From NCBI GenBank assembly GCA_021654635.1, contig AP025179.1, forward strand, positions 4,650,001 to 4,714,000: a stretch of 64,000 nt of DNA. The letters are read 5' to 3'. The notes beneath the pieces are model-generated. The model worked only from the letters and a program-made list of their open reading frames with translations. It did not search any database and had not been told where the DNA came from. The stretch is from Mycobacterium kiyosense. Lineage in GTDB: Bacteria; Actinomycetota; Actinomycetes; Mycobacteriales; Mycobacteriaceae. Both the position numbers and the translations under genes were made by a program. Below are positions 1 through 64,000 of the stretch, in pieces (within the stretch, counting starts at the first letter, position 1; each line of letters opens with the position of its first letter).

Positions 1-639
1 TTCCTGCCGCCGCATCGCCCCTGGGCGACGTCGGAACAAATCGCCAACCTGTACAACGCACACCCCACGATGATTAGGGTCAATCTCGTCGTCACCATGG
101 CGGCCTGTGCGCTTTGGGTGCCGTGGGGCGTGGCGATCGGGGGCCAGATCCGGCGGATCCCCGGTGCCAAGGCGCTTGCTGCAACCCAGACGCTGTCGTG
201 CGCACTCTTCTCGCTCGAGTTCATCTTTCCGGTCGGTATCTGGATGGCGACGGCCTTCCGTTCCGGTGACCGGCCGGTCGACATCACCCGCGCGCTCAAC
301 GACACCGGGTGGATTCTTTTCGTCCTGGTCATCTGGTCGGTCGAAGTCCAGATGTTCTGCATCGCGGCGGCTGTGCTCATGGACAACCGGCCCGCGCCGA
401 TTCTTCCCCGCTGGGTCGGCTACCTCACGCTGTGGGCCGCCATCCTCATCATTCCCGCCGGCCTGATTCTGTTCTTCAAGACAGGCCCGTGGGCCTGGAA
501 TGGAATCCTCGGCTTCTTCGTACCCCTCACCGGGCTCGTCGCCTGGCTTGTGTCGATGACGTGGACGGTGCATAGAGCCCTGACACTCCAGATAGCCGAG
601 GGCGCCGGGCCAGAAGACACTCGTATGCTGCGATCATGA
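1..639 (+). CDS. Six-TM membrane protein, paralogue family A (5' end cut by window)
   Basis: The reading frame is open from base 1, so the N-terminus lies outside the window. The visible 212 residues hold about five hydrophobic segments and the signature shared by all family A copies here: an N-terminal loop like FLPP...QIANLY, a central LNDTGW-x-LF segment, PRWVGY, and FFKTGPWAWNGILGF near the C-terminus. Full-length copies at 9507 and 29231 are 248-255 aa with six TM segments, so roughly 35-40 residues are missing. The stop overlaps the start of the P450 gene at 636 (ATGA), implying one operon and coupled translation. I know no biochemical function for this family; the constant pairing with FAD enzymes and P450s suggests a membrane partner or membrane enzyme acting on a lipid substrate. 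Confidence 0.85.
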   Translation, partial: FLPPHRPWATSEQIANLYNAHPTMIRVNLVVTMAACALWVPWGVAIGGQIRRIPGAKALAATQTLSCALFSLEFIFPVGIWMATAFRSGDRPVDITRALNDTGWILFVLVIWSVEVQMFCIAAAVLMDNRPAPILPRWVGYLTLWAAILIIPAGLILFFKTGPWAWNGILGFFVPLTGLVAWLVSMTWTVHRALTLQIAEGAGPEDTRMLRS

Positions 640-2172
640 CCGCAACGAAGCGGAATCGATTGCCTCCCGGTCCACCGCTCCCCCGGTCGGTGCAGACCGC
701 GCTGATGCTGCGCTACTGGCCACGCTTCGTGGCCGCCTGCCGGCGCCGGTACGGCAGCGTGTTCGCGTTGCGCATCGCGACCATGGGGACGCTCGTCTAC
801 CTCGACGACCCCGCCGACATCAAGGCCGTCTTCGCCGGTGATCCCGCCGTTTACCATGCTGGCGAAGCGAATTCGTTGCTCGCGGGGTTCGTGGGCGAAA
901 GTTCGGTGCTGGTGATCGACGGAGACCTGCACCGTGACCGGCGACGTCTGATGATCGCGCCGTTCCAGCGCGACGCCGTCACACGCCAAGCCGGTGTGAT
1001 TTCCGAGATTGCCGCGGCCAGCGTCAACAGCTGGCCGGTGGGGGTGGAATTCCCGGTGGCGCCCAAGATGTCCGAGATCACCCTCGAGGTGATCTTGCGG
1101 ACGGTCATCGGCGCCACCGATCCCGACCGACTCGCCGCATTGCGCGAGGTGATGCCGGCGCTGCTCAACCTGGGCCCGTGGGCCTCGTTGGCAATTGCGA
1201 ATCCCGACCTGCAGCTGCGGCGGCCCTGGCGATATGTGCGCCGCCGCATCGAGGAAGCCGACCGACTCCTATATGCCGAGATTGCCGATCGACGCGCTGC
1301 TACCGATCTTGCCCAGCGCACCGACGTGCTCGCGATGCTGGTGCGGGCCAGCCACGACGACGGTCGAACCATGACCGATTCCGAACTGCGTGACCAACTC
1401 ATGACCCTGCTGGCCGCCGGACATGACACGACCGCCACGGCACTCTCGTGGGCGCTGGAGCGGCTCGTCAGGCATCCCGTCATCCTGCGCCGGGCGGTAC
1501 GCGCAGCCGACGCGAGTGCGGCCGGTGATCCCGCAGGCGACGAGTACCTCGACGCAATCGCCAAGGAAACATTGCGGATTCGCCCCATCGTCTTCGACGT
1601 CGGTCGCGTCCTGACGCGGCCCGTCGACTTTGGCGGGCTACCACCTGCCCGCCGGCGTGATGGTCGCCCCGGGCATCGGGCTGGTTCACGCAAGCCCGGC
1701 GCAATACCCCCATCCGGACCGGTTCGACCCGGACCGGATGCTCGGCACCACGCTCGGTCCCACTACCTGGCTGCCGTTCGGCGGCGGCAATCGGCGTTGT
1801 CTGGGTGCGACATTCGCGATGGTCGAGATGCGAGTCGTACTACGCGAGGTTCTCCGCCGCGTCCAGCTGCGAACGACTGCGGCACGCGATGAACGGCAAC
1901 GCGTGAAGCATGTCATCCTGGCGCCGCACCGCGGCGCTCGAATCTGCATTGAGTCGGTCCGCGGCGCAGCGCCGGCCCCGCTCCCGGCCGCCGAGACACC
2001 CCGCTGCCCCGTTGAAACCCCGCGGGGGCGTGGCCTCGCCGACGTTGCGGCATACCTGACCCACTCAGGTCTAATGTGCGCCAATCAAGTTGTGCGCGGC
2101 CCGATTTCCGAACTCTACGGCGGTGTTCTGCCCGGCCGCCGACATGAAGTCGGCGGCGTACTGCACCGGTGA
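636..2172 (+). CDS. Cytochrome P450 (one frameshift)
   Basis: A haem-thiolate monooxygenase. The first frame carries the proline-rich start (LPPGPPLPRSV), the I-helix AGHDTT at about residues 261-266 and the K-helix ExxR (ETLR, about 311-314). The frame breaks near 1622-1634, where dropping one G from GG gives VDFAGYHLPAG. The rest continues in the next frame with the haem loop FGGGNRRCLG, Cys codon at 1798-1800. Beyond about 1950 the frame runs antisense to the flavoprotein ending at 2071. A second one-base error near 1985 would give a stop at about 2013-2015, which fits a normal P450 length better. It starts at ATG 636 inside the stop of the upstream six-TM gene, so the two are probably co-translated. 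Electron donors would be a ferredoxin with an FprA/FprB-type reductase (one is at 38024). CYP family not assigned. Confidence 0.85.
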
Positions 2173-3372
2173 TGCCGGGTCGAGTTCGGAGTTGAGGCGC
2201 CCGATGTCCTGGTAGGCGCCGATCCGGGTGAAGGGCAACGCCCGCCGCCACCGGGTCACGTGGGTGAATTCGACGGTGTGGCGCAGTTCGGGAAACACCT
2301 CGAACACCGACGCCAGGGTGTGCTGGATCAGTTGCTCGTCGGGGGCATCGATCATCCGCTGCGAGGCGCCGGTTTCCCACAGACAACTCAGCAGGCCGCG
2401 GCCGGCCGGCGCGCGGTCGGGGGCCTTGTTGTGATCGAGGAACATCAGCGCGATATCGGGATCCTCCACCGACGGGAACATCACCAGAAACGCCGGGCAG
2501 TCCGGTGGCCTGCTGGTGCCGACAGCGACACTGACGCATTGGGTATAGCCCAGGCTTTCGTCGAGCGGACCGAGGATGCCGCGATCATCGACGCAGATGG
2601 CTGCCGCCTCGGGCAGCGGGCACGTGACGACGCAGGCATCGTAGTCCGACGTCGTCCCCGAATGCGTGACTCGGACCCCGTTTTCGTGCCGCCGTACCTC
2701 CACGACCGGCGTCTGCAGGTGAACCTTCAGGCGGCTGGCCAGCGCCTCGGGGACCCGGCCCTGCCCGCCGGCGGCGGCCAGGATCTTGGCGGTGAAGATG
2801 TTGCCGATCCCGGAGAACAATTCCACCTTGGACACCTTGTCGGTGTCGGCGATCAACATGGTCCGCACGATCGGCTCACACAGGTAGCTGTCGACTTCTG
2901 CGGACAATGCACGCTTGGCGTAGGCACGCGCACTTTCGGTGTCCAGTGGTGCGGCCTTGCGCATGTCGGCGTAGTCCAGACGGCCGCGCGCCTTGGCCAT
3001 CGCCACGTCAATCGCCAACCGCGGCACCCGCAGCTTTGCGCCCAGCGACAGCAACGGCGTCGTCAAGCCAGAACGGACCATCTTGTCCATGTCGAGCAGA
3101 TGCGTCGCGCCGGCGCGACGGATCCCGATATATGGTGCGGTGGGCCGCATTTCGATGCCGAGTTCGCGCGCCAACGCCAGGTAGCTGTGGTATGTCGAAC
3201 CGAGCGCAGAAGCCCCGGTGTCGACCGCGTAGCCATCGCGGCGCACGGTCTGTACCCGGCCACCGGGCGAGTTCGTCGCCTCGAAGACATCGACCTGCCA
3301 TCCGGCGGTCTGCAGCCGATAGCCCGCCGTAAGCCCGGACAAGCCGGCTCCGACTATCGCGGCTTGCGGCAT
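2071..3372 (-). CDS. FAD-dependent amine-oxidase-like flavoprotein (group 1)
   Basis: A 433-aa flavoprotein of the NAD(P)-binding Rossmann / amine oxidase / protoporphyrinogen oxidase superfamily. The N-terminus has the dinucleotide motif GAGLSG (residues 8-13), the ribose-binding Glu at 31 in VFEA, and GGR at 37-39. The C-terminus has the FAD-contacting stretch around QYAADFMSAAGQNTAVEFGNR. No signal peptide is visible. ATG 3372 is chosen because AAGGTGG sits at good spacing; a GTG at 3378 overlaps the stop of the upstream six-TM gene (GTGA) and is the alternative. It is co-directional with that gene, giving a six-TM / FAD pair. Closest paralogues in the window are 4402 and 49011. Likely an oxidase or desaturase of a hydrophobic substrate; substrate unknown. 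Confidence 0.88.
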   Translation of the reverse strand: MPQAAIVGAGLSGLTAGYRLQTAGWQVDVFEATNSPGGRVQTVRRDGYAVDTGASALGSTYHSYLALARELGIEMRPTAPYIGIRRAGATHLLDMDKMVRSGLTTPLLSLGAKLRVPRLAIDVAMAKARGRLDYADMRKAAPLDTESARAYAKRALSAEVDSYLCEPIVRTMLIADTDKVSKVELFSGIGNIFTAKILAAAGGQGRVPEALASRLKVHLQTPVVEVRRHENGVRVTHSGTTSDYDACVVTCPLPEAAAICVDDRGILGPLDESLGYTQCVSVAVGTSRPPDCPAFLVMFPSVEDPDIALMFLDHNKAPDRAPAGRGLLSCLWETGASQRMIDAPDEQLIQHTLASVFEVFPELRHTVEFTHVTRWRRALPFTRIGAYQDIGRLNSELDPASPVQYAADFMSAAGQNTAVEFGNRAAHNLIGAH

Positions 3373-3374
3373 GC

Positions 3375-4112
3375 TCACGCCACCTTGACCGCAGCCACCG
3401 GCCGCTCGGGCACTCCGTCCAACCGGTGCAGCGACTTGCGGATCGCGTAGTACATCACGAAGAACCAGACCCAGAACGTCGCGAACGGCAGGTAGAAGCC
3501 GAACAACCCGTTCCAGGCGAACGGACCGCTCTTGAAGAAGAAGATGATGCTCAGCGGTATCAGGTCCAGCATGAAGAAGACGTTGAACCATCCTACCCAG
3601 CGCGGAATGATCGGATCAGGGTCCTCGTCGGCAAGTGAGGCGTAGATGATGCTGATGACGACGAAGTAGAACGGTGCTATCACGCCGAGGAACTGCAGCC
3701 AGGCGATGTCGTTGAGCAGTTGCACGATCTGCGGATCGCGCTCGGAGCGAAACGACGCGGTGAGCCACCAGCCTGCGGGATACGCGGTGAGCAGCACATT
3801 GGTACAGCCGGCGATGATCTGACAGAACGTCAGGATGCCCGGCTTGCCCTCCACGGCCGCGATGAGTTTGGCCAGCATCGCCGTCCAGGGCACATAGAAC
3901 ATCGAGCCTACCAGCACCAGCACCATTCCGATGCGGATTCCCATGACGTTGTCGTGGTAGACCCGGGTAATCCGGGCGGCGTCCCAGCTCGGCGGCTGCG
4001 AAGGGAAAAAGCCGGCGAGCGGCCAGATGCCGACCATCAGGAAGGCGATGTAGACGAAGCCGCTCCACGAAGTCTGCTTCAGGAGTCTCAGATTTGCCTG
4101 TGGCGATAGCAA
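3375..4112 (-). CDS. Six-TM membrane protein, family A
   Basis: About 245 aa from a TTG start at 4112, chosen because GGAGGAGGG lies just upstream and the resulting length matches the family; longer in-frame starts run up to 4229. Six hydrophobic segments are visible. Family signatures are LLNDIAWLQFLG, PRWVGWFNVFF and FFFKSGPFAWNGLFGFYLP. The stop overlaps a possible GTG start of the flavoprotein downstream, so the two form a coupled membrane protein / FAD enzyme pair. Upstream at 4178-4193 there is a palindromic operator overlapping a TACAAT -10 box on this strand, so TetR-type repression is likely. Confidence 0.85.
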   Translation of the reverse strand: MLSPQANLRLLKQTSWSGFVYIAFLMVGIWPLAGFFPSQPPSWDAARITRVYHDNVMGIRIGMVLVLVGSMFYVPWTAMLAKLIAAVEGKPGILTFCQIIAGCTNVLLTAYPAGWWLTASFRSERDPQIVQLLNDIAWLQFLGVIAPFYFVVISIIYASLADEDPDPIIPRWVGWFNVFFMLDLIPLSIIFFFKSGPFAWNGLFGFYLPFATFWVWFFVMYYAIRKSLHRLDGVPERPVAAVKVA

Positions 4113-4177
4113 TTCGCCCTCCTCCTCGGCCGCTCGCGGTCCCCGCACTCCGATCTGGGTTGAGACATCGAAGAATT

Positions 4178-4193
4178 GTAAACGATCGTTGCC
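4178..4193. promoter_or_regulatory. TetR-type operator, shared 16-bp motif (site a)
   Basis: GTAAACGATCGTTGCC, the GTAAACG-NN-CGTTTAC motif with a weaker right arm. On the minus strand it reads AACGATCGTTTACA running into TACAAT, a plausible -10 box for the six-TM gene starting at 4112. The same 14 bp, also running into a TACAGA box, recurs in front of the flavoprotein at 50327. Confidence 0.6.
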
Positions 4194-4300
4194 GCTTTTC
4201 GTACGGTCACAGAGTACCTCGCGGAACACGGTTTAGACCCCGACGTAAGTTCTGAATTAGTGAAAATTCGGGTCATCAGCTCCTCGATCCGAAGATTTCC

Positions 4301-4351
4301 GTAAACGATGGTTGACACCAACTATTATTAAACCCTACTGTCTCAAAATAA
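4301..4351 (+). promoter_or_regulatory. Promoter with overlapping operator (site b)
   Basis: A GTAAACGATGGTTGAC operator (4301-4316) overlaps a consensus -35 TTGACA (4312-4317). An 18-nt spacer leads to -10 TACTGT (4336-4341), followed by CTCAAAATAA (4342-4351). The TACTGTCTCAAAATAA block is repeated exactly at 32878-32893 with its own TTGACA at 17-nt spacing. It drives the flavoprotein operon starting at 4402, and operator occupancy would block the -35. Confidence 0.65.
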
Positions 4352-4401
4352 CCCTCCGCCACGAGAGCCCTAGAAGCCACCAGGTGCCCCGAACATCGAT
4401 C

Positions 4402-5770
4402 GTGAAAGCACGGCGCGCAGTTGTCGCCGGCGCTGGAATCGCCGGCCTCACTGCCGCTTACCGTCTGCAGCAGGCAGGCTGGGAGGTGGAAGTCTTCGAA
4501 GCGGAATCCCGCGCGGGCGGCCGCGTCGAGACCATCGTGCAGGACGGCTATCGCGTCGACACCGGCGCGACGGCGTTCGCCGCGCGATACCCGATTGCCA
4601 CGCAGCTGGCCAACGAGCTGGGGCTGTCCATCGTGGACACGGCCCCATATCTCGGCATCTACCGCGACGGCCGGGTCCGGCTGTTGCGCCTCGATCGGTT
4701 GATCCGCTCGGGGCTGAAAACCGATGCGCTGTCCTGGTCCACCAAGGTCAGGCTGGCACGGGTGGTGCTCGACGTCGCGCGAGCCAGTCTGCGCGGCATG
4801 CTGTCCTACGATGACCTGCGCGCCGCGGCACCGCTTGACACCGAGACCGCCCGCGATTACGTACGCAGGCTGGCCGGGGCCGAAGCCGACGCCTACTTCG
4901 GCGAACCGATCACGCGCGCGTTGTTGCTCACCAACTCCGACAAGGTCAGCCGCGTCGAGTTGATGTCGGGTCTGGTCAATGCGGTGGCCGGCCGCCTGTC
5001 GACGCTGACGGGTGGGCAGGGCGCGATCATCGATGCGCTGCTGGCACAGGTGCGCACGGTGCACCTGTGCTCCCCCCGCACTTTCACTGACCGAAACCAA
5101 CGATGGTGTGCGCCTGAAATATCGCGACCCCGAAGGAGAGACGAAGACGGTCGAGGCCGACGCGTGTGTCGTCGCCACCCCACTGCCCGTCGCGGCCACG
5201 ATCTGCGCTCCCGCCAGAACACGACTCGGCCTGCTCAACGCCACGCTCAAGTTCACCCAGGCGATCAACGTCGCCATCGGCACCACCCGCCCGGCGAACA
5301 CACCGGCATTCCTGATCCAGCTGCCCGCCGCCGAAGACCGCGAGGTCTGCATGATCATCGTCGAGAACAACAAGGCGCCAGACCGTGCGCCGTCCGGCCA
5401 CGGACTGCTCTCGGTGTGCTGGGAGATGTCGGCGGCCAGCGCATGGATGCAGCGCTCCGACGACGAATTGGTGGCGCGCTCACTGCAAACAGTCCTGCGA
5501 CTGTTCCCGGAGCTCAGCGGTACCGTCGATTTCACGTATGTGCGCAGGTGGCCAGTGGCGTTGCCGCAGGCACGCGTTGGCGTCTATCAGCAGATCGCCG
5601 AGTTCACCTCGAGCCTGAATCCACGGTCGCGCATTCAATTCGCCGGCGACTACTTATCGCAGACCGGCCAGAATACGGCCGTCGCCTGGGGCAACCGCGC
5701 CGCGGCGAACTTGACCACCCACCAGAGTCGACGCATCTGGGCCAAACAAAAGGAGTTCACTCATGGCTGA
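4402..5770 (+). CDS. FAD-dependent amine-oxidase-like flavoprotein (group 1, one frameshift)
   Basis: GTG 4402 gives an N-terminus with GAGIAG (residues 10-15), Glu33 in VFEA and GGR at 39-41, the spacing seen in the copy at 2071. The frame breaks at a six-C run (5072-5077); removing one C restores a continuous protein through VHLCSPALSLTETNDGV to the C-terminal FAGDYLSQTGQNTAVAWGNRAA. Corrected length is about 455 aa. The stop overlaps the next start (ATG 5763) by 8 nt, placing it first in an operon with a phosphotransferase, a DUF7064-like protein and an enoyl-CoA hydratase. The promoter and operator are at 4301-4351. Likely an FAD oxidase or desaturase; substrate unknown. Confidence 0.85.
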
Positions 5771-6827
5771 TGTCCAATCAATGCTGAGCTCTGTGATCGG
5801 CGCCGGCAAAGACGTCGTTCACAAAGTCGCCGCCGACGAGATTCGTCGCTTCATCGAAGAGCAGCCCGATGTCAGCGGCAGCGTCGAGGTGACGGTGATC
5901 GGCGACGGCGGTGAAGTCGGCGCCTCAAGTGGCACAGTGCTGTTCGACGCAACTCTGGACAGTGACCGCGGCCGTGTCACCCGCGAGCTGGTGCTGCGTC
6001 ACGCGCCGGTCAGCGACAAACGGTTGTTCTTCGAATACGACTTGTCGCGACAGTTCCAGGTACAGCGCGCTCTGTACGGCACCGATGTGCCGGTGCCCGA
6101 ACCATTGTGGCTGGACCCCGATGGCCGCTGGCTCGGCGCCGCCGGATACGTGATGTCGCGGGTGCGGGGGCGGGGCCAGCATCCAGCCGCCTTCATTCAG
6201 GGACCGATCGCCGAGGCGTCGCCGGCCGATCGGGAGGAGATGCTGAACAAGATCATGACGGCGTTGGTTGCCATCCACAACACCGACATCAAGGCGCGAG
6301 GCCTGGAGAACTTCGTGATGAACGCACCGGGTTTCGCACCGCTGGAGCGCCTCATCAATTGGTATTGGCAGACCTGGGATTGGGTGCACCTGCCAACGTT
6401 CGAGCGCCTGGTTCCGGTCCGCGGGTGGCTGCTCGACCACCTTCCCGAGGGTGAGCCGGAGTTGATGCACGGCGACTCGACACTGCAGAACTACTTTTTC
6501 GACGGCACGAGACTGGCAGCGGTGCTGGATTGGGAGATGTCGAGCCTTGGGCGCGCCGAGGCGGACCTCGCCCTGCAATGCGTCAGCAATCGCATCTTCG
6601 CGGCGCCGCCCGACAGCGGATTGCTGCAGCCACCAAGCGAAGACGAATGGCTGGCCAGGTACCGCGCCGCCGGCGGCCGACCATTGCACGACTTCGACTA
6701 CTTCAAGAAGTTCGCCGCGTACATGATCATCGTCGCGGTCAGCGCACTGCAGAGAAACATGACGGAAGCCGAACGTGAAGCCCAGGCGCCGCTGTTGCAG
6801 CCGTGCTGGGATCTCGCGGAATCATGA
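5763..6827 (+). CDS. Phosphotransferase family protein (APH / ACAD10-like kinase fold)
   Basis: 354 aa with the aminoglycoside-phosphotransferase kinase fold. The catalytic loop is HGDSTLQN (His236, Asp238, Asn243) and the metal-binding DWE is at 256-258. This subgroup is common in mycobacterial lipid and acyl-CoA gene clusters and is related to the kinase-like domain of eukaryotic ACAD10/11, which acts on hydroxyacyl-CoAs; antibiotic resistance is not implied. Enzymes of this kind may phosphorylate a hydroxyl group to prepare elimination. Here it lies between an FAD enzyme and an enoyl-CoA hydratase, which fits a hydroxy-lipid substrate (inference). It overlaps the upstream flavoprotein by 8 nt. 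A second, divergent copy is at 10369. Confidence 0.85.
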   Translation: MADVQSMLSSVIGAGKDVVHKVAADEIRRFIEEQPDVSGSVEVTVIGDGGEVGASSGTVLFDATLDSDRGRVTRELVLRHAPVSDKRLFFEYDLSRQFQVQRALYGTDVPVPEPLWLDPDGRWLGAAGYVMSRVRGRGQHPAAFIQGPIAEASPADREEMLNKIMTALVAIHNTDIKARGLENFVMNAPGFAPLERLINWYWQTWDWVHLPTFERLVPVRGWLLDHLPEGEPELMHGDSTLQNYFFDGTRLAAVLDWEMSSLGRAEADLALQCVSNRIFAAPPDSGLLQPPSEDEWLARYRAAGGRPLHDFDYFKKFAAYMIIVAVSALQRNMTEAEREAQAPLLQPCWDLAES

Positions 6828-6839
6828 AGGGGGACAACG

Positions 6840-7868
6840 ATGTCCAGTGAAACCATTCAAACGCATGACAAGGCGTTCTGGGAAGAAAAGAACCTGTCGT
6901 TCGGAACCGCTGTACCCGAGGACGACCTGCTCCATCCACAATTCAAAGACACGAATAGATCACCCGCCCTGACCGAAACCCAATTTTTCGGCTTCAGCGT
7001 CCCGGAGGAGAACATCCATGCGCTGACCTATGTGTGGCATCACCCGAATCTGGGTGTGGTCAGCGGTGGCGCCTGGGTATGGCAGGGCGTCAAACGACAC
7101 TTCCTCCAGTCCGAACTGGTCAACTGGACGTCCTTCATGAGCGAGGACGTTCTGGCGAATGACTTGTGGGACTACAAATTCGACAACGGCTACCACGTCC
7201 AGACGATCGAACCGCTCAAGAGGCATCGACTGCGCTACACCGACGAATCACGCAACAACTCGTTCGACATCGAGACGCAGGCCCTGATGGAGCCGATGCT
7301 GTTGCAAACCGGCATGCACTTCGAGCAGGCGGTGCGTGCACGCGGCGAACTCACGTTGCGGGGCAAGACGTACCAGGTGGACTGCACCCATGTCCGCGAT
7401 CGTTCGTGGGGACAAAGTCGCAGCGAACAACACGCCCCGACACCGCCATTCGACTGGATCACCGGCGTCTTCAGCGAGAACTTGATGTTCGGTTGCAGCA
7501 CGTACGATCATCCCGATCTGGAGCCCGAATGGAAGGGCCAGCTGCAGGTTCCGGGTGGCGACCCGACCAAAGGAGGTTGGGTGCGCCGGGATGGCCAGCT
7601 GATTCCGATCGTCTCCACCCGAAAGCTCGTCGGCCACGATTATTCGACACTGGCGCCGACCACCATCGAGATGGAGATGATCGACGCCACCGGACGCGAG
7701 TACCAGATCCGCGGTGAGGTCGTTGCGGCCAACCATATTCCCCTGTGGCCGAATATGGATACCTGGGTGTGCCTCGCACGTTGGGAGTGCGCGGGCCAGG
7801 TCTGCTATGGCGACCTACAACAGGTGCAGTGGCACGATTATGTCCGACAGTTTCTAGGACAGTCGTAG
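6840..7868 (+). CDS. DUF7064/DUF7065-like protein, possibly lipocalin-like
   Basis: 342 aa, soluble, no signal peptide or TM segment, rich in Trp and aromatics. Recognisable features are an N-terminal half with repeated aromatic beta-strand-like stretches (LTYVWHHPNLGVVSGGAWVW), a central CTHVRDRSWGQS segment and a C-terminal half ending in a Trp-rich strand. It resembles mycobacterial proteins labelled DUF7064/DUF7065, and loosely the AttH/CrtC lipocalin-like enzymes such as carotenoid hydratase; this is from memory and unverified. The ATG at 6840 is preceded by GGGGGA. It is 12 nt after the phosphotransferase stop and 2 nt before the enoyl-CoA hydratase start, so in the same operon. A role as hydratase, isomerase or lipid-binding partner is inference only. 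Confidence 0.6.
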   Translation: MSSETIQTHDKAFWEEKNLSFGTAVPEDDLLHPQFKDTNRSPALTETQFFGFSVPEENIHALTYVWHHPNLGVVSGGAWVWQGVKRHFLQSELVNWTSFMSEDVLANDLWDYKFDNGYHVQTIEPLKRHRLRYTDESRNNSFDIETQALMEPMLLQTGMHFEQAVRARGELTLRGKTYQVDCTHVRDRSWGQSRSEQHAPTPPFDWITGVFSENLMFGCSTYDHPDLEPEWKGQLQVPGGDPTKGGWVRRDGQLIPIVSTRKLVGHDYSTLAPTTIEMEMIDATGREYQIRGEVVAANHIPLWPNMDTWVCLARWECAGQVCYGDLQQVQWHDYVRQFLGQS

Positions 7869-7870
7869 CG

Positions 7871-8692
7871 ATGGTTTCTTCGATTCCCGCCACCGCAGCT
7901 GCCCGGCCCGCCTCAGACGTACTCGTCGAGCGCGACGACACCGTGGGCGTCATCACGATCAATCGACCCGCACGACTCAACGCCGTCACCCCGGAGGCCG
8001 GGGACACGCTGAGATCGGCTTTCCTCGAGTTGGAAGCCGACAGCCGGATCCGCGCCGTCGTGCTGACCGGCGCGGGCCGCGGATTCTGCGCGGGCGCGGA
8101 CATTTCCGGCGACGTAGGCGACGCCCGGAAGGTGCTGCTCGACTCATGGAACCCACTGGTGCTCACGATGCGGTCGCTACAGATCCCCGTCGTCGCCGCG
8201 ATCAACGGGGTGGCGGCCGGTGCGGGAGTGTCGCTTGCGCTGGCGTGCGATCTGCGTGTTGCGGCCGCTTCAGCGCGCTTTGAGTTGTCGTTCGCAAAGA
8301 TTGGACTGATGCCCGATGCGGGCCTGACGTGGTTGCTTCCCCGGGTCGTCGGGCTGGGGCGTGCCAACGAGATGGCATTGCTGGGAGGACGCGTTTCGGC
8401 CACCGAGGCACGCGACTGGGGCCTGGTGAACCGGCTGGCCGAGGACGGTGAGGCGCTGACCGACGCGATAGCGATGGCCCGGCGCTTCGCCGAACTGTCG
8501 GTCAGCGTGGCAACGATCAAGCACGCGCACCAGCGAGCTCTGGAAAGCGACTTCCCAGTCAAGCTGACCTACGAAGCGGAGACCCAGGGCTGGCTTCAGC
8601 AACAACCCGATTTCGCCGAGGCGACACAGGCGTTCGCCGAGAAAAGGCCGCCCCGCCTGGCCGAACGTAAGCCGCCGGACCGCAACCGGTGA
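7871..8692 (+). CDS. Enoyl-CoA hydratase/isomerase family protein
   Basis: About 273 aa crotonase-fold enzyme. The oxyanion-hole signature GAGRGFCAGADIS and the second loop VAAINGVAAGAGVSLALACDLRVA are present. The region after KIGLMPDAG carries the crotonase acidic position. ATG 7871 lies 2 nt after the DUF7064-like stop. It would act on an acyl-CoA double bond, so the operon from 4402 combines FAD oxidation, phosphorylation and hydration or isomerisation. Exact substrate not deducible. Confidence 0.88.
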   Translation: MVSSIPATAAARPASDVLVERDDTVGVITINRPARLNAVTPEAGDTLRSAFLELEADSRIRAVVLTGAGRGFCAGADISGDVGDARKVLLDSWNPLVLTMRSLQIPVVAAINGVAAGAGVSLALACDLRVAAASARFELSFAKIGLMPDAGLTWLLPRVVGLGRANEMALLGGRVSATEARDWGLVNRLAEDGEALTDAIAMARRFAELSVSVATIKHAHQRALESDFPVKLTYEAETQGWLQQQPDFAEATQAFAEKRPPRLAERKPPDRNR

Positions 8693-8695
8693 GCG

Positions 8696-8719
8696 GATGC
8701 CGGGTCCGATCCGGGCATC
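8696..8719 (+). terminator. Imperfect hairpin between operon end and tetR
   Basis: GATGCC and GGCATC arms enclose a GC-rich centre, 3 nt after the enoyl-CoA hydratase stop. No U-tract follows, so it is either a weak intrinsic terminator or an operator for the tetR gene starting at 8737. Confidence 0.35.
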
Positions 8720-8736
8720 TGCGCTACCGTTGAGCA

Positions 8737-9363
8737 ATGGCGACTCGTAACGACCGTTCAGAGCAGATCCTGCGGACCGCGATGCACCTATTCCACGAGC
8801 GCGGCTTCGACGGGGTAGGCGTGGACCTCATCGGCGAGAAAGCCGGTGTGTCCGGGCCGGCGATCTACCGTTATTTCAGCGGCAAAGACGAGATCTTGAT
8901 CACGCTGCTGGACGAGGCAATCGATCGCGTCCTGATGTCGACGGGTGGACATTTCGACGATCCCCGAGAAGAGCTGGAGCATCTGGTGCGCGGCCATGTG
9001 CAGCGGGCCTTGGAGGAACGCGAACTGATGAGCGTGTGGACCCGAGAACGCAATTCGATCCCGAAGGCCTACCGTTCGAGGCTGCGCGCCCGAATCAAGC
9101 GTTACATCGACCACTGGGTGGACTGCCTGCAGGCCTGCTATCCGGACCAGTCCAGCGAGGTCCTCAACGCGGCCGTCCACGCGACGCACGGACTGATCGA
9201 CTCGACCTCGATGTGGCCGGAGAAAGCGCTGCGGACCGCGGGCCTGGCCGACATCCTGACCGGGATGGCGCTACATAGTCTGGAGTGGCTGGGCAGCGAG
9301 GCGTCGCGCCCGACGCCCACGAAGAGCGTCCGACCGAAGCGAACTGCCGCGCGTTCAGCCTGA
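8737..9363 (+). CDS. TetR family transcriptional regulator
   Basis: 208 aa. The N-terminal helix-turn-helix reads FHERGFDGVGVDLIGEKAGV then AIYRYFSGKDEIL, the canonical TetR DNA-binding domain (residues about 10-55). A variable ligand-binding domain follows. TACCGT (8725-8730) lies exactly 6 nt before the ATG, the mycobacterial leaderless arrangement. It is the nearest regulator to the only perfect copy of the shared operator (9372-9387), nine bases past its stop, and is my best candidate for the regulator of the seven-site regulon (inference). Confidence 0.88.
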   Translation: MATRNDRSEQILRTAMHLFHERGFDGVGVDLIGEKAGVSGPAIYRYFSGKDEILITLLDEAIDRVLMSTGGHFDDPREELEHLVRGHVQRALEERELMSVWTRERNSIPKAYRSRLRARIKRYIDHWVDCLQACYPDQSSEVLNAAVHATHGLIDSTSMWPEKALRTAGLADILTGMALHSLEWLGSEASRPTPTKSVRPKRTAARSA

Positions 9364-9371
9364 AATTCTAC

Positions 9372-9387
9372 GTAAACGAACGTTTAC
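9372..9387. promoter_or_regulatory. Perfect TetR-type palindrome (site c)
   Basis: GTAAACGAACGTTTAC is a perfect 7-2-7 inverted repeat between a tetR gene and a six-TM gene. A TACGAT -10-like box lies downstream at 9419-9424. This is the strongest member of the operator set and defines its consensus. Confidence 0.75.
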
Positions 9388-9506
9388 AAAAACTTGCTGA
9401 ATCGCTCCTCCGCTCCGGTACGATACCTCTGGCACCGCACCGGAGCGTCGCCCGCACGGGCACCTCGGGCGTCGCGGCTGCCACGGGTCGGTCGGAGGAG
9501 AAGACG

Positions 9507-10253
9507 ATGGAGCCCATGACCAAGTCGCGCATCCAGATGTTCGGCGCGTGGTGTGCGATCGGCTATCTGGCTGCACTCTTCATCGGCTGGGGGGCTATCG
9601 CCGGGTTCCTACCGCCCACCGCGCCTTCCGCGGACGCCAACCAGATCGCCGCGCTCTACCAAAGTGACTACACGCGAATCCGGATCGCCATGCTGGTCGT
9701 CATGCTCGCCGCGTTGATCTTCATCCCATTCGCCGCAGTGATGTCGCAGTTCCTCGCCCGCATCGAGGGCACGGCCGGCGTCTTGACCTACACGTTCCTG
9801 CTGGGCGCCGCCGGCAATATGGTGCTGACCTTCTATCCCGCGATCTGGTGGCTCACCGCCGCCTTCCGCCCTGATCGGCGGGCCGAATTGATCTACCTGA
9901 TGAACGACATGGCGTGGCTGCAGTTTCTCGGCGGTATCACCATGTACTTGGCGATGCCGCTGGCGGTAATGGTCGCAGCACTGTGCGACAAGAGCCCGAC
10001 CCCGGTATTTCCGCGCTGGTGCGGATACGCAAACGGCTGGATGGCGTTGACGATCGTTCCCGATCAGTTACTTTTCTTCTTCCATAGGGGCCCCTTCGCG
10101 TGGAACGGCATCTTCGGCGTCTGGGTCCCGGTCGTGGTGTTCAGCGGCTTCTTCATCGTCAACTTCATCGCCTTGCGTCAGGCGGTCCTGCGCGACCGGG
10201 CGTCGATCGACTCGCTACCCAACCCGCAGGACAGTGCAGCACAAAGGGTGTGA
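9507..10253 (+). CDS. Six-TM membrane protein, family A
   Basis: 248 aa from ATG 9507, with GGAGGAG upstream. Six TM segments at about residues 12-34, 56-78, 88-112, 133-155, 170-190 and 200-224. Signatures: FLPPTAPSADANQIAALY in the first loop, MNDMAWLQFLGG, PRWCGYANGW and FFHRGPFAWNGIFGVW. It is monocistronic and is the best reference copy of the family because both ends are complete. The perfect operator upstream implies TetR control. Confidence 0.88.
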   Translation: MEPMTKSRIQMFGAWCAIGYLAALFIGWGAIAGFLPPTAPSADANQIAALYQSDYTRIRIAMLVVMLAALIFIPFAAVMSQFLARIEGTAGVLTYTFLLGAAGNMVLTFYPAIWWLTAAFRPDRRAELIYLMNDMAWLQFLGGITMYLAMPLAVMVAALCDKSPTPVFPRWCGYANGWMALTIVPDQLLFFFHRGPFAWNGIFGVWVPVVVFSGFFIVNFIALRQAVLRDRASIDSLPNPQDSAAQRV

Positions 10254-10314
10254 CCTGAGCGAACCGTCGACCGGATGCTGCACGGTCGAGGGTCTACTCA
10301 CGCCGGCTCATTTT

Positions 10315-10331
10315 TGATATAAGTTGTATCA
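10315..10331. promoter_or_regulatory. AT-rich inverted repeat before phosphotransferase
   Basis: TGATATAAGTTGTATCA, 7-nt arms with one mismatch, 38 nt upstream of the start at 10369. It contains a TATAAG-like -10 element. Probably an operator overlapping the promoter. Confidence 0.45.
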
Positions 10332-10368
10332 ATAAAAACGCATGATCTCGTCAGCGAAGGAACGCTTC

Positions 10369-11600
10369 ATGCCCGAACCGCTCACCCAGAAGCTCAGAGT
10401 CGCCGGCCAGCTGGGACGAATCGGCGCACACATCGTCAACGAGCGGGTGCGCCGTCCCAAACCGACGACGCTGGCCGAGATCCCGCCCTCGGTCGACGCG
10501 CTGACACCCGAGTGGCTCACCGCCGCCCTGTGCCGCGGACACCCGGGCGCATGGGTGACCGCGGTATCCACCGCGTCCGGAAGCGACGGGTCGACCACGA
10601 GGCGAGTCCTGGCCGTCGACTACAACGACGTCGGGCGCGCGGCCGGACTTCCGAAATCGATCTTCACCAAGTCCACGCCCAAACTGACCTCCCGGGCGGT
10701 GACGGTCCCGTCAGCGGCCTTGACGTGCGAGGCGCTGTTCTACGACCGGATCCGCCCCACCCCTCGACATCGAAGCCCCCCGTGGCTATTACATGGCGGT
10801 GGACAACAGATCCGGGCGCTCGATGTTCTTGATGGAAGACGTGGCGACCAGCAAGAACGCAACTTTCGGTGATCCGACTAAGCACTACATCGACCGGACC
10901 AGGGCCGAAGCGATCATCATCACCCTGGCCAACGTCCACGGAACACTATGGGAGAGCCCGCGTTTTGCCGGCGATCTGACCCCTCGTCAAGGATGCCTAC
11001 CGGTGGCAGGTCGACGTCAACGACACCATCGCCTTTCCGCGTCGCACCCTGATCGGCTTCGACCGCGCGGAGTCGGTCTTCCCCGCCGGGTTCCGTCGCC
11101 ACCGGACCGAGGTGTTCCCGGCGCTGATGACGTCGCTGGCGATGCACGGTTCGGCCCCCAACACACTGCTGCACTCCGACGTGCATTCCCGCAACTGGTA
11201 CCTGACCCCGGACGGGGGCATGGGCTTGTACGACTGGCAGCTGATCACTCGCGGCGTGTGGGCCCTCGACGTCGCCTACGCTCTCAGTTCGGCGCTGACC
11301 GTGGAGGATCGGCGCGCATGGGAGCGCGAGCTGATCGAGTTGTACATCGACCGCCTGTTCGCCTCGGGAGGCCCCGCGCTCTCGTTCGACGAAGCCTGGC
11401 TGGCGTACCGTCAGCAAGCCTTCCACGGTCTGGTGTTCTGGCTCTATACGATCGGCGCCGGCCGCTTGCAGCCGGCTATGCAACCCGACGAGGTGTCGCT
11501 GGCCAACCTGGAGCGCATGACGGCCATGATCGATGATTTGGATTGCTTTGGCGCCCTTAAGCAGTCACCAGCGACCTCGGGACTGCCCTCTATTCACTAG
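10369..11600 (+). CDS. Phosphotransferase family protein (APH-like, two frameshifts)
   Basis: ATG 10369 is preferred over ATG 10342 because GAAGGAA sits at proper spacing. Two one-base insertions in CCCC runs (10760-10763 and 10980-10983) split the gene into three frames; dropping one C at each gives a continuous protein of about 410 aa through PTLDIEAPRGYYMAVDN and DLTLVKDAYRW. The catalytic loop is LLHSDVHSRNWYL, with Ser in place of Gly in HGD, and the metal-binding Asp is in YDWQLITRG. It belongs to the same superfamily as the gene at 5763 but is divergent. The 3' end overlaps the convergent small membrane protein gene by 11 nt. Confidence 0.8.
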
Positions 11601-11958
11601 CCTCGACGAGCGCTTTGGTGGTCAGTGCCAGGCAACCAAGTGAGGCCGAAACAAACAGCGCCGCACTGAGTTTGGAGATTTTTCCGCGCCGGTGCGCGAT
11701 GCCGGCGGCCAGTATGTCGCCAAGGTCGCATGCGGCGGCAACCTTTAACATCTGAGACCTCGACCGGCGCTCGGTCACCAACGGAGCGACGGCCAGCGCA
11801 AAGTCCCGCGTGCCGCCGAGCCGCAAGAAGAGCGCCGCGCTGACATCCTCGGAGACGTTCATTCCGAACACCCTTGCGGCGGTTATCGGCATCAGCCATC
11901 CACTGGCGCCGATCGCTGAGCGCGCTCCTGCGAGAATCGTCGTTGTTGGCAGAGCCAT
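11590..11958 (-). CDS. Small membrane protein (DUF4267-like)
   Basis: 122 aa with about three or four hydrophobic segments. The motif LFLRLGGTRDFALAVAPL in the middle matches the small four-TM DUF4267-type membrane proteins of actinobacteria (family name from memory). Function unknown. It is transcribed divergently from the PPOX gene at 12168. A shared TetR-type operator (12004-12019) lies about 46 nt upstream of its start, so it belongs to the same putative regulon. Confidence 0.7.
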   Translation of the reverse strand: MALPTTTILAGARSAIGASGWLMPITAARVFGMNVSEDVSAALFLRLGGTRDFALAVAPLVTERRSRSQMLKVAAACDLGDILAAGIAHRRGKISKLSAALFVSASLGCLALTTKALVEASE

Positions 11959-12003
11959 TGCACCGTTCCTTCCTGAGTCTGCTGCGCCTGAGCTGATTGT
12001 TAT

Positions 12004-12019
12004 TCGAACGAACGTTAAC
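12004..12019. promoter_or_regulatory. TetR-type operator (site d)
   Basis: TCGAACGAACGTTAAC, a variant of GTAAACG-NN-CGTTTAC, positioned to control the minus-strand small membrane protein at 11958. Confidence 0.5.
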
Positions 12020-12102
12020 CGAAATCGCAGTATGGCATACCAAGTGGAGTGCCCTTCTTCCCGACATCGCCCAACCGACGGGTCGGCCGGTTCTTCTGTA
12101 TC

Positions 12103-12118
12103 AAAAACGTTCGTTCAC
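12103..12118. promoter_or_regulatory. TetR-type operator (site e)
   Basis: AAAAACGTTCGTTCAC, a further variant, 50 nt before the PPOX start at 12168; a TAAATT -10-like box follows at 12128-12133. Sites d and e lie about 100 bp apart in one divergent intergenic region, one per gene. Confidence 0.5.
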
Positions 12119-12167
12119 GGTGCGTGCTAAATTCGATTCGACACTCACATAGCGGCAAGGAAAGCTC

Positions 12168-12623
12168 GTGGACGATCTTTCGATGTCTCCCGACGAAATC
12201 GACGACTTCCTGTCCGGACCGCACACCGGACAGTTGGCCACCAACGGCCCAACCATCAGGCCGCTGTGGTATCACTGGGACGGCAAGGCGTTCTGGATCA
12301 TCAGCGGCCCCTGGGCGAAACTCTACGAACGCGTGCAGAAGGACCCTCGCGTCGCTTTCTGTGTCGACGTAGGCGATTTCGACACCGGAATCGTCAAGCA
12401 GGTGATCGCCAACGGCTCCGTGACACTGCACGAATACGACGTCGAGCGTGCCCGCCGCCTGCTGTACCGCTACCTGGGTCCTGACGAAGATGCGTGGTCG
12501 GATGCGCCGGATGACTACCGGGGCTACCTGCGCGATGGCGGTCCTCCGGGTGCGGTGTTCCTGCATATGGAACCGACCAAGCTGACCGCGCTGAACTTCA
12601 GTTACGCGCGCACTCGGGCCTGA
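12168..12623 (+). CDS. Pyridoxamine 5'-phosphate oxidase / F420-FMN split-barrel family protein
   Basis: 151 aa from GTG 12168 with AAGGAAAG upstream. The split-barrel fold is recognisable from GQLATNGPTIRPLWYHWDGKAFW, with the substrate/cofactor strand pair, and the later DPRVAFCVDV and VIANGSVTLHEYD segments. Such proteins bind FMN, F420 or haem and reduce or detoxify diverse compounds. Placed in the operator-linked regulon. Cofactor cannot be told from sequence alone. Confidence 0.78.
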   Translation: MDDLSMSPDEIDDFLSGPHTGQLATNGPTIRPLWYHWDGKAFWIISGPWAKLYERVQKDPRVAFCVDVGDFDTGIVKQVIANGSVTLHEYDVERARRLLYRYLGPDEDAWSDAPDDYRGYLRDGGPPGAVFLHMEPTKLTALNFSYARTRA

Positions 12624-12650
12624 CTCGGCAACCCCACGCGAAGACGGACC

Positions 12651-13274
12651 TCACGAGTCGGCGCTGCGCCGGGGCGGCATACCGCCTCGCTTATGCAACG
12701 CGGCGCCGACGAGCATTTCACCCAGCTCTGCGACGATCCGATCCCTGGTCATCCCCGCGGCGCCGGCGAACAGCGATTCGTAGAACACACTGCTGGACAT
12801 CACCATCATGAATGCGGCTCGGACGGCAACGGGTCCGTCGTAATCGAGGTGGTACTGCGCGGCCACGATCTCGGCCATCTCGTCGAGCCGGGCGAACGCG
12901 GCGGTGAGCTCGTCGCTGTGCAGACCCCTGGCCATGAGCGCGGCAAACAGCTCCCGCTCGGCGGCCACGATGTCGAACAGCGCCGCGGCGTAGTCGCGCA
13001 GGACCGTCGCTGGATCCGCCGAGGTTACCGGCACGTGCCGCCAACTCTCGGTGTAGCCCGCGACGTACTCCTCGAACGGCTCTACTACCGCGGCCTCGAA
13101 AAGACTTTCCTTGGTTGGGAAATGACGAAAGAGAACTGTCTCGGACACGTCGGCCGCTTTGGCGATGGCGATCGTGGTGGCTCCGGCAAACCCGTCCGCG
13201 GCGAATCGCTCGCGAGCTGCCTGCAGGATCAGATGCCGCACCTCGGGGGTGCTCCGGCGCGGTCGGCGTGCCAT
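12651..13274 (-). CDS. TetR family transcriptional regulator
   Basis: 207 aa. The HTH is FAADGFAGATTIAIAKAADV then VLFRHFPTKESLFEAAV. It is divergent from the operon starting at 13341, and the intergenic region carries a near-perfect 26-bp palindrome over that operon's promoter, so local autoregulation plus repression of the AveC-like / LLM / SDR operon is the simplest reading. Confidence 0.88.
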   Translation of the reverse strand: MARRPRRSTPEVRHLILQAARERFAADGFAGATTIAIAKAADVSETVLFRHFPTKESLFEAAVVEPFEEYVAGYTESWRHVPVTSADPATVLRDYAAALFDIVAAERELFAALMARGLHSDELTAAFARLDEMAEIVAAQYHLDYDGPVAVRAAFMMVMSSSVFYESLFAGAAGMTRDRIVAELGEMLVGAALHKRGGMPPRRSADS

Positions 13275-13283
13275 CGGAATATC

Positions 13284-13323
13284 TTGACATCCCCCGGCGA
13301 TAAGTGGTAATTACTGCTTATCG
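13284..13323 (+). promoter_or_regulatory. TetR-controlled promoter with 26-bp palindrome
   Basis: -35 TTGACA (13284-13289) and a TAATTA -10-like box (13308-13313) lie at 18-nt spacing. The -10 sits at the centre of a 26-bp palindrome (13298-13323) with CGATAAG/CTTATCG outer arms and only two mismatched pairs. Binding would occlude the -10 of the operon at 13341. Confidence 0.7.
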
Positions 13324-13340
13324 CAAACCCAGGAGTGACG

Positions 13341-14186
13341 ATGAGCACACCCGATTTGAACCAGCCCCTCCCCGACCCGCACTGGGTCATGCCGTCGCCG
13401 GCAGGTGAGATCCTGCTTGCGGTCTTCGGCGGTGGCGCAGCGGTATTCGTCGCATACTGCGCGTTGCTGTCCTACCGCAAACGCTCCCCGCTGCCGTTGC
13501 TGTTCGCCCTCGCGGGCGGCTTCTCGATCATGCTCGAGCCGATCGCCGACACTCTGGGCAACGTGCAACACGTGCCGGTGAACCAGATCAACGCGTTCGT
13601 CACCGACGGCCAGCCCATCCCCTGGGCGATCGTCCTCGGCTACGTCTGGTACTTCGGACTGGGCCCAATTCTGCTCTGGCGCTACGCCGAACACCGGTCG
13701 ATGACCCCGCGGCGCTGGTACGTCGTTTCGGTGGTGGCCTTCCTTGCGGTCACGCTGATCGAGCAGATTCCAATCGCACTCGGGCTGTGGAAGTACTACG
13801 GTCATCAGCCCCTTGTCGCCGGAGTCATGCCTATTGACATGGCAATCGCCAACATGGTGTCGGTCGTCCTGCCGATGGTCGTGGTCTATGCCATCTGGCC
13901 GATCCTGACCGGGTGGCGGCAGTCGTTGGTGCTCGCGCTCGTCCCGATCTGCGTGGTCGGCGGACACACCGCCGCGGCGGCGCCGGCTTACATGTTGATC
14001 AACGCAAACCCGAATGTGCCGTCGGTGTTCGTCCACCTGGCCGGGGTGGTGACGTGCATCTTCTCGGTGTTGATCGTGTGGTTTGCCGTCAAGCTCCTGC
14101 ACGGCGGATTTCCTGAGCTCAACGCCGACCGTAGAGCGCGTCACAACGACTCGACGGAACGCACCGAATACGTTGCCGTGCAATAG
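13341..14186 (+). CDS. Polytopic membrane protein, short AveC-like family
   Basis: 281 aa, about seven TM segments. ATG 13341 has AGGAG upstream. Two motifs recur in all AveC-like proteins here: an acidic-Pro motif early in the protein (MLEPIAD) and a mid-protein Glu followed by an aromatic-Gly-Pro segment (IEQIPIALGLWKYYGHQPL). The tail is cytosolic and polar. It heads an operon with its paralogue (14203), an LLM oxidoreductase and an SDR. Members are usually annotated only as hypothetical; the link to AveC/spirocyclases rests on motif comparison by eye. Confidence 0.7.
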   Translation: MSTPDLNQPLPDPHWVMPSPAGEILLAVFGGGAAVFVAYCALLSYRKRSPLPLLFALAGGFSIMLEPIADTLGNVQHVPVNQINAFVTDGQPIPWAIVLGYVWYFGLGPILLWRYAEHRSMTPRRWYVVSVVAFLAVTLIEQIPIALGLWKYYGHQPLVAGVMPIDMAIANMVSVVLPMVVVYAIWPILTGWRQSLVLALVPICVVGGHTAAAAPAYMLINANPNVPSVFVHLAGVVTCIFSVLIVWFAVKLLHGGFPELNADRRARHNDSTERTEYVAVQ

Positions 14187-14202
14187 CAAAAGAGGAAACC
14201 CG

Positions 14203-15033
14203 ATGGTTCAATACACCCAGCCCCCGCTGTATCACATGCCGCCGACCGGTGAGCTGATCTATCTGCTGTTCGCGGGTGCGGCCGCCGCACTGATCGCCCT
14301 GTATGCCGGGTACCTCGCCGTGACGCGGCGAACCGTTTTCCCGTTGTTGATCTGTGTCGGAGCGTTTCTCACGGTCCTGCTCGAGGCACCCGCGGATGTC
14401 TTGGGCAACGCCGTGCACTCCCAGTTGGGGCAGCGCAACGCATTCACCGTGCGGGGCGCCCCGGTCCCGTGGGGAGTGGTACTCACCTACGGGTTTTACG
14501 CGGCGACCCTGCCAGTGGCGCTCTTCGACCGGATCAGGGCCCAGAGTCTGAGCCCGAGATTCTGGTGGGGAGCCTACGTCGCGAGCCTGCTCGCGGTATG
14601 CGCAATCGAACAGATTCCGGTGCACTACGGCTTGTGGCACTACTTCGGATACCAACCCTTCAAGATCTGGGAAATGCCCGTAAGCATGGTCTTCGCCAAC
14701 GCCGCCTGCGTTGTGGTGCCGGCCTTGTTGGTTTACAAGCTCTACCCGGTTCTGACCGGATGGCGACAACTGCTGGTGATCGGCCTCATCCCGAGCGGCA
14801 CCATGGCCGGGTGGGCCGCAGCCAGTCTGGCGATCATGAACGCGTTGGGCACCGACACCGAGGCCAACCACGGTGTCGTGCAGCTGGCATCGATTGCGAC
14901 CGTTGGCCTTTCGCTGTTGGTGACCTGGGCGGCAATCACCATCGTGCACTGGCCCGCCAACGTCCTCACCGGCGTTGCGGACGCGTCCGATCAGGGGCTG
15001 CGACTCAGACCCGTGAAAACTGCGGCGTCGTGA
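14203..15033 (+). CDS. Polytopic membrane protein, short AveC-like family
   Basis: 276 aa, about seven TM segments; ATG 14203 preceded by AGAGGAAA. Clearly paralogous to the gene just upstream: FLTVLLEAPADVLGN and AIEQIPVHYGLWHYFGYQPF align with the corresponding motifs there. The stop overlaps the GTG start of the LLM gene (GTGA), so translation is coupled. Tandem copies also occur at 25799/26654, suggesting the two paralogues work as a heteromer (inference). Confidence 0.72.
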   Translation: MVQYTQPPLYHMPPTGELIYLLFAGAAAALIALYAGYLAVTRRTVFPLLICVGAFLTVLLEAPADVLGNAVHSQLGQRNAFTVRGAPVPWGVVLTYGFYAATLPVALFDRIRAQSLSPRFWWGAYVASLLAVCAIEQIPVHYGLWHYFGYQPFKIWEMPVSMVFANAACVVVPALLVYKLYPVLTGWRQLLVIGLIPSGTMAGWAAASLAIMNALGTDTEANHGVVQLASIATVGLSLLVTWAAITIVHWPANVLTGVADASDQGLRLRPVKTAAS

Positions 15034-15974
15034 AAGTCGGCCTCTTCTACGGCAATATCGCCTACGGGAGTCGCGACATGATGGCCGCGCTCGCTGCTGC
15101 CGTCGAGCAGAATGGCATCGAGTCGGTATGGACGGAAGAGCACCCTGCCGTCCCCAAACAGATGACGCTGCCCGACAACCTGGATGCCGACATGACCGGC
15201 GAACAGAGCGGCGATACCCCGTTGCACGAGATCCCGTTTCCTGACCCGATGGTGTGGCTCTCCCAATTTTCCGCGCTGACCACCACGGTCAAGCTGGGCA
15301 CCGGTGTGCTGGTGTTACCGCTGCACAACCCGGTGCTGCTCGCCCGCGCGGCGGCCACCCTGGACGACCTGTCGGGCAGGCGCCTCATCCTCGGCGTGGG
15401 CCTGGGATGGCTGAAGGAGGAATACGAGGCGTGCGGGGTGACCTTCACCTCCCGTGCCGCGCGCCTCGAGGAATACATCGGCGCGCTGCGCGCCGCATGG
15501 CGGCCCGATGCGAGCTTCATCGGCAAGACGGTGCGGTTCGAAGGGATCGGTGGCGGCCCCAAACCGCCCGACGGACACATCCCCATCCATATCGGCGCGT
15601 CGATGTCCAAGGGTGCACGACGGGCCGGGCGCCTTGCCGACGGCTTCTTTCCACTACCGTTCGAAAGTTCCACCGTGGCGATGATCGCCATGCGGGCGAC
15701 GCTCACCGGTGAGGAGCCGGATTGGACGGGGTATCGCCTGCCTGACGGCGTCGCCGCGCTCATCCAGGAATGCCACGCCGGCGCGATCGAAGCCGGCCGC
15801 CGTCCCGAGGACATCGCGCTGACGGTCACCGGCCCGCCCAGCCTCGATGCCGCCAAACAGGCCGCGGATCTCGGCGTGACTCGTTATCTGGTGACCCCGC
15901 CCGCTTTCGAGCTGTCAGCGGTGCCGACCGCTTTCGGTCGCCTGGCCGACGACTTCGTCGGGCCGCTCAGCTGA
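15030..15974 (+). CDS. LLM-class (F420/FMN) oxidoreductase
   Basis: 314 aa, luciferase-like TIM barrel. The N-terminal VKVGLFYGN strand, ESVWTEEH, TTTVKLGTGVLVLPLHNPVLLARAAATLDDLSGRRLILGVGLGW block and the C-terminal GRLADGF segment are diagnostic. The cofactor is F420 or FMN. GTG 15030 overlaps the stop of the membrane protein. Together with the SDR it would perform the soluble redox steps of this operon. Confidence 0.88.
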   Translation: MKVGLFYGNIAYGSRDMMAALAAAVEQNGIESVWTEEHPAVPKQMTLPDNLDADMTGEQSGDTPLHEIPFPDPMVWLSQFSALTTTVKLGTGVLVLPLHNPVLLARAAATLDDLSGRRLILGVGLGWLKEEYEACGVTFTSRAARLEEYIGALRAAWRPDASFIGKTVRFEGIGGGPKPPDGHIPIHIGASMSKGARRAGRLADGFFPLPFESSTVAMIAMRATLTGEEPDWTGYRLPDGVAALIQECHAGAIEAGRRPEDIALTVTGPPSLDAAKQAADLGVTRYLVTPPAFELSAVPTAFGRLADDFVGPLS

Positions 15975-15996
15975 CGGTCGCAGAACAGGAGAACCG

Positions 15997-16860
15997 GTGC
16001 CCGACGATGCGAGAACCCTCGTCCAAGGCGCGGCGCGCATCATCGACGCCGGACTGGGCAACAGCGTTGCGGGTCGCTCACCCGAATCCCGCACCTGGCA
16101 ACGACTCTCCGGCCGCACCGCCCTGGTGGTGGGCGCCGCGCGCGGCATGGGCGAGGCCACGGCCCGACTGTTCCACGCGGAGGGCGCCAACGTTGTGCTC
16201 GGCGACGTTCTCGACGAGCAGGGGGAGCTGGTCGCCAAGGATCTCGGCGAGGGGGCGTCGTTCGTGCACCTCGACGTCACCTCGGAGAGCGACTGGGCGC
16301 GTGCTCACGAGGTGGCCGAGTCCGAGTTCGGCGCCCCGGTGAGCGCGTACGCCCACACCGCGGCGGTCGCCAGCTTTTCATTCATCGCCGATCTGTCACT
16401 CGAGGACTACCGCAGCATCATCGAGATCGACCAGGTCGGTGTTTTCCTCGGGATGAAGTCATGCATCGAGCCCATGACCCGCGCCGGGGGCGGCGCGATG
16501 GTGGCGGTGTCATCGGTCGACGGAATCGGCGCCCACCCTGGGTTGGCCGGCTACACCTCGGCCAAGTTCGCGATCCGTGGCCTGGTCCGGGTGGCAGCAC
16601 TCGAGTTGGCCCGCAACGGAATCCGAGTGAACACCATCGTTCCCGGCGGCATCGACACGCCCATGATCCGGCCCCGCGACGTCGAGCCCGAAGTTCTCGA
16701 TCCGTTGGCGCGTCAGGTGCCGCTGGGGCATGTCGGTGATCCGGCCGAACTCGCCCGCGCCGCCCTGTGGCTGGTGTCCGACGAATCGAGTTATGTCACC
16801 GGAACCGACCTGATCGTCGATGGCGGTCTGATGGCCCGCGTCCCGTTGGATCTGGAATAG
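15997..16860 (+). CDS. Short-chain dehydrogenase/reductase
   Basis: 287 aa from GTG 15997 with AGGAGA upstream. An unusual extension of about 36 residues precedes the Rossmann core. The nucleotide motif GAARGMG is at 46-52, catalytic Ser173, Tyr186 and Lys190 (YTSAK), then the usual PGGIDTPM. The NNAG motif is degenerate (AHTAAV). The pattern is of an NAD(P)-dependent alcohol or ketone oxidoreductase. It is the last gene of the operon from 13341 and converges with the LLM gene at 16890. Confidence 0.88.
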   Translation: MPDDARTLVQGAARIIDAGLGNSVAGRSPESRTWQRLSGRTALVVGAARGMGEATARLFHAEGANVVLGDVLDEQGELVAKDLGEGASFVHLDVTSESDWARAHEVAESEFGAPVSAYAHTAAVASFSFIADLSLEDYRSIIEIDQVGVFLGMKSCIEPMTRAGGGAMVAVSSVDGIGAHPGLAGYTSAKFAIRGLVRVAALELARNGIRVNTIVPGGIDTPMIRPRDVEPEVLDPLARQVPLGHVGDPAELARAALWLVSDESSYVTGTDLIVDGGLMARVPLDLE

Positions 16861-16889
16861 TCCCCTATTCGGCGCAGCGACCCCACCGG

Positions 16890-17852
16890 TCACCGAGCTG
16901 GGGATTGCTGAGATCCCAAGGGTTGCAACACCGGTAGTACTTCGCTCGCAATGTACTCGATGCGCTCCCGCGCGTGCTCGAAGGTCTCACCGGGACCCGC
17001 GGTGACCATGAAGTGGACATCCTCGATCAAGGGGAACTCGTCGACGACCTTGGCGATTTCGGCCACCACAGTGGGTCCGTCCCATAGCAGGTAGTGGCCG
17101 GCTTCGATCGCCGCATCGAGATCCGCATAGTGCGGCCCGGGAAACAGGCCGCGGTCGATGTGGTCGTTCACGTACCGCAGCGCGTAGTCGCGCAGCTCGA
17201 CTTTGGCTTTCTCGACGTCGGGTGCGATCGTCGCCTGCTGACCCGCACACACGGCACCTGTCTTCCCGAGCACCTCCACCTCATCGAAGTACATCTTTAG
17301 GTGGGCGTTGTAGGCCCCGAGGTAACCATCGCCCAGCCGCGCAGCGCGTCTGATCGCGGGCTCGGCGACCGCACCGATGAAGATGCGTGGCGGCGGGGTG
17401 GGGACGGGCGTGACGTTGATTTCGGGGAGGTGGTGGCGCTTGCCGTGGAACGAGAAGGGTTTTCCGCTCCAAGCGCTGCGCAAGATCTCGACCGTCTCCT
17501 CGAACAGGCTGGGGCGGTGCCGGATATTCACCTGCAGTCCGGCGAACTCTCGCTCGTAATAGCCCATGCCGATGCCCAAGTCGAACCGGCCACGCGAGAG
17601 GACCGATACCGTTGCCGCCTCCTCCGCGAGCCGCACCGGGTTGTAGAGCGGCGCGAGCATCACGTTGGTGGCGATGCGCACCCGGTCGGTGCGCGCCGCG
17701 ACCGCGGCGGCCAGGGTCAAGGGAGACGGCGAGAAGTCCTGAAAGTGATGCTCAGTCAGCCAAATCGAATCAAAGCCGAGCTTTTCGACCCAGACCACGT
17801 GGTCGAGGACCTTGTCCCACTCGAGGTTTGTGTAGATCAGACCGACGCGCAT
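16890..17852 (-). CDS. LLM-class (F420/FMN) oxidoreductase
   Basis: 320 aa. MRVGLIYTNLEWDKV start, DSIWLTEHHF, then RTDRVRIATNVMLAPLYNPVRLAEEAATVSVLSRGRFDLGIGMGYY, typical of bacterial luciferase-like monooxygenases. The ATG shares one base with the stop of the acyl-CoA dehydrogenase upstream (TGATG). It is the last gene of a three-gene minus-strand operon: LLM (18983), acyl-CoA dehydrogenase (17852), LLM. Confidence 0.87.
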   Translation of the reverse strand: MRVGLIYTNLEWDKVLDHVVWVEKLGFDSIWLTEHHFQDFSPSPLTLAAAVAARTDRVRIATNVMLAPLYNPVRLAEEAATVSVLSRGRFDLGIGMGYYEREFAGLQVNIRHRPSLFEETVEILRSAWSGKPFSFHGKRHHLPEINVTPVPTPPPRIFIGAVAEPAIRRAARLGDGYLGAYNAHLKMYFDEVEVLGKTGAVCAGQQATIAPDVEKAKVELRDYALRYVNDHIDRGLFPGPHYADLDAAIEAGHYLLWDGPTVVAEIAKVVDEFPLIEDVHFMVTAGPGETFEHARERIEYIASEVLPVLQPLGSQQSPAR

Positions 17853-18999
17853 CAGAAAGCCCCCGGTTCGGCCCCGGGCAGGCCCATCAGGTGCGCGACC
17901 GTGGAGTAATGCATATCGGTCGAACATTCGGCGACGAGGCCGCCGATCGCCTCGCGGAGGTAGATTTCGATGCCGCCCTCCTTGAGGTATCCGCGGCCAC
18001 CGTGGATGGTCACGCAATCGCGCGCCACCTCGACAGCCATCTCGGAGACGAAGGTCTTCACCAGGTGGTCGAGGACGCTGTCCCCTTCGCCTTGGTCGCG
18101 CGCGCTGGCGGCGTCGTAAAGCATCGACCGGGCTGCCTCTATTCGCTCTCGTTGACGTACCAGCTTGTGCTGGATCGCCTGTAGGGAGCCGAGCGGACGG
18201 CCACGCACGCTGCGCGTCGTGACGAATTCGACGGTCTTTTCGTGCACACCGGTGGCGAGACCCAAAGACCACGCCGAAATGTTGACCACCGATGCCGCGG
18301 CGCCGCCGTCGACGTTGGCGATCTCACGATCCTTCACGACAAACGAGAGGTCGCTCGCCAAAGTGCTTGGAATGCGCACGTTTTCGAGCGTGATGCCGCC
18401 CCAGGGCGCGCCGACGCCCATCTTGCGCATGGGTTCGATCGATAACCCCGGCGTGCCTGCAGGAACCCAGAACATCCAGAAGTTGTCCTGGTGCAACCCT
18501 GCCACGCCGATCACGTCCGCGAACGTGCCTTGGGTCACGTAGTGACGCCGGCAGTTGATCACGAACTCATCGCCGTCTCGGACGGCGATGTCCGGGTGCT
18601 CGGGATAGTTCGCGATGCCGACCGGGTCCGAAAACGCCGCGCAGAGGTTGGCCTTTCCGTCGAGCGCGTCATCGAGCCACCGGCCCGCAGCCTCGGGGCA
18701 GAGCGCCATGATCATGGGAAACAGCATCTGGATCATCACGCTCAGCGCGACACCGCCGGATTCCCGGGCAAGTTCCTCGACGACCAGCACCCCGCCCAAC
18801 TGGCCGAGGTTGCGCCCGCCGAGTTCTGCGGGTGCGACGACCCGCGGTAGCCCCAACTCCCCCCGCACGCAGGTTCATCTCCCTTGAGAAAGTCCGGCCC
18901 TTCGTCGGCTTCGAGGCGACGCGGCCCCACCTCTTCCTGAGCGAATTTGCGTGCGATGTCCCGCAATTCGCGGTGTTCGGGGCTAAGCAACCGGGACAT
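17852..18999 (-). CDS. Acyl-CoA dehydrogenase (two frameshifts near N-terminus)
   Basis: The long frame covers residues about 40-380 with the FAD-dehydrogenase fold and C-terminal VTIHGGRGYLKEGGIE, the usual acyl-CoA dehydrogenase end motif. The N-terminus (MSRLLSPEHRELRDIARKFAQ) is in another frame. Removing one base from the three-C run 18881-18883 and one from the six-C run 18859-18864 (plus-strand view) joins them smoothly as FLKEMNLRAGELGLPRVV. The start at 18999 overlaps the end of the LLM gene upstream by 17 nt. The usual catalytic Glu position was not assigned with certainty. Confidence 0.85.
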
Positions 19000-20146
19000 C
19001 GGCGCTGACTTTCTGCTTGAGCAGACCACTCACCTCAATCGGGCGCGCGATGGCCCCCATCGCGTCCTCCACCTCGAGTACGAAAGGCAAGATGTCCAGC
19101 AGGCAGACCAGGTTCACGCCCGCCTCGACGTAGGGCTGCAACTGCCGGGCCACCTGATCGGGGGTGCCGTAAAGCCAGGTCTGCTCTGAGTGCTTCCGGG
19201 TGGTGCGCCCGACTATCTCCATCGCCTCGGCCTCACCAACCTTCAACGGCAACAGCTTCATCGCGTAATGCCAGTCGGGCGGCATCGGCGGCTCGAGTCC
19301 GATACCGGCCCAGTCACCCTGGTTGATACGTCCGATAATCGCCGTCACCCAGCGCATCAAGTCGTTGTCGAGTGCGCGGTCGATGACGTTCGCATCCTCG
19401 TGAATCAGCAGCGGCGACCAGATGCCGAAACCGAATGCTTCAGGGTCACGGCCCTTTTCGGCGAGCGTGCGCTTCATCGAGGCGATGTTGTCCGCAACCT
19501 CCTCAGCAGAGTTCCAGACCATGGGAGCCATCGTCACGAAGCCGTCCGCGTGGGTGGTTGCGAGGTCGATGATGCGTGGCCCACCGCCCATACCCCAGAT
19601 CTGTGGGCGGTGGTTTTTCGCCTTTCCCAGCCAGGCCGTGTCGATCTTCGCGTAGTGACCGTCATAGGAAATCGGGCCGTCGGTCTGCCAGAGCCGATGG
19701 AAGACCTCGTAGAGATCCTCGAGGCGCTTGATGCCTTGCGACCGTTTGTGCCCGAACGGCTGGGTCTGCTTGAGTTCGCCGGCCCCGATCTGAAAGATTG
19801 CGTTGCCTTCGTAGACATTCGCCAGCGTCAGCAGACTTTGCATCAGCTCGCCGGGACCGCGGCGCACCGAGTCGGAACTGAGTACCAGGCCGGTCCCCGG
19901 CGCGGCCGCCGCCCCGTACGCGGCCATCACGAACGCATCGGGGAAAGAATCGCAGTCTGCCATCAGTGCGGCGAGAGGCGAGCGGTCCGCCGTCCAGAGA
20001 CTCTGCGGAAACCATGAGGTCAGCTGGTCCCAGACCTGGATGTCGTCGACCACGCCGCTGGCCGCGATGGCCGCGGCAGCGGCGCCGAAAGCGGAAGCGG
20101 GAAGGTGGCGGTCGGCCACGATCGGCACGGCTGTCCGGATGTGCAT
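18983..20146 (-). CDS. LLM-class oxidoreductase, phthiodiolone ketoreductase-like
   Basis: 387 aa, longer than the other LLM enzymes here. The layout (PQIWGMGGGPRIIDLATTHADGF, and the late GTPDQVARQLQPYVEAGVNLVCLLDILPF) resembles the F420-dependent ketoreductases of the phthiocerol/phthiodiolone type in mycobacteria. It acts on a carbonyl of a hydrophobic substrate if that holds. First gene of the minus-strand operon, divergent from the tetR at 20299. Confidence 0.83.
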   Translation of the reverse strand: MHIRTAVPIVADRHLPASAFGAAAAAIAASGVVDDIQVWDQLTSWFPQSLWTADRSPLAALMADCDSFPDAFVMAAYGAAAAPGTGLVLSSDSVRRGPGELMQSLLTLANVYEGNAIFQIGAGELKQTQPFGHKRSQGIKRLEDLYEVFHRLWQTDGPISYDGHYAKIDTAWLGKAKNHRPQIWGMGGGPRIIDLATTHADGFVTMAPMVWNSAEEVADNIASMKRTLAEKGRDPEAFGFGIWSPLLIHEDANVIDRALDNDLMRWVTAIIGRINQGDWAGIGLEPPMPPDWHYAMKLLPLKVGEAEAMEIVGRTTRKHSEQTWLYGTPDQVARQLQPYVEAGVNLVCLLDILPFVLEVEDAMGAIARPIEVSGLLKQKVSADVPVA

Positions 20147-20162
20147 CGCGATCTCCTAGCTC

Positions 20163-20213
20163 TGCTACGAAGTAGCATGTGTGTCGCGACATTAGTCTCG
20201 AATTGTCGCAACA
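20163..20213. promoter_or_regulatory. Repeats between divergent LLM operon and tetR
   Basis: A perfect 6-3-6 palindrome TGCTACGAAGTAGCA (20163-20177) is followed by TGTCGCGACA (20182-20191) and TGTCGCAACA (20204-20213). The latter two are direct copies 22 bp apart, two helical turns, which suits side-by-side binding of TetR dimers on one DNA face. Confidence 0.5.
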
Positions 20214-20298
20214 TACAAGAGCTGGTGACGCATTAGTTAAAGTGGGAGTGCTTGCAGCGCCGCCCGCGGCGGCAAGCCGACGATTGGAACAGCACGCG

Positions 20299-20889
20299 AT
20301 GACGATGGCTCAACCAGAACGCGACGAATCCAACCCCCTGACCCAGGTCGTCGTCGCGGCGCGCGAATGCTTTGCGCGCCTTGGCGTTCACCGAACCCGG
20401 ATGGACGACGTCGCCGCGGCGGCCGGTACCGCGCGGACGTCGCTTTACCGTCGGGTGTCCAGCCGTGACGAGCTGGTGGAGTTGGCGTTGTTGGAGCGCT
20501 GCCGCGAGTTCTCCGTCGAGTTACGGGCCGGCACGGACTTGGAGGCGAACGATCTGCGCAAGGAACTGGTCGACCTCGTCGTCCGGTCGATCGCCGTCGG
20601 CCGCGACGATGAGGAGTTCTCCTATCTGGTCGAGGCGCTACCGCGAAGGTTGAGTGCGTTCCTGACGGGGCCGGGCTCACCCATGCACCAGATCGTGTTC
20701 GATACCTTCGCCCCACTGATCGTGCGGGGCCGCGAGCGCGGGGTCATCCGCGAAGACGCCTCAGACCACGACATCGTCGAATGGATCCAGGGCATCATCA
20801 CCCTCTTCGCGCCCCGGGACGACCTCAGCGACTTCGAGGAGCGACGCCGCATTCGGACGTTCCTCATCCCCGCGGTGTTCGCGCACTGA
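20299..20889 (+). CDS. TetR family transcriptional regulator
   Basis: About 196 aa from ATG 20299. The HTH reads CFARLGVHRTRMDDVAAAAG then SLYRRVSSRDELVELAL. Divergent from the LLM / acyl-CoA dehydrogenase / LLM operon and probably its local regulator through the repeats at 20163-20213. The 3' end faces the flavoprotein gene ending at 20909. Confidence 0.86.
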   Translation: MTMAQPERDESNPLTQVVVAARECFARLGVHRTRMDDVAAAAGTARTSLYRRVSSRDELVELALLERCREFSVELRAGTDLEANDLRKELVDLVVRSIAVGRDDEEFSYLVEALPRRLSAFLTGPGSPMHQIVFDTFAPLIVRGRERGVIREDASDHDIVEWIQGIITLFAPRDDLSDFEERRRIRTFLIPAVFAH

Positions 20890-20908
20890 GCCCAGCCCGC
20901 AACCGCGC

Positions 20909-22526
20909 TCAGCGGGCGATGCGCAAGGGGATGCGCCGTCGCGCACCAAGCCTTTTCGCCGATCCGCCTAATTCGGCATCAATGGTGCGGGCCGTGGTGC
21001 GTCCACTCCATCCGGTGAGCCCCCCGACCGGGTGGGCTCCCGAGCCGCTGTGCCACAGGTTGCGGACCGGGGTGCGGTAACCCGAAAGCGACGGCGTCGG
21101 ACGCCAGGGGCCGAGCTGCGCCAGCGTCATGTCGGCGTGGTACAGGTTCCCGCGGCCTGCCATCGCGTGGTAATCGTCGGGCGTCCGCACAAAGCTTCCG
21201 ATGACCGCGTCGGAGATTCCAGGCGCGTGTTCGTCGAGGAACCCCAGGGCCTGCCGGCCGAATTTCTCTGCCTCGTCGGCCCATTCGCTGCCCTCGATCT
21301 GCACCGGGACGGTGGCCATGGCCAGGAAGAGGGTTTCGCCTTCACTGCCCTGCGGAACCTGAGTGCGATCCACCACCGAAGGCAGTGCGGTCCACTGTGG
21401 ATAGGTGTCCGGTATCTGGCCAGCCGCGGCCCGCAGCTGTGCGCGCTTGATGTAGTCGAGCGTAGGCCCCAGGAAGAGCAGACCATTCCACAGCTCTTGG
21501 CGTCCGCCGACCAGATCGGGCCGGTGCGACAGCGCGGCATCGCTCTTGAAAACACCGATGTTCCAACGCAGATTGCTCAACGCACGCAATTCCTGCTGAG
21601 TGCGGGCCGGCACATGCGAGCTGGGCACCAGGTCGCACATCAGTCGCTGCGGGTCGATCGCACCCACGACGTGGTGGGCCTTGATGCGCTCGCCGCTGGC
21701 CAATTCGACGCCCTCGGCGGCGCCGTCGGCGCTGACGAGTATTCCGGCGACCGGGGCATCAACACGGATCGTTCCACCGTGTGCGCGAACGCATTGCGCG
21801 ATAGACGCCGCGAAGCTGCCCGTTCCGCCCACGGGTCGCGACGACTTCTGGTTGAAATAGGTGCTGCACATCGCCAGCACCCCGCCCGAGCCGCCTTCCG
21901 ACAGCGGCAGCATGGACCACGAGGCCAGGTTGGCCATCAGCGCCTTGACCTCCTCGCGCTCGAACTCCTCTTCGATTAGCTGTTCGGGCGAGGCCATCAG
22001 CATCCGCAGCAATGGGCGGAAAGAACGGCGACCTTTGGCGAGGTGTACGAACATTTGGCCGATGGTCCGCAAACTCGGACGGGTCGGATGGTCTTGCAGA
22101 TACGGGCGGACAGCCAGCCAGAGATCGGTGAACAGCAGATTCAACCGTTCGAACGCCGCGGCGTCACGGGAAGAGAACCGGCGGATCTCGTCGACCGAGC
22201 GCGCCGGATCACGCCACAGTGCAATCGATGCGCCATCGGGGTTGAGGTAGGAGCCCCAGGGATCCGCGATGGCAAAGCGCAGGCCGTGCCGAGCCAGGTC
22301 GAGTTCCTCGATCACCGATTGATCGCTATTGGAGAAGACCAAATCCAAAGCGCCGGTGTTCATCTGGAAACCTGGCGCTTCCTTCACCGTTTCCTCGGTG
22401 GCGCTGAGCCCACCCAGTACGCCCTGGCTTTCCAGGACAACCACCCCGTCGTCCCACTTTGGCAAGGTATGCGGCGCAGGCCAAGCCGTTGTGGCCGCCA
22501 CCCACCACGATCACATCCGCGGTCAT
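20909..22526 (-). CDS. Phytoene-desaturase-like FAD oxidoreductase (group 3, one frameshift)
   Basis: About 539 aa after correction. The true N-terminus (MTADVIVVGGGHNGLACAAYLAK) is in a different frame; removing one C from the four-C run at 22444-22447 joins it as AKVGRRVVVLESQGVLGG. GGGHNG and the Glu of VLES are the dinucleotide-binding elements. The C-terminus LWHSGSGAHPVGGLTGWSGR matches the CrtI-type FAD-binding tail. The CrtI family desaturates or isomerises polyisoprenoids, but many bacterial members have unknown substrates. GGGGAGG lies upstream of the ATG. Confidence 0.86.
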
Positions 22527-22616
22527 TGTCTCGGAGCCTCCCCTGGACCAGGTGCTAGATAAAGACACAGTAGGTCGCAAAATTACACCGCCGTTCTCGG
22601 AACACGAACTGCGTCG

Positions 22617-23237
22617 TCAAGCGGAGTAGTGCTGCGCGAGCCGCGCGCGCCACGCTCTGATCTCTCCGACGAAGTCGTAACCGTCGCGGCGCAGGGCGGA
22701 CCTGAAGCACAGTCCGATCGCGTAAGACACGAAGACCTCGGCTTCCCGCGCGGGATCGAGATCGCTGCGAACCGACCCATCGTGCTGGCCCGCGGCCAGG
22801 TTGGCGGCGAGTTCGGCCTCGTAGCCGGCGATGAGGCCGTCGAACCACCCGGCAAAGCCCTCCAGTGCAGCGGGCGTCTCGAAGGTGAGCACGATCATCG
22901 CCCGCATCGTTTCGGGCTCTCGCTCCACCGCATCGAGCAGGTCGTCGAGTTGTCCCAGCACCCGGTCCAGCCCGCTGCCGCCCCGCTGGCTGCGCACGGC
23001 GGGCAGGAGCAAATCGGCAAAGGTGTCGAAGACCGATTGCAGCAACGCCTCTTTGGAGCCGTAACGGTCGCGCACCATGTTGCGGCTGAACCCGGCGTTG
23101 GTGCCGATCTCCCCCGCGGTCGTGCGCTCGTATCCCTGGCGGGCGAACAGCTGGATCGCCGAAGCGATCAGGGCGAGCGTCGACGCCTCGACACGCTCCT
23201 GGTTGGTCTTGGGCCTGCGGCTGATCGCACTGGACAC
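22617..23237 (-). CDS. TetR family transcriptional regulator
   Basis: About 206 aa from GTG 23237, chosen because upstream in-frame codons run through two operator palindromes. The HTH is FARQGYERTTAGEIGTNAGF then MVRDRYGSKEALLQSVF. Divergent from the AveC-like gene at 23316, with tandem palindromes between them. Confidence 0.86.
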   Translation of the reverse strand: MSSAISRRPKTNQERVEASTLALIASAIQLFARQGYERTTAGEIGTNAGFSRNMVRDRYGSKEALLQSVFDTFADLLLPAVRSQRGGSGLDRVLGQLDDLLDAVEREPETMRAMIVLTFETPAALEGFAGWFDGLIAGYEAELAANLAAGQHDGSVRSDLDPAREAEVFVSYAIGLCFRSALRRDGYDFVGEIRAWRARLAQHYSA

Positions 23238-23266
23238 GTTATGACTGTACGACGATTCTGTCCGCG

Positions 23267-23303
23267 AACAGATAGTTATCTGTTCATTGACAGATAAATC
23301 TGT
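23267..23303. promoter_or_regulatory. Tandem palindromic operators flanking a TTGACA box
   Basis: A perfect 8-2-8 palindrome (23267-23284, arms AACAGATA/TATCTGTT) and a 6-2-6 palindrome (23290-23303, arms ACAGAT/ATCTGT) share the ACAGAT core. TTGACA (23287-23292) lies between and overlaps the second. It should control both the tetR and the AveC-like / FAD operon. Confidence 0.7.
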
Positions 23304-23315
23304 TAGCGTGGTCAC

Positions 23316-24422
23316 ATGCTCGATGAACGGCCGTTAACGTCGGGGTCGGTCGGCGTTGACACACCTGGCCCCGATCCCGTTGCAGCTCAACGGACATGGG
23401 CGAAGATGTGGGTGGTGCACGGCTTTCTGTGGCTGGCACTGATCGCCTACTGCTGGACGATGTGGGTGGTCAGCGGCGACTTCACCCCCAACACCCTCGG
23501 CCGCGGCGAAGAGCCGACCTGGTACGTGGTACTGGTTCGCTGCGTCGAAGTCGTCTTCGGCATCTTCATCACCGGATGGATCCTGTGGCACTTCGTGATC
23601 GGACCGAAACTGCGCACCGGCCGGTTCAGCTTCGACGGACTGTTCTTCCTCGCCGGTTGGTTGATGTTCTTCCAGGAGCCCTGGATCGACTGGACGGTTT
23701 ACCAATTCCAGTACGCCACCACCTTCGTCAACTTCGGCAGCTGGCTGCCGCACATCCCGGGCTGGAGTTCGGGTAACGGACAGTTGATTCCCGTGCCGCT
23801 GGTGTACTTCACCGCCTACCTGTGGATGTGTGCGATGTCCGGCTACGCCGGATCGCGGTACATGAGTTACCAGCGCAGAAAAGACCCTTCGCGCAGCGTT
23901 TTCCGGCTGATCGGCCAGACCTACCTGGTGATGATCGTCGGCGACGTCATCGTCGAACTGATCATGACCAGGACGGGGCTGATCAGCTATTCGGCGACCA
24001 TTCCGTGGCTGACGCTGTTCGCCGGCACCGATCACCAGTTCCCCCTCTACGAACCGCTGAGCTGGCCCGGGACCTTCATCATCTTGAGCTGTCTGCATTT
24101 CTTCCGCGACGACCGCGGGCGGTCCTGGCCCGAGCGCGGCATCGACAAACTGAAATTCAAACGCGAAGGCGCCAAGACGTTCGCGAGGTTCTGCGCGATC
24201 GCCGGCGCGGCACAGCTGGCGATATTGATCGCCTTCAACATGCCGTACTGGTTCTACGCGTTGCACTCCGGACCCATGCCCAAGGCGCATATCGAACGGG
24301 TTTGGCGTAACGGCGGGGTGTGCGGACCAACGACCGCCTTCAACTGCGCCGACCCCAAGCTGCCGATCTCGCGTCAATCCGCGCCTGACCGGCCCGAACG
24401 TCTACCAGAGAGGCATCGATGA
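23316..24422 (+). CDS. Spirocyclase AveC-like membrane protein
   Basis: 368 aa, about eight TM segments. Conserved points: a Trp-rich first helix, MFFQEPWIDW (acidic-Pro motif), GSWLPHIPGW, DVIVELIMTRTGLISYS, HQFPLYEPLSWPG, and a periplasmic-type tail with paired Cys near the end. AveC of avermectin biosynthesis governs spiroketal formation, and mycobacterial homologues are annotated by this name without known chemistry. The stop overlaps the ATG of the flavoprotein (ATGA), so the cyclase-like and FAD proteins are made together. Operon continues through 25799 and 26654. Confidence 0.82.
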   Translation: MLDERPLTSGSVGVDTPGPDPVAAQRTWAKMWVVHGFLWLALIAYCWTMWVVSGDFTPNTLGRGEEPTWYVVLVRCVEVVFGIFITGWILWHFVIGPKLRTGRFSFDGLFFLAGWLMFFQEPWIDWTVYQFQYATTFVNFGSWLPHIPGWSSGNGQLIPVPLVYFTAYLWMCAMSGYAGSRYMSYQRRKDPSRSVFRLIGQTYLVMIVGDVIVELIMTRTGLISYSATIPWLTLFAGTDHQFPLYEPLSWPGTFIILSCLHFFRDDRGRSWPERGIDKLKFKREGAKTFARFCAIAGAAQLAILIAFNMPYWFYALHSGPMPKAHIERVWRNGGVCGPTTAFNCADPKLPISRQSAPDRPERLPERHR

Positions 24423-25792
24423 CCCAACAGCACAGCACCGCCGCAGTGATCGGCGGCGGCATCGCCGGGATGGCGGCCGCTTACGAGCTGAAGAAGGCCG
24501 GTTTCGCAGTAACGGTGTTCGAGACACGCGACCGCGTAGGCGGCCGGATCTGGACCGTGCGCAAGGGTGACTTCGTCATGGACCTCGGCACCGCCGTCTA
24601 TCTCGGGACCTACCGCGAGGCGGTAGCGATGATCCACGAGGTCGGGCTGACCAACGAGTTCGTCGAAACGCCCGTGATTTTCGGGATGCCGCGGCAAGGA
24701 AAGCAGCACTATCTCGACCTGGCCAAGCCGATCCGGGCGAGCCTGGGCACCCATGTCATTTCCTGGCCCGCAAAGGTCAAGGCACTCCGCCTATTTGCCG
24801 ACGTGTTCAAGCACCGCGCCAGCCTCGGCTACGACACTTACGACGAACTCGCTCAGATCGACAACGAAACGGTGTACGACTACTCCCACCGGGTGCTCAA
24901 CGACGAACTCGCCCGTTACGTGTCAGCCCCGTTGGTCAGCGGCACCTGGGTGCACGAGGATCACGACACCTCGGTAGCCCTGCTGCACTGGACAGTGCGC
25001 AACATGCTGGTCAAATCGGTATTCAATTTGACATCGGGCGTGGCCGGGCTGCCGGTGAAGTTGGCGACACTCGTCGACACCAAGCTGCAACACACGGTCA
25101 CCAACGTCACGGACAACGGCTCTGCGGTCGAAATCACCTACCAGACACCGTCGTCGGGGGAACAGACCGAAATCTTCGACACCGCGGTCATCGCCACAAC
25201 GGCCCAGCCCGCGGTCGGCATGTATCCGCAGATGGACGACAACCACCGGGGCCTCTACGAAACCGCTCGGTACCACCGGTTGGGCAATGTTTCGCTGGGC
25301 TTTTCCCGCCGGCCCGACGACCCCGGCACCTTCTCGATGATCTCCCCTTACGACGACCCGGACACCATCGCCGTCATCGCCGACCACAACAAGGCGCCGG
25401 GGCGGGCGCCGGCGGGCAAGGGCCTCATCTCGGTACTGCTGTCGCCCGCCTATCTCAACCGGACCGACGACCGCGACGACGACTACCTGGTCGACCACGC
25501 GCTGGAGCGGGTCAAGTACTACTACGGCAAACTTCCCGGCGATCTGGAGCAGCATGCGCTGTTCCGCTGGCCGGAGTCCGTTCCGGTGCTCGACAAGGGC
25601 AGGTTCAAGCGGATCGCGGACTTCCGCAAGAAGATAGACCGCTCCGCTCGGGTGCAGTTCGCCAGCGACCTGGACCGCATCCCGGGCCTCAACGGGGGAT
25701 TGGTCAGCGGCAAGGAAGCGGCCGCCCGTGTCGCGTCGTTGTTCGCCGAGCGGGTTCCCCGGCCGCGCTTGATCGGTACGACCGGAGCGTAG
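24419..25792 (+). CDS. FAD-dependent amine-oxidase-like flavoprotein (group 2)
   Basis: 457 aa, intact. GGGIAG at residues 12-17, Glu35 in VFET, GGR at 41-43 and the group 2 signature WTVRKGDFVMDLGTAVYLGTYRE. The C-terminal FAD motif is VQFASDLDRIPGLNGGLVSGKEAA. Paralogues of the same subgroup are at 29995 and 45247. It overlaps the AveC-like gene by 4 nt and lies 6 nt before the short AveC-like gene, so in one operon. Confidence 0.88.
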   Translation: MTQQHSTAAVIGGGIAGMAAAYELKKAGFAVTVFETRDRVGGRIWTVRKGDFVMDLGTAVYLGTYREAVAMIHEVGLTNEFVETPVIFGMPRQGKQHYLDLAKPIRASLGTHVISWPAKVKALRLFADVFKHRASLGYDTYDELAQIDNETVYDYSHRVLNDELARYVSAPLVSGTWVHEDHDTSVALLHWTVRNMLVKSVFNLTSGVAGLPVKLATLVDTKLQHTVTNVTDNGSAVEITYQTPSSGEQTEIFDTAVIATTAQPAVGMYPQMDDNHRGLYETARYHRLGNVSLGFSRRPDDPGTFSMISPYDDPDTIAVIADHNKAPGRAPAGKGLISVLLSPAYLNRTDDRDDDYLVDHALERVKYYYGKLPGDLEQHALFRWPESVPVLDKGRFKRIADFRKKIDRSARVQFASDLDRIPGLNGGLVSGKEAAARVASLFAERVPRPRLIGTTGA

Positions 25793-25798
25793 GGCGAG

Positions 25799-26629
25799 AT
25801 GACCGGCGCAACCCTCGCGTGGGACCAGCCCCCATGGGAGATGACGACGCCCACAACCCCGCAGACGATCATCACGACCGTGCTCGCCGTTGCGGTGACG
25901 GGCTTCGTCGTCGCCGCGTTGGTCAGCTGGCACCGCACCAAACGGCCCACCTTCCTGCTGATGCTGGCCGGCGGTTACATCTGCTCGTTCAACGAGCCGC
26001 TGATCGACTTCCTCTGCCACTGCTTCTTCCCCGCCGATGGCTGGGTCGGCCACACCGTGTTCCACCGATCGATACCGATCTGGGTGATCCTGGCCTACGT
26101 GATCTTCTACGGCGGACTCACCTACCTACTCTCCGTGGCATTCCAGCGCGGAATCACCCGTCGCACACTGTGGATCGGCATCGGCACCTGGGGAGCACTC
26201 AACCTGGCCATGGAGATCCCGCTGCTGCAGTCCAAGCTGTACCTGTATTACGGCGATCAACCCTTCATGGTGGGCGGTTTCCCCCTCAGCCAGCTGGTCT
26301 TCAACGCATTCGGTTCGCTACTGGGAGCCGTGGTGGTCACCCGGCTCTCCTGGCTGTTCACCGGGGCTCGCCGGTTGCTGCTGCTGGTTGTCCCGTTCGC
26401 CACCTTCATGTCGTCGTGGGTCGTGGGGATGCCGTTCTTCCTGATTCTGGGCACCGATGCGGCGCATGGTGTACGCACCGTGGCCGCGGCGGTGAGCATG
26501 GCGCTCGGCCTGTACGGGATCGACCTGCTGATCCGGCTCGGCACCGGGCAACTTCGGCTGGTGCCACCGGTTTCGACAGCCGTCCCAACCGTCACCTTGA
26601 AAACTGAGGCCGACGTCGTCGGCGCATAG
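25799..26629 (+). CDS. Polytopic membrane protein, short AveC-like family
   Basis: 276 aa, about seven TM segments. Motifs: CSFNEPLIDFLCHCFFP (acidic-Pro motif), MEIPLLQSKLYLYYGDQPF and GGFPLSQLVFNAFGS. The Glu and YYG-x-x-PF positions match the copies at 13341 and 14203. The gene directly downstream is a close paralogue, so this is a recent tandem duplication. Confidence 0.75.
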   Translation: MTGATLAWDQPPWEMTTPTTPQTIITTVLAVAVTGFVVAALVSWHRTKRPTFLLMLAGGYICSFNEPLIDFLCHCFFPADGWVGHTVFHRSIPIWVILAYVIFYGGLTYLLSVAFQRGITRRTLWIGIGTWGALNLAMEIPLLQSKLYLYYGDQPFMVGGFPLSQLVFNAFGSLLGAVVVTRLSWLFTGARRLLLLVVPFATFMSSWVVGMPFFLILGTDAAHGVRTVAAAVSMALGLYGIDLLIRLGTGQLRLVPPVSTAVPTVTLKTEADVVGA

Positions 26630-26653
26630 TTCAGCAAGATTGGAGTTCCGAGC

Positions 26654-27483
26654 ATGACAACGTCGATAGTTGCGATCGCCCAACCCCCCGTGGGGCATGA
26701 CCACCCCGACCACCGCACACGCAATCATCGCCACGGTGCTGGCCGTGGTAGTGGCAGGCTTCGTGGCTGCTGCCCTGGCGGATTGGCGGCGGTCCGGTTC
26801 GCCGGCGTTCCTGCTGATGTTGGTCGGTGGTTACGTCTGCTCATTCAACGAAGCGACGGTCGACGTGCTGGGTCATTGCTTCTTCCCCGGCGACGGGATC
26901 AACGGTTACACCGCCTTCGACCGAGCAGTGCCCGTCTGGGTGGTGCTGGCCTACGTGGTCTTCTTCGGGGGCCTGTCCTACGTGATGGCGCTGGCGTTCA
27001 AGCGCGGCGCCAGTCACCGGGCCATGTGGTGCGGCATCGGCGTTTTCGGTGTGCTCAACGTGTTGTTGGAGGTACCGATGCTGCGCGCCGGACTCTACGT
27101 CTACTACGGTTACCAACCGTTCGCGATTGGCGGCTTCCCCCATCAGCTGGTTGGTGATCAACAGCCTGGGATCGCTGTTCGGCGCCGTCGTGGTCGTCCG
27201 GCTGTCCTGGTTCTTCACCGGCGCGCGGCAGCTGTTGCTCGTATTCGTGCCCTTCGCAACGTATATGGCGTCGTGGGTGCTGGCGATGCCGCACTTCGCG
27301 ATCACGAACACCGACGCGTCCCCCGCGATACGCATGGCGGCGGCGGTGCTGAGCATGGCGCTGGGACTGATCGCGATCAACGGCCTGATCCGGCTGGGGA
27401 CCGGCCAGTGGCGCTTGTTGCCTCCGCAAACCCGCGAGACGACGCCGACCGAGGACCGGGCCCATGCGTATTCGCACAGCTAG
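26654..27483 (+). CDS. Polytopic membrane protein, short AveC-like family (two frameshifts)
   Basis: ATG 26654. Removing one C from the six-C run 26684-26689 and one from the five-C run 27137-27141 yields about 275 aa that align end to end with the gene at 25799: QPPWGMTTPTT, CSFNEATVDVLGHCFFP, LEVPMLRAGLYVYYGYQPF, GGFPISWLVINSLGS. Given the pattern of run insertions elsewhere, sequencing error is more likely than pseudogenisation. Confidence 0.75.
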
Positions 27484-27599
27484 CAGGATGTGGAACGACC
27501 GTTATGCATAGCGGTAGGCAGCCACCGCTTGGAAGCACGAGGAAAAAGACAAGACTTTGCGGTCTTTTGCCGCACTACCGACTGGCCTAGGATCTGAAT

Positions 27600-29172
27600 A
27601 TGGAAACGTTCGATTACATCGTCGTAGGTGCCGGGCACAACGGTCTCTGCGCGGCGGCAACCCTCGCCGAGCAACGCCGTTCGGTGTGTGTCGTCGAGCG
27701 ACTGCCGGTGCTCGGCGGTCTCTCGGCGAGCTATCCCTACCTGCAGGAGGCACCGGAGCACAAGCTGAGCATCGGGGCGATGGATGACCTGTTCATGGCC
27801 CAGACGCCTCTTGCCCGCGAGATGCGGCTGGCCGACTTCGGGTACGACACGGTCCCGCTCGCGCACCCGTACGGGTGGATGAACGAAGACGGCGACACCC
27901 TGCTGCTGTGGGGCGATTTCGCCCGCACCCTGGAAGACATCCGGTACTTCTCCCCCCGCGGACGCTCGCACCTACGAGCAGCTGCGCGGACCGATCGACT
28001 GGATCATGGATCTCATCGACATCCTCACTGTCCAAGATCCGTCCGCGTGGGGCAAGGTCGACTTCGCCAAGTACCTCCTGCGGCACCGCCCGGACCGGGC
28101 TACCCGTCGCTTCATCGGGAGCATGCTAGCGCTCAACGTCTTCGAACTGATCTCGGAGACCTTCGAGTCCGATGCCATGCGTGGCCTGTGGGCCTACTGG
28201 TCATCGATGGTGGGTCCCGCGGATGCGATCGGCTCGGGCGCGTACTTCCTGGGCTTCGCCGGCGTGCACCGCCACCTGGGCGTCCAGCGGCCCCGCGGTG
28301 GCATGACCAATCTCGTCGAGGCGTTCAAAGGCAAGTTGGAGAGCCACGGCGGAGTGGTGCGACTGGGCAACGGAGTCAAGCAGATCCTGGTCGACGACGG
28401 CCACGCGAGTGGGGTGCTGCTCGAGGACGGTACCGAACTGCGCGCGCGCCGGGGCGTCGTCTCCAACGCCGCAGCGCAAGTCACTCTGGGCAAGCTGGTC
28501 CCCCAGGAGCTGCTGAGTCGCAAGGAACGCAACCGGGTCTCGCTCATCCCCGCGAACTCGGTCAACGCCGCCGCCTTCAAGATCGACGTCGCGACCGCGG
28601 GCCGAATCGGTTACCCCAAAGCCGAAGCGGCCCGGGCCAAGCGTGATGGCGAGGACATCCGCACCACCACCTTCATGACCGGGACACTCGAGGACCACAT
28701 CGAGCAGATGTACGCGATGAAGCGAGGGGTCAACGTGGACACACCCCCGGTGTACATGGCCATCTTGTCCGCGCCGGATCGATCGATCGCATCGGCGGAA
28801 GGCGATGTGCTCTACCTGCATTCGAATGTGCCGGCGTATCCGAGCAACGGTTGGGGCGTCAACAAAGACGGCTACACCGAGCAGATCTGGAAGTCGGGTC
28901 TGCGTTTCCTCGGTGGGCTGGAAACCGAGATCGGGCGGGTGGTGTCCACCCCGCAGGATCTGGAAAGCCGTTTCGCCGCACCGGCCGGCGCGTATTTCCA
29001 CGTCGACATGCTGGTCAACCGGTTGGGTAAGAACCGCCCGGCACACGGCTCGGCGGGTACGACACTCCCATCAAGGGGCTCTTACCAGACCGGCGCCGGC
29101 ACCCATCCAACCGGCGGGGTGGTCGGCTGGCCCGGACGGCTGGCCGCCCAGCACGCTCTGCGGAACGAATAG
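27600..29172 (+). CDS. Phytoene-desaturase-like FAD oxidoreductase (group 3, one frameshift)
   Basis: About 523 aa after removing one C from the six-C run 27952-27957. The N-terminus is FDYIVVGAGHNGLCAAATLAE; the C-terminus GTHPTGGVVGWPGRLAA is the CrtI-type FAD tail. TAGGAT (27588-27593) lies 6 nt before the ATG, indicating a leaderless transcript. Closest paralogue is at 20909. A perfect 16-bp palindrome and a six-TM gene follow. Confidence 0.86.
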
Positions 29173-29177
29173 ACACG

Positions 29178-29193
29178 CTCTTCGTACGAAGAG
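29178..29193. promoter_or_regulatory. Perfect 16-bp palindrome
   Basis: CTCTTCGTACGAAGAG, between the flavoprotein stop (29172) and the six-TM start (29231). No U-run follows, so an operator is more likely than a terminator. Confidence 0.45.
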
Positions 29194-29230
29194 ATACAAG
29201 GTGATTCGACCGAGTCGAGGAGGACGATCG

Positions 29231-29998
29231 ATGCCCTATATGAATGTCACGGCCCAACGGCTGTGCGTCTGGTGTGGTCCGTTCATGATCGCCGTCTGGG
29301 CGTCGGCGTTCGCATTTCTGTGCCATTTCATTCCGCCACCGAGTCCGGCCAAATCCCGTGCCGCCCTCGTCGCCCAGTTCAGCGACCACACCAACCTCAT
29401 CCGGCTCGGTTTGGTGATCAGTCTCTTCTCGTGCGCGCTGCTGGTGCCCTTCTGCGCGGTGATCGCTGCCCAGATGCGGCGGATGGAAGGGGTGCGCTCG
29501 GTTCTGGCCCAGTCGCAGCTGGTCTCCGGTGGCCTGTTGTGCGTCGAGTTCCTGGTGCCGTTCGCGATCTGGCAGACCGCGTTGTACCGACTCCACGAAT
29601 GGAGTCCCGAAATCGTCCAGATGCTCAATGACATGGCGTGGCTGATGTTCCTCGGCATCATCTCGTCGGCCTGCATACAGGTCGCATCTCTGGGCGTCGC
29701 GATCCTGCTCGACAAGGGGGCCAAGCCGGTCTTTCCGCGCTGGGCCGGGTATTTCAACATTTGGGTCTCGATGATCTGGGTGCCCGCGGCGGTCATCCCC
29801 TTCTTCAAGACGGGTCCGCTGGCCTGGAACGGAATCTTCGCCTGGTGGGTGCCGCTCTGCGTCTACTTCTGCTGGTTCGTGGTGATGGTCGTGCTGCTGC
29901 TGCGAGCTATCAAAGAAGACGAGCGGGCACAGGAAAGCGGAATGACTGACTGGCTCACCGGTACTGCGCCGGAACTCGCCAGCCCACACCTCGGTTGA
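29231..29998 (+). CDS. Six-TM membrane protein, family A
   Basis: 255 aa from ATG 29231, with GAGGAGGACG upstream. Six TM segments. Signatures HFIPPPSPAKSRAALVAQF, LNDMAWLMFLGI, PRWAGYFNIWVSM and FFKTGPLAWNGIFAWWVP. The stop overlaps the TTG start of the flavoprotein at 29995 (TTGA). It therefore sits between a group 3 and a group 2 FAD enzyme in one transcriptional unit. Confidence 0.87.
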   Translation: MPYMNVTAQRLCVWCGPFMIAVWASAFAFLCHFIPPPSPAKSRAALVAQFSDHTNLIRLGLVISLFSCALLVPFCAVIAAQMRRMEGVRSVLAQSQLVSGGLLCVEFLVPFAIWQTALYRLHEWSPEIVQMLNDMAWLMFLGIISSACIQVASLGVAILLDKGAKPVFPRWAGYFNIWVSMIWVPAAVIPFFKTGPLAWNGIFAWWVPLCVYFCWFVVMVVLLLRAIKEDERAQESGMTDWLTGTAPELASPHLG

Positions 29999-31440
29999 GC
30001 GGCGCGTCCAACGCGAAAATGCATTCACCACAGGTGGATACCGGGGATGCGGGTAGCGAACTGAGGGGAACCGTCGCGGTAGTCGGCGCCGGTCTGGCCG
30101 GACTGACCGCTGCCTATCGACTCCGGCAGCGCGGGTTCGACGTCACCGTGTTCGAGGCGCGGGAGCGAGTCGGTGGCCGCGTCTGGACTGTCCGCAAGGG
30201 CGATTTCATCATGGACCTCGGTGCCGCCTTCTACCTCGGCACCTATCGTGAATCGATCGATTTGATCCACGAACTCGGCCTCGGCCCGCTGTTCACCGAG
30301 GTCCCGGTGTGGGGTGTGATGCCCCGGCAGGGTGACAGGCACCTGCTCGACTACGGCAAACTGCTACGGACCGGTCTGAGAACGCAGGCGTTGTCGGTAC
30401 GCAGCAAGTTGAAGGCGCTGAAGCTGATCCGCCCGATGCTCAGTGCCCGGGGCAGCCTCGGCTACCACTCCTATGACCAAGTTGCGGAGTTGGACACCGA
30501 AACGGTGCGCGAGTATTTCCGGCGCGAACTCAATGACGAGTTGTTGCAATGGGCCGGTCGGCCGCTGGTCAGCAGTACCTGGGTGGCCGACGACGCAGAT
30601 ACCTCGATTGCGTTGCTGCTCTGGACGATACGCAACATGCTGGTGAGCACGATGTACAACCTGCGCCCCGGCGTGAGTGGGTTGCCCGAAGAACTCGCCC
30701 GACGACTGCGGGTCCGGCTCGGCCATCCAGTGGACCACGTCGCAGACACCGGCGCGACGGTCGAGGTCACCTGCACGCCACGCGGAGGGAGTCAACTGAC
30801 GGAGTCGTTCGATGCATGCGTCATCGCCACTCAGGCGCAATACGCCTTGGCGATGTTCCCGCAGATGGACGACAACCATCGGGCGCTGTACGAGACAACC
30901 CGGTACCGGCGACTTGGCAGCATATGTCTGGGCCTATCGCAGCGGCCGAACGATCCCGCGACTTACTACATGGTCTCGCCCCACGAGGACCCCGACACGA
31001 TCGCAGTGATTGCCGACCACGCCAAGGCACCTGGCCGAGCCCCGGCGGGCAAGGGGCTGCTGACCGTCCTTCTGTCACACGAATACCTGGAGCGCACGCA
31101 GGCTCTCAGCGATGAACAGGTTCTGGAATACGCTATAGACCGCGCCCGCCGCTACTACGGAAACGTCGTCGACACTCTCGAAGAGCATGCGGTCGCGCGC
31201 TGGCCCGAATCCGTGCCGGTGATGGACAAGGGCCGATTCGCCCGAATCGCCGATTTCCAGAAGCGCCTGGATTGGACATCCCGGGTCCAGTTCGCCTCCG
31301 ACCTGGACCGGATCTCGGGCCTGAACGGCGCCCTGGTCAGCGGACAAGAAGCCGCGAACCGTGTGATGAACGCGGCGCTGACACCGCGATCCCAGCCGAT
31401 CCCGGTCGGCCGATCCTTGCCTGTCTCCGCGGGCAGCTGA
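29995..31440 (+). CDS. FAD-dependent amine-oxidase-like flavoprotein (group 2)
   Basis: 481 aa from TTG 29995, which overlaps the upstream stop; ATG 30019 is an alternative. GAGLAG motif, Glu in VFEA, GGRVWTVRKGDFIMDLGAAFYLGTYRE and C-terminal VQFASDLDRISGLNGALVSGQEAA. Very similar to the enzyme at 24419 over its whole length. The stop abuts the convergent P450 gene (31441) with no gap. Confidence 0.88.
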   Translation: MSGASNAKMHSPQVDTGDAGSELRGTVAVVGAGLAGLTAAYRLRQRGFDVTVFEARERVGGRVWTVRKGDFIMDLGAAFYLGTYRESIDLIHELGLGPLFTEVPVWGVMPRQGDRHLLDYGKLLRTGLRTQALSVRSKLKALKLIRPMLSARGSLGYHSYDQVAELDTETVREYFRRELNDELLQWAGRPLVSSTWVADDADTSIALLLWTIRNMLVSTMYNLRPGVSGLPEELARRLRVRLGHPVDHVADTGATVEVTCTPRGGSQLTESFDACVIATQAQYALAMFPQMDDNHRALYETTRYRRLGSICLGLSQRPNDPATYYMVSPHEDPDTIAVIADHAKAPGRAPAGKGLLTVLLSHEYLERTQALSDEQVLEYAIDRARRYYGNVVDTLEEHAVARWPESVPVMDKGRFARIADFQKRLDWTSRVQFASDLDRISGLNGALVSGQEAANRVMNAALTPRSQPIPVGRSLPVSAGS

Positions 31441-32604
31441 TCAGCGCACCTGCAAATGCAGCTCGCGGAAGTGAAGCGTCCCGGAGGGCCACCCGACAGT
31501 GGGCTCGCGCAAGACCGAGTAAGCCGGGATTCTGCGGTTCCACTCCTCGATGATCAGGCGGAGTTCCAGACGAGCCAGATGTGAGCCGAGGCAGCGATGC
31601 GGACCGCGACCGAAGGTGAAGTGATTGCTCCGCTTTTCCTTGATCGCGTCGGCGTCTGGATAGCGTTCGGGGTCACGGTTGGCGGTCCCGAACCCGAGCC
31701 AACAGGTCGATCCCGCGGGAATCGTCACGCCCGCCACGGTGACCTCGGCAGTGGTCATCCGCGGGACATAGGGAACCGGCGGGTTTATCCGCAGGACCTC
31801 CTCGATGAAATGGGTGACCGCCTCATCGTCGCCGGCCACCGCGGACCGCAGCGCCGGATTACGGGCCAGCTCGTAGAGTGCGAATCCCGTTGCCGCAGTA
31901 ACGGTATCGAGTCCGGCGATGAGGAACAAGAAGCACAATCCGATGATTTCCTGGTCGGTCAGCGCGCCTTCACTCGAATCAGAGAGCAATTTGCTCAGCA
32001 GGTCATCGCCGTCACTACCGCGGCGGTCGGCAAGGTGCTCCGTCAAGTAGTTCAGCAATTCGAAGCCTCGAGCCATAGTCTCCGGCGAAGGTGTGGCGCC
32101 TTCGGCGATGGAGAATTCCAAAACCGCGTCTTTCCAGCTGATCAGCAGATCGCGGTCCTCGAGCGGCAGACCGAAAAGCGTCAGGAACACCTGGGAGGGA
32201 AACGGAATGGCGAGTGCACCCATCACCTCCGAGCTGTCGCCGGATGCTTTGATCCGGTCGATCAGCTCGCCCACCTGCCGGCGCAATTCAGGTGCGCGCT
32301 CAGCCATCCGGCGGGGGCCGAAAAACTTGTCCAGAACGCGTCTGAAGCGCGTGTGTTCTGGCGGATCGAACGCGATCGGCACCATGGGAAATGGGCTGCC
32401 AACCAAGTCGAACGCGCCCTGGGAAGAGAACAGCTGGGGATTTATGGCTGCCGCCTCGACCACATCGGCGGCACTCAGAAAGTAGACGCCGGTATCGGAG
32501 ACCGCGACCTTGCCGGGCGCTAAAAGCATGTGCCAGGCCGCATCACGGTCACGAGCAAAGGGCAACGTATCCAGGTCCGGTAGTGCGGGGCAGCCGACCT
32601 CCAT
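31441..32604 (-). CDS. Cytochrome P450
   Basis: 387 aa, intact. I-helix AGLDTVTA, K-helix ExxR in EEVLRINPP, haem loop [10 protein letters not shown] with ligand Cys338. Size and motifs are of a soluble bacterial class I P450 that needs ferredoxin and reductase. No co-directional neighbour; the long upstream region 32605-33123 separates it from the ligase operon. CYP family not assigned. Confidence 0.9.
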
Positions 32605-33123
32605 GATCGCTCCTCTGACTCTTCTGCACGGTCAACCGAGGCCTGAATTTAATCCCGATTAGGCTATTGACGGGTTATCAGACACGCATACGATACCGTG
32701 AACGCGTGGTCCGCGTCACATATCTGTTTCGGCCCGGCCGACGGCAGGAACGCGCCGCTCGCGACGTCTCCGGAAGGGGACTTCCAGAAATCGCACGCGG
32801 CTGATCGCGATGCGCTGCGGACCGAACGTTCCGCAGCTAGCGGCCTTGATACCGTTGACAGAAATAATTAATAGCCGTACTGTCTCAAAATAATCGCGGG
32901 TGCGCACTTTTACGGAACGTGGGCAGATGCAGCAAGTCGGTTCACGGTCGACCCAATCGGGCGCAACACCGTGGGAAACACCTTAATGGGCGTTAACGCA
33001 ACCTCAGAATGAAAGATGTGCGAGAACAAGTGACTGCAGCGTGCACCCAGCAGGACCGGCCCGCGCGGCAGGTCGAAGACCGTGATCGCCGGGTAACCCC
33101 GGTTTCTGGATTCGGTGGTCACC
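32605..33123. other. Divergent intergenic region without convincing gene
   Basis: About 520 bp between the P450 (minus) and the acyl-CoA ligase (plus). It is unusually AT-rich around 32855-32895. It holds the promoter at 32855-32893 and an earlier TTGACG-N16-TACGAT pair (32667-32694) followed by CGATACCGTGAACG, the same 14 bp that precede site g at 51952. Small plus-strand ORFs at 32707 (32 codons) and 33009 (about 43 codons) lack ribosome binding sites and family resemblance. Confidence 0.5.
32855..32893 (+). promoter_or_regulatory. Promoter with conserved TACTGTCTCAAAATAA block
   Basis: -35 TTGACA (32855-32860), 17-nt AT-rich spacer, -10 TACTGT (32878-32883), then CTCAAAATAA. Sixteen bases from the -10 onward are identical to 4336-4351. 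It points at the ligase operon starting at 33124, leaving a leader of about 230 nt. Confidence 0.6.
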
Positions 33124-34698
33124 ATGGTTCGTGACGCGATCGGCAATATCCTGCGAGCACGTGCGTCCAGCACGCCCGATCGGGTGTGTTGCGCTATGGA
33201 CGAGCACGTCTATACCTACGCCGAGATGAACCAGCGCTCGGACGCACTTGCGGCTGGTTTGGCTCAACTGGGCGTCGGTAAAGGCGAACAGTTAGCGATG
33301 CTCGCCCCCAACCGCATCGAGCTCCTCGAGTTGTTCTACGGCGCAGCCAAGACCGGAGCCGCCCAGGTGCCGTTGAACGCATACCTGAAGGGCGAGTTCC
33401 TGCTTCATCAGCTGCGCCAATCCCGGTCGGGCGTCCTGATCACCGATGCCGCCGGGCGCGAAGCGGTGGCTTCGTTGCGGAGCCAGCTTCCCGACTTGCG
33501 GGCAGTGATCATGCTCGACGAGGCCCAAGACGACGAGGTCCCATATTCCAGCTTGTTCGACCACGGTGACACCCCGCCACCGGTGGAACTCTCTGCCGCC
33601 GACACCATGTCGATTCTCTACACGTCGGGCACCACCGGGTTGCCCAAAGGATGCGTCGCCACCCACGGCTACTACTGCCGCAGCGGCGAACTCATCGGAG
33701 CGGCACTCGAGGTCACCGAGAACGACGTCCTGTTCGCGGGACTGCCGCTGTTTCACGCCGGGGCGCGGCTGGTCACCGTGACTCTGCCGCTGGTGTACGG
33801 CATCCCGACCTACCTGCAGGGCACCTTCAGCGCCCGCGCGTACTTCCCACGCGCGCGGGAGGTCGGCGCGACACTGATGATCGCCGTCGGGGCGATGGGC
33901 GCGGCAATCCTTGCGACGGAGCCGTCGCCAGCCGACCGTGACCACAAAGTCACACGGATCATGTGCGCACCGCTTTCGCTGGACGGCCAAGCCACCTTCC
34001 GGGACCGGTTCGGCGTAGATCCCTGGGTCGACGTCTTCGGTCAAACCGAATGCATGCCAACCACGTTGACGCCACTGTCGTCGGACCAGCGTGACCCGAA
34101 CGGCTGCGGCATCGCGGCGCCCGATCTCGAAGTCGCACTCCTCGACGACGAGGGCTACGTGCTCGATGGCGAGGCGACCGGTGAGATCTGCCTACGCCCC
34201 AAGGCCCCGTACGCCATGTTCGACGGGTATTTCGACAACCCCGCGGCGACTCTCGAGGCCTTTCGTGGCTTGTGGTATCACACCGGCGACTTCGGCCGGC
34301 GCCTGCCCAGCGGGGCATTCGCCTTCATGGACCGCAAGAAGGACAGCCTGCGCCGACGGGGCGAGAACATCTCGAGTTTCGAGCTGGAATCGGCGATCGA
34401 CTGCCATCCGGCCATTGTGGAGTCGGCGGTGGTCGCCGTTCCGTCCGAACTCGGCGAAGACGACATCAAGGCCTGCATCGCAGCCAGCTCACCGATCGAA
34501 CCGGCTGAACTGTTCGACTTCTTCAAGAACAACCTGCCCTACTTCGCGATCCCACGCTATGTCGACTTCCTCGACGCCCTCCCCCGCAACGGTGTCGGCC
34601 GCGTGTTGAAGCACAAGTTGCGCTCGGCGGGAAACAACGCGCAGACATGGGATTTCGAGGCAATGAACCTGACCGTCACCAAGCAGGAGCGTCGCTAG
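33124..34698 (+). CDS. AMP-dependent acyl-CoA synthetase/ligase (CaiC-like)
   Basis: About 524 aa ANL-superfamily enzyme. P-loop SILYTSGTTGLPKG, adenine/AMP motif FGQTECMPTT, WYHTGDFGRR and the C-terminal hinge DRKKDSLRRRGENISS. It adenylates a carboxylate and transfers it to CoA. It resembles crotonobetaine/carnitine-type ligases, a group that in actinobacteria often serves odd acids. First gene of an operon with two acyl-CoA dehydrogenases and an LLM enzyme. No clear ribosome binding site before ATG 33124; GTG 33115 is in frame. Confidence 0.88.
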   Translation: MVRDAIGNILRARASSTPDRVCCAMDEHVYTYAEMNQRSDALAAGLAQLGVGKGEQLAMLAPNRIELLELFYGAAKTGAAQVPLNAYLKGEFLLHQLRQSRSGVLITDAAGREAVASLRSQLPDLRAVIMLDEAQDDEVPYSSLFDHGDTPPPVELSAADTMSILYTSGTTGLPKGCVATHGYYCRSGELIGAALEVTENDVLFAGLPLFHAGARLVTVTLPLVYGIPTYLQGTFSARAYFPRAREVGATLMIAVGAMGAAILATEPSPADRDHKVTRIMCAPLSLDGQATFRDRFGVDPWVDVFGQTECMPTTLTPLSSDQRDPNGCGIAAPDLEVALLDDEGYVLDGEATGEICLRPKAPYAMFDGYFDNPAATLEAFRGLWYHTGDFGRRLPSGAFAFMDRKKDSLRRRGENISSFELESAIDCHPAIVESAVVAVPSELGEDDIKACIAASSPIEPAELFDFFKNNLPYFAIPRYVDFLDALPRNGVGRVLKHKLRSAGNNAQTWDFEAMNLTVTKQERR

Positions 34699-34700
34699 CA

Positions 34701-35864
34701 ATGGATTTCACCCTGACCCCGCAGCAACAAGACCTGCAGGCCCGCGCCGAGAAGCTCGGCCGATCCTTCGCCGACGAGGCCCGTGGCTGGGACGAATCCG
34801 ACGAGGCGCCGTACGGTGAGATCTTCGAACGTGTTGGCGCGGAAGGTCTTTTCGGCGTCGCGATGCCGACCGAGTATGGCGGTCAGGGTGGTGGCGCGGT
34901 GGAGTACCTCATCGTGGTCGAGGCCCTGTTCCGCTATGCGCAGTCCTGGCTACCACCCGAGCCGGTGTTCTGCACCAGCGGCCCAGGGCCGTCGATGTTT
35001 CTGCTCGGCAGCGACGAAGTGCGGGAGAAGTACCTGCACGATATCGTCGCCGGCCGTCGCGCCTGCAACATCGCGCTCACCGAACCGCAAGCCGGATCGG
35101 CACTGACGCATCTGAGTACCACCGCCGTGCGCGACGGCGACGACTTCATCCTCAACGGCGTCAAGAGCTTTCTGACCGGCTCGAACGTCAACGAGCTCAA
35201 CGCCACCTTCGTGCGCTTCGACGACGTGCCGGGCGCCAAAGGCATAGGTGCGATCGTGGTGGAGAGCTCCATGCCCGGCGTGGAGATCCAGCGTGGCCCG
35301 ATCTACATCGGCGATCGCGGAATCCACCACGGCGACATGGTTTTACGCGACGTCCGGGTACCGGCCGAGAACGTCATCGTGGGACCCGGCCAGTTCGCCC
35401 GGCTGATGACGGCTTTCAACCTCGAACGCTTGCACAACTGCGGCTTCTGGCTCGGATTCAGCCAGGCCGCATACGACGAGGCGGCCAAGTACACCCAGCA
35501 GCGCGAGGCATTCGGCAAGCAGATCATCGACTTCCAAGCGGTCTACCACTCGCTGGCCGATATGTGGGTGCAGATCGAGGCACTCCGACTGCTCGCCTAC
35601 CGGGCCGCCGCATCGGCGATCGAAGGGCGGTTTCCCAAGCTCGCAGAAGTCACCCAAGCCAAGCTCTTCGGCGCCACGGCCGGCCCGCAGATCACCCTGA
35701 AAGCAATGGAACTGCACGGCGGTTACGGTGTCACAACCGATTTCCCCATCCAGCGCATTCACCGGGACTGCGTTACCAACGTGGTGGCCGGCGGTGCGCC
35801 GGCCGTGCTGCGCAACGGCGTTGCCGCGGGGCTGTTTCCCGACCGCAGGTTCCCGCAAGCATGA
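34701..35864 (+). CDS. Acyl-CoA dehydrogenase
   Basis: 387 aa. N-terminal MDFTLTPQQQDLQARAEKLGRSF helix, middle domain ALTEPQAGS (the usual substrate/FAD loop), C-terminal TQQREAFGKQIIDFQAV and MELHGGYGVTTDFPIQRIHRD. FAD-dependent alpha,beta-desaturation of an acyl-CoA. It starts 2 nt after the ligase and its stop overlaps the next acyl-CoA dehydrogenase (ATGA). Adjacent pairs like this often form heteromeric dehydrogenases for bulky substrates such as sterol side chains; that is inference here. Confidence 0.9.
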   Translation: MDFTLTPQQQDLQARAEKLGRSFADEARGWDESDEAPYGEIFERVGAEGLFGVAMPTEYGGQGGGAVEYLIVVEALFRYAQSWLPPEPVFCTSGPGPSMFLLGSDEVREKYLHDIVAGRRACNIALTEPQAGSALTHLSTTAVRDGDDFILNGVKSFLTGSNVNELNATFVRFDDVPGAKGIGAIVVESSMPGVEIQRGPIYIGDRGIHHGDMVLRDVRVPAENVIVGPGQFARLMTAFNLERLHNCGFWLGFSQAAYDEAAKYTQQREAFGKQIIDFQAVYHSLADMWVQIEALRLLAYRAAASAIEGRFPKLAEVTQAKLFGATAGPQITLKAMELHGGYGVTTDFPIQRIHRDCVTNVVAGGAPAVLRNGVAAGLFPDRRFPQA

Positions 35865-37002
35865 CGCTTTCGATCGAGCAGCAGGACTTTCAGCATGCGG
35901 TGCGCGACTTCTGCGCGCGTGAATGCGCCACCCGCGAACAACGCGAGGCACTACTCGACCCCGACGAGGAAGACCAATCTTTGGTCCTCTATAAGAAACT
36001 CGCCGAACTGGGCTGGCTGGGCATCGCGATCCCGGAAGAATACGGCGGCTCCGGTGGAACGTACGTAGAGCAGACCATCCTGTTCGAGGAGTTGTGGCGC
36101 GGCCTGGCACCGGTCAAAGCGCTCGGCCCGACCAACACCGTGGCAGGCTGCTACAAACGATTCGGCTCCGAAGAACAAAAACGGGAGGCACTGTCGGCCA
36201 TCGCCAACGGTGAGATCATGTCGATATCGATCTCCGAACCGGGAGCGGGATCCGATGTCGCGGCGATCACCTGCCGGGCAGACGCCGTCGCCGACGGTTA
36301 TGTTCTCAACGGACAGAAGACATGGTGCTCTTACGCGCATCGGGCGGGGCGAATTCTGTTGGTGGCGCGCACCGGCCGCGATGGCAAGCCACACGCGGGT
36401 CTGACGATCTTCGAAGTCCCCCCGCGACAGCGAAGGTGTCGAAACGCGTCGTATCTCGACCCTGGGCGGCCGCGAAGTCAACGACGTCTTCTTCACCGAC
36501 TGTTTCGTTCCCGCCGAGAACATCGTCGGCGAGATCGGCCGGGGCTTCCCCGCAGATCATGGCCGGCCTCGACGGCGAACGCCTGCTCGGCGCCGCGGTC
36601 GGCCTCGGTATCGGCCAGCGCGCCCTTGACGACGCCATCGCATATGTCAAGGAGCGCAAGCAGTTCGGCAAAGCCATCGGAACATTCCAGGCACTGCGTC
36701 ATCGGATCGCCGACCTCGCGACCGAGCTCGAGTGCGCCCGTCTGATCACCTATGAGGTCGCCGAGCGGCTCGAACGCGGTGCCGATCCGGTCACCACGCG
36801 TATGACGTCGATGGCCAAGATCAAGACGTCAGAGGTCGCCAAACGCATCGCGCTCGAAGGCATGCAGATGATGGGCGGCTACGGGTACGCCACCGAATAC
36901 GATATGGAAAGCCACGTACGCCACTCACTGGTGCTGCCGATCTACGCGGGCACCAACGAGATTCAACGCGAGATCATCAGCGGTTCGCTCGGTTTACGCT
37001 AG
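35861..37002 (+). CDS. Acyl-CoA dehydrogenase (two frameshifts)
   Basis: About 380 aa after removing one C from the six-C run 36418-36423 and one from the four-C run 36548-36551. The joined middle reads VPRDSEGVETRRISTLGGREVNDVFF. SISEPGAGSDVAA, KERKQFGKAIGTFQALRHRIAD, QMMGGYGYATEYDMES and the terminal AGTNEIQREIIS are standard family motifs. Paired by ATGA overlap with the dehydrogenase upstream. Confidence 0.87.
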
Positions 37003-37046
37003 CCCTGCCGACCGCTTCGGCAGTGGCGAGAGCAGAGGATTGCCAC

Positions 37047-37935
37047 ATGAGATTTGGTTTGTGGTCCGCGAACATCGGCCCGTGGGCGGCGCCGGAGGCG
37101 GCGCTGGAATTGGCAACGGCCGGCGAAGCCACCGGCTTCGAGTCGATCTGGACCGCTGAGCACTCGATCTTCCCTCGCGATTACGCATCCCGCTACCCGT
37201 ACAGCGCGGATGGCAAGGCCCCGGTGCCCGTCGAGACTCCGATGGGCGACCCGCTCATTCATCTCGCTTGGCTAGCCGGGCAGACCTCGCTGCTCCTCGG
37301 CACCGCGGCGGTGGTACTGCCCTTGCGAAACCCGGTGCTGCTAGCCAAGGAATTGGCCTCCCTGGACCACCTTTCGGGCGGCCGAATCATCCTGGGCGTC
37401 GGAGTGGGCTGGCTAGCGGAAGAGTTTGCCGCGGTGCGGAGTGCCCTGGGCGGGCCGCGCTCAACGGGCCGAGGATGCGATCGCGGCCATGCGAGCGCTG
37501 TGGTCGGGCGCGGATGTCAGCCATCATGGCCCGCACTTTGCCTTCGAAGGCGTCACCGCGTTCCCGCTGCCGGTGCGCGCGAGCGGGGTGCCGATCGTCA
37601 TCGCCGGCAGCACCACTGCCGCGGCGCGGCGGGCGGGCCGCGTCGGAGACGGCTGGTTGCCGATGGACGTGGCCCACGACCAGTTCCCCGCACGGCTCGC
37701 GGAGCTGCGGGTCAGCGCCGAACAGAGTGGCCGGGACGCGAGCGAGATCGAGATCTCCTACGGCATATCGCCGATGACCGAACAGTATCAACGGGTGATG
37801 ACCGACCCCGGCGAGGTCCGGCGCTACGCCGACCTTGGGGTGTCGCGTCTGGTGCTCGGCGCACCAATAGCGCAACCGGACGCAGTCCGGACCGTTCTGG
37901 AACGCTTCGCCGAGACCGTCATGGCGAAGGTCTGA
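37047..37935 (+). CDS. LLM-class (F420/FMN) oxidoreductase (one frameshift)
   Basis: About 295 aa after correcting one extra base within 37430-37442, giving GVGWLAEEFAAVGVPWAGRAQRAEDAI. N-terminal MRFGLWSANIGPW, FESIWTAEHSIF and TSLLLGTAAVVLPLRNPVLLAKELASLDHLSGGRIILGVGVGW are diagnostic. Similar in size to the one at 15030. Last gene of the ligase operon. Confidence 0.85.
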
Positions 37936-38023
37936 CGGTCGCCGAGGTCGGGCGCAAACGTAATGACCTGCAGTGCAAGGTTTTTGCGCCAGGCATCACC
38001 GCAGCCGGCCCCGCGGTGCCGGG

Positions 38024-39686
38024 TTAGCGGCCCGAGCGCCCGATATCCACCATTTGCTCGGTGTCGACGAGCTTGATCCGGGGCCGCTCGACAGCTCGGC
38101 CCTGGGCACGCTCGAAAAGATCGACGCGCCGCCAACTCGCCAGATCCAGCATGGCGGGTTGCCTTTCGTGCAGCAGTTGACGCAATTGTGCTGCGCTGCA
38201 TGGCGGCTCGGGCAAGTCTCCCCGGCTGAAGTCATCGATGAGAGCCGCTACGGTTTCCCCCGCACACGACCGGTTGGTGCCGATGACCCCCGACGGGCCC
38301 CGTTTCGCCCAGCCCGCAGCGTAGACGCCGGGTAGCGGACTGCCGTCGTCGTCGAGTACTCGCCCGCGGTCGTGCAGGAACGTGCCCATCTCGTCGTCGC
38401 ACCGCAGTCCATCGAGGCTGTGCCCCCGGTATCCGATGGCGCGCAACACCAAGCCGCATTCCACGTCGTAGGTCTCGCCGCTGGCATCGACGACCTGAGC
38501 ACCGGCGGAATTACGGCTGAGGTGATTTCGCATCAGCCGAACACCCGTCACCTGCTCGGTCCCGAGCACCCGCACCGGTGAACTGAGGAACGTGAGGATC
38601 ACCCGTTTGTTGCCGGTGCGCTGACCGCCTGTGTGGGGAAGTGTGGCAACGAACTCTGCCTTGGCGGAATCCGTTTCGGACGAAAGGCCGTCAAGTCCGG
38701 TGGGGTCCAACAACAGATCGACACCCGGGGTGTTGGATAACGCGAGCAGTTCCGGCGTGGTGTAAGCAGCTTGCCGGTGACCTCGGCGGCCGACGACCAA
38801 CACTTCCTCCACACCGGAATGTCTCAGCGCATCCAGGGCGTACTCGGCGATGTCGCTGCGGGCGAGTTCTTCGATGCGCGAGACCAGGATTCGGGCGGCG
38901 TCGAGCGCGACGTTGCCGTTTCCGAAGATCACGGCTCGCGGGTGTGACAGATCGAACTGGCGGTATGCCGCGTCGGGATGGCCGTTGTACCAGGCGACGA
39001 AGTCGGCTGCGGAGTGGCTGCCCGGCAAGGCTTCGCCGGCGATGTCCAGCCTGCGATCCTCGGGCGCCGCCCCGACGGCGTAGATGACGGCGTGATGATG
39101 GCGCAGCAGGTCGTCGTGGCTCAGGTGTCTACCGATTTCGACGTTGAGGTGCACGCTGACCTGAGGCGCGGACAGGATCCGCTCCAGCCCGCGGGTGATC
39201 CGCTTGGTGTCCTGATGATCCGGTGCCACGCCGTACCGAACGAGCCCCCCAGGGCACCGGCAGTCGTTCGAATACGTGGATGTCGGCATCGCCGTTGGTG
39301 GCCGCCAACGCGGCTTCGACGGCGTACACCCCGGCGGGCCCCGATCCGACAACGGCCAGACGCAGGCGATCGGGCCGCGCCGCGCTCATAGGGGTGCGGA
39401 CACTTTCGATGAAACCGGGCTGCGGATAGGTGAAGCCGTCGAAGAATCGTGCATTCAGCGCGAGGTAGTCGCGCTCCGCCGGCGACACGTCGACGTCGCG
39501 TTTGATGGCGTCAACGGGGCACACCTCCACGCAGGCGCCGCAGTCGATGCAGGTCCGCGGGTCGATGTAGAGAATTTCTGCGTTCTTGTACTCGGGTTCG
39601 TCGGGGGTGGGATGAATGCAGTTGACCGGGCAGACCGAGACGCACGCGGCGTCGTTGCAGCAGCCGCGGGTGATCACGTGCGTCAT
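38024..39686 (-). CDS. fprB: Ferredoxin-fused ferredoxin-NADP+ reductase, FprB-like (one frameshift)
   Basis: About 553 aa after removing one G from a six-base run (39245-39250 plus strand), giving RLPVPWGLVRYGVAPDHQDTK. The N-terminal seven-iron-type ferredoxin domain has CCNDAACVSVCPVNC (Cys 9, 10, 15, 19, 23) and CIDCGACVEVCPVDAI. The remainder is an adrenodoxin-reductase-like FAD/NADPH module with VVGSGPAGVYA, FGNGNVALD and a C-terminal AGWAKRGPSGVIGTN. This is the architecture of mycobacterial FprB. The ATG overlaps the molybdopterin gene stop (ATGA), so its normal partner may be that enzyme; it could also feed the P450s. Confidence 0.86.
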
Positions 39687-41893
39687 CGGCGCACCAGATC
39701 CGCTACCGCCGCAGTGCGGTGCGCCGATGAATCCGGCTGCGGCTCAACGCGTTCGACGCGAACCGGGATCCCGTTGAGTACCGACGATCCCGAGGCGCGT
39801 TCTACCTCGGAGGACAACAGGTTCGAGGTCGCGCCACCCGCCGCGGCCGCCCGTCGCCAGCCGCCGGTGTGTCCCCATCCGTGCGGCATTGCGATGGTGC
39901 CCTGCGTCATCTCGTCGGTGACGGTGGCGAGCGTCGTGACCTCGCCACCGGGCGAGGTGACGCTCACCAGATCGCCATCACGGATGCCGAGACCCGCGGC
40001 ATCGACGGGATTGATGCGGATGGAATGCCGCCGGCCCGGCGGCATCAGCCGCGATGCGTTGTGCATCCATGAGTTGTGCGAGGTCATTTCACGCATACCG
40101 ATCATGCGTAGCGGATATCCTTCGGCCGCACCATCGCCCCGCACCCGCTGCAACCGCACGAACTCGGTGACGAAGGTCGGATGGGCCAGGGGGATCTTGC
40201 GGTCGGCGGTCTTGATCACCTTCTTCAGCGGGCTCAACGGTAGATACTCGTGAAAGACGACGCCGTGGGGCGCTTGCCGGGCCAGTTTCTTCCACGACCA
40301 CCCGGCGCGGCGCAGCCCAAACAGGTCCCCCACACTGCCGGTGCGTATCAGCAGATCGGCGAGCATCTTCGGGGTCGCCTGGAAACCGAACCTGGCCACG
40401 AACCGCTCGATCGCGGTGCCGTACGCGCCCCCCAATCCCATCCGCTTGGCGATGTCGTTGAGAATGACCCACTCCTCACGGGCATCTCCCGGTGCGTCGA
40501 CGACCTTTTCGGTCACCCGCAGGCTGGGGCGAACGAATCGGTTGGTGAAGTGCAGCGGGCTGTCCTCCCGCTCGTACATTGTGGTCGTCGGCAGAATGTA
40601 GTGCGCGTACCGATTCGTCTCGTTGACGTAGAAGTCAAGCGCCGCAAAGATTTCCAGCTCTTGGAGGGCTTCGGCCAACTTGCCGCCACTTGGCCCGGTG
40701 ATGACCGGATTCGAACCCATCATCACCACGCCGCGAATCTGGCCGGCTCCCGGGGTCGTGATCTCCTCGGAAAGAGCGCTCGAAGGCAGGAACCCGTAGG
40801 TGTCGGGCAACCCGCTCACGCGGGTTCGTACCTGGTCGAACGTCGCCATCTTCATCATCTCGGCGATCGGCCCTATCGCCACCGGCGACCATGCCCAGAC
40901 CATGCCACCTTCGCGTTGCACGTTGCCGGTGACGATGTTGATCAGGTCCTGCAACACGTTGGTCAGGGTGCCGAATCTTTGCGTGCACGTTCCGGTTCGG
41001 CCGTACACCACCGCCGATCTGGCGTGCCCGATGTACTCGGCAATGTCCACCACGACGTCGGCTTTCACCCCGGTCAAGCGTTCAGTTTCCTCGGGTGGAA
41101 ACGCCTTGACCGCCTCGATCCAGAACTCGAAGCCCGTGGTCCACCGATCGAGGAACTCGCTGTCGTACAGACCTCGATCGAGCAGGACGTTGAGCACAGA
41201 CAGCAGAAACCAGGCATCGGTGCCCGCCCGGATCCCAACGTGTTCGAACTCGGCGGCGGTGGTAGTCCGGCGAGGGTCGACCACCCATACGCGTCCGCCG
41301 CGCTCGACGATTTCGCGCAGGTGCTGCGGCATGTGCGGGTCGTGCAGGAAGCTGCCCTTCGACACCTTGGGGTTGGCCCCCAGCATGAGCATCGCCTGCG
41401 TACGTCGAATGTCGGGAATGGGCATGTGCGCGCAATGGCCGTAGAGCAGCTTGAACGCGGCGACCCGTGACGCTCCATCCTCGGAGTTGATTCCGTAGAA
41501 CCACGGTGTGCCAATCGCTTTGGCGAAAGTCTTACCCCACATCGCAGCTGCGAAGCTGAAGTAGGGTGGGTTGCCCTCGTGGAAGGCAATGGACGTCGGA
41601 CCCAACCGCGACCGTAGCGCCGAAAGCCGATGTGCGATGTCGTCAAGGGCTTCGTCCCATGAACACGGCACGAATTCACCCGGTCCGCCGACTCGTTTCA
41701 GCGGGGTCGTCACGCGGTCCGGGTCGTTGACGATCTGGGTCATCGACAGCCCCTTGACACAGCAGAAGCCCTTGCTGTGCGGGTCATCGGCATCCGGTCG
41801 AAGCGCGGTGAGCCGGCCGTCGGTGACTGTGGCGATCATTCCGCACAGCGGCTCGCAGATTCGGCAGTAGGTGGGCTTTTCTTCCACGGTCAT
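39683..41893 (-). CDS. Molybdopterin oxidoreductase (DMSO reductase / formate dehydrogenase family)
   Basis: 736 aa. The N-terminal Fe4S4 site is CRICEPLC (Cys10, 13, 17) with a fourth Cys at 44 or 45 in GFCCVKG. Molybdopterin-binding stretches include MLMLGANPKVSKGSF, VVDPRRTTTAAEFEHV, GNVQREGGMVWAW and the C-terminal HNASRLMPPGRRHSIRINPVDAAGLGIRDGDLV domain. No Tat signal, so cytosolic. Which residue ligates Mo is not clear. Cytosolic members without other subunits usually take electrons from ferredoxin or NAD(P)H, and the ATGA overlap with the ferredoxin-fused reductase fits that. Substrate unknown. Confidence 0.88.
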   Translation of the reverse strand: MTVEEKPTYCRICEPLCGMIATVTDGRLTALRPDADDPHSKGFCCVKGLSMTQIVNDPDRVTTPLKRVGGPGEFVPCSWDEALDDIAHRLSALRSRLGPTSIAFHEGNPPYFSFAAAMWGKTFAKAIGTPWFYGINSEDGASRVAAFKLLYGHCAHMPIPDIRRTQAMLMLGANPKVSKGSFLHDPHMPQHLREIVERGGRVWVVDPRRTTTAAEFEHVGIRAGTDAWFLLSVLNVLLDRGLYDSEFLDRWTTGFEFWIEAVKAFPPEETERLTGVKADVVVDIAEYIGHARSAVVYGRTGTCTQRFGTLTNVLQDLINIVTGNVQREGGMVWAWSPVAIGPIAEMMKMATFDQVRTRVSGLPDTYGFLPSSALSEEITTPGAGQIRGVVMMGSNPVITGPSGGKLAEALQELEIFAALDFYVNETNRYAHYILPTTTMYEREDSPLHFTNRFVRPSLRVTEKVVDAPGDAREEWVILNDIAKRMGLGGAYGTAIERFVARFGFQATPKMLADLLIRTGSVGDLFGLRRAGWSWKKLARQAPHGVVFHEYLPLSPLKKVIKTADRKIPLAHPTFVTEFVRLQRVRGDGAAEGYPLRMIGMREMTSHNSWMHNASRLMPPGRRHSIRINPVDAAGLGIRDGDLVSVTSPGGEVTTLATVTDEMTQGTIAMPHGWGHTGGWRRAAAAGGATSNLLSSEVERASGSSVLNGIPVRVERVEPQPDSSAHRTAAVADLVRR

Positions 41894-42042
41894 CTTCTGG
41901 CTCCCGGTGTGACGGCGATAACAGTAGTCTCCCCGATTCAAACCTAATGACGCAAGGTTTTGACTGATACGCCTACGCCGGAATTTTGGTAGCCACCCAC
42001 CGGCGATGCTGGACGGCTGCCGACGTCACCGGGCGCGAGCAG

Positions 42043-43254
42043 CTAGCGGCGCCCCGGCGCCGGGGTGGGTGCGACCTGCAGCGGTACCTGAGAAGGCAGG
42101 ACGGTCCCGGCCGGGATGTGGAGTCTGCCATCCGATCCGACGTAGGCGGATCCGCCGTCCCCGCCGGAATTGTCGTTTCGCACCAGTGGCACAGCCGGCC
42201 CGGGGCAGGCGCGGCCGGTGCCCGCGCCGCAGATCCCGTCCAGGAAATACGACCGCCGCTGAATGTCCTCGTTCCAAGTGCGGCTGTGTGCCCCAACAAA
42301 CAGATGCGGCAGTGTGTAGACCGCCAGAAAGATCATGTTCACCGCGCCGATGATCGACAGCGCCCGGATGACACCGTGCCCGGCCGGTGACGCCTTGACC
42401 CGCTCGGAGCCGCGCTCGACGAGCGTCCTGCCGCGGTCGTCGAGGTTGAAGCGCAGGAACGTGTACGCGGTCAACAGGATTCCCACCAGGAATGCCTCGT
42501 GCAGCGGAAACGCATGGTAGCGGTCGGCGAAGATGTTGAAGTGTCCGCCGGCGTAAGTCCACACACCGAGCGGCATGAAGATCACGCCCTCGAACACCAC
42601 GTCGAAGGCGAACATCACGGCCCAGCAGATCAGGGCCCGCCCGACCTGACCCAGCCGCGGCCACCGGCCCGACACGCGGCGTAACGTCGCCACGCCGATG
42701 CGGACGGCGATCGTCATGATGACGACGTACAGGCCGATGATGGTCATCGGCGGCTCGACCACGGTGGCCCCCGGCGCGCCGAACGACAACCAGCCCGGCA
42801 CGCTGGTTACCCACGACCCCCGGTTGAACGACCAGGAGTTGTAGGTAATCCACGGACCGAAGTAGTTCGATAGCGGATCCTGAAAGAACAGCGTGCAGAA
42901 AGCCAGGGTCAGCGCCCCGTCCACGGTGACGGTCCGCTCGCGTCGCCACGGCCGAATCACGAACTGCCACAGCAGCGCCGCCATTGCAGGAATCATGGTG
43001 ACCTGCAGGGTCATCAAGAAGACCTTCATGTACATCGGCGGATCACTCGGCCCGACCGGGACCCGCTGGAAGTACGGACCCGTGATCCACCGGACCAGCA
43101 CGAAGGCCATGAAGGCGAGCCAGAAAGATCCGAACGCCGCCCACCACAGCACCGGCCTGCAGCGGCGCCGGCCGACTTCGGGATCCACGGGTCGCGCGAT
43201 GTCGGCTACGGCGGCCGACTGATCTCTTGCCCCGGTGCCCAACGAAATACTCAC
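42043..43254 (-). CDS. Spirocyclase AveC-like membrane protein
   Basis: About 403 aa from GTG 43254, which overlaps the six-TM stop (GTGA). About eight TM segments. Motifs: FFQDPLSNYFGPWITYNSW, GSWVTSVPGW, DVVFEGVIFMPLGVWTYAGG, YHAFPLHEAF, and a C-terminal extracytosolic tail (RRSYFLDGICGAGTGRACPGP) with two Cys. Last gene of the four-gene cassette running FAD (46593), AveC-like (45250), six-TM (44084), AveC-like. Confidence 0.82.
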   Translation of the reverse strand: MSISLGTGARDQSAAVADIARPVDPEVGRRRCRPVLWWAAFGSFWLAFMAFVLVRWITGPYFQRVPVGPSDPPMYMKVFLMTLQVTMIPAMAALLWQFVIRPWRRERTVTVDGALTLAFCTLFFQDPLSNYFGPWITYNSWSFNRGSWVTSVPGWLSFGAPGATVVEPPMTIIGLYVVIMTIAVRIGVATLRRVSGRWPRLGQVGRALICWAVMFAFDVVFEGVIFMPLGVWTYAGGHFNIFADRYHAFPLHEAFLVGILLTAYTFLRFNLDDRGRTLVERGSERVKASPAGHGVIRALSIIGAVNMIFLAVYTLPHLFVGAHSRTWNEDIQRRSYFLDGICGAGTGRACPGPAVPLVRNDNSGGDGGSAYVGSDGRLHIPAGTVLPSQVPLQVAPTPAPGRR

Positions 43255-44084
43255 GGCTGCAGCTCCATTCGCGAGTGCGTGGTGCGGTTTACCGCCGCAC
43301 CTACTGATCTGGTCGGTGGTGTGACCTGCAACCGCAGCGCGGTCAGTTCGGCCTCGAGCAGCGCGACCCGATCGGCGAGTGTGTGCCCGCCCGGGTGTGG
43401 TTGGTCGTCGTTGACGATCGCGCGCCCCGTCAAGATCGTCGTGACGACAACCCACACGAAGTAGGCGATGACGGGGGTCCAGAAGCCGAGCAGGCCGTCC
43501 CAGGCAAGGGGCCCGGATTTGAAGATCCACACTCCGAACGTGAGGCCGACCCCCAGCACGCACCACAACTGAAAGTAGGCGAACCAGCGAGGGTAGACCG
43601 GCTCAACGCGCCTGTCGCCCAGCGTGATCACTGCCAGCGCGACCATTTGGAACATGCCCGTACAGACGATTCCCAGGAAGGGAAGCCAGCCCAGGTCGTG
43701 AAACGTCTGCACGCGCGACGCATCGTCCGGACGAAATGCGGCCACCAGCCAGAACGCGCACGGATAGACGAACTCGATGACCACGCACCCCTGTGCCGCA
43801 GCCCACGCCCACGTCAGCGGGGCCCGAGAACCCTCCACCCGCAGCATCTGCGTGCAGATCGCCCCGCCCCACGGCAACAGTAACGCGGAGGCGAAGAGCG
43901 CAAGGACCATACCGACCCGGATACCGACGAGGTGGTCCCGGAAAAACCGGGCCATCTGCTCGGCGGAATTCGTTGGCGAGGGCGGCGGAACCATGCGCGC
44001 CAACAGCACCCACCCGATCAGAAAGAGTGCGATGAAACCGAAAACCGAATACAGGCTCCAAAGCTGCACGCGCTTAGCGCTCAT
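43251..44084 (-). CDS. Six-TM membrane protein, family A, with C-terminal coiled coil
   Basis: 277 aa from ATG 44084; GAGGAAGG lies upstream, and GTG 44087 or a GTG at 44132 overlapping the upstream stop are alternatives. Six TM segments with the family signatures PPPSPTNSAEQMARFF, HDLGWLPFLGI, PRWFAYFQLW and FKSGPLAWDGLLGFWTP. Unlike the other copies it has an extra C-terminal heptad-like segment (LADRVALLEAELTALRLQV) suggesting a docking helix. Sandwiched between two AveC-like genes. Confidence 0.84.
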   Translation of the reverse strand: MSAKRVQLWSLYSVFGFIALFLIGWVLLARMVPPPSPTNSAEQMARFFRDHLVGIRVGMVLALFASALLLPWGGAICTQMLRVEGSRAPLTWAWAAAQGCVVIEFVYPCAFWLVAAFRPDDASRVQTFHDLGWLPFLGIVCTGMFQMVALAVITLGDRRVEPVYPRWFAYFQLWCVLGVGLTFGVWIFKSGPLAWDGLLGFWTPVIAYFVWVVVTTILTGRAIVNDDQPHPGGHTLADRVALLEAELTALRLQVTPPTRSVGAAVNRTTHSRMELQP

Positions 44085-44128
44085 CACCCCAGTGCCTTCC
44101 TCACCCCAGACGTACCGCGCGCGGACTT

Positions 44129-45250
44129 TCACCCCCGGTCGTACGGGAACTGCGGGGGATAATTGCGGCCGAACCCCTGGCCGTTGGCCCCCCGGTCCCG
44201 ATTGTCGTTACGCAGCAACGGCACATCGGGGGCCGGGCAGGCGATACCTGGGCCTTCGCCACACGTGTAGGTCAGGTAGGAACGCTGCTGGATGTCTTTG
44301 TTCCACTCGGTGGAGTGCGCACCGAACCAGGTGTTGGGCAATGTGTATCCGATCGTCATCGCCAACGTCACCAGTCCTGTGACCGCCAACATTCTCACCG
44401 CCGTGACCTTTACCGGTCCGCCGGCGAGTTGTTCAGTGCCCCATTCGGCCAGCGATTGCCCGCGGTCGTTGGTGAAGTACTTGATGCAGGCGAACATGGT
44501 GAAGATCGCACCGGTGGTCAGCGCCTCGTTGAGCGGATACGCATGAAAGGTGTCGGCGAAAATCTTGACGTGCCCGCCCGGGTACTCCCACGAGCCCATC
44601 GGCATGAAAACGACACCCTCGAATATCAGATCGAAGGGCACCATGACCGCAAAACAAATGGCGGCCAACCCAACTCGGGGAATTGCGGGCCAGCGCGCGT
44701 GGGCCCGGCGCATGATCGCCGCGCCCATCATCGTCACCAACAGGAAGACCACGATGTAGGCGCCCGGCACGATGAGAAGCGGATAGGCGACCTGGTGCTC
44801 CGGTGTTCCCGGCGCCAGTGCACCGGGCACGCTGTTGAGCCACGAACCCATATTCACTTGCCACGCGTTGTAGGTGTACCAGTGCCCGACGTACGCACTG
44901 AGCGGGTCGTGAAACGACAGCATCAGAAACGCGATGACCATCAGCCCGTCGAGCCCGATCCGCCGTTCGCGCCGCCAGGGCCGCACTACGAACCAATACA
45001 GCACCGCAAGCCCGGCGATCGGCAACGCGATCTGCCAGAACGTCAGCGCCACCTTCATCCACCCGGGGATCGGAGTCGGCCCGGGATCAACGGATTTGAA
45101 ATACGGTCCGGTGACCCACCGGGCCAACACAAACGCCTGGAATGCGAGCAGCGCACCGCCGAAGGCGGCCCACCATTTGACTGCGGGTACGGGTCGGTCG
45201 GCGACGGCGATCGGGCGGCCGTTGGCCACCGCGGGGGTGGCGGTGCTCAT
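44129..45250 (-). CDS. Spirocyclase AveC-like membrane protein
   Basis: 373 aa, about eight TM segments. Motifs FHDPLSAYVGHWYTYNAW, GSWLNSVPGA, DLIFEGVVFMPMGSWEYPGG, FHAYPLNEAL and a Cys-containing tail (SYLTYTCGEGPGIACPAP). Its ATG overlaps the flavoprotein stop (ATGA). Strong full-length similarity to the protein at 42043, so the cassette has two AveC-like subunits. Confidence 0.82.
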   Translation of the reverse strand: MSTATPAVANGRPIAVADRPVPAVKWWAAFGGALLAFQAFVLARWVTGPYFKSVDPGPTPIPGWMKVALTFWQIALPIAGLAVLYWFVVRPWRRERRIGLDGLMVIAFLMLSFHDPLSAYVGHWYTYNAWQVNMGSWLNSVPGALAPGTPEHQVAYPLLIVPGAYIVVFLLVTMMGAAIMRRAHARWPAIPRVGLAAICFAVMVPFDLIFEGVVFMPMGSWEYPGGHVKIFADTFHAYPLNEALTTGAIFTMFACIKYFTNDRGQSLAEWGTEQLAGGPVKVTAVRMLAVTGLVTLAMTIGYTLPNTWFGAHSTEWNKDIQQRSYLTYTCGEGPGIACPAPDVPLLRNDNRDRGANGQGFGRNYPPQFPYDRG

Positions 45251-46593
45251 GCTGGGACCTTTCTGCTCACTACGAGCTGCTCGACGATCCGGTCCCCCGC
45301 GGCCTGCCCCGACACCAAGGCGCCGTTGACACCCGGTATCGGCCCGATATCGCCGGCCAGTTGCACACGGGCGGCGGGGTCGGTCTCGCGCATGAAGCGG
45401 TCGACCGCGTGGAAGCGCCCCTTGCGCATGATCGGAACGACATTGCGCCAGCGACCGATCTCGAAGTCGACGACCCTAGAGCCTAAATCGCCGTAATAGG
45501 GCTTGACGAAGCCCAATACGGAGTCGATGACCTTCTCGTCCGGGCTGTCCAGATTGTCCAGACACCATTCGTGACGGCAGAACGTCGTGATCATCCCCGT
45601 GCCGTCGGGGCACCGGTTGTTGGCTTTGAGGTGATCCACGATGACACCGCACAGGTCGGGTTGTTCGCGCGGCGAACACATGATGTACGTCGCGGGATTC
45701 GACGGCCGCTCCGCCAACGCGATGTGGCAGTTGACGCTGCAGATGTAGTCGGTGTTTTCGTAATACTCCCGGGCGAATCCGGAGATCTGGGGATAGATCT
45801 CCAGTGCTTTGGCCGTCGGCGTCGTCACCACGGCGTTGGCGAACTCCTCGGTGACCTCGCGGCCGTCACGGATGAAGCTGACTTCGACGCGATCTCCCGC
45901 GTCGGTGACGTTGGTGACCCGAGTCGCCAGCCGAACATCGTTGAGCCCGGCCGCCATTGCCCGAGGCAGCGCGTCCATGCCGTCGTCGAGACCGTAGAAG
46001 TACGGTTTGAAGAAGTTCTTCATGGTCCATAACAGCTGACCTACCGACGCGTACGACGGGTCGCTCAACCAGGGACCCCGGACCACCACGGCGGCAACGT
46101 AATCAAGGATCTCTTCGCTGAGTTCGCGGCGGCTGTAGGTGGCGACCGTATCGGTGTCGATGGCGGCAACGCCCGACGCATCGGCGTAGTTGAGGTCCTT
46201 CCAATGCCTGGCCAGGAAGATCATCAGCTTGGCCAGCTTGAGCTTGGCCCGGCCCGAAAGGTACGGCGTACCCAGCAGGCTCAGCGGCTTGCTGAGGTCG
46301 AGGAAGTTCAACTCGCCGCCCCGTGGCATCGCACCGAATGCCTTGAATTTGTGCATCTGCGGTCCGAGGCCGACCTCGCGCATCTCTTGCGCGGACTCGG
46401 CATAGCTGCCGAGATAAATGAAAGCTCCTACGTCGTAAACGAATCCATCCCGCCGGATCGTCTTGATCCGCCCGCCGACGCGATCCTCCGCCTCGAAAAC
46501 CACGGGCGTACCACCGGCTCGCTGTATCCGTCGCGCCGCGGCGAGACCAGCTATGCCGCCGCCTACCACGGCGGTCCTCGCGTCTTTCCCCAT
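45247..46593 (-). CDS. FAD-dependent amine-oxidase-like flavoprotein (group 2)
   Basis: 448 aa, intact. GGGIAG at residues 11-16, Glu34 in VFEA, GGRIKTIRRDGFVYDVGAFIYLGSYAE, and C-terminal VQLAGDIGPIPGVNGALVSGQAAG. First gene of the cassette, divergent from the tetR at 46683 with operator repeats between them. Same subgroup as 24419 and 29995. Confidence 0.88.
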   Translation of the reverse strand: MGKDARTAVVGGGIAGLAAARRIQRAGGTPVVFEAEDRVGGRIKTIRRDGFVYDVGAFIYLGSYAESAQEMREVGLGPQMHKFKAFGAMPRGGELNFLDLSKPLSLLGTPYLSGRAKLKLAKLMIFLARHWKDLNYADASGVAAIDTDTVATYSRRELSEEILDYVAAVVVRGPWLSDPSYASVGQLLWTMKNFFKPYFYGLDDGMDALPRAMAAGLNDVRLATRVTNVTDAGDRVEVSFIRDGREVTEEFANAVVTTPTAKALEIYPQISGFAREYYENTDYICSVNCHIALAERPSNPATYIMCSPREQPDLCGVIVDHLKANNRCPDGTGMITTFCRHEWCLDNLDSPDEKVIDSVLGFVKPYYGDLGSRVVDFEIGRWRNVVPIMRKGRFHAVDRFMRETDPAARVQLAGDIGPIPGVNGALVSGQAAGDRIVEQLVVSRKVPA

Positions 46594-46612
46594 GACTCCA
46601 GCCTAACGCGTA

Positions 46613-46648
46613 AATGATCGCTAAATCAATAATGATCGGACAATCATT
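46613..46648. promoter_or_regulatory. Operator repeats between flavoprotein cassette and tetR
   Basis: AATGATCG occurs at 46613-46620 and 46631-46638, and the second copy pairs with ATCATT at 46643-46648 as an inverted repeat with a 6-nt gap. Likely the binding site of the TetR encoded at 46683, controlling both directions. Confidence 0.55.
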
Positions 46649-46682
46649 GCTGGAACGGTGCGCGCGCTTCTAAGCTGTGCAC

Positions 46683-47303
46683 GTGGCATCACCGAACGGG
46701 CTTTCCCGCACGGCGCGGCGGCAGGCGCAGACCCGAGTCGACCTGATCCGGGCCGCGCGGGAAATCATCGCTGAGGGCGGCGTCGAGGCACTGCGGATAA
46801 GCGACATCACCACGCGCGCCGACGTCGCGTTCGGGACCTTCTACAACCAGTTCAAGAGCAAGGAGGACGTCGTCGAAGCCGTGGTGGCCGAGACGATTGT
46901 CGGGCTCGCGCACTCGGTCGAAGAATCGCCGGAGTTCGACGATCCGGCGGAGGCCCTCGTCGCATCGACGAGGGCCATCGTCCGTATCGCCTATGACGAC
47001 CCGCCACTGGCACGCCTTCTGGTGAAACTCGAACAGGCCGAGTCACGGTTCGAGCGGATCATCCGCCCACAAGCCGGTGCGCTGCTGCAGCGAGGGATGG
47101 CTGAAGGACGTTTCCTCATCGACGACCTCGAGACAACCCTGACGATGTCGATAGCGGCGGCGTTCGAGGTGATCAGGGGCATCCTCGACGGACGCCTGGG
47201 GGATCGCGCCGATTTCGCTTGCGCGGAAGCGCTATTGCGGATGGCTGGTGTCGCCCCGCAACGCGCTGCTCGATACGTGCACGCGGCTGCGGGCGGATCC
47301 TGA
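46683..47303 (+). CDS. TetR family transcriptional regulator
   Basis: About 206 aa. HTH: EIIAEGGVEALRISDITTRA then GTFYNQFKSKEDVVEAVV. GTG 46683 is preferred over GTG 46677 because TAAGCT (46671-46676) would put a leaderless transcription start exactly there. Divergent from the FAD / AveC / six-TM / AveC cassette and probably its regulator. Confidence 0.86.
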   Translation: MASPNGLSRTARRQAQTRVDLIRAAREIIAEGGVEALRISDITTRADVAFGTFYNQFKSKEDVVEAVVAETIVGLAHSVEESPEFDDPAEALVASTRAIVRIAYDDPPLARLLVKLEQAESRFERIIRPQAGALLQRGMAEGRFLIDDLETTLTMSIAAAFEVIRGILDGRLGDRADFACAEALLRMAGVAPQRAARYVHAAAGGS

Positions 47304-47358
47304 GGTCGCCCGGTAGGTCGCTGGATCCTGCCGCTCGAGGAATGCCTCTTTCACTCGT

Positions 47359-49042
47359 TCATGCCGATTCACCGGTGGCCGGTTCGGTCCGGGCGTCCAG
47401 CACCGTGACCACACCATTGGTGGCGTCCAGGCGTATCCACATACCCGTGCTGAGCCGGCTGACGGCCTCCCCCGTGTTCACCACGCAGGGAATGCCCATC
47501 TCGCGGGCCACGATCGCGGCGTGGCTCAGCGGACCGCCGATGTCGACGACCATGCCCGCCACCAAGGGAAACAACGCGCACCAGCTCGGATCTGTCACCT
47601 CGCAAACCAGGATCTCCCCCGGTTCGAGATCCTCGGCAACCTCCAGGCTGGTGGCTACCCGGGCAGCACCCTCGACCACACCGTGGGTGATCGAAACGCC
47701 CGCGATGGTGTCGCCGGCTCGTAGGTCCGCGCGTTTCTCCCGGCGGGTGCGCGGCTGGGGCATGCCCACCCAGCGGTCCGGGAAGGTCAGCGTTTGGTAT
47801 TCGGCGCGTTGCGCCAGCCGGCGCGCGGCCACATCACGCACTTCGTCTCGCCCGTCGTCGAGTCCGCGCAGAACCTCGGGCACAGTGAAGGCAAATACGT
47901 CATCGGCCTGCGCCAGCACCCCCTTCGCCACCAGTTCGGCACCATGACGCCGGGCGGCGAACCGGGCCACGTCGAGTGCCATCAGGAACGCCGCCTTGCC
48001 CACTTCGCGCAGTGGCAGGTAACGCTGCGCGAGCCGCAGCACGCCCCGAGCCTTGACCCGTTGGTGTGTAGGCAGGTTCGCCAACAGCGTTCGTTCGGCA
48101 GCGATGCGCCTTTCGCGGCGGTCGTCCTGCTCGGTCGCGCGATCCTCGACCCCGTGGTGGGCGTACCGCTCGGCGATCGAAGTCACCAGACTCGGGTCTT
48201 CGCGCCACGAAGTCGATGAGACCTCGCCTTCTTCGGGGCCGTGGAAGCCGTAGCGTGCGACGAAAGCGTCGACCGAAAGAGAGCCACGCGAAACCTTCCA
48301 GAAGGCAGCGACCATCTCGGCTTCCTCGTAGCCGCCGTAACCTCCCGCTAACTGGGCCACCAGCCCCGGGTCCCCGGCCGCACGAGCCAGACGTGCGAGC
48401 TGTTCGAAAAGAGCCTGCGTCACCGCCACGGCGATGATGTGAATTCGCATGGCCGCGTCGAACTTCTCGACCGCCTCCGCAAGCAACAGACGGCCGGGGC
48501 GTGCGTGCGTCGGCTGGGTTTTCGCAGTCCACCATCGATGCTGGTCACGGTGGAGCCGCTGTAACCGCATCGGCAGCCTGGCGGCCTCCACGGGGAATCG
48601 AGCCAGCACGAAAGGCAAACGCCGCCAAGAGTTCTCGCTCGGCACTCCGTCGCGCACCGATCCGAGCAACTGCTCTTCCATCGCGTCCCCGGATGTTCCC
48701 GGCGTGAGATCGGCGATCTGCCGCAGGTGTGTGACATTCATTGCGGCACGGCCGTAGAAGATCGCGGCGAATCGCTCGTCGACGCTATCGGCTCGGCCGG
48801 TCAATCGTCGAGGCAGCACTCCGAGCCGATAATAGGCATACGGCACCGACACCTCGTTGCCGATCGAGAATATGGACCACGACATCGGGGTCGGCACCCC
48901 CGGGTATCGCTTCGGCCAGGTTCACCGTGCTCCAAAACGTGTCCGGCCCGCTCTGCTCGTGAAGCGGATCGGGCCACGCCACCGGTTCGGTGCGTTCCAC
49001 GGTCAATTGGTCACCGCCCGCCCAGAATCCGGCGTGCCGCAT
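47359..49042 (-). CDS. PEP-utilising-enzyme-like protein with swivel His domain (one frameshift)
   Basis: About 560 aa after removing one base from the five-C run 48897-48901, which joins an N-terminal part to PGVPTPMSW. The C-terminal 90 residues are the mobile phosphohistidine domain: ILVCEVTDPSWCALFPLVAGMVVDIGG then GGPLSHAAIVAREMGIPCV with the phospho-accepting His. The preceding helical part resembles the substrate-binding region of rifampin phosphotransferase-like proteins. No ATP-grasp domain is present, so an ATP-binding partner would have to act in trans, or phosphotransfer is lost. The start region overlaps the end of the flavoprotein upstream by 32 nt. Confidence 0.75.
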
Positions 49043-50327
49043 GCTCACCCCAACGGGCAGCGGATTCCATCGAACCCGCACCGAACAGGTCGCCGGCTAT
49101 CTGCACCGGACCCTGCGTGGGCAGCGAAGCTCGCAGGATGCTGTTACGGCGCCAAAAGCCGGGATCGGCAAGGTATCCCGCATATGGCCAACGTGTCACC
49201 ACCGATAGTTCCCGTTGTCCGGATAATTCGGGGCACAGTCCCCTCGATGATGCCGGCGGCCCAAGCCTCCAATTGAGCATCGCTGTAATCGAGGAACCTG
49301 TCGGTGACCGCGGTGTCGGTGTAAATAGTCACCAGGCTGTGTCCCTGGGGTGCCCGATCACTGGATTTGTTGTGCTGCAGGAAGATCAACAGCGCTTCGG
49401 GCTGCTCGACGGTCGGGACGAGGACCGTGTAGGCCCTGCTGGTCGTCGGCACCCGGTAACCGAGGGACACGCTGATCAACTTGACGTTGCGCAGCTTGTC
49501 ACCGAACGCCGGCGCCGCCGTCAGCAACGGCGGCCACATTTCGACGGCGCGGTGATACATGGCACTGATGACACAGTGCTCTGCGCTGAGATCGTGGGCG
49601 CCCGCACTGTCCATGTAGGTCACGATGACGCCGGATTCCGTCTCATTGACGTGAGTAACCGTCGCCCCGTAGCGCACGTCGAGTCTCGACGCGAGTTCAT
49701 CGGGAACCGTCGCCAACCCGCCGCGCAGACTACGTAGGCCACCCGACCAAGCACCCAGTGCGCCAAGCACATTCACACTCGATGCGTGCCGCGCGCCCGA
49801 ACCGGTGGTAAGGCGCATCATCGGATCGATGAGATAGTCGGCCACTTCACGGCCGAAATAGCGCAGGGCGAAGTCTCGCGCCGAGACATCCGGGTCGTCC
49901 AACGACGCCGACCGGCCCATATCGTAGGAGTCGACGCCCTTGATCGCCTTCCGCAATCGGAGGAACCCGGCAGCAAGACGCAGCTTCCCCCAACGTCGAC
50001 AATGCGGGCGTAAAGGGCAGCTTCGGCAGATTTTCGGGATCGATGTCGATCACGCGTCCCTGCCGGACCAGACCCATGACCGCGCTGGTGTCCACCAGAC
50101 GGCTCTGCAGGCCCAGATCCTGCACCAGCTGTAAGGTAACTCGCGTAGCCGGCCGTCAGGGCGTCCGGGCCGGTATCGACGATATAGCCGCCGTGACACT
50201 CCGTTTGCACGCGACCGCCCGGCCCACTACCGGATTCGAGCACCGTGACTGTGGCGCCGCCTTGTTGCAAGCGGTACGCGGCAGCGAGTCCGGACAGCCC
50301 CGCGCCCACCACGACGACCGAGGTCAC
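49011..50327 (-). CDS. FAD-dependent amine-oxidase-like flavoprotein (group 1, three frameshifts)
   Basis: GTG 50327 gives VTSVVVVGAGLSGLAAAYRL with the dinucleotide motif and GGR. Three one-base insertions break it: AA at 50133-50134, the five-C run 49987-49991 and the four-C run 49240-49243. The corrected protein (about 437 aa) joins as ASYLQLVQDLG, STLGKLRLAAGFLR and GLCPELSGQRELSV, ending in VQIAGDLFGAGSMESAARWGE. Group 1, like 2071 and 4402. Shared operator f is 77 nt upstream. Confidence 0.78.
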
Positions 50328-50403
50328 GGGCGGTCGACCCAGCGTTCGATTCCCACCCCTGCAGGTTCCATGAGATGACTCCGCTCGGCCCGCCAATGCA
50401 TCT

Positions 50404-50419
50404 GTAAACGATCGTTATC
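50404..50419. promoter_or_regulatory. TetR-type operator (site f)
   Basis: GTAAACGATCGTTATC. On the minus strand AACGATCGTTTACA runs into a TACAGA -10-like box, matching site a in both sequence and position relative to a downstream gene. Confidence 0.6.
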
Positions 50420-50665
50420 GTTGGCCCAAATTACCACAGCCGGCGGCTGCGCAGAATCAATCACCACCCGTCTCGGCAACCGTGTCCGCGGCGCACGCCC
50501 GGAGTCCGCCTATGCCGAGTCCTGCACGCGGTCATGCAACGGGCGACGACGTGTCGAAGCTGGCCCAGAGTGCGTTCGGCATGATCGAGCCGGCCCGCCG
50601 TGGACCACGCGGCGCAGGTGAAAGTAGGTTCACGCCGGTAGCCACGTCTGCTTACACCACGATCC

Positions 50666-50706
50666 TTGACCTGCCCTTTATTGTGATACATACTATCTCA
50701 TTAAGC
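50666..50706 (+). promoter_or_regulatory. Promoter with TACTATCTCATTAA block
   Basis: TTGACC (50666-50671), 19-nt spacer, TACTAT (50691-50696), then CTCATTAAG. Related to the promoters at 4312 and 32855. It precedes an 18-codon ORF (50716) and the six-TM gene at 50883. Confidence 0.5.
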
Positions 50707-50715
50707 GAGGAACAG

Positions 50716-50772
50716 ATGCCAGCAGCACCATTCAGGCTCGATTTGGTCGACCTGCAAAGCGCCGTACGATAA
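50716..50772 (+). CDS. Possible 18-aa leader peptide
   Basis: ATG with GCGAGGAA at good spacing, coding MPAAPFRLDLVDLQSAVR, 10 nt downstream of the promoter block. It could be a short upstream ORF of the six-TM gene at 50883 or a chance ORF; no attenuator structure was recognised. Confidence 0.25.
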   Translation: MPAAPFRLDLVDLQSAVR

Positions 50773-50882
50773 TTGACGTGCACATGCCGGTCGCCCTCGC
50801 AATTGGGGGCAATATCATCCGGTATCCGTGATCGACACGGTCACACTATGCCCTGAGTCAGAGGGGTAAGGAAGGACAAGTC

Positions 50883-51638
50883 GTGACGCCAGCGCAGTTT
50901 GCCCACCAACGACTTCAACTTGCGCTCTGGGGCTGCGGGATCGGGTTCGGAGTGCTGTTCTTCGTGGGACTCATGCCCTTATCGCACTTCATTCCCCCAC
51001 CATCGCCCCAGTTGTCAGGCGCCCAATTGATGGCGGAATTCGGTCCCAGGCTGCCGTGGGTCAAATTCGGAATCCTCGTCGGCTTGCTGGGCAGTGCCTT
51101 GCTGGTGCCATGGTCGGCAATGGTCGCCCTCCAGGTAGCACGCATGGAGGAAGGCCGCCGGGTCCCGCTCTGGGGCATCTTTGCGTTCGGCGCCGGCTGT
51201 GTGAACGCAGTGGCCTTCATCCTTCCCTTCATATTCTGGGCCGGAGCCTTCTATCGCCCCGACCGGTCGCCAGAGCTGGTCCGGCTGATAAACGACATGA
51301 CGTGGCTCGAGTTTCTGATGTTCTTTCCAACGTTCAGCATGCAGCTGTTCTGCGTGGCAATGGCCGGCTTCACTCAGCGCCAGGGACCAAAGGTGTTCCC
51401 CCGCTGGTTCTTGTATCTGAACCTCTGGATGGCAACGATCGGCGGGACCGGTCTCATTTCGATCTTTTTCTTCTCGGGACCCTTTGCGTGGAACGGCATC
51501 GTCGGATTTTGGCTTCCCGTCGGCTCGTACGTCCCGTTCCTCATCGTTACGTTCGTCCAGTTCTACAAAGCGATTGTCGCGGAGAAGTACTGCTATGAGT
51601 CGACGGATTCTCCCGCGAGCGTCGGGACGGCCGCATAG
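50883..51638 (+). CDS. Six-TM membrane protein, family A
   Basis: 251 aa from GTG 50883 with AAGGAAGGA upstream. Six TM segments and signatures HFIPPPSPQLSGAQLMAEF, INDMTWLEFLMF, PRWFLYLNLWMA and FFFSGPFAWNGIVGFWLP. Followed within 35 nt by a C-terminal fragment of another copy, so this locus has seen duplication or recombination. Confidence 0.87.
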   Translation: MTPAQFAHQRLQLALWGCGIGFGVLFFVGLMPLSHFIPPPSPQLSGAQLMAEFGPRLPWVKFGILVGLLGSALLVPWSAMVALQVARMEEGRRVPLWGIFAFGAGCVNAVAFILPFIFWAGAFYRPDRSPELVRLINDMTWLEFLMFFPTFSMQLFCVAMAGFTQRQGPKVFPRWFLYLNLWMATIGGTGLISIFFFSGPFAWNGIVGFWLPVGSYVPFLIVTFVQFYKAIVAEKYCYESTDSPASVGTAA

Positions 51639-51671
51639 CGTATCGAGCGCGTCGTCGTGTCACTTTTCACG

Positions 51672-51880
51672 GCGACGACCGCGTGGACCGCGCTGATGTT
51701 CGAGGGCGGCGCCGTCGCGTTCCTTCACCCGCTCGGGCCCGTTTGCCTGCAACGGCTTGCGGGCGTTCTGGTCACCGGTGATCACGTTTTTCGCCTGGCT
51801 CGTCGTGACGGCGGTCCTGATGTTCCGGGCGATCGGGCCACAGGCCCTGCACCGTCGGTACCCATTGCGGTGCTCGAATA
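51672..51880 (+). pseudogene. C-terminal remnant of a six-TM family A gene
   Basis: No start, and at least one frame change, but the order AWTALMFEGGAVAFL, GPFACNGLRAFWSPVITFFAWLVVTAVL reproduces TM5, the GPFAWNG loop and TM6 of family A. The N-terminal two thirds are absent. It lies directly after the intact copy at 50883 and before site g. Confidence 0.6.
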
Positions 51881-51958
51881 GCCCCCGACGCCCGAATTCC
51901 GGCGAATGGCGACCTAACCTCGCCAAACGTCTTCTGCTACGCGGCTTACTGCGATACC

Positions 51959-51974
51959 GTGAACGGACGTTCAT
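51959..51974. promoter_or_regulatory. TetR-type operator (site g)
   Basis: GTGAACGGACGTTCAT, arms GTGAACG/CGTTCAT. The 14 bp CGATACCGTGAACG spanning its left arm also occur at 32690-32704. It precedes the ORF at 51999 that runs into the mobile element. Confidence 0.5.
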
Positions 51975-51998
51975 ATCGCTGCTCGCTGAGGAGATGGC

Positions 51999-52064
51999 AT
52001 GACCCCGGTACAAGCCAAACTTCGAAGGTTAGATGCTGCTAATATACCCCCATGGCGAAGATGA
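51999..52064 (+). pseudogene. 5' stub of a gene possibly interrupted by the integrative element
   Basis: ATG 51999 with GAGGAG at proper spacing and operator g upstream, but only 21 codons (MTPVQAKLRRLDAAN...) before a stop inside the integrase gene. The candidate att core (52005-52013) is at codons 3-5. Most simply the start of a regulated gene cut by insertion; the downstream half was not recognised with certainty beyond 59757. Confidence 0.4.
52005..52013. repeat. Candidate attL core
   Basis: CCGGTACAA, 39 nt before the integrase start, repeated at 59748-59756. Position next to the integrase is as expected. Confidence 0.4.
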
Positions 52065-53491
52065 AATCCGCTGGTCAGCGGGCTGGGGTGCGGTCGGCGG
52101 CGATTTACGCGCGTATCTCGGCTGATGTGGAGGGCACCGGGTTGGGGGTGGCGCGGCAGTTGGAGGATTGCCGCAAGCTGTCTGCTGACCGCGGTTGGCC
52201 GGTTGGCGATGAGTATGTCGATAACGATGTGTCGGCGTTCTCGGGCAAGCCGCGTCGGCAGTATGCGCGGATGCTGGCCGATCTGGCATCAGGGGCGCGG
52301 GATGCGGTGATCGTCTACAACTTGGACCGGTTGCATCGCCGACCGGTGGAGTTGGAAGAGTTTGTCGCTTTGTGTGAGTCGGTGGGTGTGCGAGACGTGG
52401 CTACCGTGACCGCCGATATTGACCTGGGTAACGATGACGGGTTGTTCATGGCCCGGATTTTCGCCGCGTTCGCCGCCAAGGAGTCCGGGCGCAAGTCCGC
52501 ACGTATTCGCCGCAAGATGTTGCAGAACGCCGAACAGGGACTACCGCACGGCTCGGTGCGCCCGTTCGGCTACGAGGACGACAAGATCACGCTGCGGACG
52601 TCGGAGGCGGCGGTGGTGCGTGAGATGGTGGACCGCTACTTGGCGGGCCAGTCGTTGTTGTCGTTGACGGTGTGGCTCAACGACTCCGGCGTTTCCCCGG
52701 CGGTGGCCAAGTCGTGGCAGACCTCGGCGGTGCGCCAGATCCTGTGCTCGGGCCGTATCGCCGGGCTGCGGGAGCATCGTGGTGAGGTGATCGGGCCTGC
52801 GAAATGGCCGGCGATCGTTACGCCGGCGGAGCGGGACCGGATCTTGGCGCGTATCGCGGCGCGGTCGGTGACCAAGACGCGGGCGGCGCGCACATATGTG
52901 TTGTCAGGGATGCTGCGGTGTGGGCGTTGCGGTAATCGGCTGTATTCGCAAGCCCGGCACAGTAATCCCGATCATCGGGTGCGCCGCTATGTTTGTCTGA
53001 AAGGACCCGATCATGGCGGCTGTGGTCGGCTGACGGTGGTCGCCGAACCGGTTGAGGCTTTGTTGACTGATGCGGTGTTGACCCGCCTGGATTCTCGGGA
53101 TCTGGCGAAGGTGTTGGCCGGCAAAGCCAGCCCTAATCATGATGTGGCTGCGTTGGCGGCGGCCGTGGAGGCCGATCAAACGCGCCTCGATGAGCTGGCC
53201 GGTTTGTATGCCGACGGCGCGATCAGCGCGCGGGAGTGGATCGCGGCCCGCGACCCGATCACCAGCCGCATCCAGCAGGCCAGGCGTGACATCGCTGAGG
53301 CCACCGATACCAGTGAGGTTTATGAGTTGGCGGGCACCGGCGGGGCGTTGCGCGGCCAATGGCCGGACCTCGACGTGGAACGCCAGCGGAGCATCGTCAA
53401 ATCGATCCTGGATCACGCGGTGATCGCACCGGGCACCCCCGGTTCCCGCAGTCTCGACATTAACCGCGTGCAACCCCATTGGCGCATCTAG
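52052..53491 (+). CDS. Large serine recombinase (integrase)
   Basis: 479 aa. N-terminal resolvase domain with catalytic Ser23 in YARIS, DRLHRRPVELEEF and FAAFAAKESGRKSARI. A recombinase domain follows (GSVRPFGYEDD, VRQILCSGRIAG), then a zinc ribbon CGRCG...YVC...GGCGR and a C-terminal coiled region. Size and order match phage and AICE integrases of the phiRv1 type. TAATAT (52040-52045) is 6 nt before the ATG, so it is probably translated from a leaderless mRNA whose promoter may lie partly in the att region. Confidence 0.92.
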   Translation: MAKMKSAGQRAGVRSAAIYARISADVEGTGLGVARQLEDCRKLSADRGWPVGDEYVDNDVSAFSGKPRRQYARMLADLASGARDAVIVYNLDRLHRRPVELEEFVALCESVGVRDVATVTADIDLGNDDGLFMARIFAAFAAKESGRKSARIRRKMLQNAEQGLPHGSVRPFGYEDDKITLRTSEAAVVREMVDRYLAGQSLLSLTVWLNDSGVSPAVAKSWQTSAVRQILCSGRIAGLREHRGEVIGPAKWPAIVTPAERDRILARIAARSVTKTRAARTYVLSGMLRCGRCGNRLYSQARHSNPDHRVRRYVCLKGPDHGGCGRLTVVAEPVEALLTDAVLTRLDSRDLAKVLAGKASPNHDVAALAAAVEADQTRLDELAGLYADGAISAREWIAARDPITSRIQQARRDIAEATDTSEVYELAGTGGALRGQWPDLDVERQRSIVKSILDHAVIAPGTPGSRSLDINRVQPHWRI

Positions 53492-53532
53492 GTTTTCGGC
53501 GTCGCGGATGCTCCCTGGCGAGTGCCGAGTGT

Positions 53533-53617
53533 GTGTCTGGGCTGGTGGGCCGTCAAGGCCAAAGCCGCACGCGGTCGAAGCCAGCTTCGAGCCTGGACGG
53601 CCCACCAGCCCAGACAC
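53533..53617. repeat. 22-bp perfect inverted repeat with nested hairpin
   Basis: Arms 53533-53554 and 53596-53617 are exact reverse complements (GTGTCTGGGCTGG... outward). The 41-nt loop contains a second hairpin TCGAAGC/GCTTCGA. It lies between the integrase stop and the convergent rep gene end. It could be a bidirectional terminator, or an origin-related cruciform of a rolling-circle element. Confidence 0.6.
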
Positions 53618-53881
53618 CAGGAATGCTCTTATCGCCGGGAAGGGTTGTGTTGAAATAACTTTCGTCGTCTATCCGGTTGGCCGGTGACGGTACGGTGCCT
53701 TTGCGTGCTCAGCGCAGGAGGGTTGCGATGGCAGCCAGGGTGGTGGGGTCGGTGACGGTGACGGATAGGGCTTGGCGTTCACATGAGGCGGTCAGCCAGG
53801 CTATGAACTCCGGGCGCTCGTGCAGCGGGACCGCGCCGGCATCGTGGTTGTTGGCGGCGCCGCCCGCGGGCGTCGTGGCCA

Positions 53882-55516
53882 TCACCCTGCCCCGCGTGGT
53901 GGCGGCGAGATGCGGGTGGAGACAGTCCGGGAATCGGTGATACCGGTGATGCGGGCGCTGATGTGGCGCAGGGCTGCGGAGATGACCAGGACGCGGTCAC
54001 CGGCGCTGGCGTGTCCGGCGCGGTCGAACTCCCACAGCATCTCATCGGCGTCGATCGGTTGCTGCTGCCTGCCTGTGCTCGCCGTCACGTCGTCAGCGAA
54101 ATCGGCGGATTGCGTATCGTCCTGTCGCCCTGAATGTTTGGCTATCTGGTTACGGGTCCAGGTGGCGCGGGCGGCGCGCAGGGCACCCATGGTGGTCGAA
54201 TAGCGCCGCGATTTGGTAGTGATGTGGCCGCGGTAGCCCAGGGTGTGCAGCCAGCGCCCAATCCCCGCCAACGACGGACCCGCGGACGCTGGGTGTTCGG
54301 CGAGTCCGGCGATGGTGGACAGGATGGCCCGCACATGTTCAGTAACGTCGAGTTCGCCGATCGCTTCTGCGGACAGCCGGCGCGCGGTGATGCCGAAGTC
54401 GTGCAGGGATTTGGTGACGTATTTCGCCAGATATGCCGCAACCCTGCGCGGCGACAACCGCGAGGCCGAAGCGACTGCGGTGTCGTCGACTTCGGAATCG
54501 CTTGCGGTTATTGGTTCGGGTGTCAATGGTTGGGTATCAATTTGGGTGCCGAACCGCACCGTGCGCACCCCGCCCGGGTTGGGGTAATCGTCGTCGCCGG
54601 CGGGCACGTCGATACTGACGCGACTGGCAGCGTGTTGGATCAAGGCGGCCAGCTCGGCGGCGGTGATCGGTGACGACCAGCCGGGATGCTGCTCGGCTAC
54701 CGGACGAGACACCCCACCACCCCGCGGGGCGGCGGGGCCGTGACGATCGTGGTCACCTGATTTCGTGGTGTCGTTGGTGGCGGGTGGCGGGTCGAGGCGG
54801 ATCAGGGCATGGATGTGGGGTATGGCGCGGGCTTGCAATTCAACGACTTTGACGAAGCTGACCCGCACCGAGCCGGGCTTGACGCCAACTGTTTTCAGGT
54901 GCGTCGCCACGGCGCGCCGTAGTGCGATGGTGAACCGCCGCCACAGCTCGGGCAGATGCCAGGTGAACAAGATATGTCCCAGATAGTCGTAGCAGTCCGC
55001 GCACAATGGTTGGCCCACCAGAGGGTCATCGACACTGTGGATTATGGTGCAGCGCAGGAAGTTTCCGTGCCGGCAGCGGCCCGCCGACCTGTTGGGTATG
55101 GCGTGACACGGGGTTCCGGTGGCGTTGTGCACGGCCCCGTAGCTCGGGGCGGTCAAGGTGGTGAACACTTGCGGACGGTTGGCGACCTCGACGGGTATGT
55201 CGTGGTGGCCGCCGGCGGCTCCGGCGTGCACGAGTTGCCAGGTGTCGCGGGCGTAGAGGTCTGAGCATGACGGGCACACCGCGTGACGGCGGTTGTTGCA
55301 GCGCGTCCACACCGTGTGCTGACGCCCGGCGGTGTCGGCACCGAGCAGCTGGATCGGGTGGGCGCAGTAACCGACCGATTCCACTCGCCGCCACCACGAC
55401 CCGAAACCGGGTGAGGAGGCGCGCCGGCACATCTGGGTGACCACCGCATCGGCATCGATGGTGGCCGGCAGGCCCGGCAGCACGATCACCGGGCTCTGCG
55501 TCGTTACGGTCTTCAC
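53882..55516 (-). CDS. Replication initiator protein, RepSA-like
   Basis: 544 aa from GTG 55516, overlapping the ftsK-like stop (GTGA). Cys-rich N-terminal part (CPSCSDLYARDTW, CHAIPNRSAGRCRHG, CADCYDYLG). HUH-type metal motif IPHIHALIRL, then PRRVAAYLAKYVTKSLHDFG with the candidate catalytic Tyr. This is the actinobacterial rolling-circle initiator of pSAM2-like elements. Confidence 0.87.
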   Translation of the reverse strand: MKTVTTQSPVIVLPGLPATIDADAVVTQMCRRASSPGFGSWWRRVESVGYCAHPIQLLGADTAGRQHTVWTRCNNRRHAVCPSCSDLYARDTWQLVHAGAAGGHHDIPVEVANRPQVFTTLTAPSYGAVHNATGTPCHAIPNRSAGRCRHGNFLRCTIIHSVDDPLVGQPLCADCYDYLGHILFTWHLPELWRRFTIALRRAVATHLKTVGVKPGSVRVSFVKVVELQARAIPHIHALIRLDPPPATNDTTKSGDHDRHGPAAPRGGGVSRPVAEQHPGWSSPITAAELAALIQHAASRVSIDVPAGDDDYPNPGGVRTVRFGTQIDTQPLTPEPITASDSEVDDTAVASASRLSPRRVAAYLAKYVTKSLHDFGITARRLSAEAIGELDVTEHVRAILSTIAGLAEHPASAGPSLAGIGRWLHTLGYRGHITTKSRRYSTTMGALRAARATWTRNQIAKHSGRQDDTQSADFADDVTASTGRQQQPIDADEMLWEFDRAGHASAGDRVLVISAALRHISARITGITDSRTVSTRISPPPRGAG

Positions 55517-56913
55517 CGATTTCCCTGTTCGCCTGAACGCGGTGCCCGAAAGGTGCGGGCCAACAAGGTGATATCGCGATCGGTGACGTGAAAGGCCCGG
55601 ACCCGTATCGGGTCGGCGGTGCCATCGATCATCACGTACCCGATGCCGGGGGTGGTATCAGCGATCAGGTCGCATTCGGCGCCGGCATCGCGGGCTCCTT
55701 GGCCCAAGACCATGGCGGTTTGGGTAGCCTCGGTCATCCGCAGCCCGATCCGCACGGTGAACAACTGCCGTACCGGCAGGGTGTCTTTGGCCGGGTCTTG
55801 CACCGCGGCTACCACCGATATCCCGACCGCACGCCCCTGGGACAACAGCAGGCCGAGGAGTTGTTCTGTCTCGGCGCGGAGTTTGCGGTCGGTGACATAG
55901 GCGGTCAGCGCGGCGATCTCATCAATGATCAGCACGATCAACGGCTCAGCGAGGGCGGGGGTGTGCAGGCGGGTGTGCCCGCGCAGCCGGGTGGCGCGGG
56001 TCTGCATCAGCTTCACCAGCTCGCGCAGCAGTTCCACGGCGGGTGCACCGGTGTGGTAGCAGAACCGGGCGAACAGCGGCGCGCCGGCACCGAGTTCCAT
56101 GCCGCCTTTGGGGTCGATCACCCACAACCGCACCCGCCCCGTTTTAACGTGGGGTGCCAGCCCGGCGATCAGCGACCACAACACCGAGCCTTTGCCGGCT
56201 CCGGTGGCACCGGCGGCCAGGATGTGCTGGCCCAATACCGGTAGGTGCCACCAGCGCCGTGATTCGGTGACCCCGACCCGCACCGCGCCCAGATCGACCG
56301 CCGAACCCGGGGTTGGCATGGGCACCGCGATCGGCTGGCCGAGCACATCCCCGCGGCCGATGATGATCCGCAGCTGGCCCGGCGTGGTGGCGCGGATCGT
56401 CAACCGCTCCGCGTCCCAGGTCGCCGCCAGTGCGAGGGCGCGTTTCTGCCAGTCGGCAATCGACTGGCCGGTCACCACCTTGACGATCAGCACGTCGGCG
56501 TGATGGCCGATCCGCACCGATTGCAGGGCAGGCACCAACGTGCGTTCACCCAGTTTGGCGGTCAGGGCGTGCAGGGCGCAGACCGATTCCCAGTTGCGGT
56601 GATAACGCCACCACGCCCAGAAACGCTGCCGCAGCGGAGCGCTGACCCACCGGGTGAATGAGGCCGGCTGGCAGACCCACCAGCCGAGGTATGCCGCGGC
56701 CTCCACAACGGCGGTCAAAACGCCGGCTCGGGCGCCGTGACTGAAACCGACCCAGATGGCGACGACGGTGGGAATGCTCAGGGAGGGAAACAGGATTGCC
56801 CACCACAGCAGATACCCGGCGGCTTTGAGTAGTCCGACGATCAGCTCGCCGATCCAGTCATCATCGGGTGATGGATCGTTGTTGTGGTTCTTACGGTTTG
56901 GACTATTCGACAT
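55513..56913 (-). CDS. FtsK/SpoIIIE-type DNA translocase (TraSA-like)
   Basis: 466 aa. Two N-terminal TM segments (about residues 30-90), Walker A GATGAGKGS, WVIDPKGGMELG, Walker B LIVLIIDEIAAL, and LSQGRAVGISVVAAVQDPAKDTLP. Double-stranded DNA transfer protein of AICEs, acting at the membrane. Upstream of rep with a 4-nt overlap. Confidence 0.9.
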   Translation of the reverse strand: MSNSPNRKNHNNDPSPDDDWIGELIVGLLKAAGYLLWWAILFPSLSIPTVVAIWVGFSHGARAGVLTAVVEAAAYLGWWVCQPASFTRWVSAPLRQRFWAWWRYHRNWESVCALHALTAKLGERTLVPALQSVRIGHHADVLIVKVVTGQSIADWQKRALALAATWDAERLTIRATTPGQLRIIIGRGDVLGQPIAVPMPTPGSAVDLGAVRVGVTESRRWWHLPVLGQHILAAGATGAGKGSVLWSLIAGLAPHVKTGRVRLWVIDPKGGMELGAGAPLFARFCYHTGAPAVELLRELVKLMQTRATRLRGHTRLHTPALAEPLIVLIIDEIAALTAYVTDRKLRAETEQLLGLLLSQGRAVGISVVAAVQDPAKDTLPVRQLFTVRIGLRMTEATQTAMVLGQGARDAGAECDLIADTTPGIGYVMIDGTADPIRVRAFHVTDRDITLLARTFRAPRSGEQGNR

Positions 56914-57014
56914 GACGGTCTGCCTTCACTTACGACGGGGAAAGAAGGGGCGGGAGCGTCGGCCCGGCAGCCCATAGGCGCACGCTGTCGCGGGGCTGCC
57001 GGGCCGGCCTGCGG

Positions 57015-57350
57015 TTACCGGGCCTGCTGGCCCGTTTTGACGGTGGCGAGGTCGGTGGCGGTGATGGCTTCGGCGCGGTACGCGATGCCCGAGCGGCCGT
57101 CTTGCGACCACGGCAACGCCACCAGACCCGTCACAGACACCGGCACGCCGACAACCACTTTCGGTTCCCCGACCACGGTGACCGCCAGCACTTCACCGCC
57201 GGTGGCGTCCAGGGCGATCAGCTGCACCTGCCACAACGCCTGCCCGGTGGCCTTGTCCACGCGCGGTGCACCGGTGTCGAAATTCGTGCGCTGCTCGGGA
57301 ATCCGAGTACAGAGGAACGTCACCCCGGTGGTGTCGATACGTAACTTCAT
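57015..57350 (-). CDS. SCO3933-family regulatory protein
   Basis: 111 aa, single beta-rich domain (FDTGAPRVDKATGQALWQVQLIALD...VSVTGLVALPWSQDGRSGIAYRAEAI). This pattern is the small protein commonly encoded before the FtsK gene in Streptomyces-type integrative elements. ATG 57350 follows GGAAGGA. Biochemical role unknown. Confidence 0.75.
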   Translation of the reverse strand: MKLRIDTTGVTFLCTRIPEQRTNFDTGAPRVDKATGQALWQVQLIALDATGGEVLAVTVVGEPKVVVGVPVSVTGLVALPWSQDGRSGIAYRAEAITATDLATVKTGQQAR

Positions 57351-57502
57351 GGATTGCTGTCCTTCCTTGCGGTGTTGGCGCGGTCTGTCCGGCCGCGACT
57401 CAAGGACAGCGCCATCCCGGATGCGCCCGGAAGTGACAGGCAGTGATAGTGGTGATGACCGCACACGCGCACACGTAGCTGACCTGCGCTGATGTATGCG
57501 GC

Positions 57503-58719
57503 ATGATCGAAGCCATGGCCGCAGTCGACCCGATCCGGGCACTCAATGCGCAGCGGCTCAGCCAAGCCCGCAAACGCTACGGCTACAGCTTGCGTGAGTT
57601 GGCGATCGAGGTCGAAAACGTGCGCAAGCTACGCGGCGATCCCGACCTGCCCGCGCGGGAATCCCTGCGGCAAAAAATCGCCCAGATCGAGCGGACCGGA
57701 ATGCTCGGCCCGCTGTGGCGTGAAGACCTGGCCGCGGTGTTCGGCGTCGAACCCGACGAAATGTTCAGCGTGCCGATCGCCACCGAGCTGCCGCACCCGC
57801 TGCTGATACAACTACCCGTCGACCGTGACGTACTCGCCGTCATCGAGGCCCAGCAACATGCCCACATCCAAGCTGAGCACACCTTCGGCCCCCAACACGC
57901 CCGCCCCCTGGTGGAATCCGATCTGGTCACCATCGAATCCCTGATTGCCCACGCACCCTCGCAGGTCAAGGCAGAGATGCGGCGCGCCGCTGGGGCTATC
58001 GCCGAAGTTGCCGGGTGGATCGCCCAAGACCTCGGAGATCACGCCGCCGCGGAGAAGCTCACCCACACCGCAGCCCTGCACCTACGTACGGCCGGCCCGG
58101 CATTCAACGCCATGATCTTGATGCGCCAATCCAACATTCTCACCCGCACCAACCCCGACCTGGCCACCGCCTTGGCCACCGATGCCGCCGACCTCATCGA
58201 CGGCCACGACATGGGTCGCCTGGCCGCCAGCATCGCCCGCCAACAGGCCCTTGCCGAGCTGGCCAATCACAATGAGCGGGGATTTCATCGCCACGCCGCC
58301 GCAGCCCTCGAACTCGGTGACCTGCAACCCCACCCCCCATGATCATGCGATCTATGCCCACGGCGCCTACGTCGCCAGCGAGATCGCCTCCGGCTACCTG
58401 CGCATCGGTGACCCGGATAAAGCCCTTAACCCTGCTCGCCGGGCACCATCACGCCTGGACATCACAGCAGCACCGCGATCAGACCGTGGCCGATATGCGA
58501 CTCCTGCACGCCTACATCGCCACCGGCGAATACCAGCAAGCACTGGCACTGACCGCCACAGCGATCCCGGGCTACCTGGCCGCGCCCTCGCAGCGAGCCA
58601 GGATTCATCTGGCCAGGGCAGGCACAATCGTGCGAGACCGTCGACGGCGAAACAAAGACCCGATCCTGCAACAGCTTGCCGGCCGCATCAAAAACGCCAC
58701 CCAAGGAGTCACCCCGTGA
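57503..58719 (+). CDS. XRE-family / TPR-like regulator (two frameshifts)
   Basis: About 404 aa after removing one C from the six-C run 58333-58338 and one from the three-C run 58430-58432. The N-terminal helix-turn-helix reads LSQARKRYGYSLRELAIEVENV...ESLRQKIAQIERTG. The rest is alpha-helical, TPR-like repeats (AAEKLTHTAALHLRTAG, YLRIGDPDKALNLLAGHH, YIATGEYQQALALTA). Typical AICE regulator, divergent from the transfer genes. The stop overlaps the creatininase GTG (GTGA). Confidence 0.78.
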
Positions 58720-59435
58720 GCCGTCGAATCATCCCCGACATCACCACCACCGACCCCGCGGCCACCCACACGGTCGCGGTGCTGCCGGTCGGCTCATTCG
58801 AACAACACGGCCCCTACCTTCCGCTGGGCACCGACACCCTCATCGCCACTGCCATCGCATCCGCAATCAGTCAGCACCACAACGTATTTCAGCTACCACC
58901 GGTCGCGTTCAGCTGCTCCCACGAACACGCCGCCTACCCCGGCACCATGAGCATCAGCGCCACCACCTTGGCCGCGATCGTCGCTGACATCATCGAATCG
59001 CTGGCACAGCAGAACATCGCCGGGCTGATCGTCGTCAACGGCCACGGCGGCAACGCGGTACTCACCAACGTCGTCCAACAAGCCAACCACCCCAAGAACC
59101 CCGTCAAGGTTGGGCTCTACCCCAGCCGCGAAGACTGGACCGAGGCCCGCGCCGCCGCAGGAATCCACAGCAGCAACCACGACGACATGCACGCCGGCGA
59201 ACTGGAAACCTCCATCCTGCTCGCCACCCATCCCGACTACCTGCGCGACGGCTGGCAGACCAGCGACCACACAGCCAACGACCGCCGCTACCTCACCAGC
59301 CTCGGCATCCACGCCTACGCACCCACCGGCGTCATCGGCTCACCATCCCAGGCCACCGCCGCCAAGGGCAGCAGTGCCCTCGACCACCTCGGCCGCAACG
59401 CCGACACACTGATCGAACTCCTCACCACACGTTGA
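58716..59435 (+). CDS. Creatininase-family amidohydrolase
   Basis: 239 aa from GTG 58716, overlapping the upstream stop by 4 nt, with AAGGAG at 7 nt. Metal-binding residues Glu29 and His31 in FEQHGPYLPLGTD and Asp40, then VVNGHGGN and HAGELETS. The family includes creatininase, MftE and purine/pterin-pathway amidohydrolases. The link to an XRE regulator in mobile elements suggests a nucleotide- or signal-like substrate (inference). No mycofactocin genes are near. Confidence 0.87.
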   Translation: MSRRIIPDITTTDPAATHTVAVLPVGSFEQHGPYLPLGTDTLIATAIASAISQHHNVFQLPPVAFSCSHEHAAYPGTMSISATTLAAIVADIIESLAQQNIAGLIVVNGHGGNAVLTNVVQQANHPKNPVKVGLYPSREDWTEARAAAGIHSSNHDDMHAGELETSILLATHPDYLRDGWQTSDHTANDRRYLTSLGIHAYAPTGVIGSPSQATAAKGSSALDHLGRNADTLIELLTTR

Positions 59436-59936
59436 GCACAAGCGACAGCTCGGCGGCTACCTTCCGGGCTTCGCTGCGCTCCCTTCGCTTCCGTCCGCTG
59501 GCGCTCCCGTCCGCGCCGGTCGCTCCACTGCGCCCTGCGTCCGCCGCCGAGCACCAGACCAGCGCCCACCACTCAGTGAGAACACCGGCCGTGTTCGCGC
59601 CTGCCACCGCCAGGCCAACGGCGTTTGCGCCTCTCGCGCGGCGACCAGAGCCGGGCCAGACCGCCGGCCACCGTGGGACACATGCCCTGACCTCGCACGT
59701 GAGGACTTTCTTTACTGCTATCAAGACCCCGACGCGTGAAAGCCCGACCGGTACAACGTGCCAATCTTCGTGTCTCGAGACCGCTCAGCCGCCGCGACAG
59801 GGCGCGCCCAAGCATTGATTCATGTGGTGAAATATGCGGCAATCGACCGGTAACCCTGCACATTCGAATTCGGCGTACTCGGCTTCCGCTCAGTACAGCC
59901 CGGTCTTGGTGGATGGCGAAGCACGTTGCGGCGTTT
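59436..59936. other. Intergenic region, candidate right end of the element
   Basis: About 500 bp of GC-rich sequence without a gene I can support. It holds the candidate attR core CCGGTACAA at 59748-59756. A frame from 59736 through the area continues antisense into the transporter gene and is not credible. Confidence 0.5.
59748..59756. repeat. Candidate attR core
   Basis: CCGGTACAA, matching 52005-52013; GCCAATCTTCG follows 3 nt later, against GCCAAACTTCG directly after the left copy. Confidence 0.4.
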
Positions 59937-60650
59937 TCAGCAACAGTGCTGGCCGCGCCACGCCTGGCGGCCTTCCTTGACCGCGGCACCGGCGATGATC
60001 AACGCGACAACATGGTCGGCCCAGGAGAAACCGAACAGAGAGTTCAGCAGCAGCCCAACCAGCAGAATGCCCGACAGATAGATGCACAGCAGGCTTTGCC
60101 GGGAGTCTGCGACCACGCTGGCCGAACCAAGCTCCTGCCCGACGCGCTGCTTGGCGTGGAATAGCAACGGCATGACCAGCAACGACACTGCCGCCAGCAC
60201 GATCCCCGTCGTCGAGTGCTCAGCTTCATCGCCGCCCTGCAGCGAGCGAACCGATTCGACGGTGATATAGGCAGCTAGCGCGAAAAACGACACCGCGATG
60301 CCTTTCAATGCCAGCCGCTCACGGGCCTCGGGGTGCTTGCCGAAGAACTGCCAACCCACCGCGAGCGCCGAGGCCACCTCAATCACTGAATCCAGCCCGA
60401 ACCCGATCAACGCGGTCGAAGAGGCCACCTCCCCGGCGGCGACGCCGACAATCGCCGCGATGACTTTGTAGCCGATCGTCGCGCCAACCAGCATCCGCAC
60501 CCGCCGCGACAGCACCGCGCGACGGCGCGCGTCAAGTTGCTCGTTGCGTGCGAAGCTGGAAGCGACGCCGTGCCGGTCGGTGCAGCCAGCCCGCTCGGTC
60601 GCCGACGACGCCAGCGACCGCTCAACTCGGCGGCCGGTGTGCTCGCTCAT
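59937..60650 (-). CDS. Cation transporter, CDF-like
   Basis: 237 aa with a Cys/His-containing N-terminus and about six TM segments. The first TM pair carries LIGFGLDSVIEVASALAVGW, equivalent to the CDF metal site region, and later VVADSRQSLLCIYLSG and SWADHVVALIIAG match the second pair. It resembles the small CDF-like transporters found beside CmtR-type regulators. Its ATG overlaps the stop of the cmtR relic (ATGA). Confidence 0.8.
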   Translation of the reverse strand: MSEHTGRRVERSLASSATERAGCTDRHGVASSFARNEQLDARRRAVLSRRVRMLVGATIGYKVIAAIVGVAAGEVASSTALIGFGLDSVIEVASALAVGWQFFGKHPEARERLALKGIAVSFFALAAYITVESVRSLQGGDEAEHSTTGIVLAAVSLLVMPLLFHAKQRVGQELGSASVVADSRQSLLCIYLSGILLVGLLLNSLFGFSWADHVVALIIAGAAVKEGRQAWRGQHCC

Positions 60651-60823
60651 CGACCCGGCCCCGCCGCGGTGGCCGTGGCCGCTTCGTCGGCGGCCAACGT
60701 CTGGTCAGCGTCGGCGGCGAGCACGACTTCGACGATCTTGTCGGGCACCGGCATCACCGGCGCACCAGGCAGGACGTGATCCGGCCGGGCCGCCGCCGCG
60801 TCGCGCATTTCACACCTCAGCAT
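60647..60823 (-). pseudogene. Internally deleted cmtR-like regulator
   Basis: 58 codons. The first residues (MLRCEMRDAAAAR) match the start of M. tuberculosis CmtR (MLTCEMRESALAR, from memory). The last half (IVEVVLAADADQTLAADEAA) matches its C-terminus (LVQVVLAVDTDQPCVAERAA). The whole winged-helix core is missing, and the C-terminal Cys ligand is replaced. It still overlaps the transporter start as an intact operon would. Confidence 0.65.
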
Positions 60824-60994
60824 GGCCGAAAGGATACAGGCCATGCTGAGATACCGCCGTCGCCTGCACATTCGGCGTTTCTTGCACCCGACAAGTTCGC
60901 CTGACGGCGGCCAGGACTCACGCTGCCTGCGACCGGTGCTGTTCAAAACCTTCGGACGCTCAAGGTTGAACACATAGCGAGCTTTGCATAAGTT

Positions 60995-61984
60995 GTGCGG
61001 TATGGCTGCGGCAGGGATGTGGTGGTGAACGCCGGAGCGGCGCATGCGCACGCGCAGGCGTCGGCCGACAGCGATCGACGGTGGCTGCTCGGCGCCCTGG
61101 CGGTGATCGTGGCGTTCATGATAGGCGAGGTCACGGTCGGGGTGGTGGCCAGCTCGTTGGCGCTGATCTCCGACGCCGCCCACATGCTCACCGACGCGGC
61201 CTCGATTGCGTTGGCGCTGTGGGCCATTCGGCTGGCCGCACGTCCGGCGGCCGGGCGGATGACCTACGGGTGGAAACGGGCCGAGATATTGTCGGCACAG
61301 GCCAATGGGCTGACGCTGTTGCTGCTGGCGGCGTGGCTGGCCGACGAGGCGATCCGGCGGCTCATCCACCCGCCGCAAGTCACCGGCACCCTGGTGCTGA
61401 TCACCGCGCTCGTGGGAATCGCCGTGAATGTCGCGGCGACCTGCATGATCAGCCGGGCCAATCGGACCAGTCTCAATGTCGAGGGCGCCTTCCAACACAT
61501 CCTCAACGACTTGTTCGCGTTCATCGCCACCGCGGTCGCCGGACTCATCATTCTGCTCACCGGTTTTTCGCGTGCGGACGCGATCGCGACCCTCGTCGTG
61601 GTGGCATTGATGGTCAAAGCCGGGTTCGAGCTGGTTGGGGCCTCCAGCAGGATCTTCATGGAGGCCGCGCCGAAAGACCTCGACCCTGCCGTCGTGGGGC
61701 AGGCCATGGCCGCCCGCGAGGCTGTGGTGGAGGTGCATGACCTTCACATCTGGGAAATCACCTCCGGCTCACCGGCGTTGTCAGCGCATGTGCTCATCGA
61801 AGCCGGCCGCGACTGCCACGCCGTACGTAGCGACCTGGCCCGGCTGCTGGCCGAACGCCACCACATTCACCACACCACGTTGCAGGTCGACCACGTCGAC
61901 GTCATCGACCGCGGCGAGCCCAACAACGGCCCGCATTGCGAGGAGCCGCACGGCCCAGCCCACCGATCCAACGACATCCACTGA
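60995..61984 (+). CDS. CDF family zinc/cation efflux pump (CzcD/ZitB-like)
   Basis: About 320-329 aa; GTG 60995 or the GTGs at 61016-61022 may be the start. Six TM segments. The two metal-site helices are ALISDAAHMLTDAASIALA and GAFQHILNDLFAFIATAVAG (His-x3-Asp type). The cytosolic C-terminal domain starts at EVHDLHIWEITSG, and there is a His-rich tail. Exports Zn/Co/Cd-type ions by proton antiport in known relatives. Confidence 0.9.
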   Translation: MRYGCGRDVVVNAGAAHAHAQASADSDRRWLLGALAVIVAFMIGEVTVGVVASSLALISDAAHMLTDAASIALALWAIRLAARPAAGRMTYGWKRAEILSAQANGLTLLLLAAWLADEAIRRLIHPPQVTGTLVLITALVGIAVNVAATCMISRANRTSLNVEGAFQHILNDLFAFIATAVAGLIILLTGFSRADAIATLVVVALMVKAGFELVGASSRIFMEAAPKDLDPAVVGQAMAAREAVVEVHDLHIWEITSGSPALSAHVLIEAGRDCHAVRSDLARLLAERHHIHHTTLQVDHVDVIDRGEPNNGPHCEEPHGPAHRSNDIH

Positions 61985-62000
61985 GCCACAAGGCGTTTCG

Positions 62001-62621
62001 ATGATGGCTGTCGCCGCAATCGCGCTCTACCTGGTGTTCGGGGTTTTGGGTTTTGGGTTTTGGCTGGCGCAGCTGGATTCAGTACCGCCGCACCGGATCC
62101 ACCGGATTTCGCGGGCCTCGGCGGCCGCCTCGGTTCACCGGATGGGTTGCCGGCGCTGGATTCCTCGCCGCGATCATCGTCGGCCTGGTCGCTCCGGTGC
62201 TACAGCTATTCGGCGTCGTCTGTCCGATCGAGCTGCTGCATACACAGTTGATCCAAGCGAGCGGAATCTTTCTCGCTGTCGTTGGTGTTGTCGCCACCTT
62301 TTTTCGCCCAACGCGAGATGGGTGCATCCTGGCGTATCGGCGTCGACCCAAGCGAGACAACCACTTTGGTGCGTGACGGCGTCTTCGCGATCGTACGCAA
62401 TCCAAATTTTCAGCGCCATGCTCATTTTCGCGGCGGGCATCACCTTGATGGCACCCAACCCGCTCGCTGTCGCCGGGTTCCTGCTGCTGTTCACAGCGAT
62501 CGAACTGCAAGTCCGCCGCGTCGAGGAGCCCTACCTGTTGGACACCCACGGCGATGCCTACCGCACCTACACCAACAGTGTGGGACGCTTCCTACCCGGA
62601 ATCGGACGCACAGTTAGGTGA
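62001..62621 (+). CDS. Isoprenylcysteine carboxyl methyltransferase family protein (three frame changes)
   Basis: About 205 aa after correction. The joined protein reads RSWIQYRRTGSTGFRG, FFAQREMGASWRIGVDPSE, LVRDGVFAIVRNPIFSAML, VRRVEEPYLLDTHGDAYRTYTNSVGRFLPGIG, the ICMT/PEMT family layout with the C-terminal SAM-binding RNP and EEP...Y motifs. Breaks: an extra 7-bp unit GGGTTTT (62041-62061), the six-T run 62299-62304 and AAA 62404-62406. ATG 62001 is 16 nt after the CDF stop, so in that operon. A membrane methyltransferase of unknown substrate. Confidence 0.78.
   Translation: MMAVAAIALYLVFGVLGFGFWLAQLDSVPPHRIHRISRASAAASVHRMGCRRWIPRRDHRRPGRSGATAIRRRLSDRAAAYTVDPSERNLSRCRWCCRHLFSPNARWVHPGVSASTQARQPLWCVTASSRSYAIQIFSAMLIFAAGITLMAPNPLAVAGFLLLFTAIELQVRRVEEPYLLDTHGDAYRTYTNSVGRFLPGIGRTVR
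62041..62061 (+). repeat. Triple 7-bp tandem repeat inside the methyltransferase gene
   Basis: Three copies of GGGTTTT. Two copies would keep the reading frame into the RSWIQYRR segment; three shift it by one. The unit length is not a multiple of three, so copy number switches the frame. Confidence 0.7.
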
Positions 62622-62745
62622 GCGGCGGTTAAAGCAAAGGCCGCGCGGGATTACCAGGTTTCGGGTTCAACACAAAATCAGGGGCGACGATGCCCGTTGA
62701 ACACGAGATCTGCGACCAATCTTGTTGCCACGCTATTATCGGGTT

Positions 62746-63186
62746 ATGCCGATGAAAATTGCCGACGATGCTCCGCCCACCGCGTCGCCGCGCGAGGACT
62801 TGGCGGGCGCGGTCGCATTGTTTCACAGCCTGTCTGATCCGACCCGGCTAGCGATCGCCCGCCGCCTCGCCGACGGGGAAAGACGGGTAGTCGACCTCAC
62901 CCGGGAACTGGGGTTGCCGCAATCGACGGTGTCCTCACACCTGGCGTGCCTGCGTGACTGCGGACTTATCGCCGGCCGACCCGAGGGGCGGCAGGTGTTT
63001 TACGCGCTTGCCGTGCCGGACCTGCTGGACCTGTTCGCCGCTGCGGAAACCGTGTTGGCGGCCACCGGCAATGCGGTGACGCTGTGTCCCAACTACGGCA
63101 CACGGCCAACGCGCGCCTCCGCATCGCGAAGAAGGGGCGTCAAGCGGGCTGCACCGGGAGTTGCCGACTGGTCGCCGGGGCGATAG
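62746..63186 (+). CDS. ArsR/SmtB metal-sensing repressor, CmtR-like
   Basis: 146 aa from ATG 62746. Winged helix LTRELGLPQSTVSSHLACLRDCGLI with Cys68 and Cys72 on the recognition helix, the alpha-4 Cys-x3-Cys site used by CmtR for Cd/Pb. Cys114 in TLCPNYG is placed like the C-terminal ligand. TATTAT (62734-62739) lies 6 nt before the ATG, a leaderless arrangement. Located directly upstream of the CtpG-like pump, which it probably represses. Confidence 0.87.
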   Translation: MPMKIADDAPPTASPREDLAGAVALFHSLSDPTRLAIARRLADGERRVVDLTRELGLPQSTVSSHLACLRDCGLIAGRPEGRQVFYALAVPDLLDLFAAAETVLAATGNAVTLCPNYGTRPTRASASRRRGVKRAAPGVADWSPGR

Positions 63187-63255
63187 AGCGCGTCGGGGAG
63201 GAAGTTCCATAGCCGACGGTAACTAAGTCGGCCCAGACCACGACCACGGAGGTTG

Positions 63256-64000
63256 ATGATGACGACGACGACTGCTGCTCCTCGTGATGGCGGTGCCGCG
63301 CTGACCGTTGTATCCGCTGCGGCGGGGCGGATGCGTGTGCGCGCCAGCGGGTTTCGATTCGACGCGGGGCGGGCCGTGGCGATCGAGGAAACGGTCGGCA
63401 AGGTGACCGGTGTGCGGGCCGTGCAGGCTTTTCCGCACACGGCATCTGTTGTGGTCTGGTATTCGCCCGGGCGCTGCGACACCGCTGGCATCTTGTCGGC
63501 GATCGCCGAAGCCGAGCACATCCCGGCAGCGTCGGTGCCCGCGCGTGCCCCGCACTCGGCTGATGGCCGTAGGGCCGGTGTCATGCAGAGAATCCTTGAC
63601 TGGAGTGCGCGAACGCTGTCGGGTCCACGCGGTGACGGCCTAGGCCGTGCTTCGGCTGTCGTGGCCGTGCGGCGGCGGCGGGCGGTGAGCGATGCCTGCG
63701 GCTGCGACCACGACGACAACGAGCGCGAGCCGCAGCGCCTGTGGCACGTCCGCAAGCTGCGGCGAGCCACGCTGTCCGGGGCGCTGCTGGGCGCCTCGGT
63801 GATTGTCGCCTGGGTCACTCCGCTCGGCCCGGTCGTGCTGGGAATGAAAGCCCTCGCGCTGGCGGTGGGGGCCTCCACGTTCGTGCCCTCCACGCTCAAG
63901 CGCCTGGCCCAGGGCCGCATCGGCGTCGGCACCCTGATGACCATCGCCGCGGCCGGAGCGGTGGCACTGGGTCAGGTCGGCGAGGCCGCCACGCTGGCGT
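63256..64000 (+). CDS. ctpG: CtpG-like heavy-metal P-type ATPase (3' end cut by window)
   Basis: 248 residues visible from ATG 63256 (or 63259), with GGAGGTTG upstream. The N-terminal HMA-like domain lacks CxxC (GRMRVRASGFRFDAGRAVAI), a Cys/Asp/His-rich linker follows (SDACGCDHDDNE), then TM segments with KALALAVGASTFVPSTLKRL and GRIGVGTLMTIAAAGAVALG. This matches the start of M. tuberculosis CtpG closely (from memory). Catalytic DKTGT lies beyond the window. Exports soft metals such as Cd in the known family. Confidence 0.85.
   Translation, partial: MMTTTTAAPRDGGAALTVVSAAAGRMRVRASGFRFDAGRAVAIEETVGKVTGVRAVQAFPHTASVVVWYSPGRCDTAGILSAIAEAEHIPAASVPARAPHSADGRRAGVMQRILDWSARTLSGPRGDGLGRASAVVAVRRRRAVSDACGCDHDDNEREPQRLWHVRKLRRATLSGALLGASVIVAWVTPLGPVVLGMKALALAVGASTFVPSTLKRLAQGRIGVGTLMTIAAAGAVALGQVGEAATLA

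Follow-up and report, generated by a model that had tools for sequence, protein, structure and literature searches.

The window analysed here, a stretch of 64,000 nucleotides from Mycobacterium kiyosense, holds six genes and one fragment of a six-transmembrane-helix (six-TM) protein family (family A), seven AveC-type membrane-protein genes and eight genes for FAD flavoproteins. The AveC-type genes comprise three true AveC_like genes (PF17198) and four genes of a family of small AveC-related membrane proteins (family B), one of which is broken; the flavoprotein genes comprise six of the amine-oxidase type (FADox) and two that are CrtO-like, three of the eight being broken. The window forms the middle part of an island of ~460 kb, where the expansion spans ~4.38–4.82 Mb, far beyond the window edges, and includes about 21 A, 12 AveC, 11 B, 10 FADox, 8 CrtO and 14 PEP-utiliser (PEPu) genes. 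We tentatively propose that the module is the membrane front end of a system that degrades or tailors a putative lipid- or terpenoid-type substrate, a reading that is plausible and somewhat short of probable. A first-pass annotation, partly supported by the present results, had counted eight flavoproteins, six six-TM proteins plus a partial one and seven AveC-like proteins, all in agreement with our profile-based recount.

The clustering of these families in the island is not due to chance. In a tile-based count, in which double counting may affect broken genes and genes cut where 20-kb tiles meet, 440 kb of the island yielded 23 A, 14 FADox, 14 AveC, 14 PEPu and 11 B genes and 400 kb of control none of each. 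A, AveC, B, FADox and CrtO had no match in the control, which was sampled elsewhere in the same genome and left out a second site at 77–109 kb. The genome search kept the best match per place, and at 14.2 kb an over-long LLM frame masked the second B gene; FADox pieces below 60–70 bits (mostly the FAD-binding motif) were excluded from the island/control counts and the island adjacency tests. Integrating-element genes flank the module at 52–57 kb.

Four FADox genes are open: 2071..3378 (minus strand; GTG start overlapping the stop of a family A gene by 4 nt; dN/dS 0.095), 24419..25792 (plus strand; 4-nt overlap with AveC; dN/dS 0.078), 29995..31440 (plus strand; 4-nt overlap with A) and 45247..46593 (minus strand; dN/dS 0.076). 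Their respective scores of 165, 129, 153 and 141 bits place them in PF01593 (cut-off 19.8 bits), and the conserved glycines of the N-terminal dinucleotide-binding motif are present (A7). Two more are broken, 4312..5770 (plus strand) with its halves in different frames and 49022..50396 (minus strand) into several frames. The CrtO-like genes lie at 20909..22501 (minus strand) and, broken, at 27600..29172 (plus strand). Matches of FADox to PF01593 and of the CrtO-like proteins to NF045689 liken them to phytoene desaturase, CrtO and protoporphyrinogen oxidase, and the best solved relative of FADox by sequence, 3i6d, points to the last of these. However, the island lacks a phytoene synthase, and in an NCBIfam scan covering one FADox (2071–3591) and the CrtO-like proteins all scores fell below the curated cut-offs: for crtI_fam (TIGR02734; cut-off 238.1) 49.5 bits (2071–3591), 50 bits (20909–22501) and 64.7 bits (28006–29172), for CrtO (NF045689; cut-off 1000 bits) 228.8 bits (20909..22501) and 121.4 bits, and for protoporphyrinogen oxidase (TIGR00562; cut-off 97.85) 78.6 bits (2071–3591). 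The CrtO-like proteins are best regarded as relatives of the beta-carotene ketolase CrtO and not as its equivalogs.

The AveC_like genes at 23316..24422 (plus strand; 154.9 bits; dN/dS 0.06), 42043..43254 (minus strand; 173.3 bits) and 44129..45250 (minus strand; 176.3 bits; the protein chosen for structure prediction) all exceed the PF17198 cut-off of 26.6 bits. Each of the 46 proteins in the AveC alignment matches this family at E ≤ 10, and paralogues within one genome are 20–64% identical. Sequence searches of AveC against solved structures gave chance-level matches only. The Insig-like fold (MvINS, 4xu4) counts among the nearest known systems; by sequence, no Insig family stood among the AveC matches listed at E ≤ 10. 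Family B is encoded on the plus strand at 13335..14186, ~14188..15033, 25799..26629 (dN/dS 0.17) and, broken, 26670..27483. None of eight aligned B proteins matches PF17198 at E ≤ 1, and it is through profile comparison alone (hhalign probability 91.8, E 7e-7) that family B is tied to AveC; three of the seven proteins previously called AveC-like keep that name in the strict sense and four do not. In avermectin biosynthesis AveC acts as a spirocyclase that also has dehydratase activity (PMC5240415, PMC4581413). The three window proteins share PF17198 with AveC and MeiC of the avermectin and meilingmycin clusters but are diverged paralogues that lie in operons with FADox, B, CrtO and A, with no macrolide cluster around them. 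The open-licence literature yielded nothing on the 'Spirocyclase AveC-like' (PF17198) or DUF4386 families, which does not mean absence in print; there, the AveC spirocyclase surfaced in a taxonomic context only, with nothing relevant on the M. palustre cluster or on a COX4 family with P450.

Family A genes lie at 1..639 (plus strand; 5′ end outside the window; dN/dS 0.08 against M. palustre locus L074), 3375..4229 (minus strand; no Pfam family), ~9498..10253 (plus strand; longer open frame from 9285), ~29234..29998 (plus strand; dN/dS 0.048), 43251..44132 (minus strand; 4-nt overlaps at both ends) and 50883..51638 (plus strand), with a C-terminal fragment at ~51724..51853 (plus strand; profile positions 188–230 of 245). 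Among 8000 candidates scored, 764 were relatives; the 120 listed carry no functional name, except two called 'MFS family permease', and DUF4386 (PF14329) is precomputed on two of them. Pfam does not place our own members in DUF4386, which matched one of 19 at E 0.37. The six-TM model of the 29234..29998 protein (pLDDT 94.8) retrieved generic helical bundles only and no clear structural relative from the PDB, and searches by sequence found no solved structure for A or B. Profile comparison gave nothing to relate family A to AveC or B.

The gene order of the module is conserved. Six 4-nt start/stop overlaps, as reported before, can be read in the sequence (3375/3378, 24419/24422, 29995/29998, 45247/45250, 44129/44132 and 43251/43254). 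A plus-strand run opened by the AveC gene at 23316 reads AveC-FADox-B-B-CrtO-A-FADox, and a minus-strand run from 46593 to 42043 reads FADox-AveC-A-AveC. The order AveC-FADox-B is found in the window, at two more places in this genome (4517–4512 and 4546–4543 kb) and in other mycobacteria (loci L097, L100, L111 and L117, and G018 and G043 by coordinates); AveC-FADox and FADox-A pairs are present in G113, from another actinobacterial class, and parts of the module recur in Hydrocarboniphaga. In 79 named family A loci, with 'near' meaning within 1.5 kb on the same strand, FADox of the main subfamily lies near AveC in 9 of 23 cases, versus 2 of 120 for the SDR, ECH, ACAD and AMP-ligase genes in those loci (Fisher 7e-7), and CrtO lies near B in 8 of 30, versus 0 of 120 controls. 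These figures support an association of the families beyond this genome; A as a fixed third part is not supported. FADox is near A in 11 of 23 cases, compared with 27 of 120 for the pooled controls (Fisher 0.02), but AMP-ligase (7/16), DUF7064 (8/16) and PEPu (7/11) are near A at comparable rates, which weakens the FADox-A link.

Family A also keeps other company. COX3-like genes are its commonest neighbours across the 79 loci, and outside mycobacteria they accompany it in 37 of 45 loci, versus 3 of 45 for AveC. In records of Rhodococcus, Novosphingobium, Diaphorobacter, M. branderi, Pseudonocardia and Streptomyces, A is followed directly by a COX3-like and then a COX4-like gene, a pair that we take to be of NorE/NorF type; unlike such systems, the window has no COX3-like gene and the records with A and COX3 no oxidase subunit I. 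It may be that there is no single system: A would be part of a separate COX3/COX4-like membrane module, and AveC, B and the flavoproteins would come from several unrelated pathways, piled up at a hot spot for incoming DNA, as the bordering integrating-element genes would suit. Adjacency within the island (600 bp, against random placement) is mostly near random: FADox-B shows the sole clear excess (P 0.003), FADox-AveC (0.07), CrtO-A (0.12), FADox-A (0.16) and AveC-A (0.18) follow and AveC-B shows none, the gap being taken between profile ends and missing wider pairs such as AveC/FADox at 4517/4515 and 4546/4545 kb. Between the FADox proteins of 4514 and 4544 kb identity is 48%, and between their AveC partners 23%; judged by such identities, the repeated co-duplication proposed earlier is not supported and the operon partners are shuffled. 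The FADox-AveC and CrtO-B associations, the same gene order in several genomes and the restriction of FADox to A-expanded genomes (below) nevertheless argue against unrelated origins, which we consider doubtful.

We regard with similar doubt a biosynthetic role, in which endogenous cyclic lipids, polyketides or isoprenoids would be made or tailored by these sets, with AveC and B closing rings and the flavoproteins desaturating. The biosynthetic role of AveC itself, the resemblance of FADox and the CrtO-like proteins to carotenoid enzymes, a PKS at 4.410–4.416 Mb, a Streptomyces plasmid on which A, COX3 and COX4 adjoin a type I PKS and a P450, and the weak match of the window P450 at 636–1892 to terpene oxygenase models would fit. 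Against it, PKS pieces show no enrichment (2 over 440 kb of island versus 4 in 400 kb of control), thiolase, LLM and P450 genes are enriched (below), and a search for phytoene/squalene synthases (SQS_PSY) and polyprenyl synthases, which left out terpene cyclase families, found neither in the island; the sole SQS_PSY match in the genome is at 1.82 Mb and the polyprenyl synthase matches are at 0.94, 1.82, 2.55, 3.97 and 5.31 Mb. Catabolic-type genes predominate beside A and AveC on plasmids, the one Streptomyces PKS excepted: on those of Novosphingobium, Sphingobium and Diaphorobacter, A and COX3/COX4-like genes lie near ring-hydroxylating dioxygenase, epoxide hydrolase, acyl-CoA dehydrogenase, thiolase or CoA-transferase genes. 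The idea that the module makes cyclic lipids or isoprenoids, put forward in the first-pass annotation, is not supported here.

The other window genes are an APH-type phosphotransferase (5763..6827, plus strand; PF01636), a DUF7064/DUF7065 protein, distantly Rv3169-like (6840..7868, plus strand), an enoyl-CoA hydratase (7745..8692, plus strand; PF00378), a second P450 (31441..32604, minus strand; PF00067), an AMP-dependent acyl-CoA ligase (33115..34698, plus strand; PF00501) and an acyl-CoA dehydrogenase (34647..35864, plus strand) followed by a broken copy to ~37002. Island/control counts show enrichment of P450 (13/2), LLM (12/1), SDR (10/1), APH (9/0) and thiolase (5/1), mild enrichment of ACAD (12/7) and AMP-ligase (8/4) and none of ECH (5/5), a comparison tilted toward the island because window genes and plasmid regions of catabolic type supplied the queries. 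PEPu is a further expanded family, at 14 places, one of them a 45-residue fragment. The window member (47359..48897, minus strand; PF00391) matches the C-terminal part of rifampicin phosphotransferase/PEP-synthase-like enzymes, including the swivel domain with its His aligned, but no N-terminal ATP-binding domain was found and it scores far under the model cut-offs (128 bits, C-terminal part only, against 999 for NF041857).

Across 60 genomes of the genus, this one included, A and AveC copy numbers co-vary (Spearman 0.64, p 3e-8; 0.62 without this genome), and FADox (E ≤ 1e-50) occurs in all five genomes with at least ten A genes and in none of the other 55; relatedness among the genomes and the scoring of FADox in 28 first-look candidates per genome make the p-values optimistic and leave room for misses. 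Infrequent co-occurrence beyond this genome, which had been named as evidence against a joint function, is not seen among the expanded genomes, but the complete set is uncommon in the genus, with FADox in 5 of 60. Open copies are under purifying selection: genes with a close match in M. palustre or M. triplex loci have dN/dS of 0.05–0.17, in a set that excluded the AveC gene at 42043 (66% paralogue, dN/dS 0.64) and ACAD. That most of the genes are degenerating or misassembled duplicates that now do little is very improbable, given these ratios and the corresponding run of M. palustre, in which AveC and both B genes are open, even though some twelve genes of the island are divided over different frames (three of eight FAD and one of seven AveC-type genes in the window, and ACAD, LLM and probably P450 genes).

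In the favoured reading, a membrane front end for degradation or tailoring, the island would comprise diversified enzyme sets for poorly soluble, probably polycyclic or terpenoid/sterol-like environmental molecules. Judging from what is known of their families, membrane-embedded AveC and B may perform acid-base chemistry (dehydration, hydration, ring closure or opening) on a lipid-dissolved substrate, and the adjacent FADox and CrtO-like flavoproteins may act on it at the membrane surface by dehydrogenation or oxidation, after which P450s, LLM enzymes, SDRs, kinases, CoA ligase, acyl-CoA dehydrogenases, hydratases and thiolases would activate and shorten the product. More speculatively, family A could serve such oxidases as a six-TM partner, or as a scaffold presenting the membrane substrate to them; the substrate class and the catabolic direction are likewise conjecture. 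A bolder version, which we hold to be decidedly unlikely, treats A and AveC/B as membrane subunits that can stand in for one another in a lipid-processing redox machine of a new class: A would be a general six-TM docking subunit, associated with COX3/COX4-like proteins in many phyla and re-used in mycobacteria to hold phytoene-desaturase-like flavoproteins against Insig-folded AveC/B, giving combinatorial enzymes for sterol- or terpenoid-like molecules.

The recurrent pairing of family A with COX3/COX4-like proteins or with lipid-type flavoproteins offers a functional handle on an uncharacterised family. The results also show AveC, known from avermectin biosynthesis, as a family that has diversified in mycobacteria and has an operon that recurs. 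Should the module act on sterols or terpenoids, bacteria would have a further, membrane-based route for handling these compounds.

The gene families named by the first-pass annotation were recovered in the window by all-against-all comparison of open frames and by Pfam and NCBIfam scans. The window (positions 4,650,001–4,714,000; 64.5% G+C) belongs to a chromosome assembled as one contig of 6.35 Mb. It encodes six proteins of family A, each with six TM helices, and one A fragment. No Pfam family was found for the A proteins of the window, which share the motifs F-PPPSP, FRPER/LND, PxFPRW and FFKxGPxAWNG; among the best 80 of 254 matches, the closest named match of a family A protein is from Mycobacterium palustre (90% identity). 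Also present are three AveC_like genes (AveC; PF17198), six amine-oxidase type flavoproteins (FADox; PF01593), two CrtO-like FAD proteins (CrtO) and four members of family B, membrane proteins of approximately 280 residues. The B proteins fall outside PF17198 and are related to AveC by hhalign profile comparison, in which NEPLID of B lies opposite QEPWID of AveC; residues E66, D70, P93, Y100, E139, Y150, P162 and N169 are invariant in eight aligned B paralogues.

Two runs with 4-nt overlaps illustrate the arrangement of these genes. On the plus strand (23316–31440) the order is AveC-FADox-B-(B)-(CrtO)-A-FADox, where brackets mark broken genes, and on the minus strand (46593–42043) it is FADox-AveC-A-AveC. 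In the M. palustre run that corresponds to the former, the second B gene is open. Three FAD genes, one B gene, one acyl-CoA dehydrogenase and one LLM gene of the window are frame-split, as is probably the P450 gene at 636–2172. Across the island, the 4.375–4.834 Mb stretch around the window, about a dozen genes of the A, AveC, B, FADox, CrtO, COX3, PEP-utiliser (PEPu), ACAD and ECH types are split in this way, which may reflect either decay or assembly error. Immediately past the last A gene, genes for a serine recombinase, a pSAM2-type RepSA and an FtsK-like protein (52052–56913) look like an actinobacterial integrative conjugative element. Elsewhere in the window, a GltD-like flavoprotein adjoins a molybdopterin oxidoreductase (38024–41941, minus strand), and the latter enzyme is also found near the AveC genes of an M. 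branderi plasmid.

Genome-wide, with halves of split genes included in the counts, 33–35 A matches were found, and 23 of 33 lie in the island, the remainder being mainly at 77–101 kb and 5.49 Mb; the island likewise holds 12 of 17 AveC matches, all 13 B matches and 11 of 13 FADox matches (E ≤ 1e-50). Its map comprises 21 A, 12 AveC, 10 FADox, 8 CrtO-like and 14 PEPu places, one of the last being a 45-residue fragment, and 10 B places, or 11 with one hidden by an over-long frame. None of these six families occurs in twenty 20-kb control stretches across the same chromosome. With queries taken from this window and from catabolic-type plasmid regions, the island/control comparison is biased toward the island; it gave enrichment of P450 (13/2), LLM (12/1), SDR (10/1), APH phosphotransferase (9/0), BVMO-like FAD (7/0) and thiolase (5/1) genes, mild enrichment of acyl-CoA dehydrogenase (12/7) and AMP-ligase (8/4) genes, and none of ECH (5/5). 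PEPu, found at 47359–48897 of the window and at 13 other island places, is an expanded family that resembles rifampicin phosphotransferase/PEP synthase in the C-terminal part, where substrate binding and the swivel are located; its swivel His is aligned, and no ATP-binding domain was found in it.

Of 60 genomes compared within the genus, this one among them, 50 contain A, 44 AveC, 12 B and five FADox (E ≤ 1e-50); these five are exactly those with at least ten A matches (35, 43, 28, 16 and 10). This association (Fisher p = 1.8e-7; 2.2e-6 without the own genome) and the A–AveC copy-number correlation (Spearman 0.64; 0.62 without it) are optimistic values, given the relatedness of the genomes and a FADox search that covered 28 scored candidates in each. 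Across the phylum, 13 of 149 genomes contain A and 15 have FADox-like matches (E ≤ 1e-50). FADox exceeds 300 bits outside the genus only in G113, a genome of another class that carries nine A genes and the neighbour pairs AveC-FADox, FADox-A, B-A and A-COX3. The gene set had no match in the open-licence literature searched.

In the named collection, the best 80 of 254 A matches define 79 loci (34 mycobacterial, 45 other), of which 25 contain AveC, 19 B, 31 FADox and 23 CrtO. The order AveC-FADox-B recurs in L097, L100, L111 and L117, and FADox-AveC in L085, L095, L122 and L126; two Hydrocarboniphaga loci, L102 and L122, contain A, B, AveC and FADox, the former also CrtO. Mycobacterium sp. BK086 has an operon with the order AveC-FADox-B-CrtO-A. 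Within 1.5 kb on the same strand in the 79 loci, main-subfamily FADox lies near AveC in 9/23 cases, near A in 11/23 and near B in 4/23, and CrtO near A in 18/30 and near B in 8/30; the corresponding values for four control enzyme families are 2/120 near AveC, 0/120 near B and 27/120 near A. DUF7064/DUF7065 proteins, represented in the window at 6840–7868 by a distantly Rv3169-like gene, occur in 16 of these loci, several adjoining APH-type kinases. In two Frankia genomes (L075, L076), A is accompanied at a distance of a few kilobases by a FADox-related gene from a different subgroup.

The commonest neighbour of A across the 79 loci is COX3-like: 44 loci contain 48 such proteins, 41 of them on the same strand and no more than 300 bp away. 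Profile search detected COX3-like proteins in 47 loci, 10/34 mycobacterial and 37/45 other, and none in the window; A and AveC occur together in only 3/45 of the non-mycobacterial loci. On annotated plasmids of Rhodococcus, Novosphingobium, Diaphorobacter, M. branderi, Pseudonocardia and Streptomyces, genes annotated as 'cytochrome c oxidase subunit 3' and 'subunit IV family' come after A, and on a Sphingobium plasmid the COX3/COX4-like pair is 2.6 kb away from A, on the opposite strand. A, COX3-like (for example L082, 547–1955; L098, ~10000–11620) and, where plasmid annotations were checked, COX4-like genes form a three-gene membrane module of Proteobacteria and Actinobacteria. Two metagenome bins labelled Klebsiella pneumoniae (L109, L146) also hold A with COX3-like; the labels are possibly wrong.

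The first-pass annotation had proposed that FAD flavoprotein, A and AveC-like proteins are a repeatedly co-duplicated three-part complex. A fixed unit of this kind is disfavoured by the COX3-like company of A and by three further observations. The A–FADox link is unspecific, since AMP-ligase (7/16), DUF7064 (8/16) and PEPu (7/11) lie near A as often. The partners are not sister to sister: between the operon at 4514 kb and that at 4544 kb, identity is 48% for FADox and 23% for AveC. Inside the island, FADox-B is the only pair whose adjacency clearly exceeds random placement. The gene set itself is real, large and conserved in part, and the co-duplicated complex should better be replaced by a core operon AveC-FADox-B(-CrtO), which an independent A often joins.
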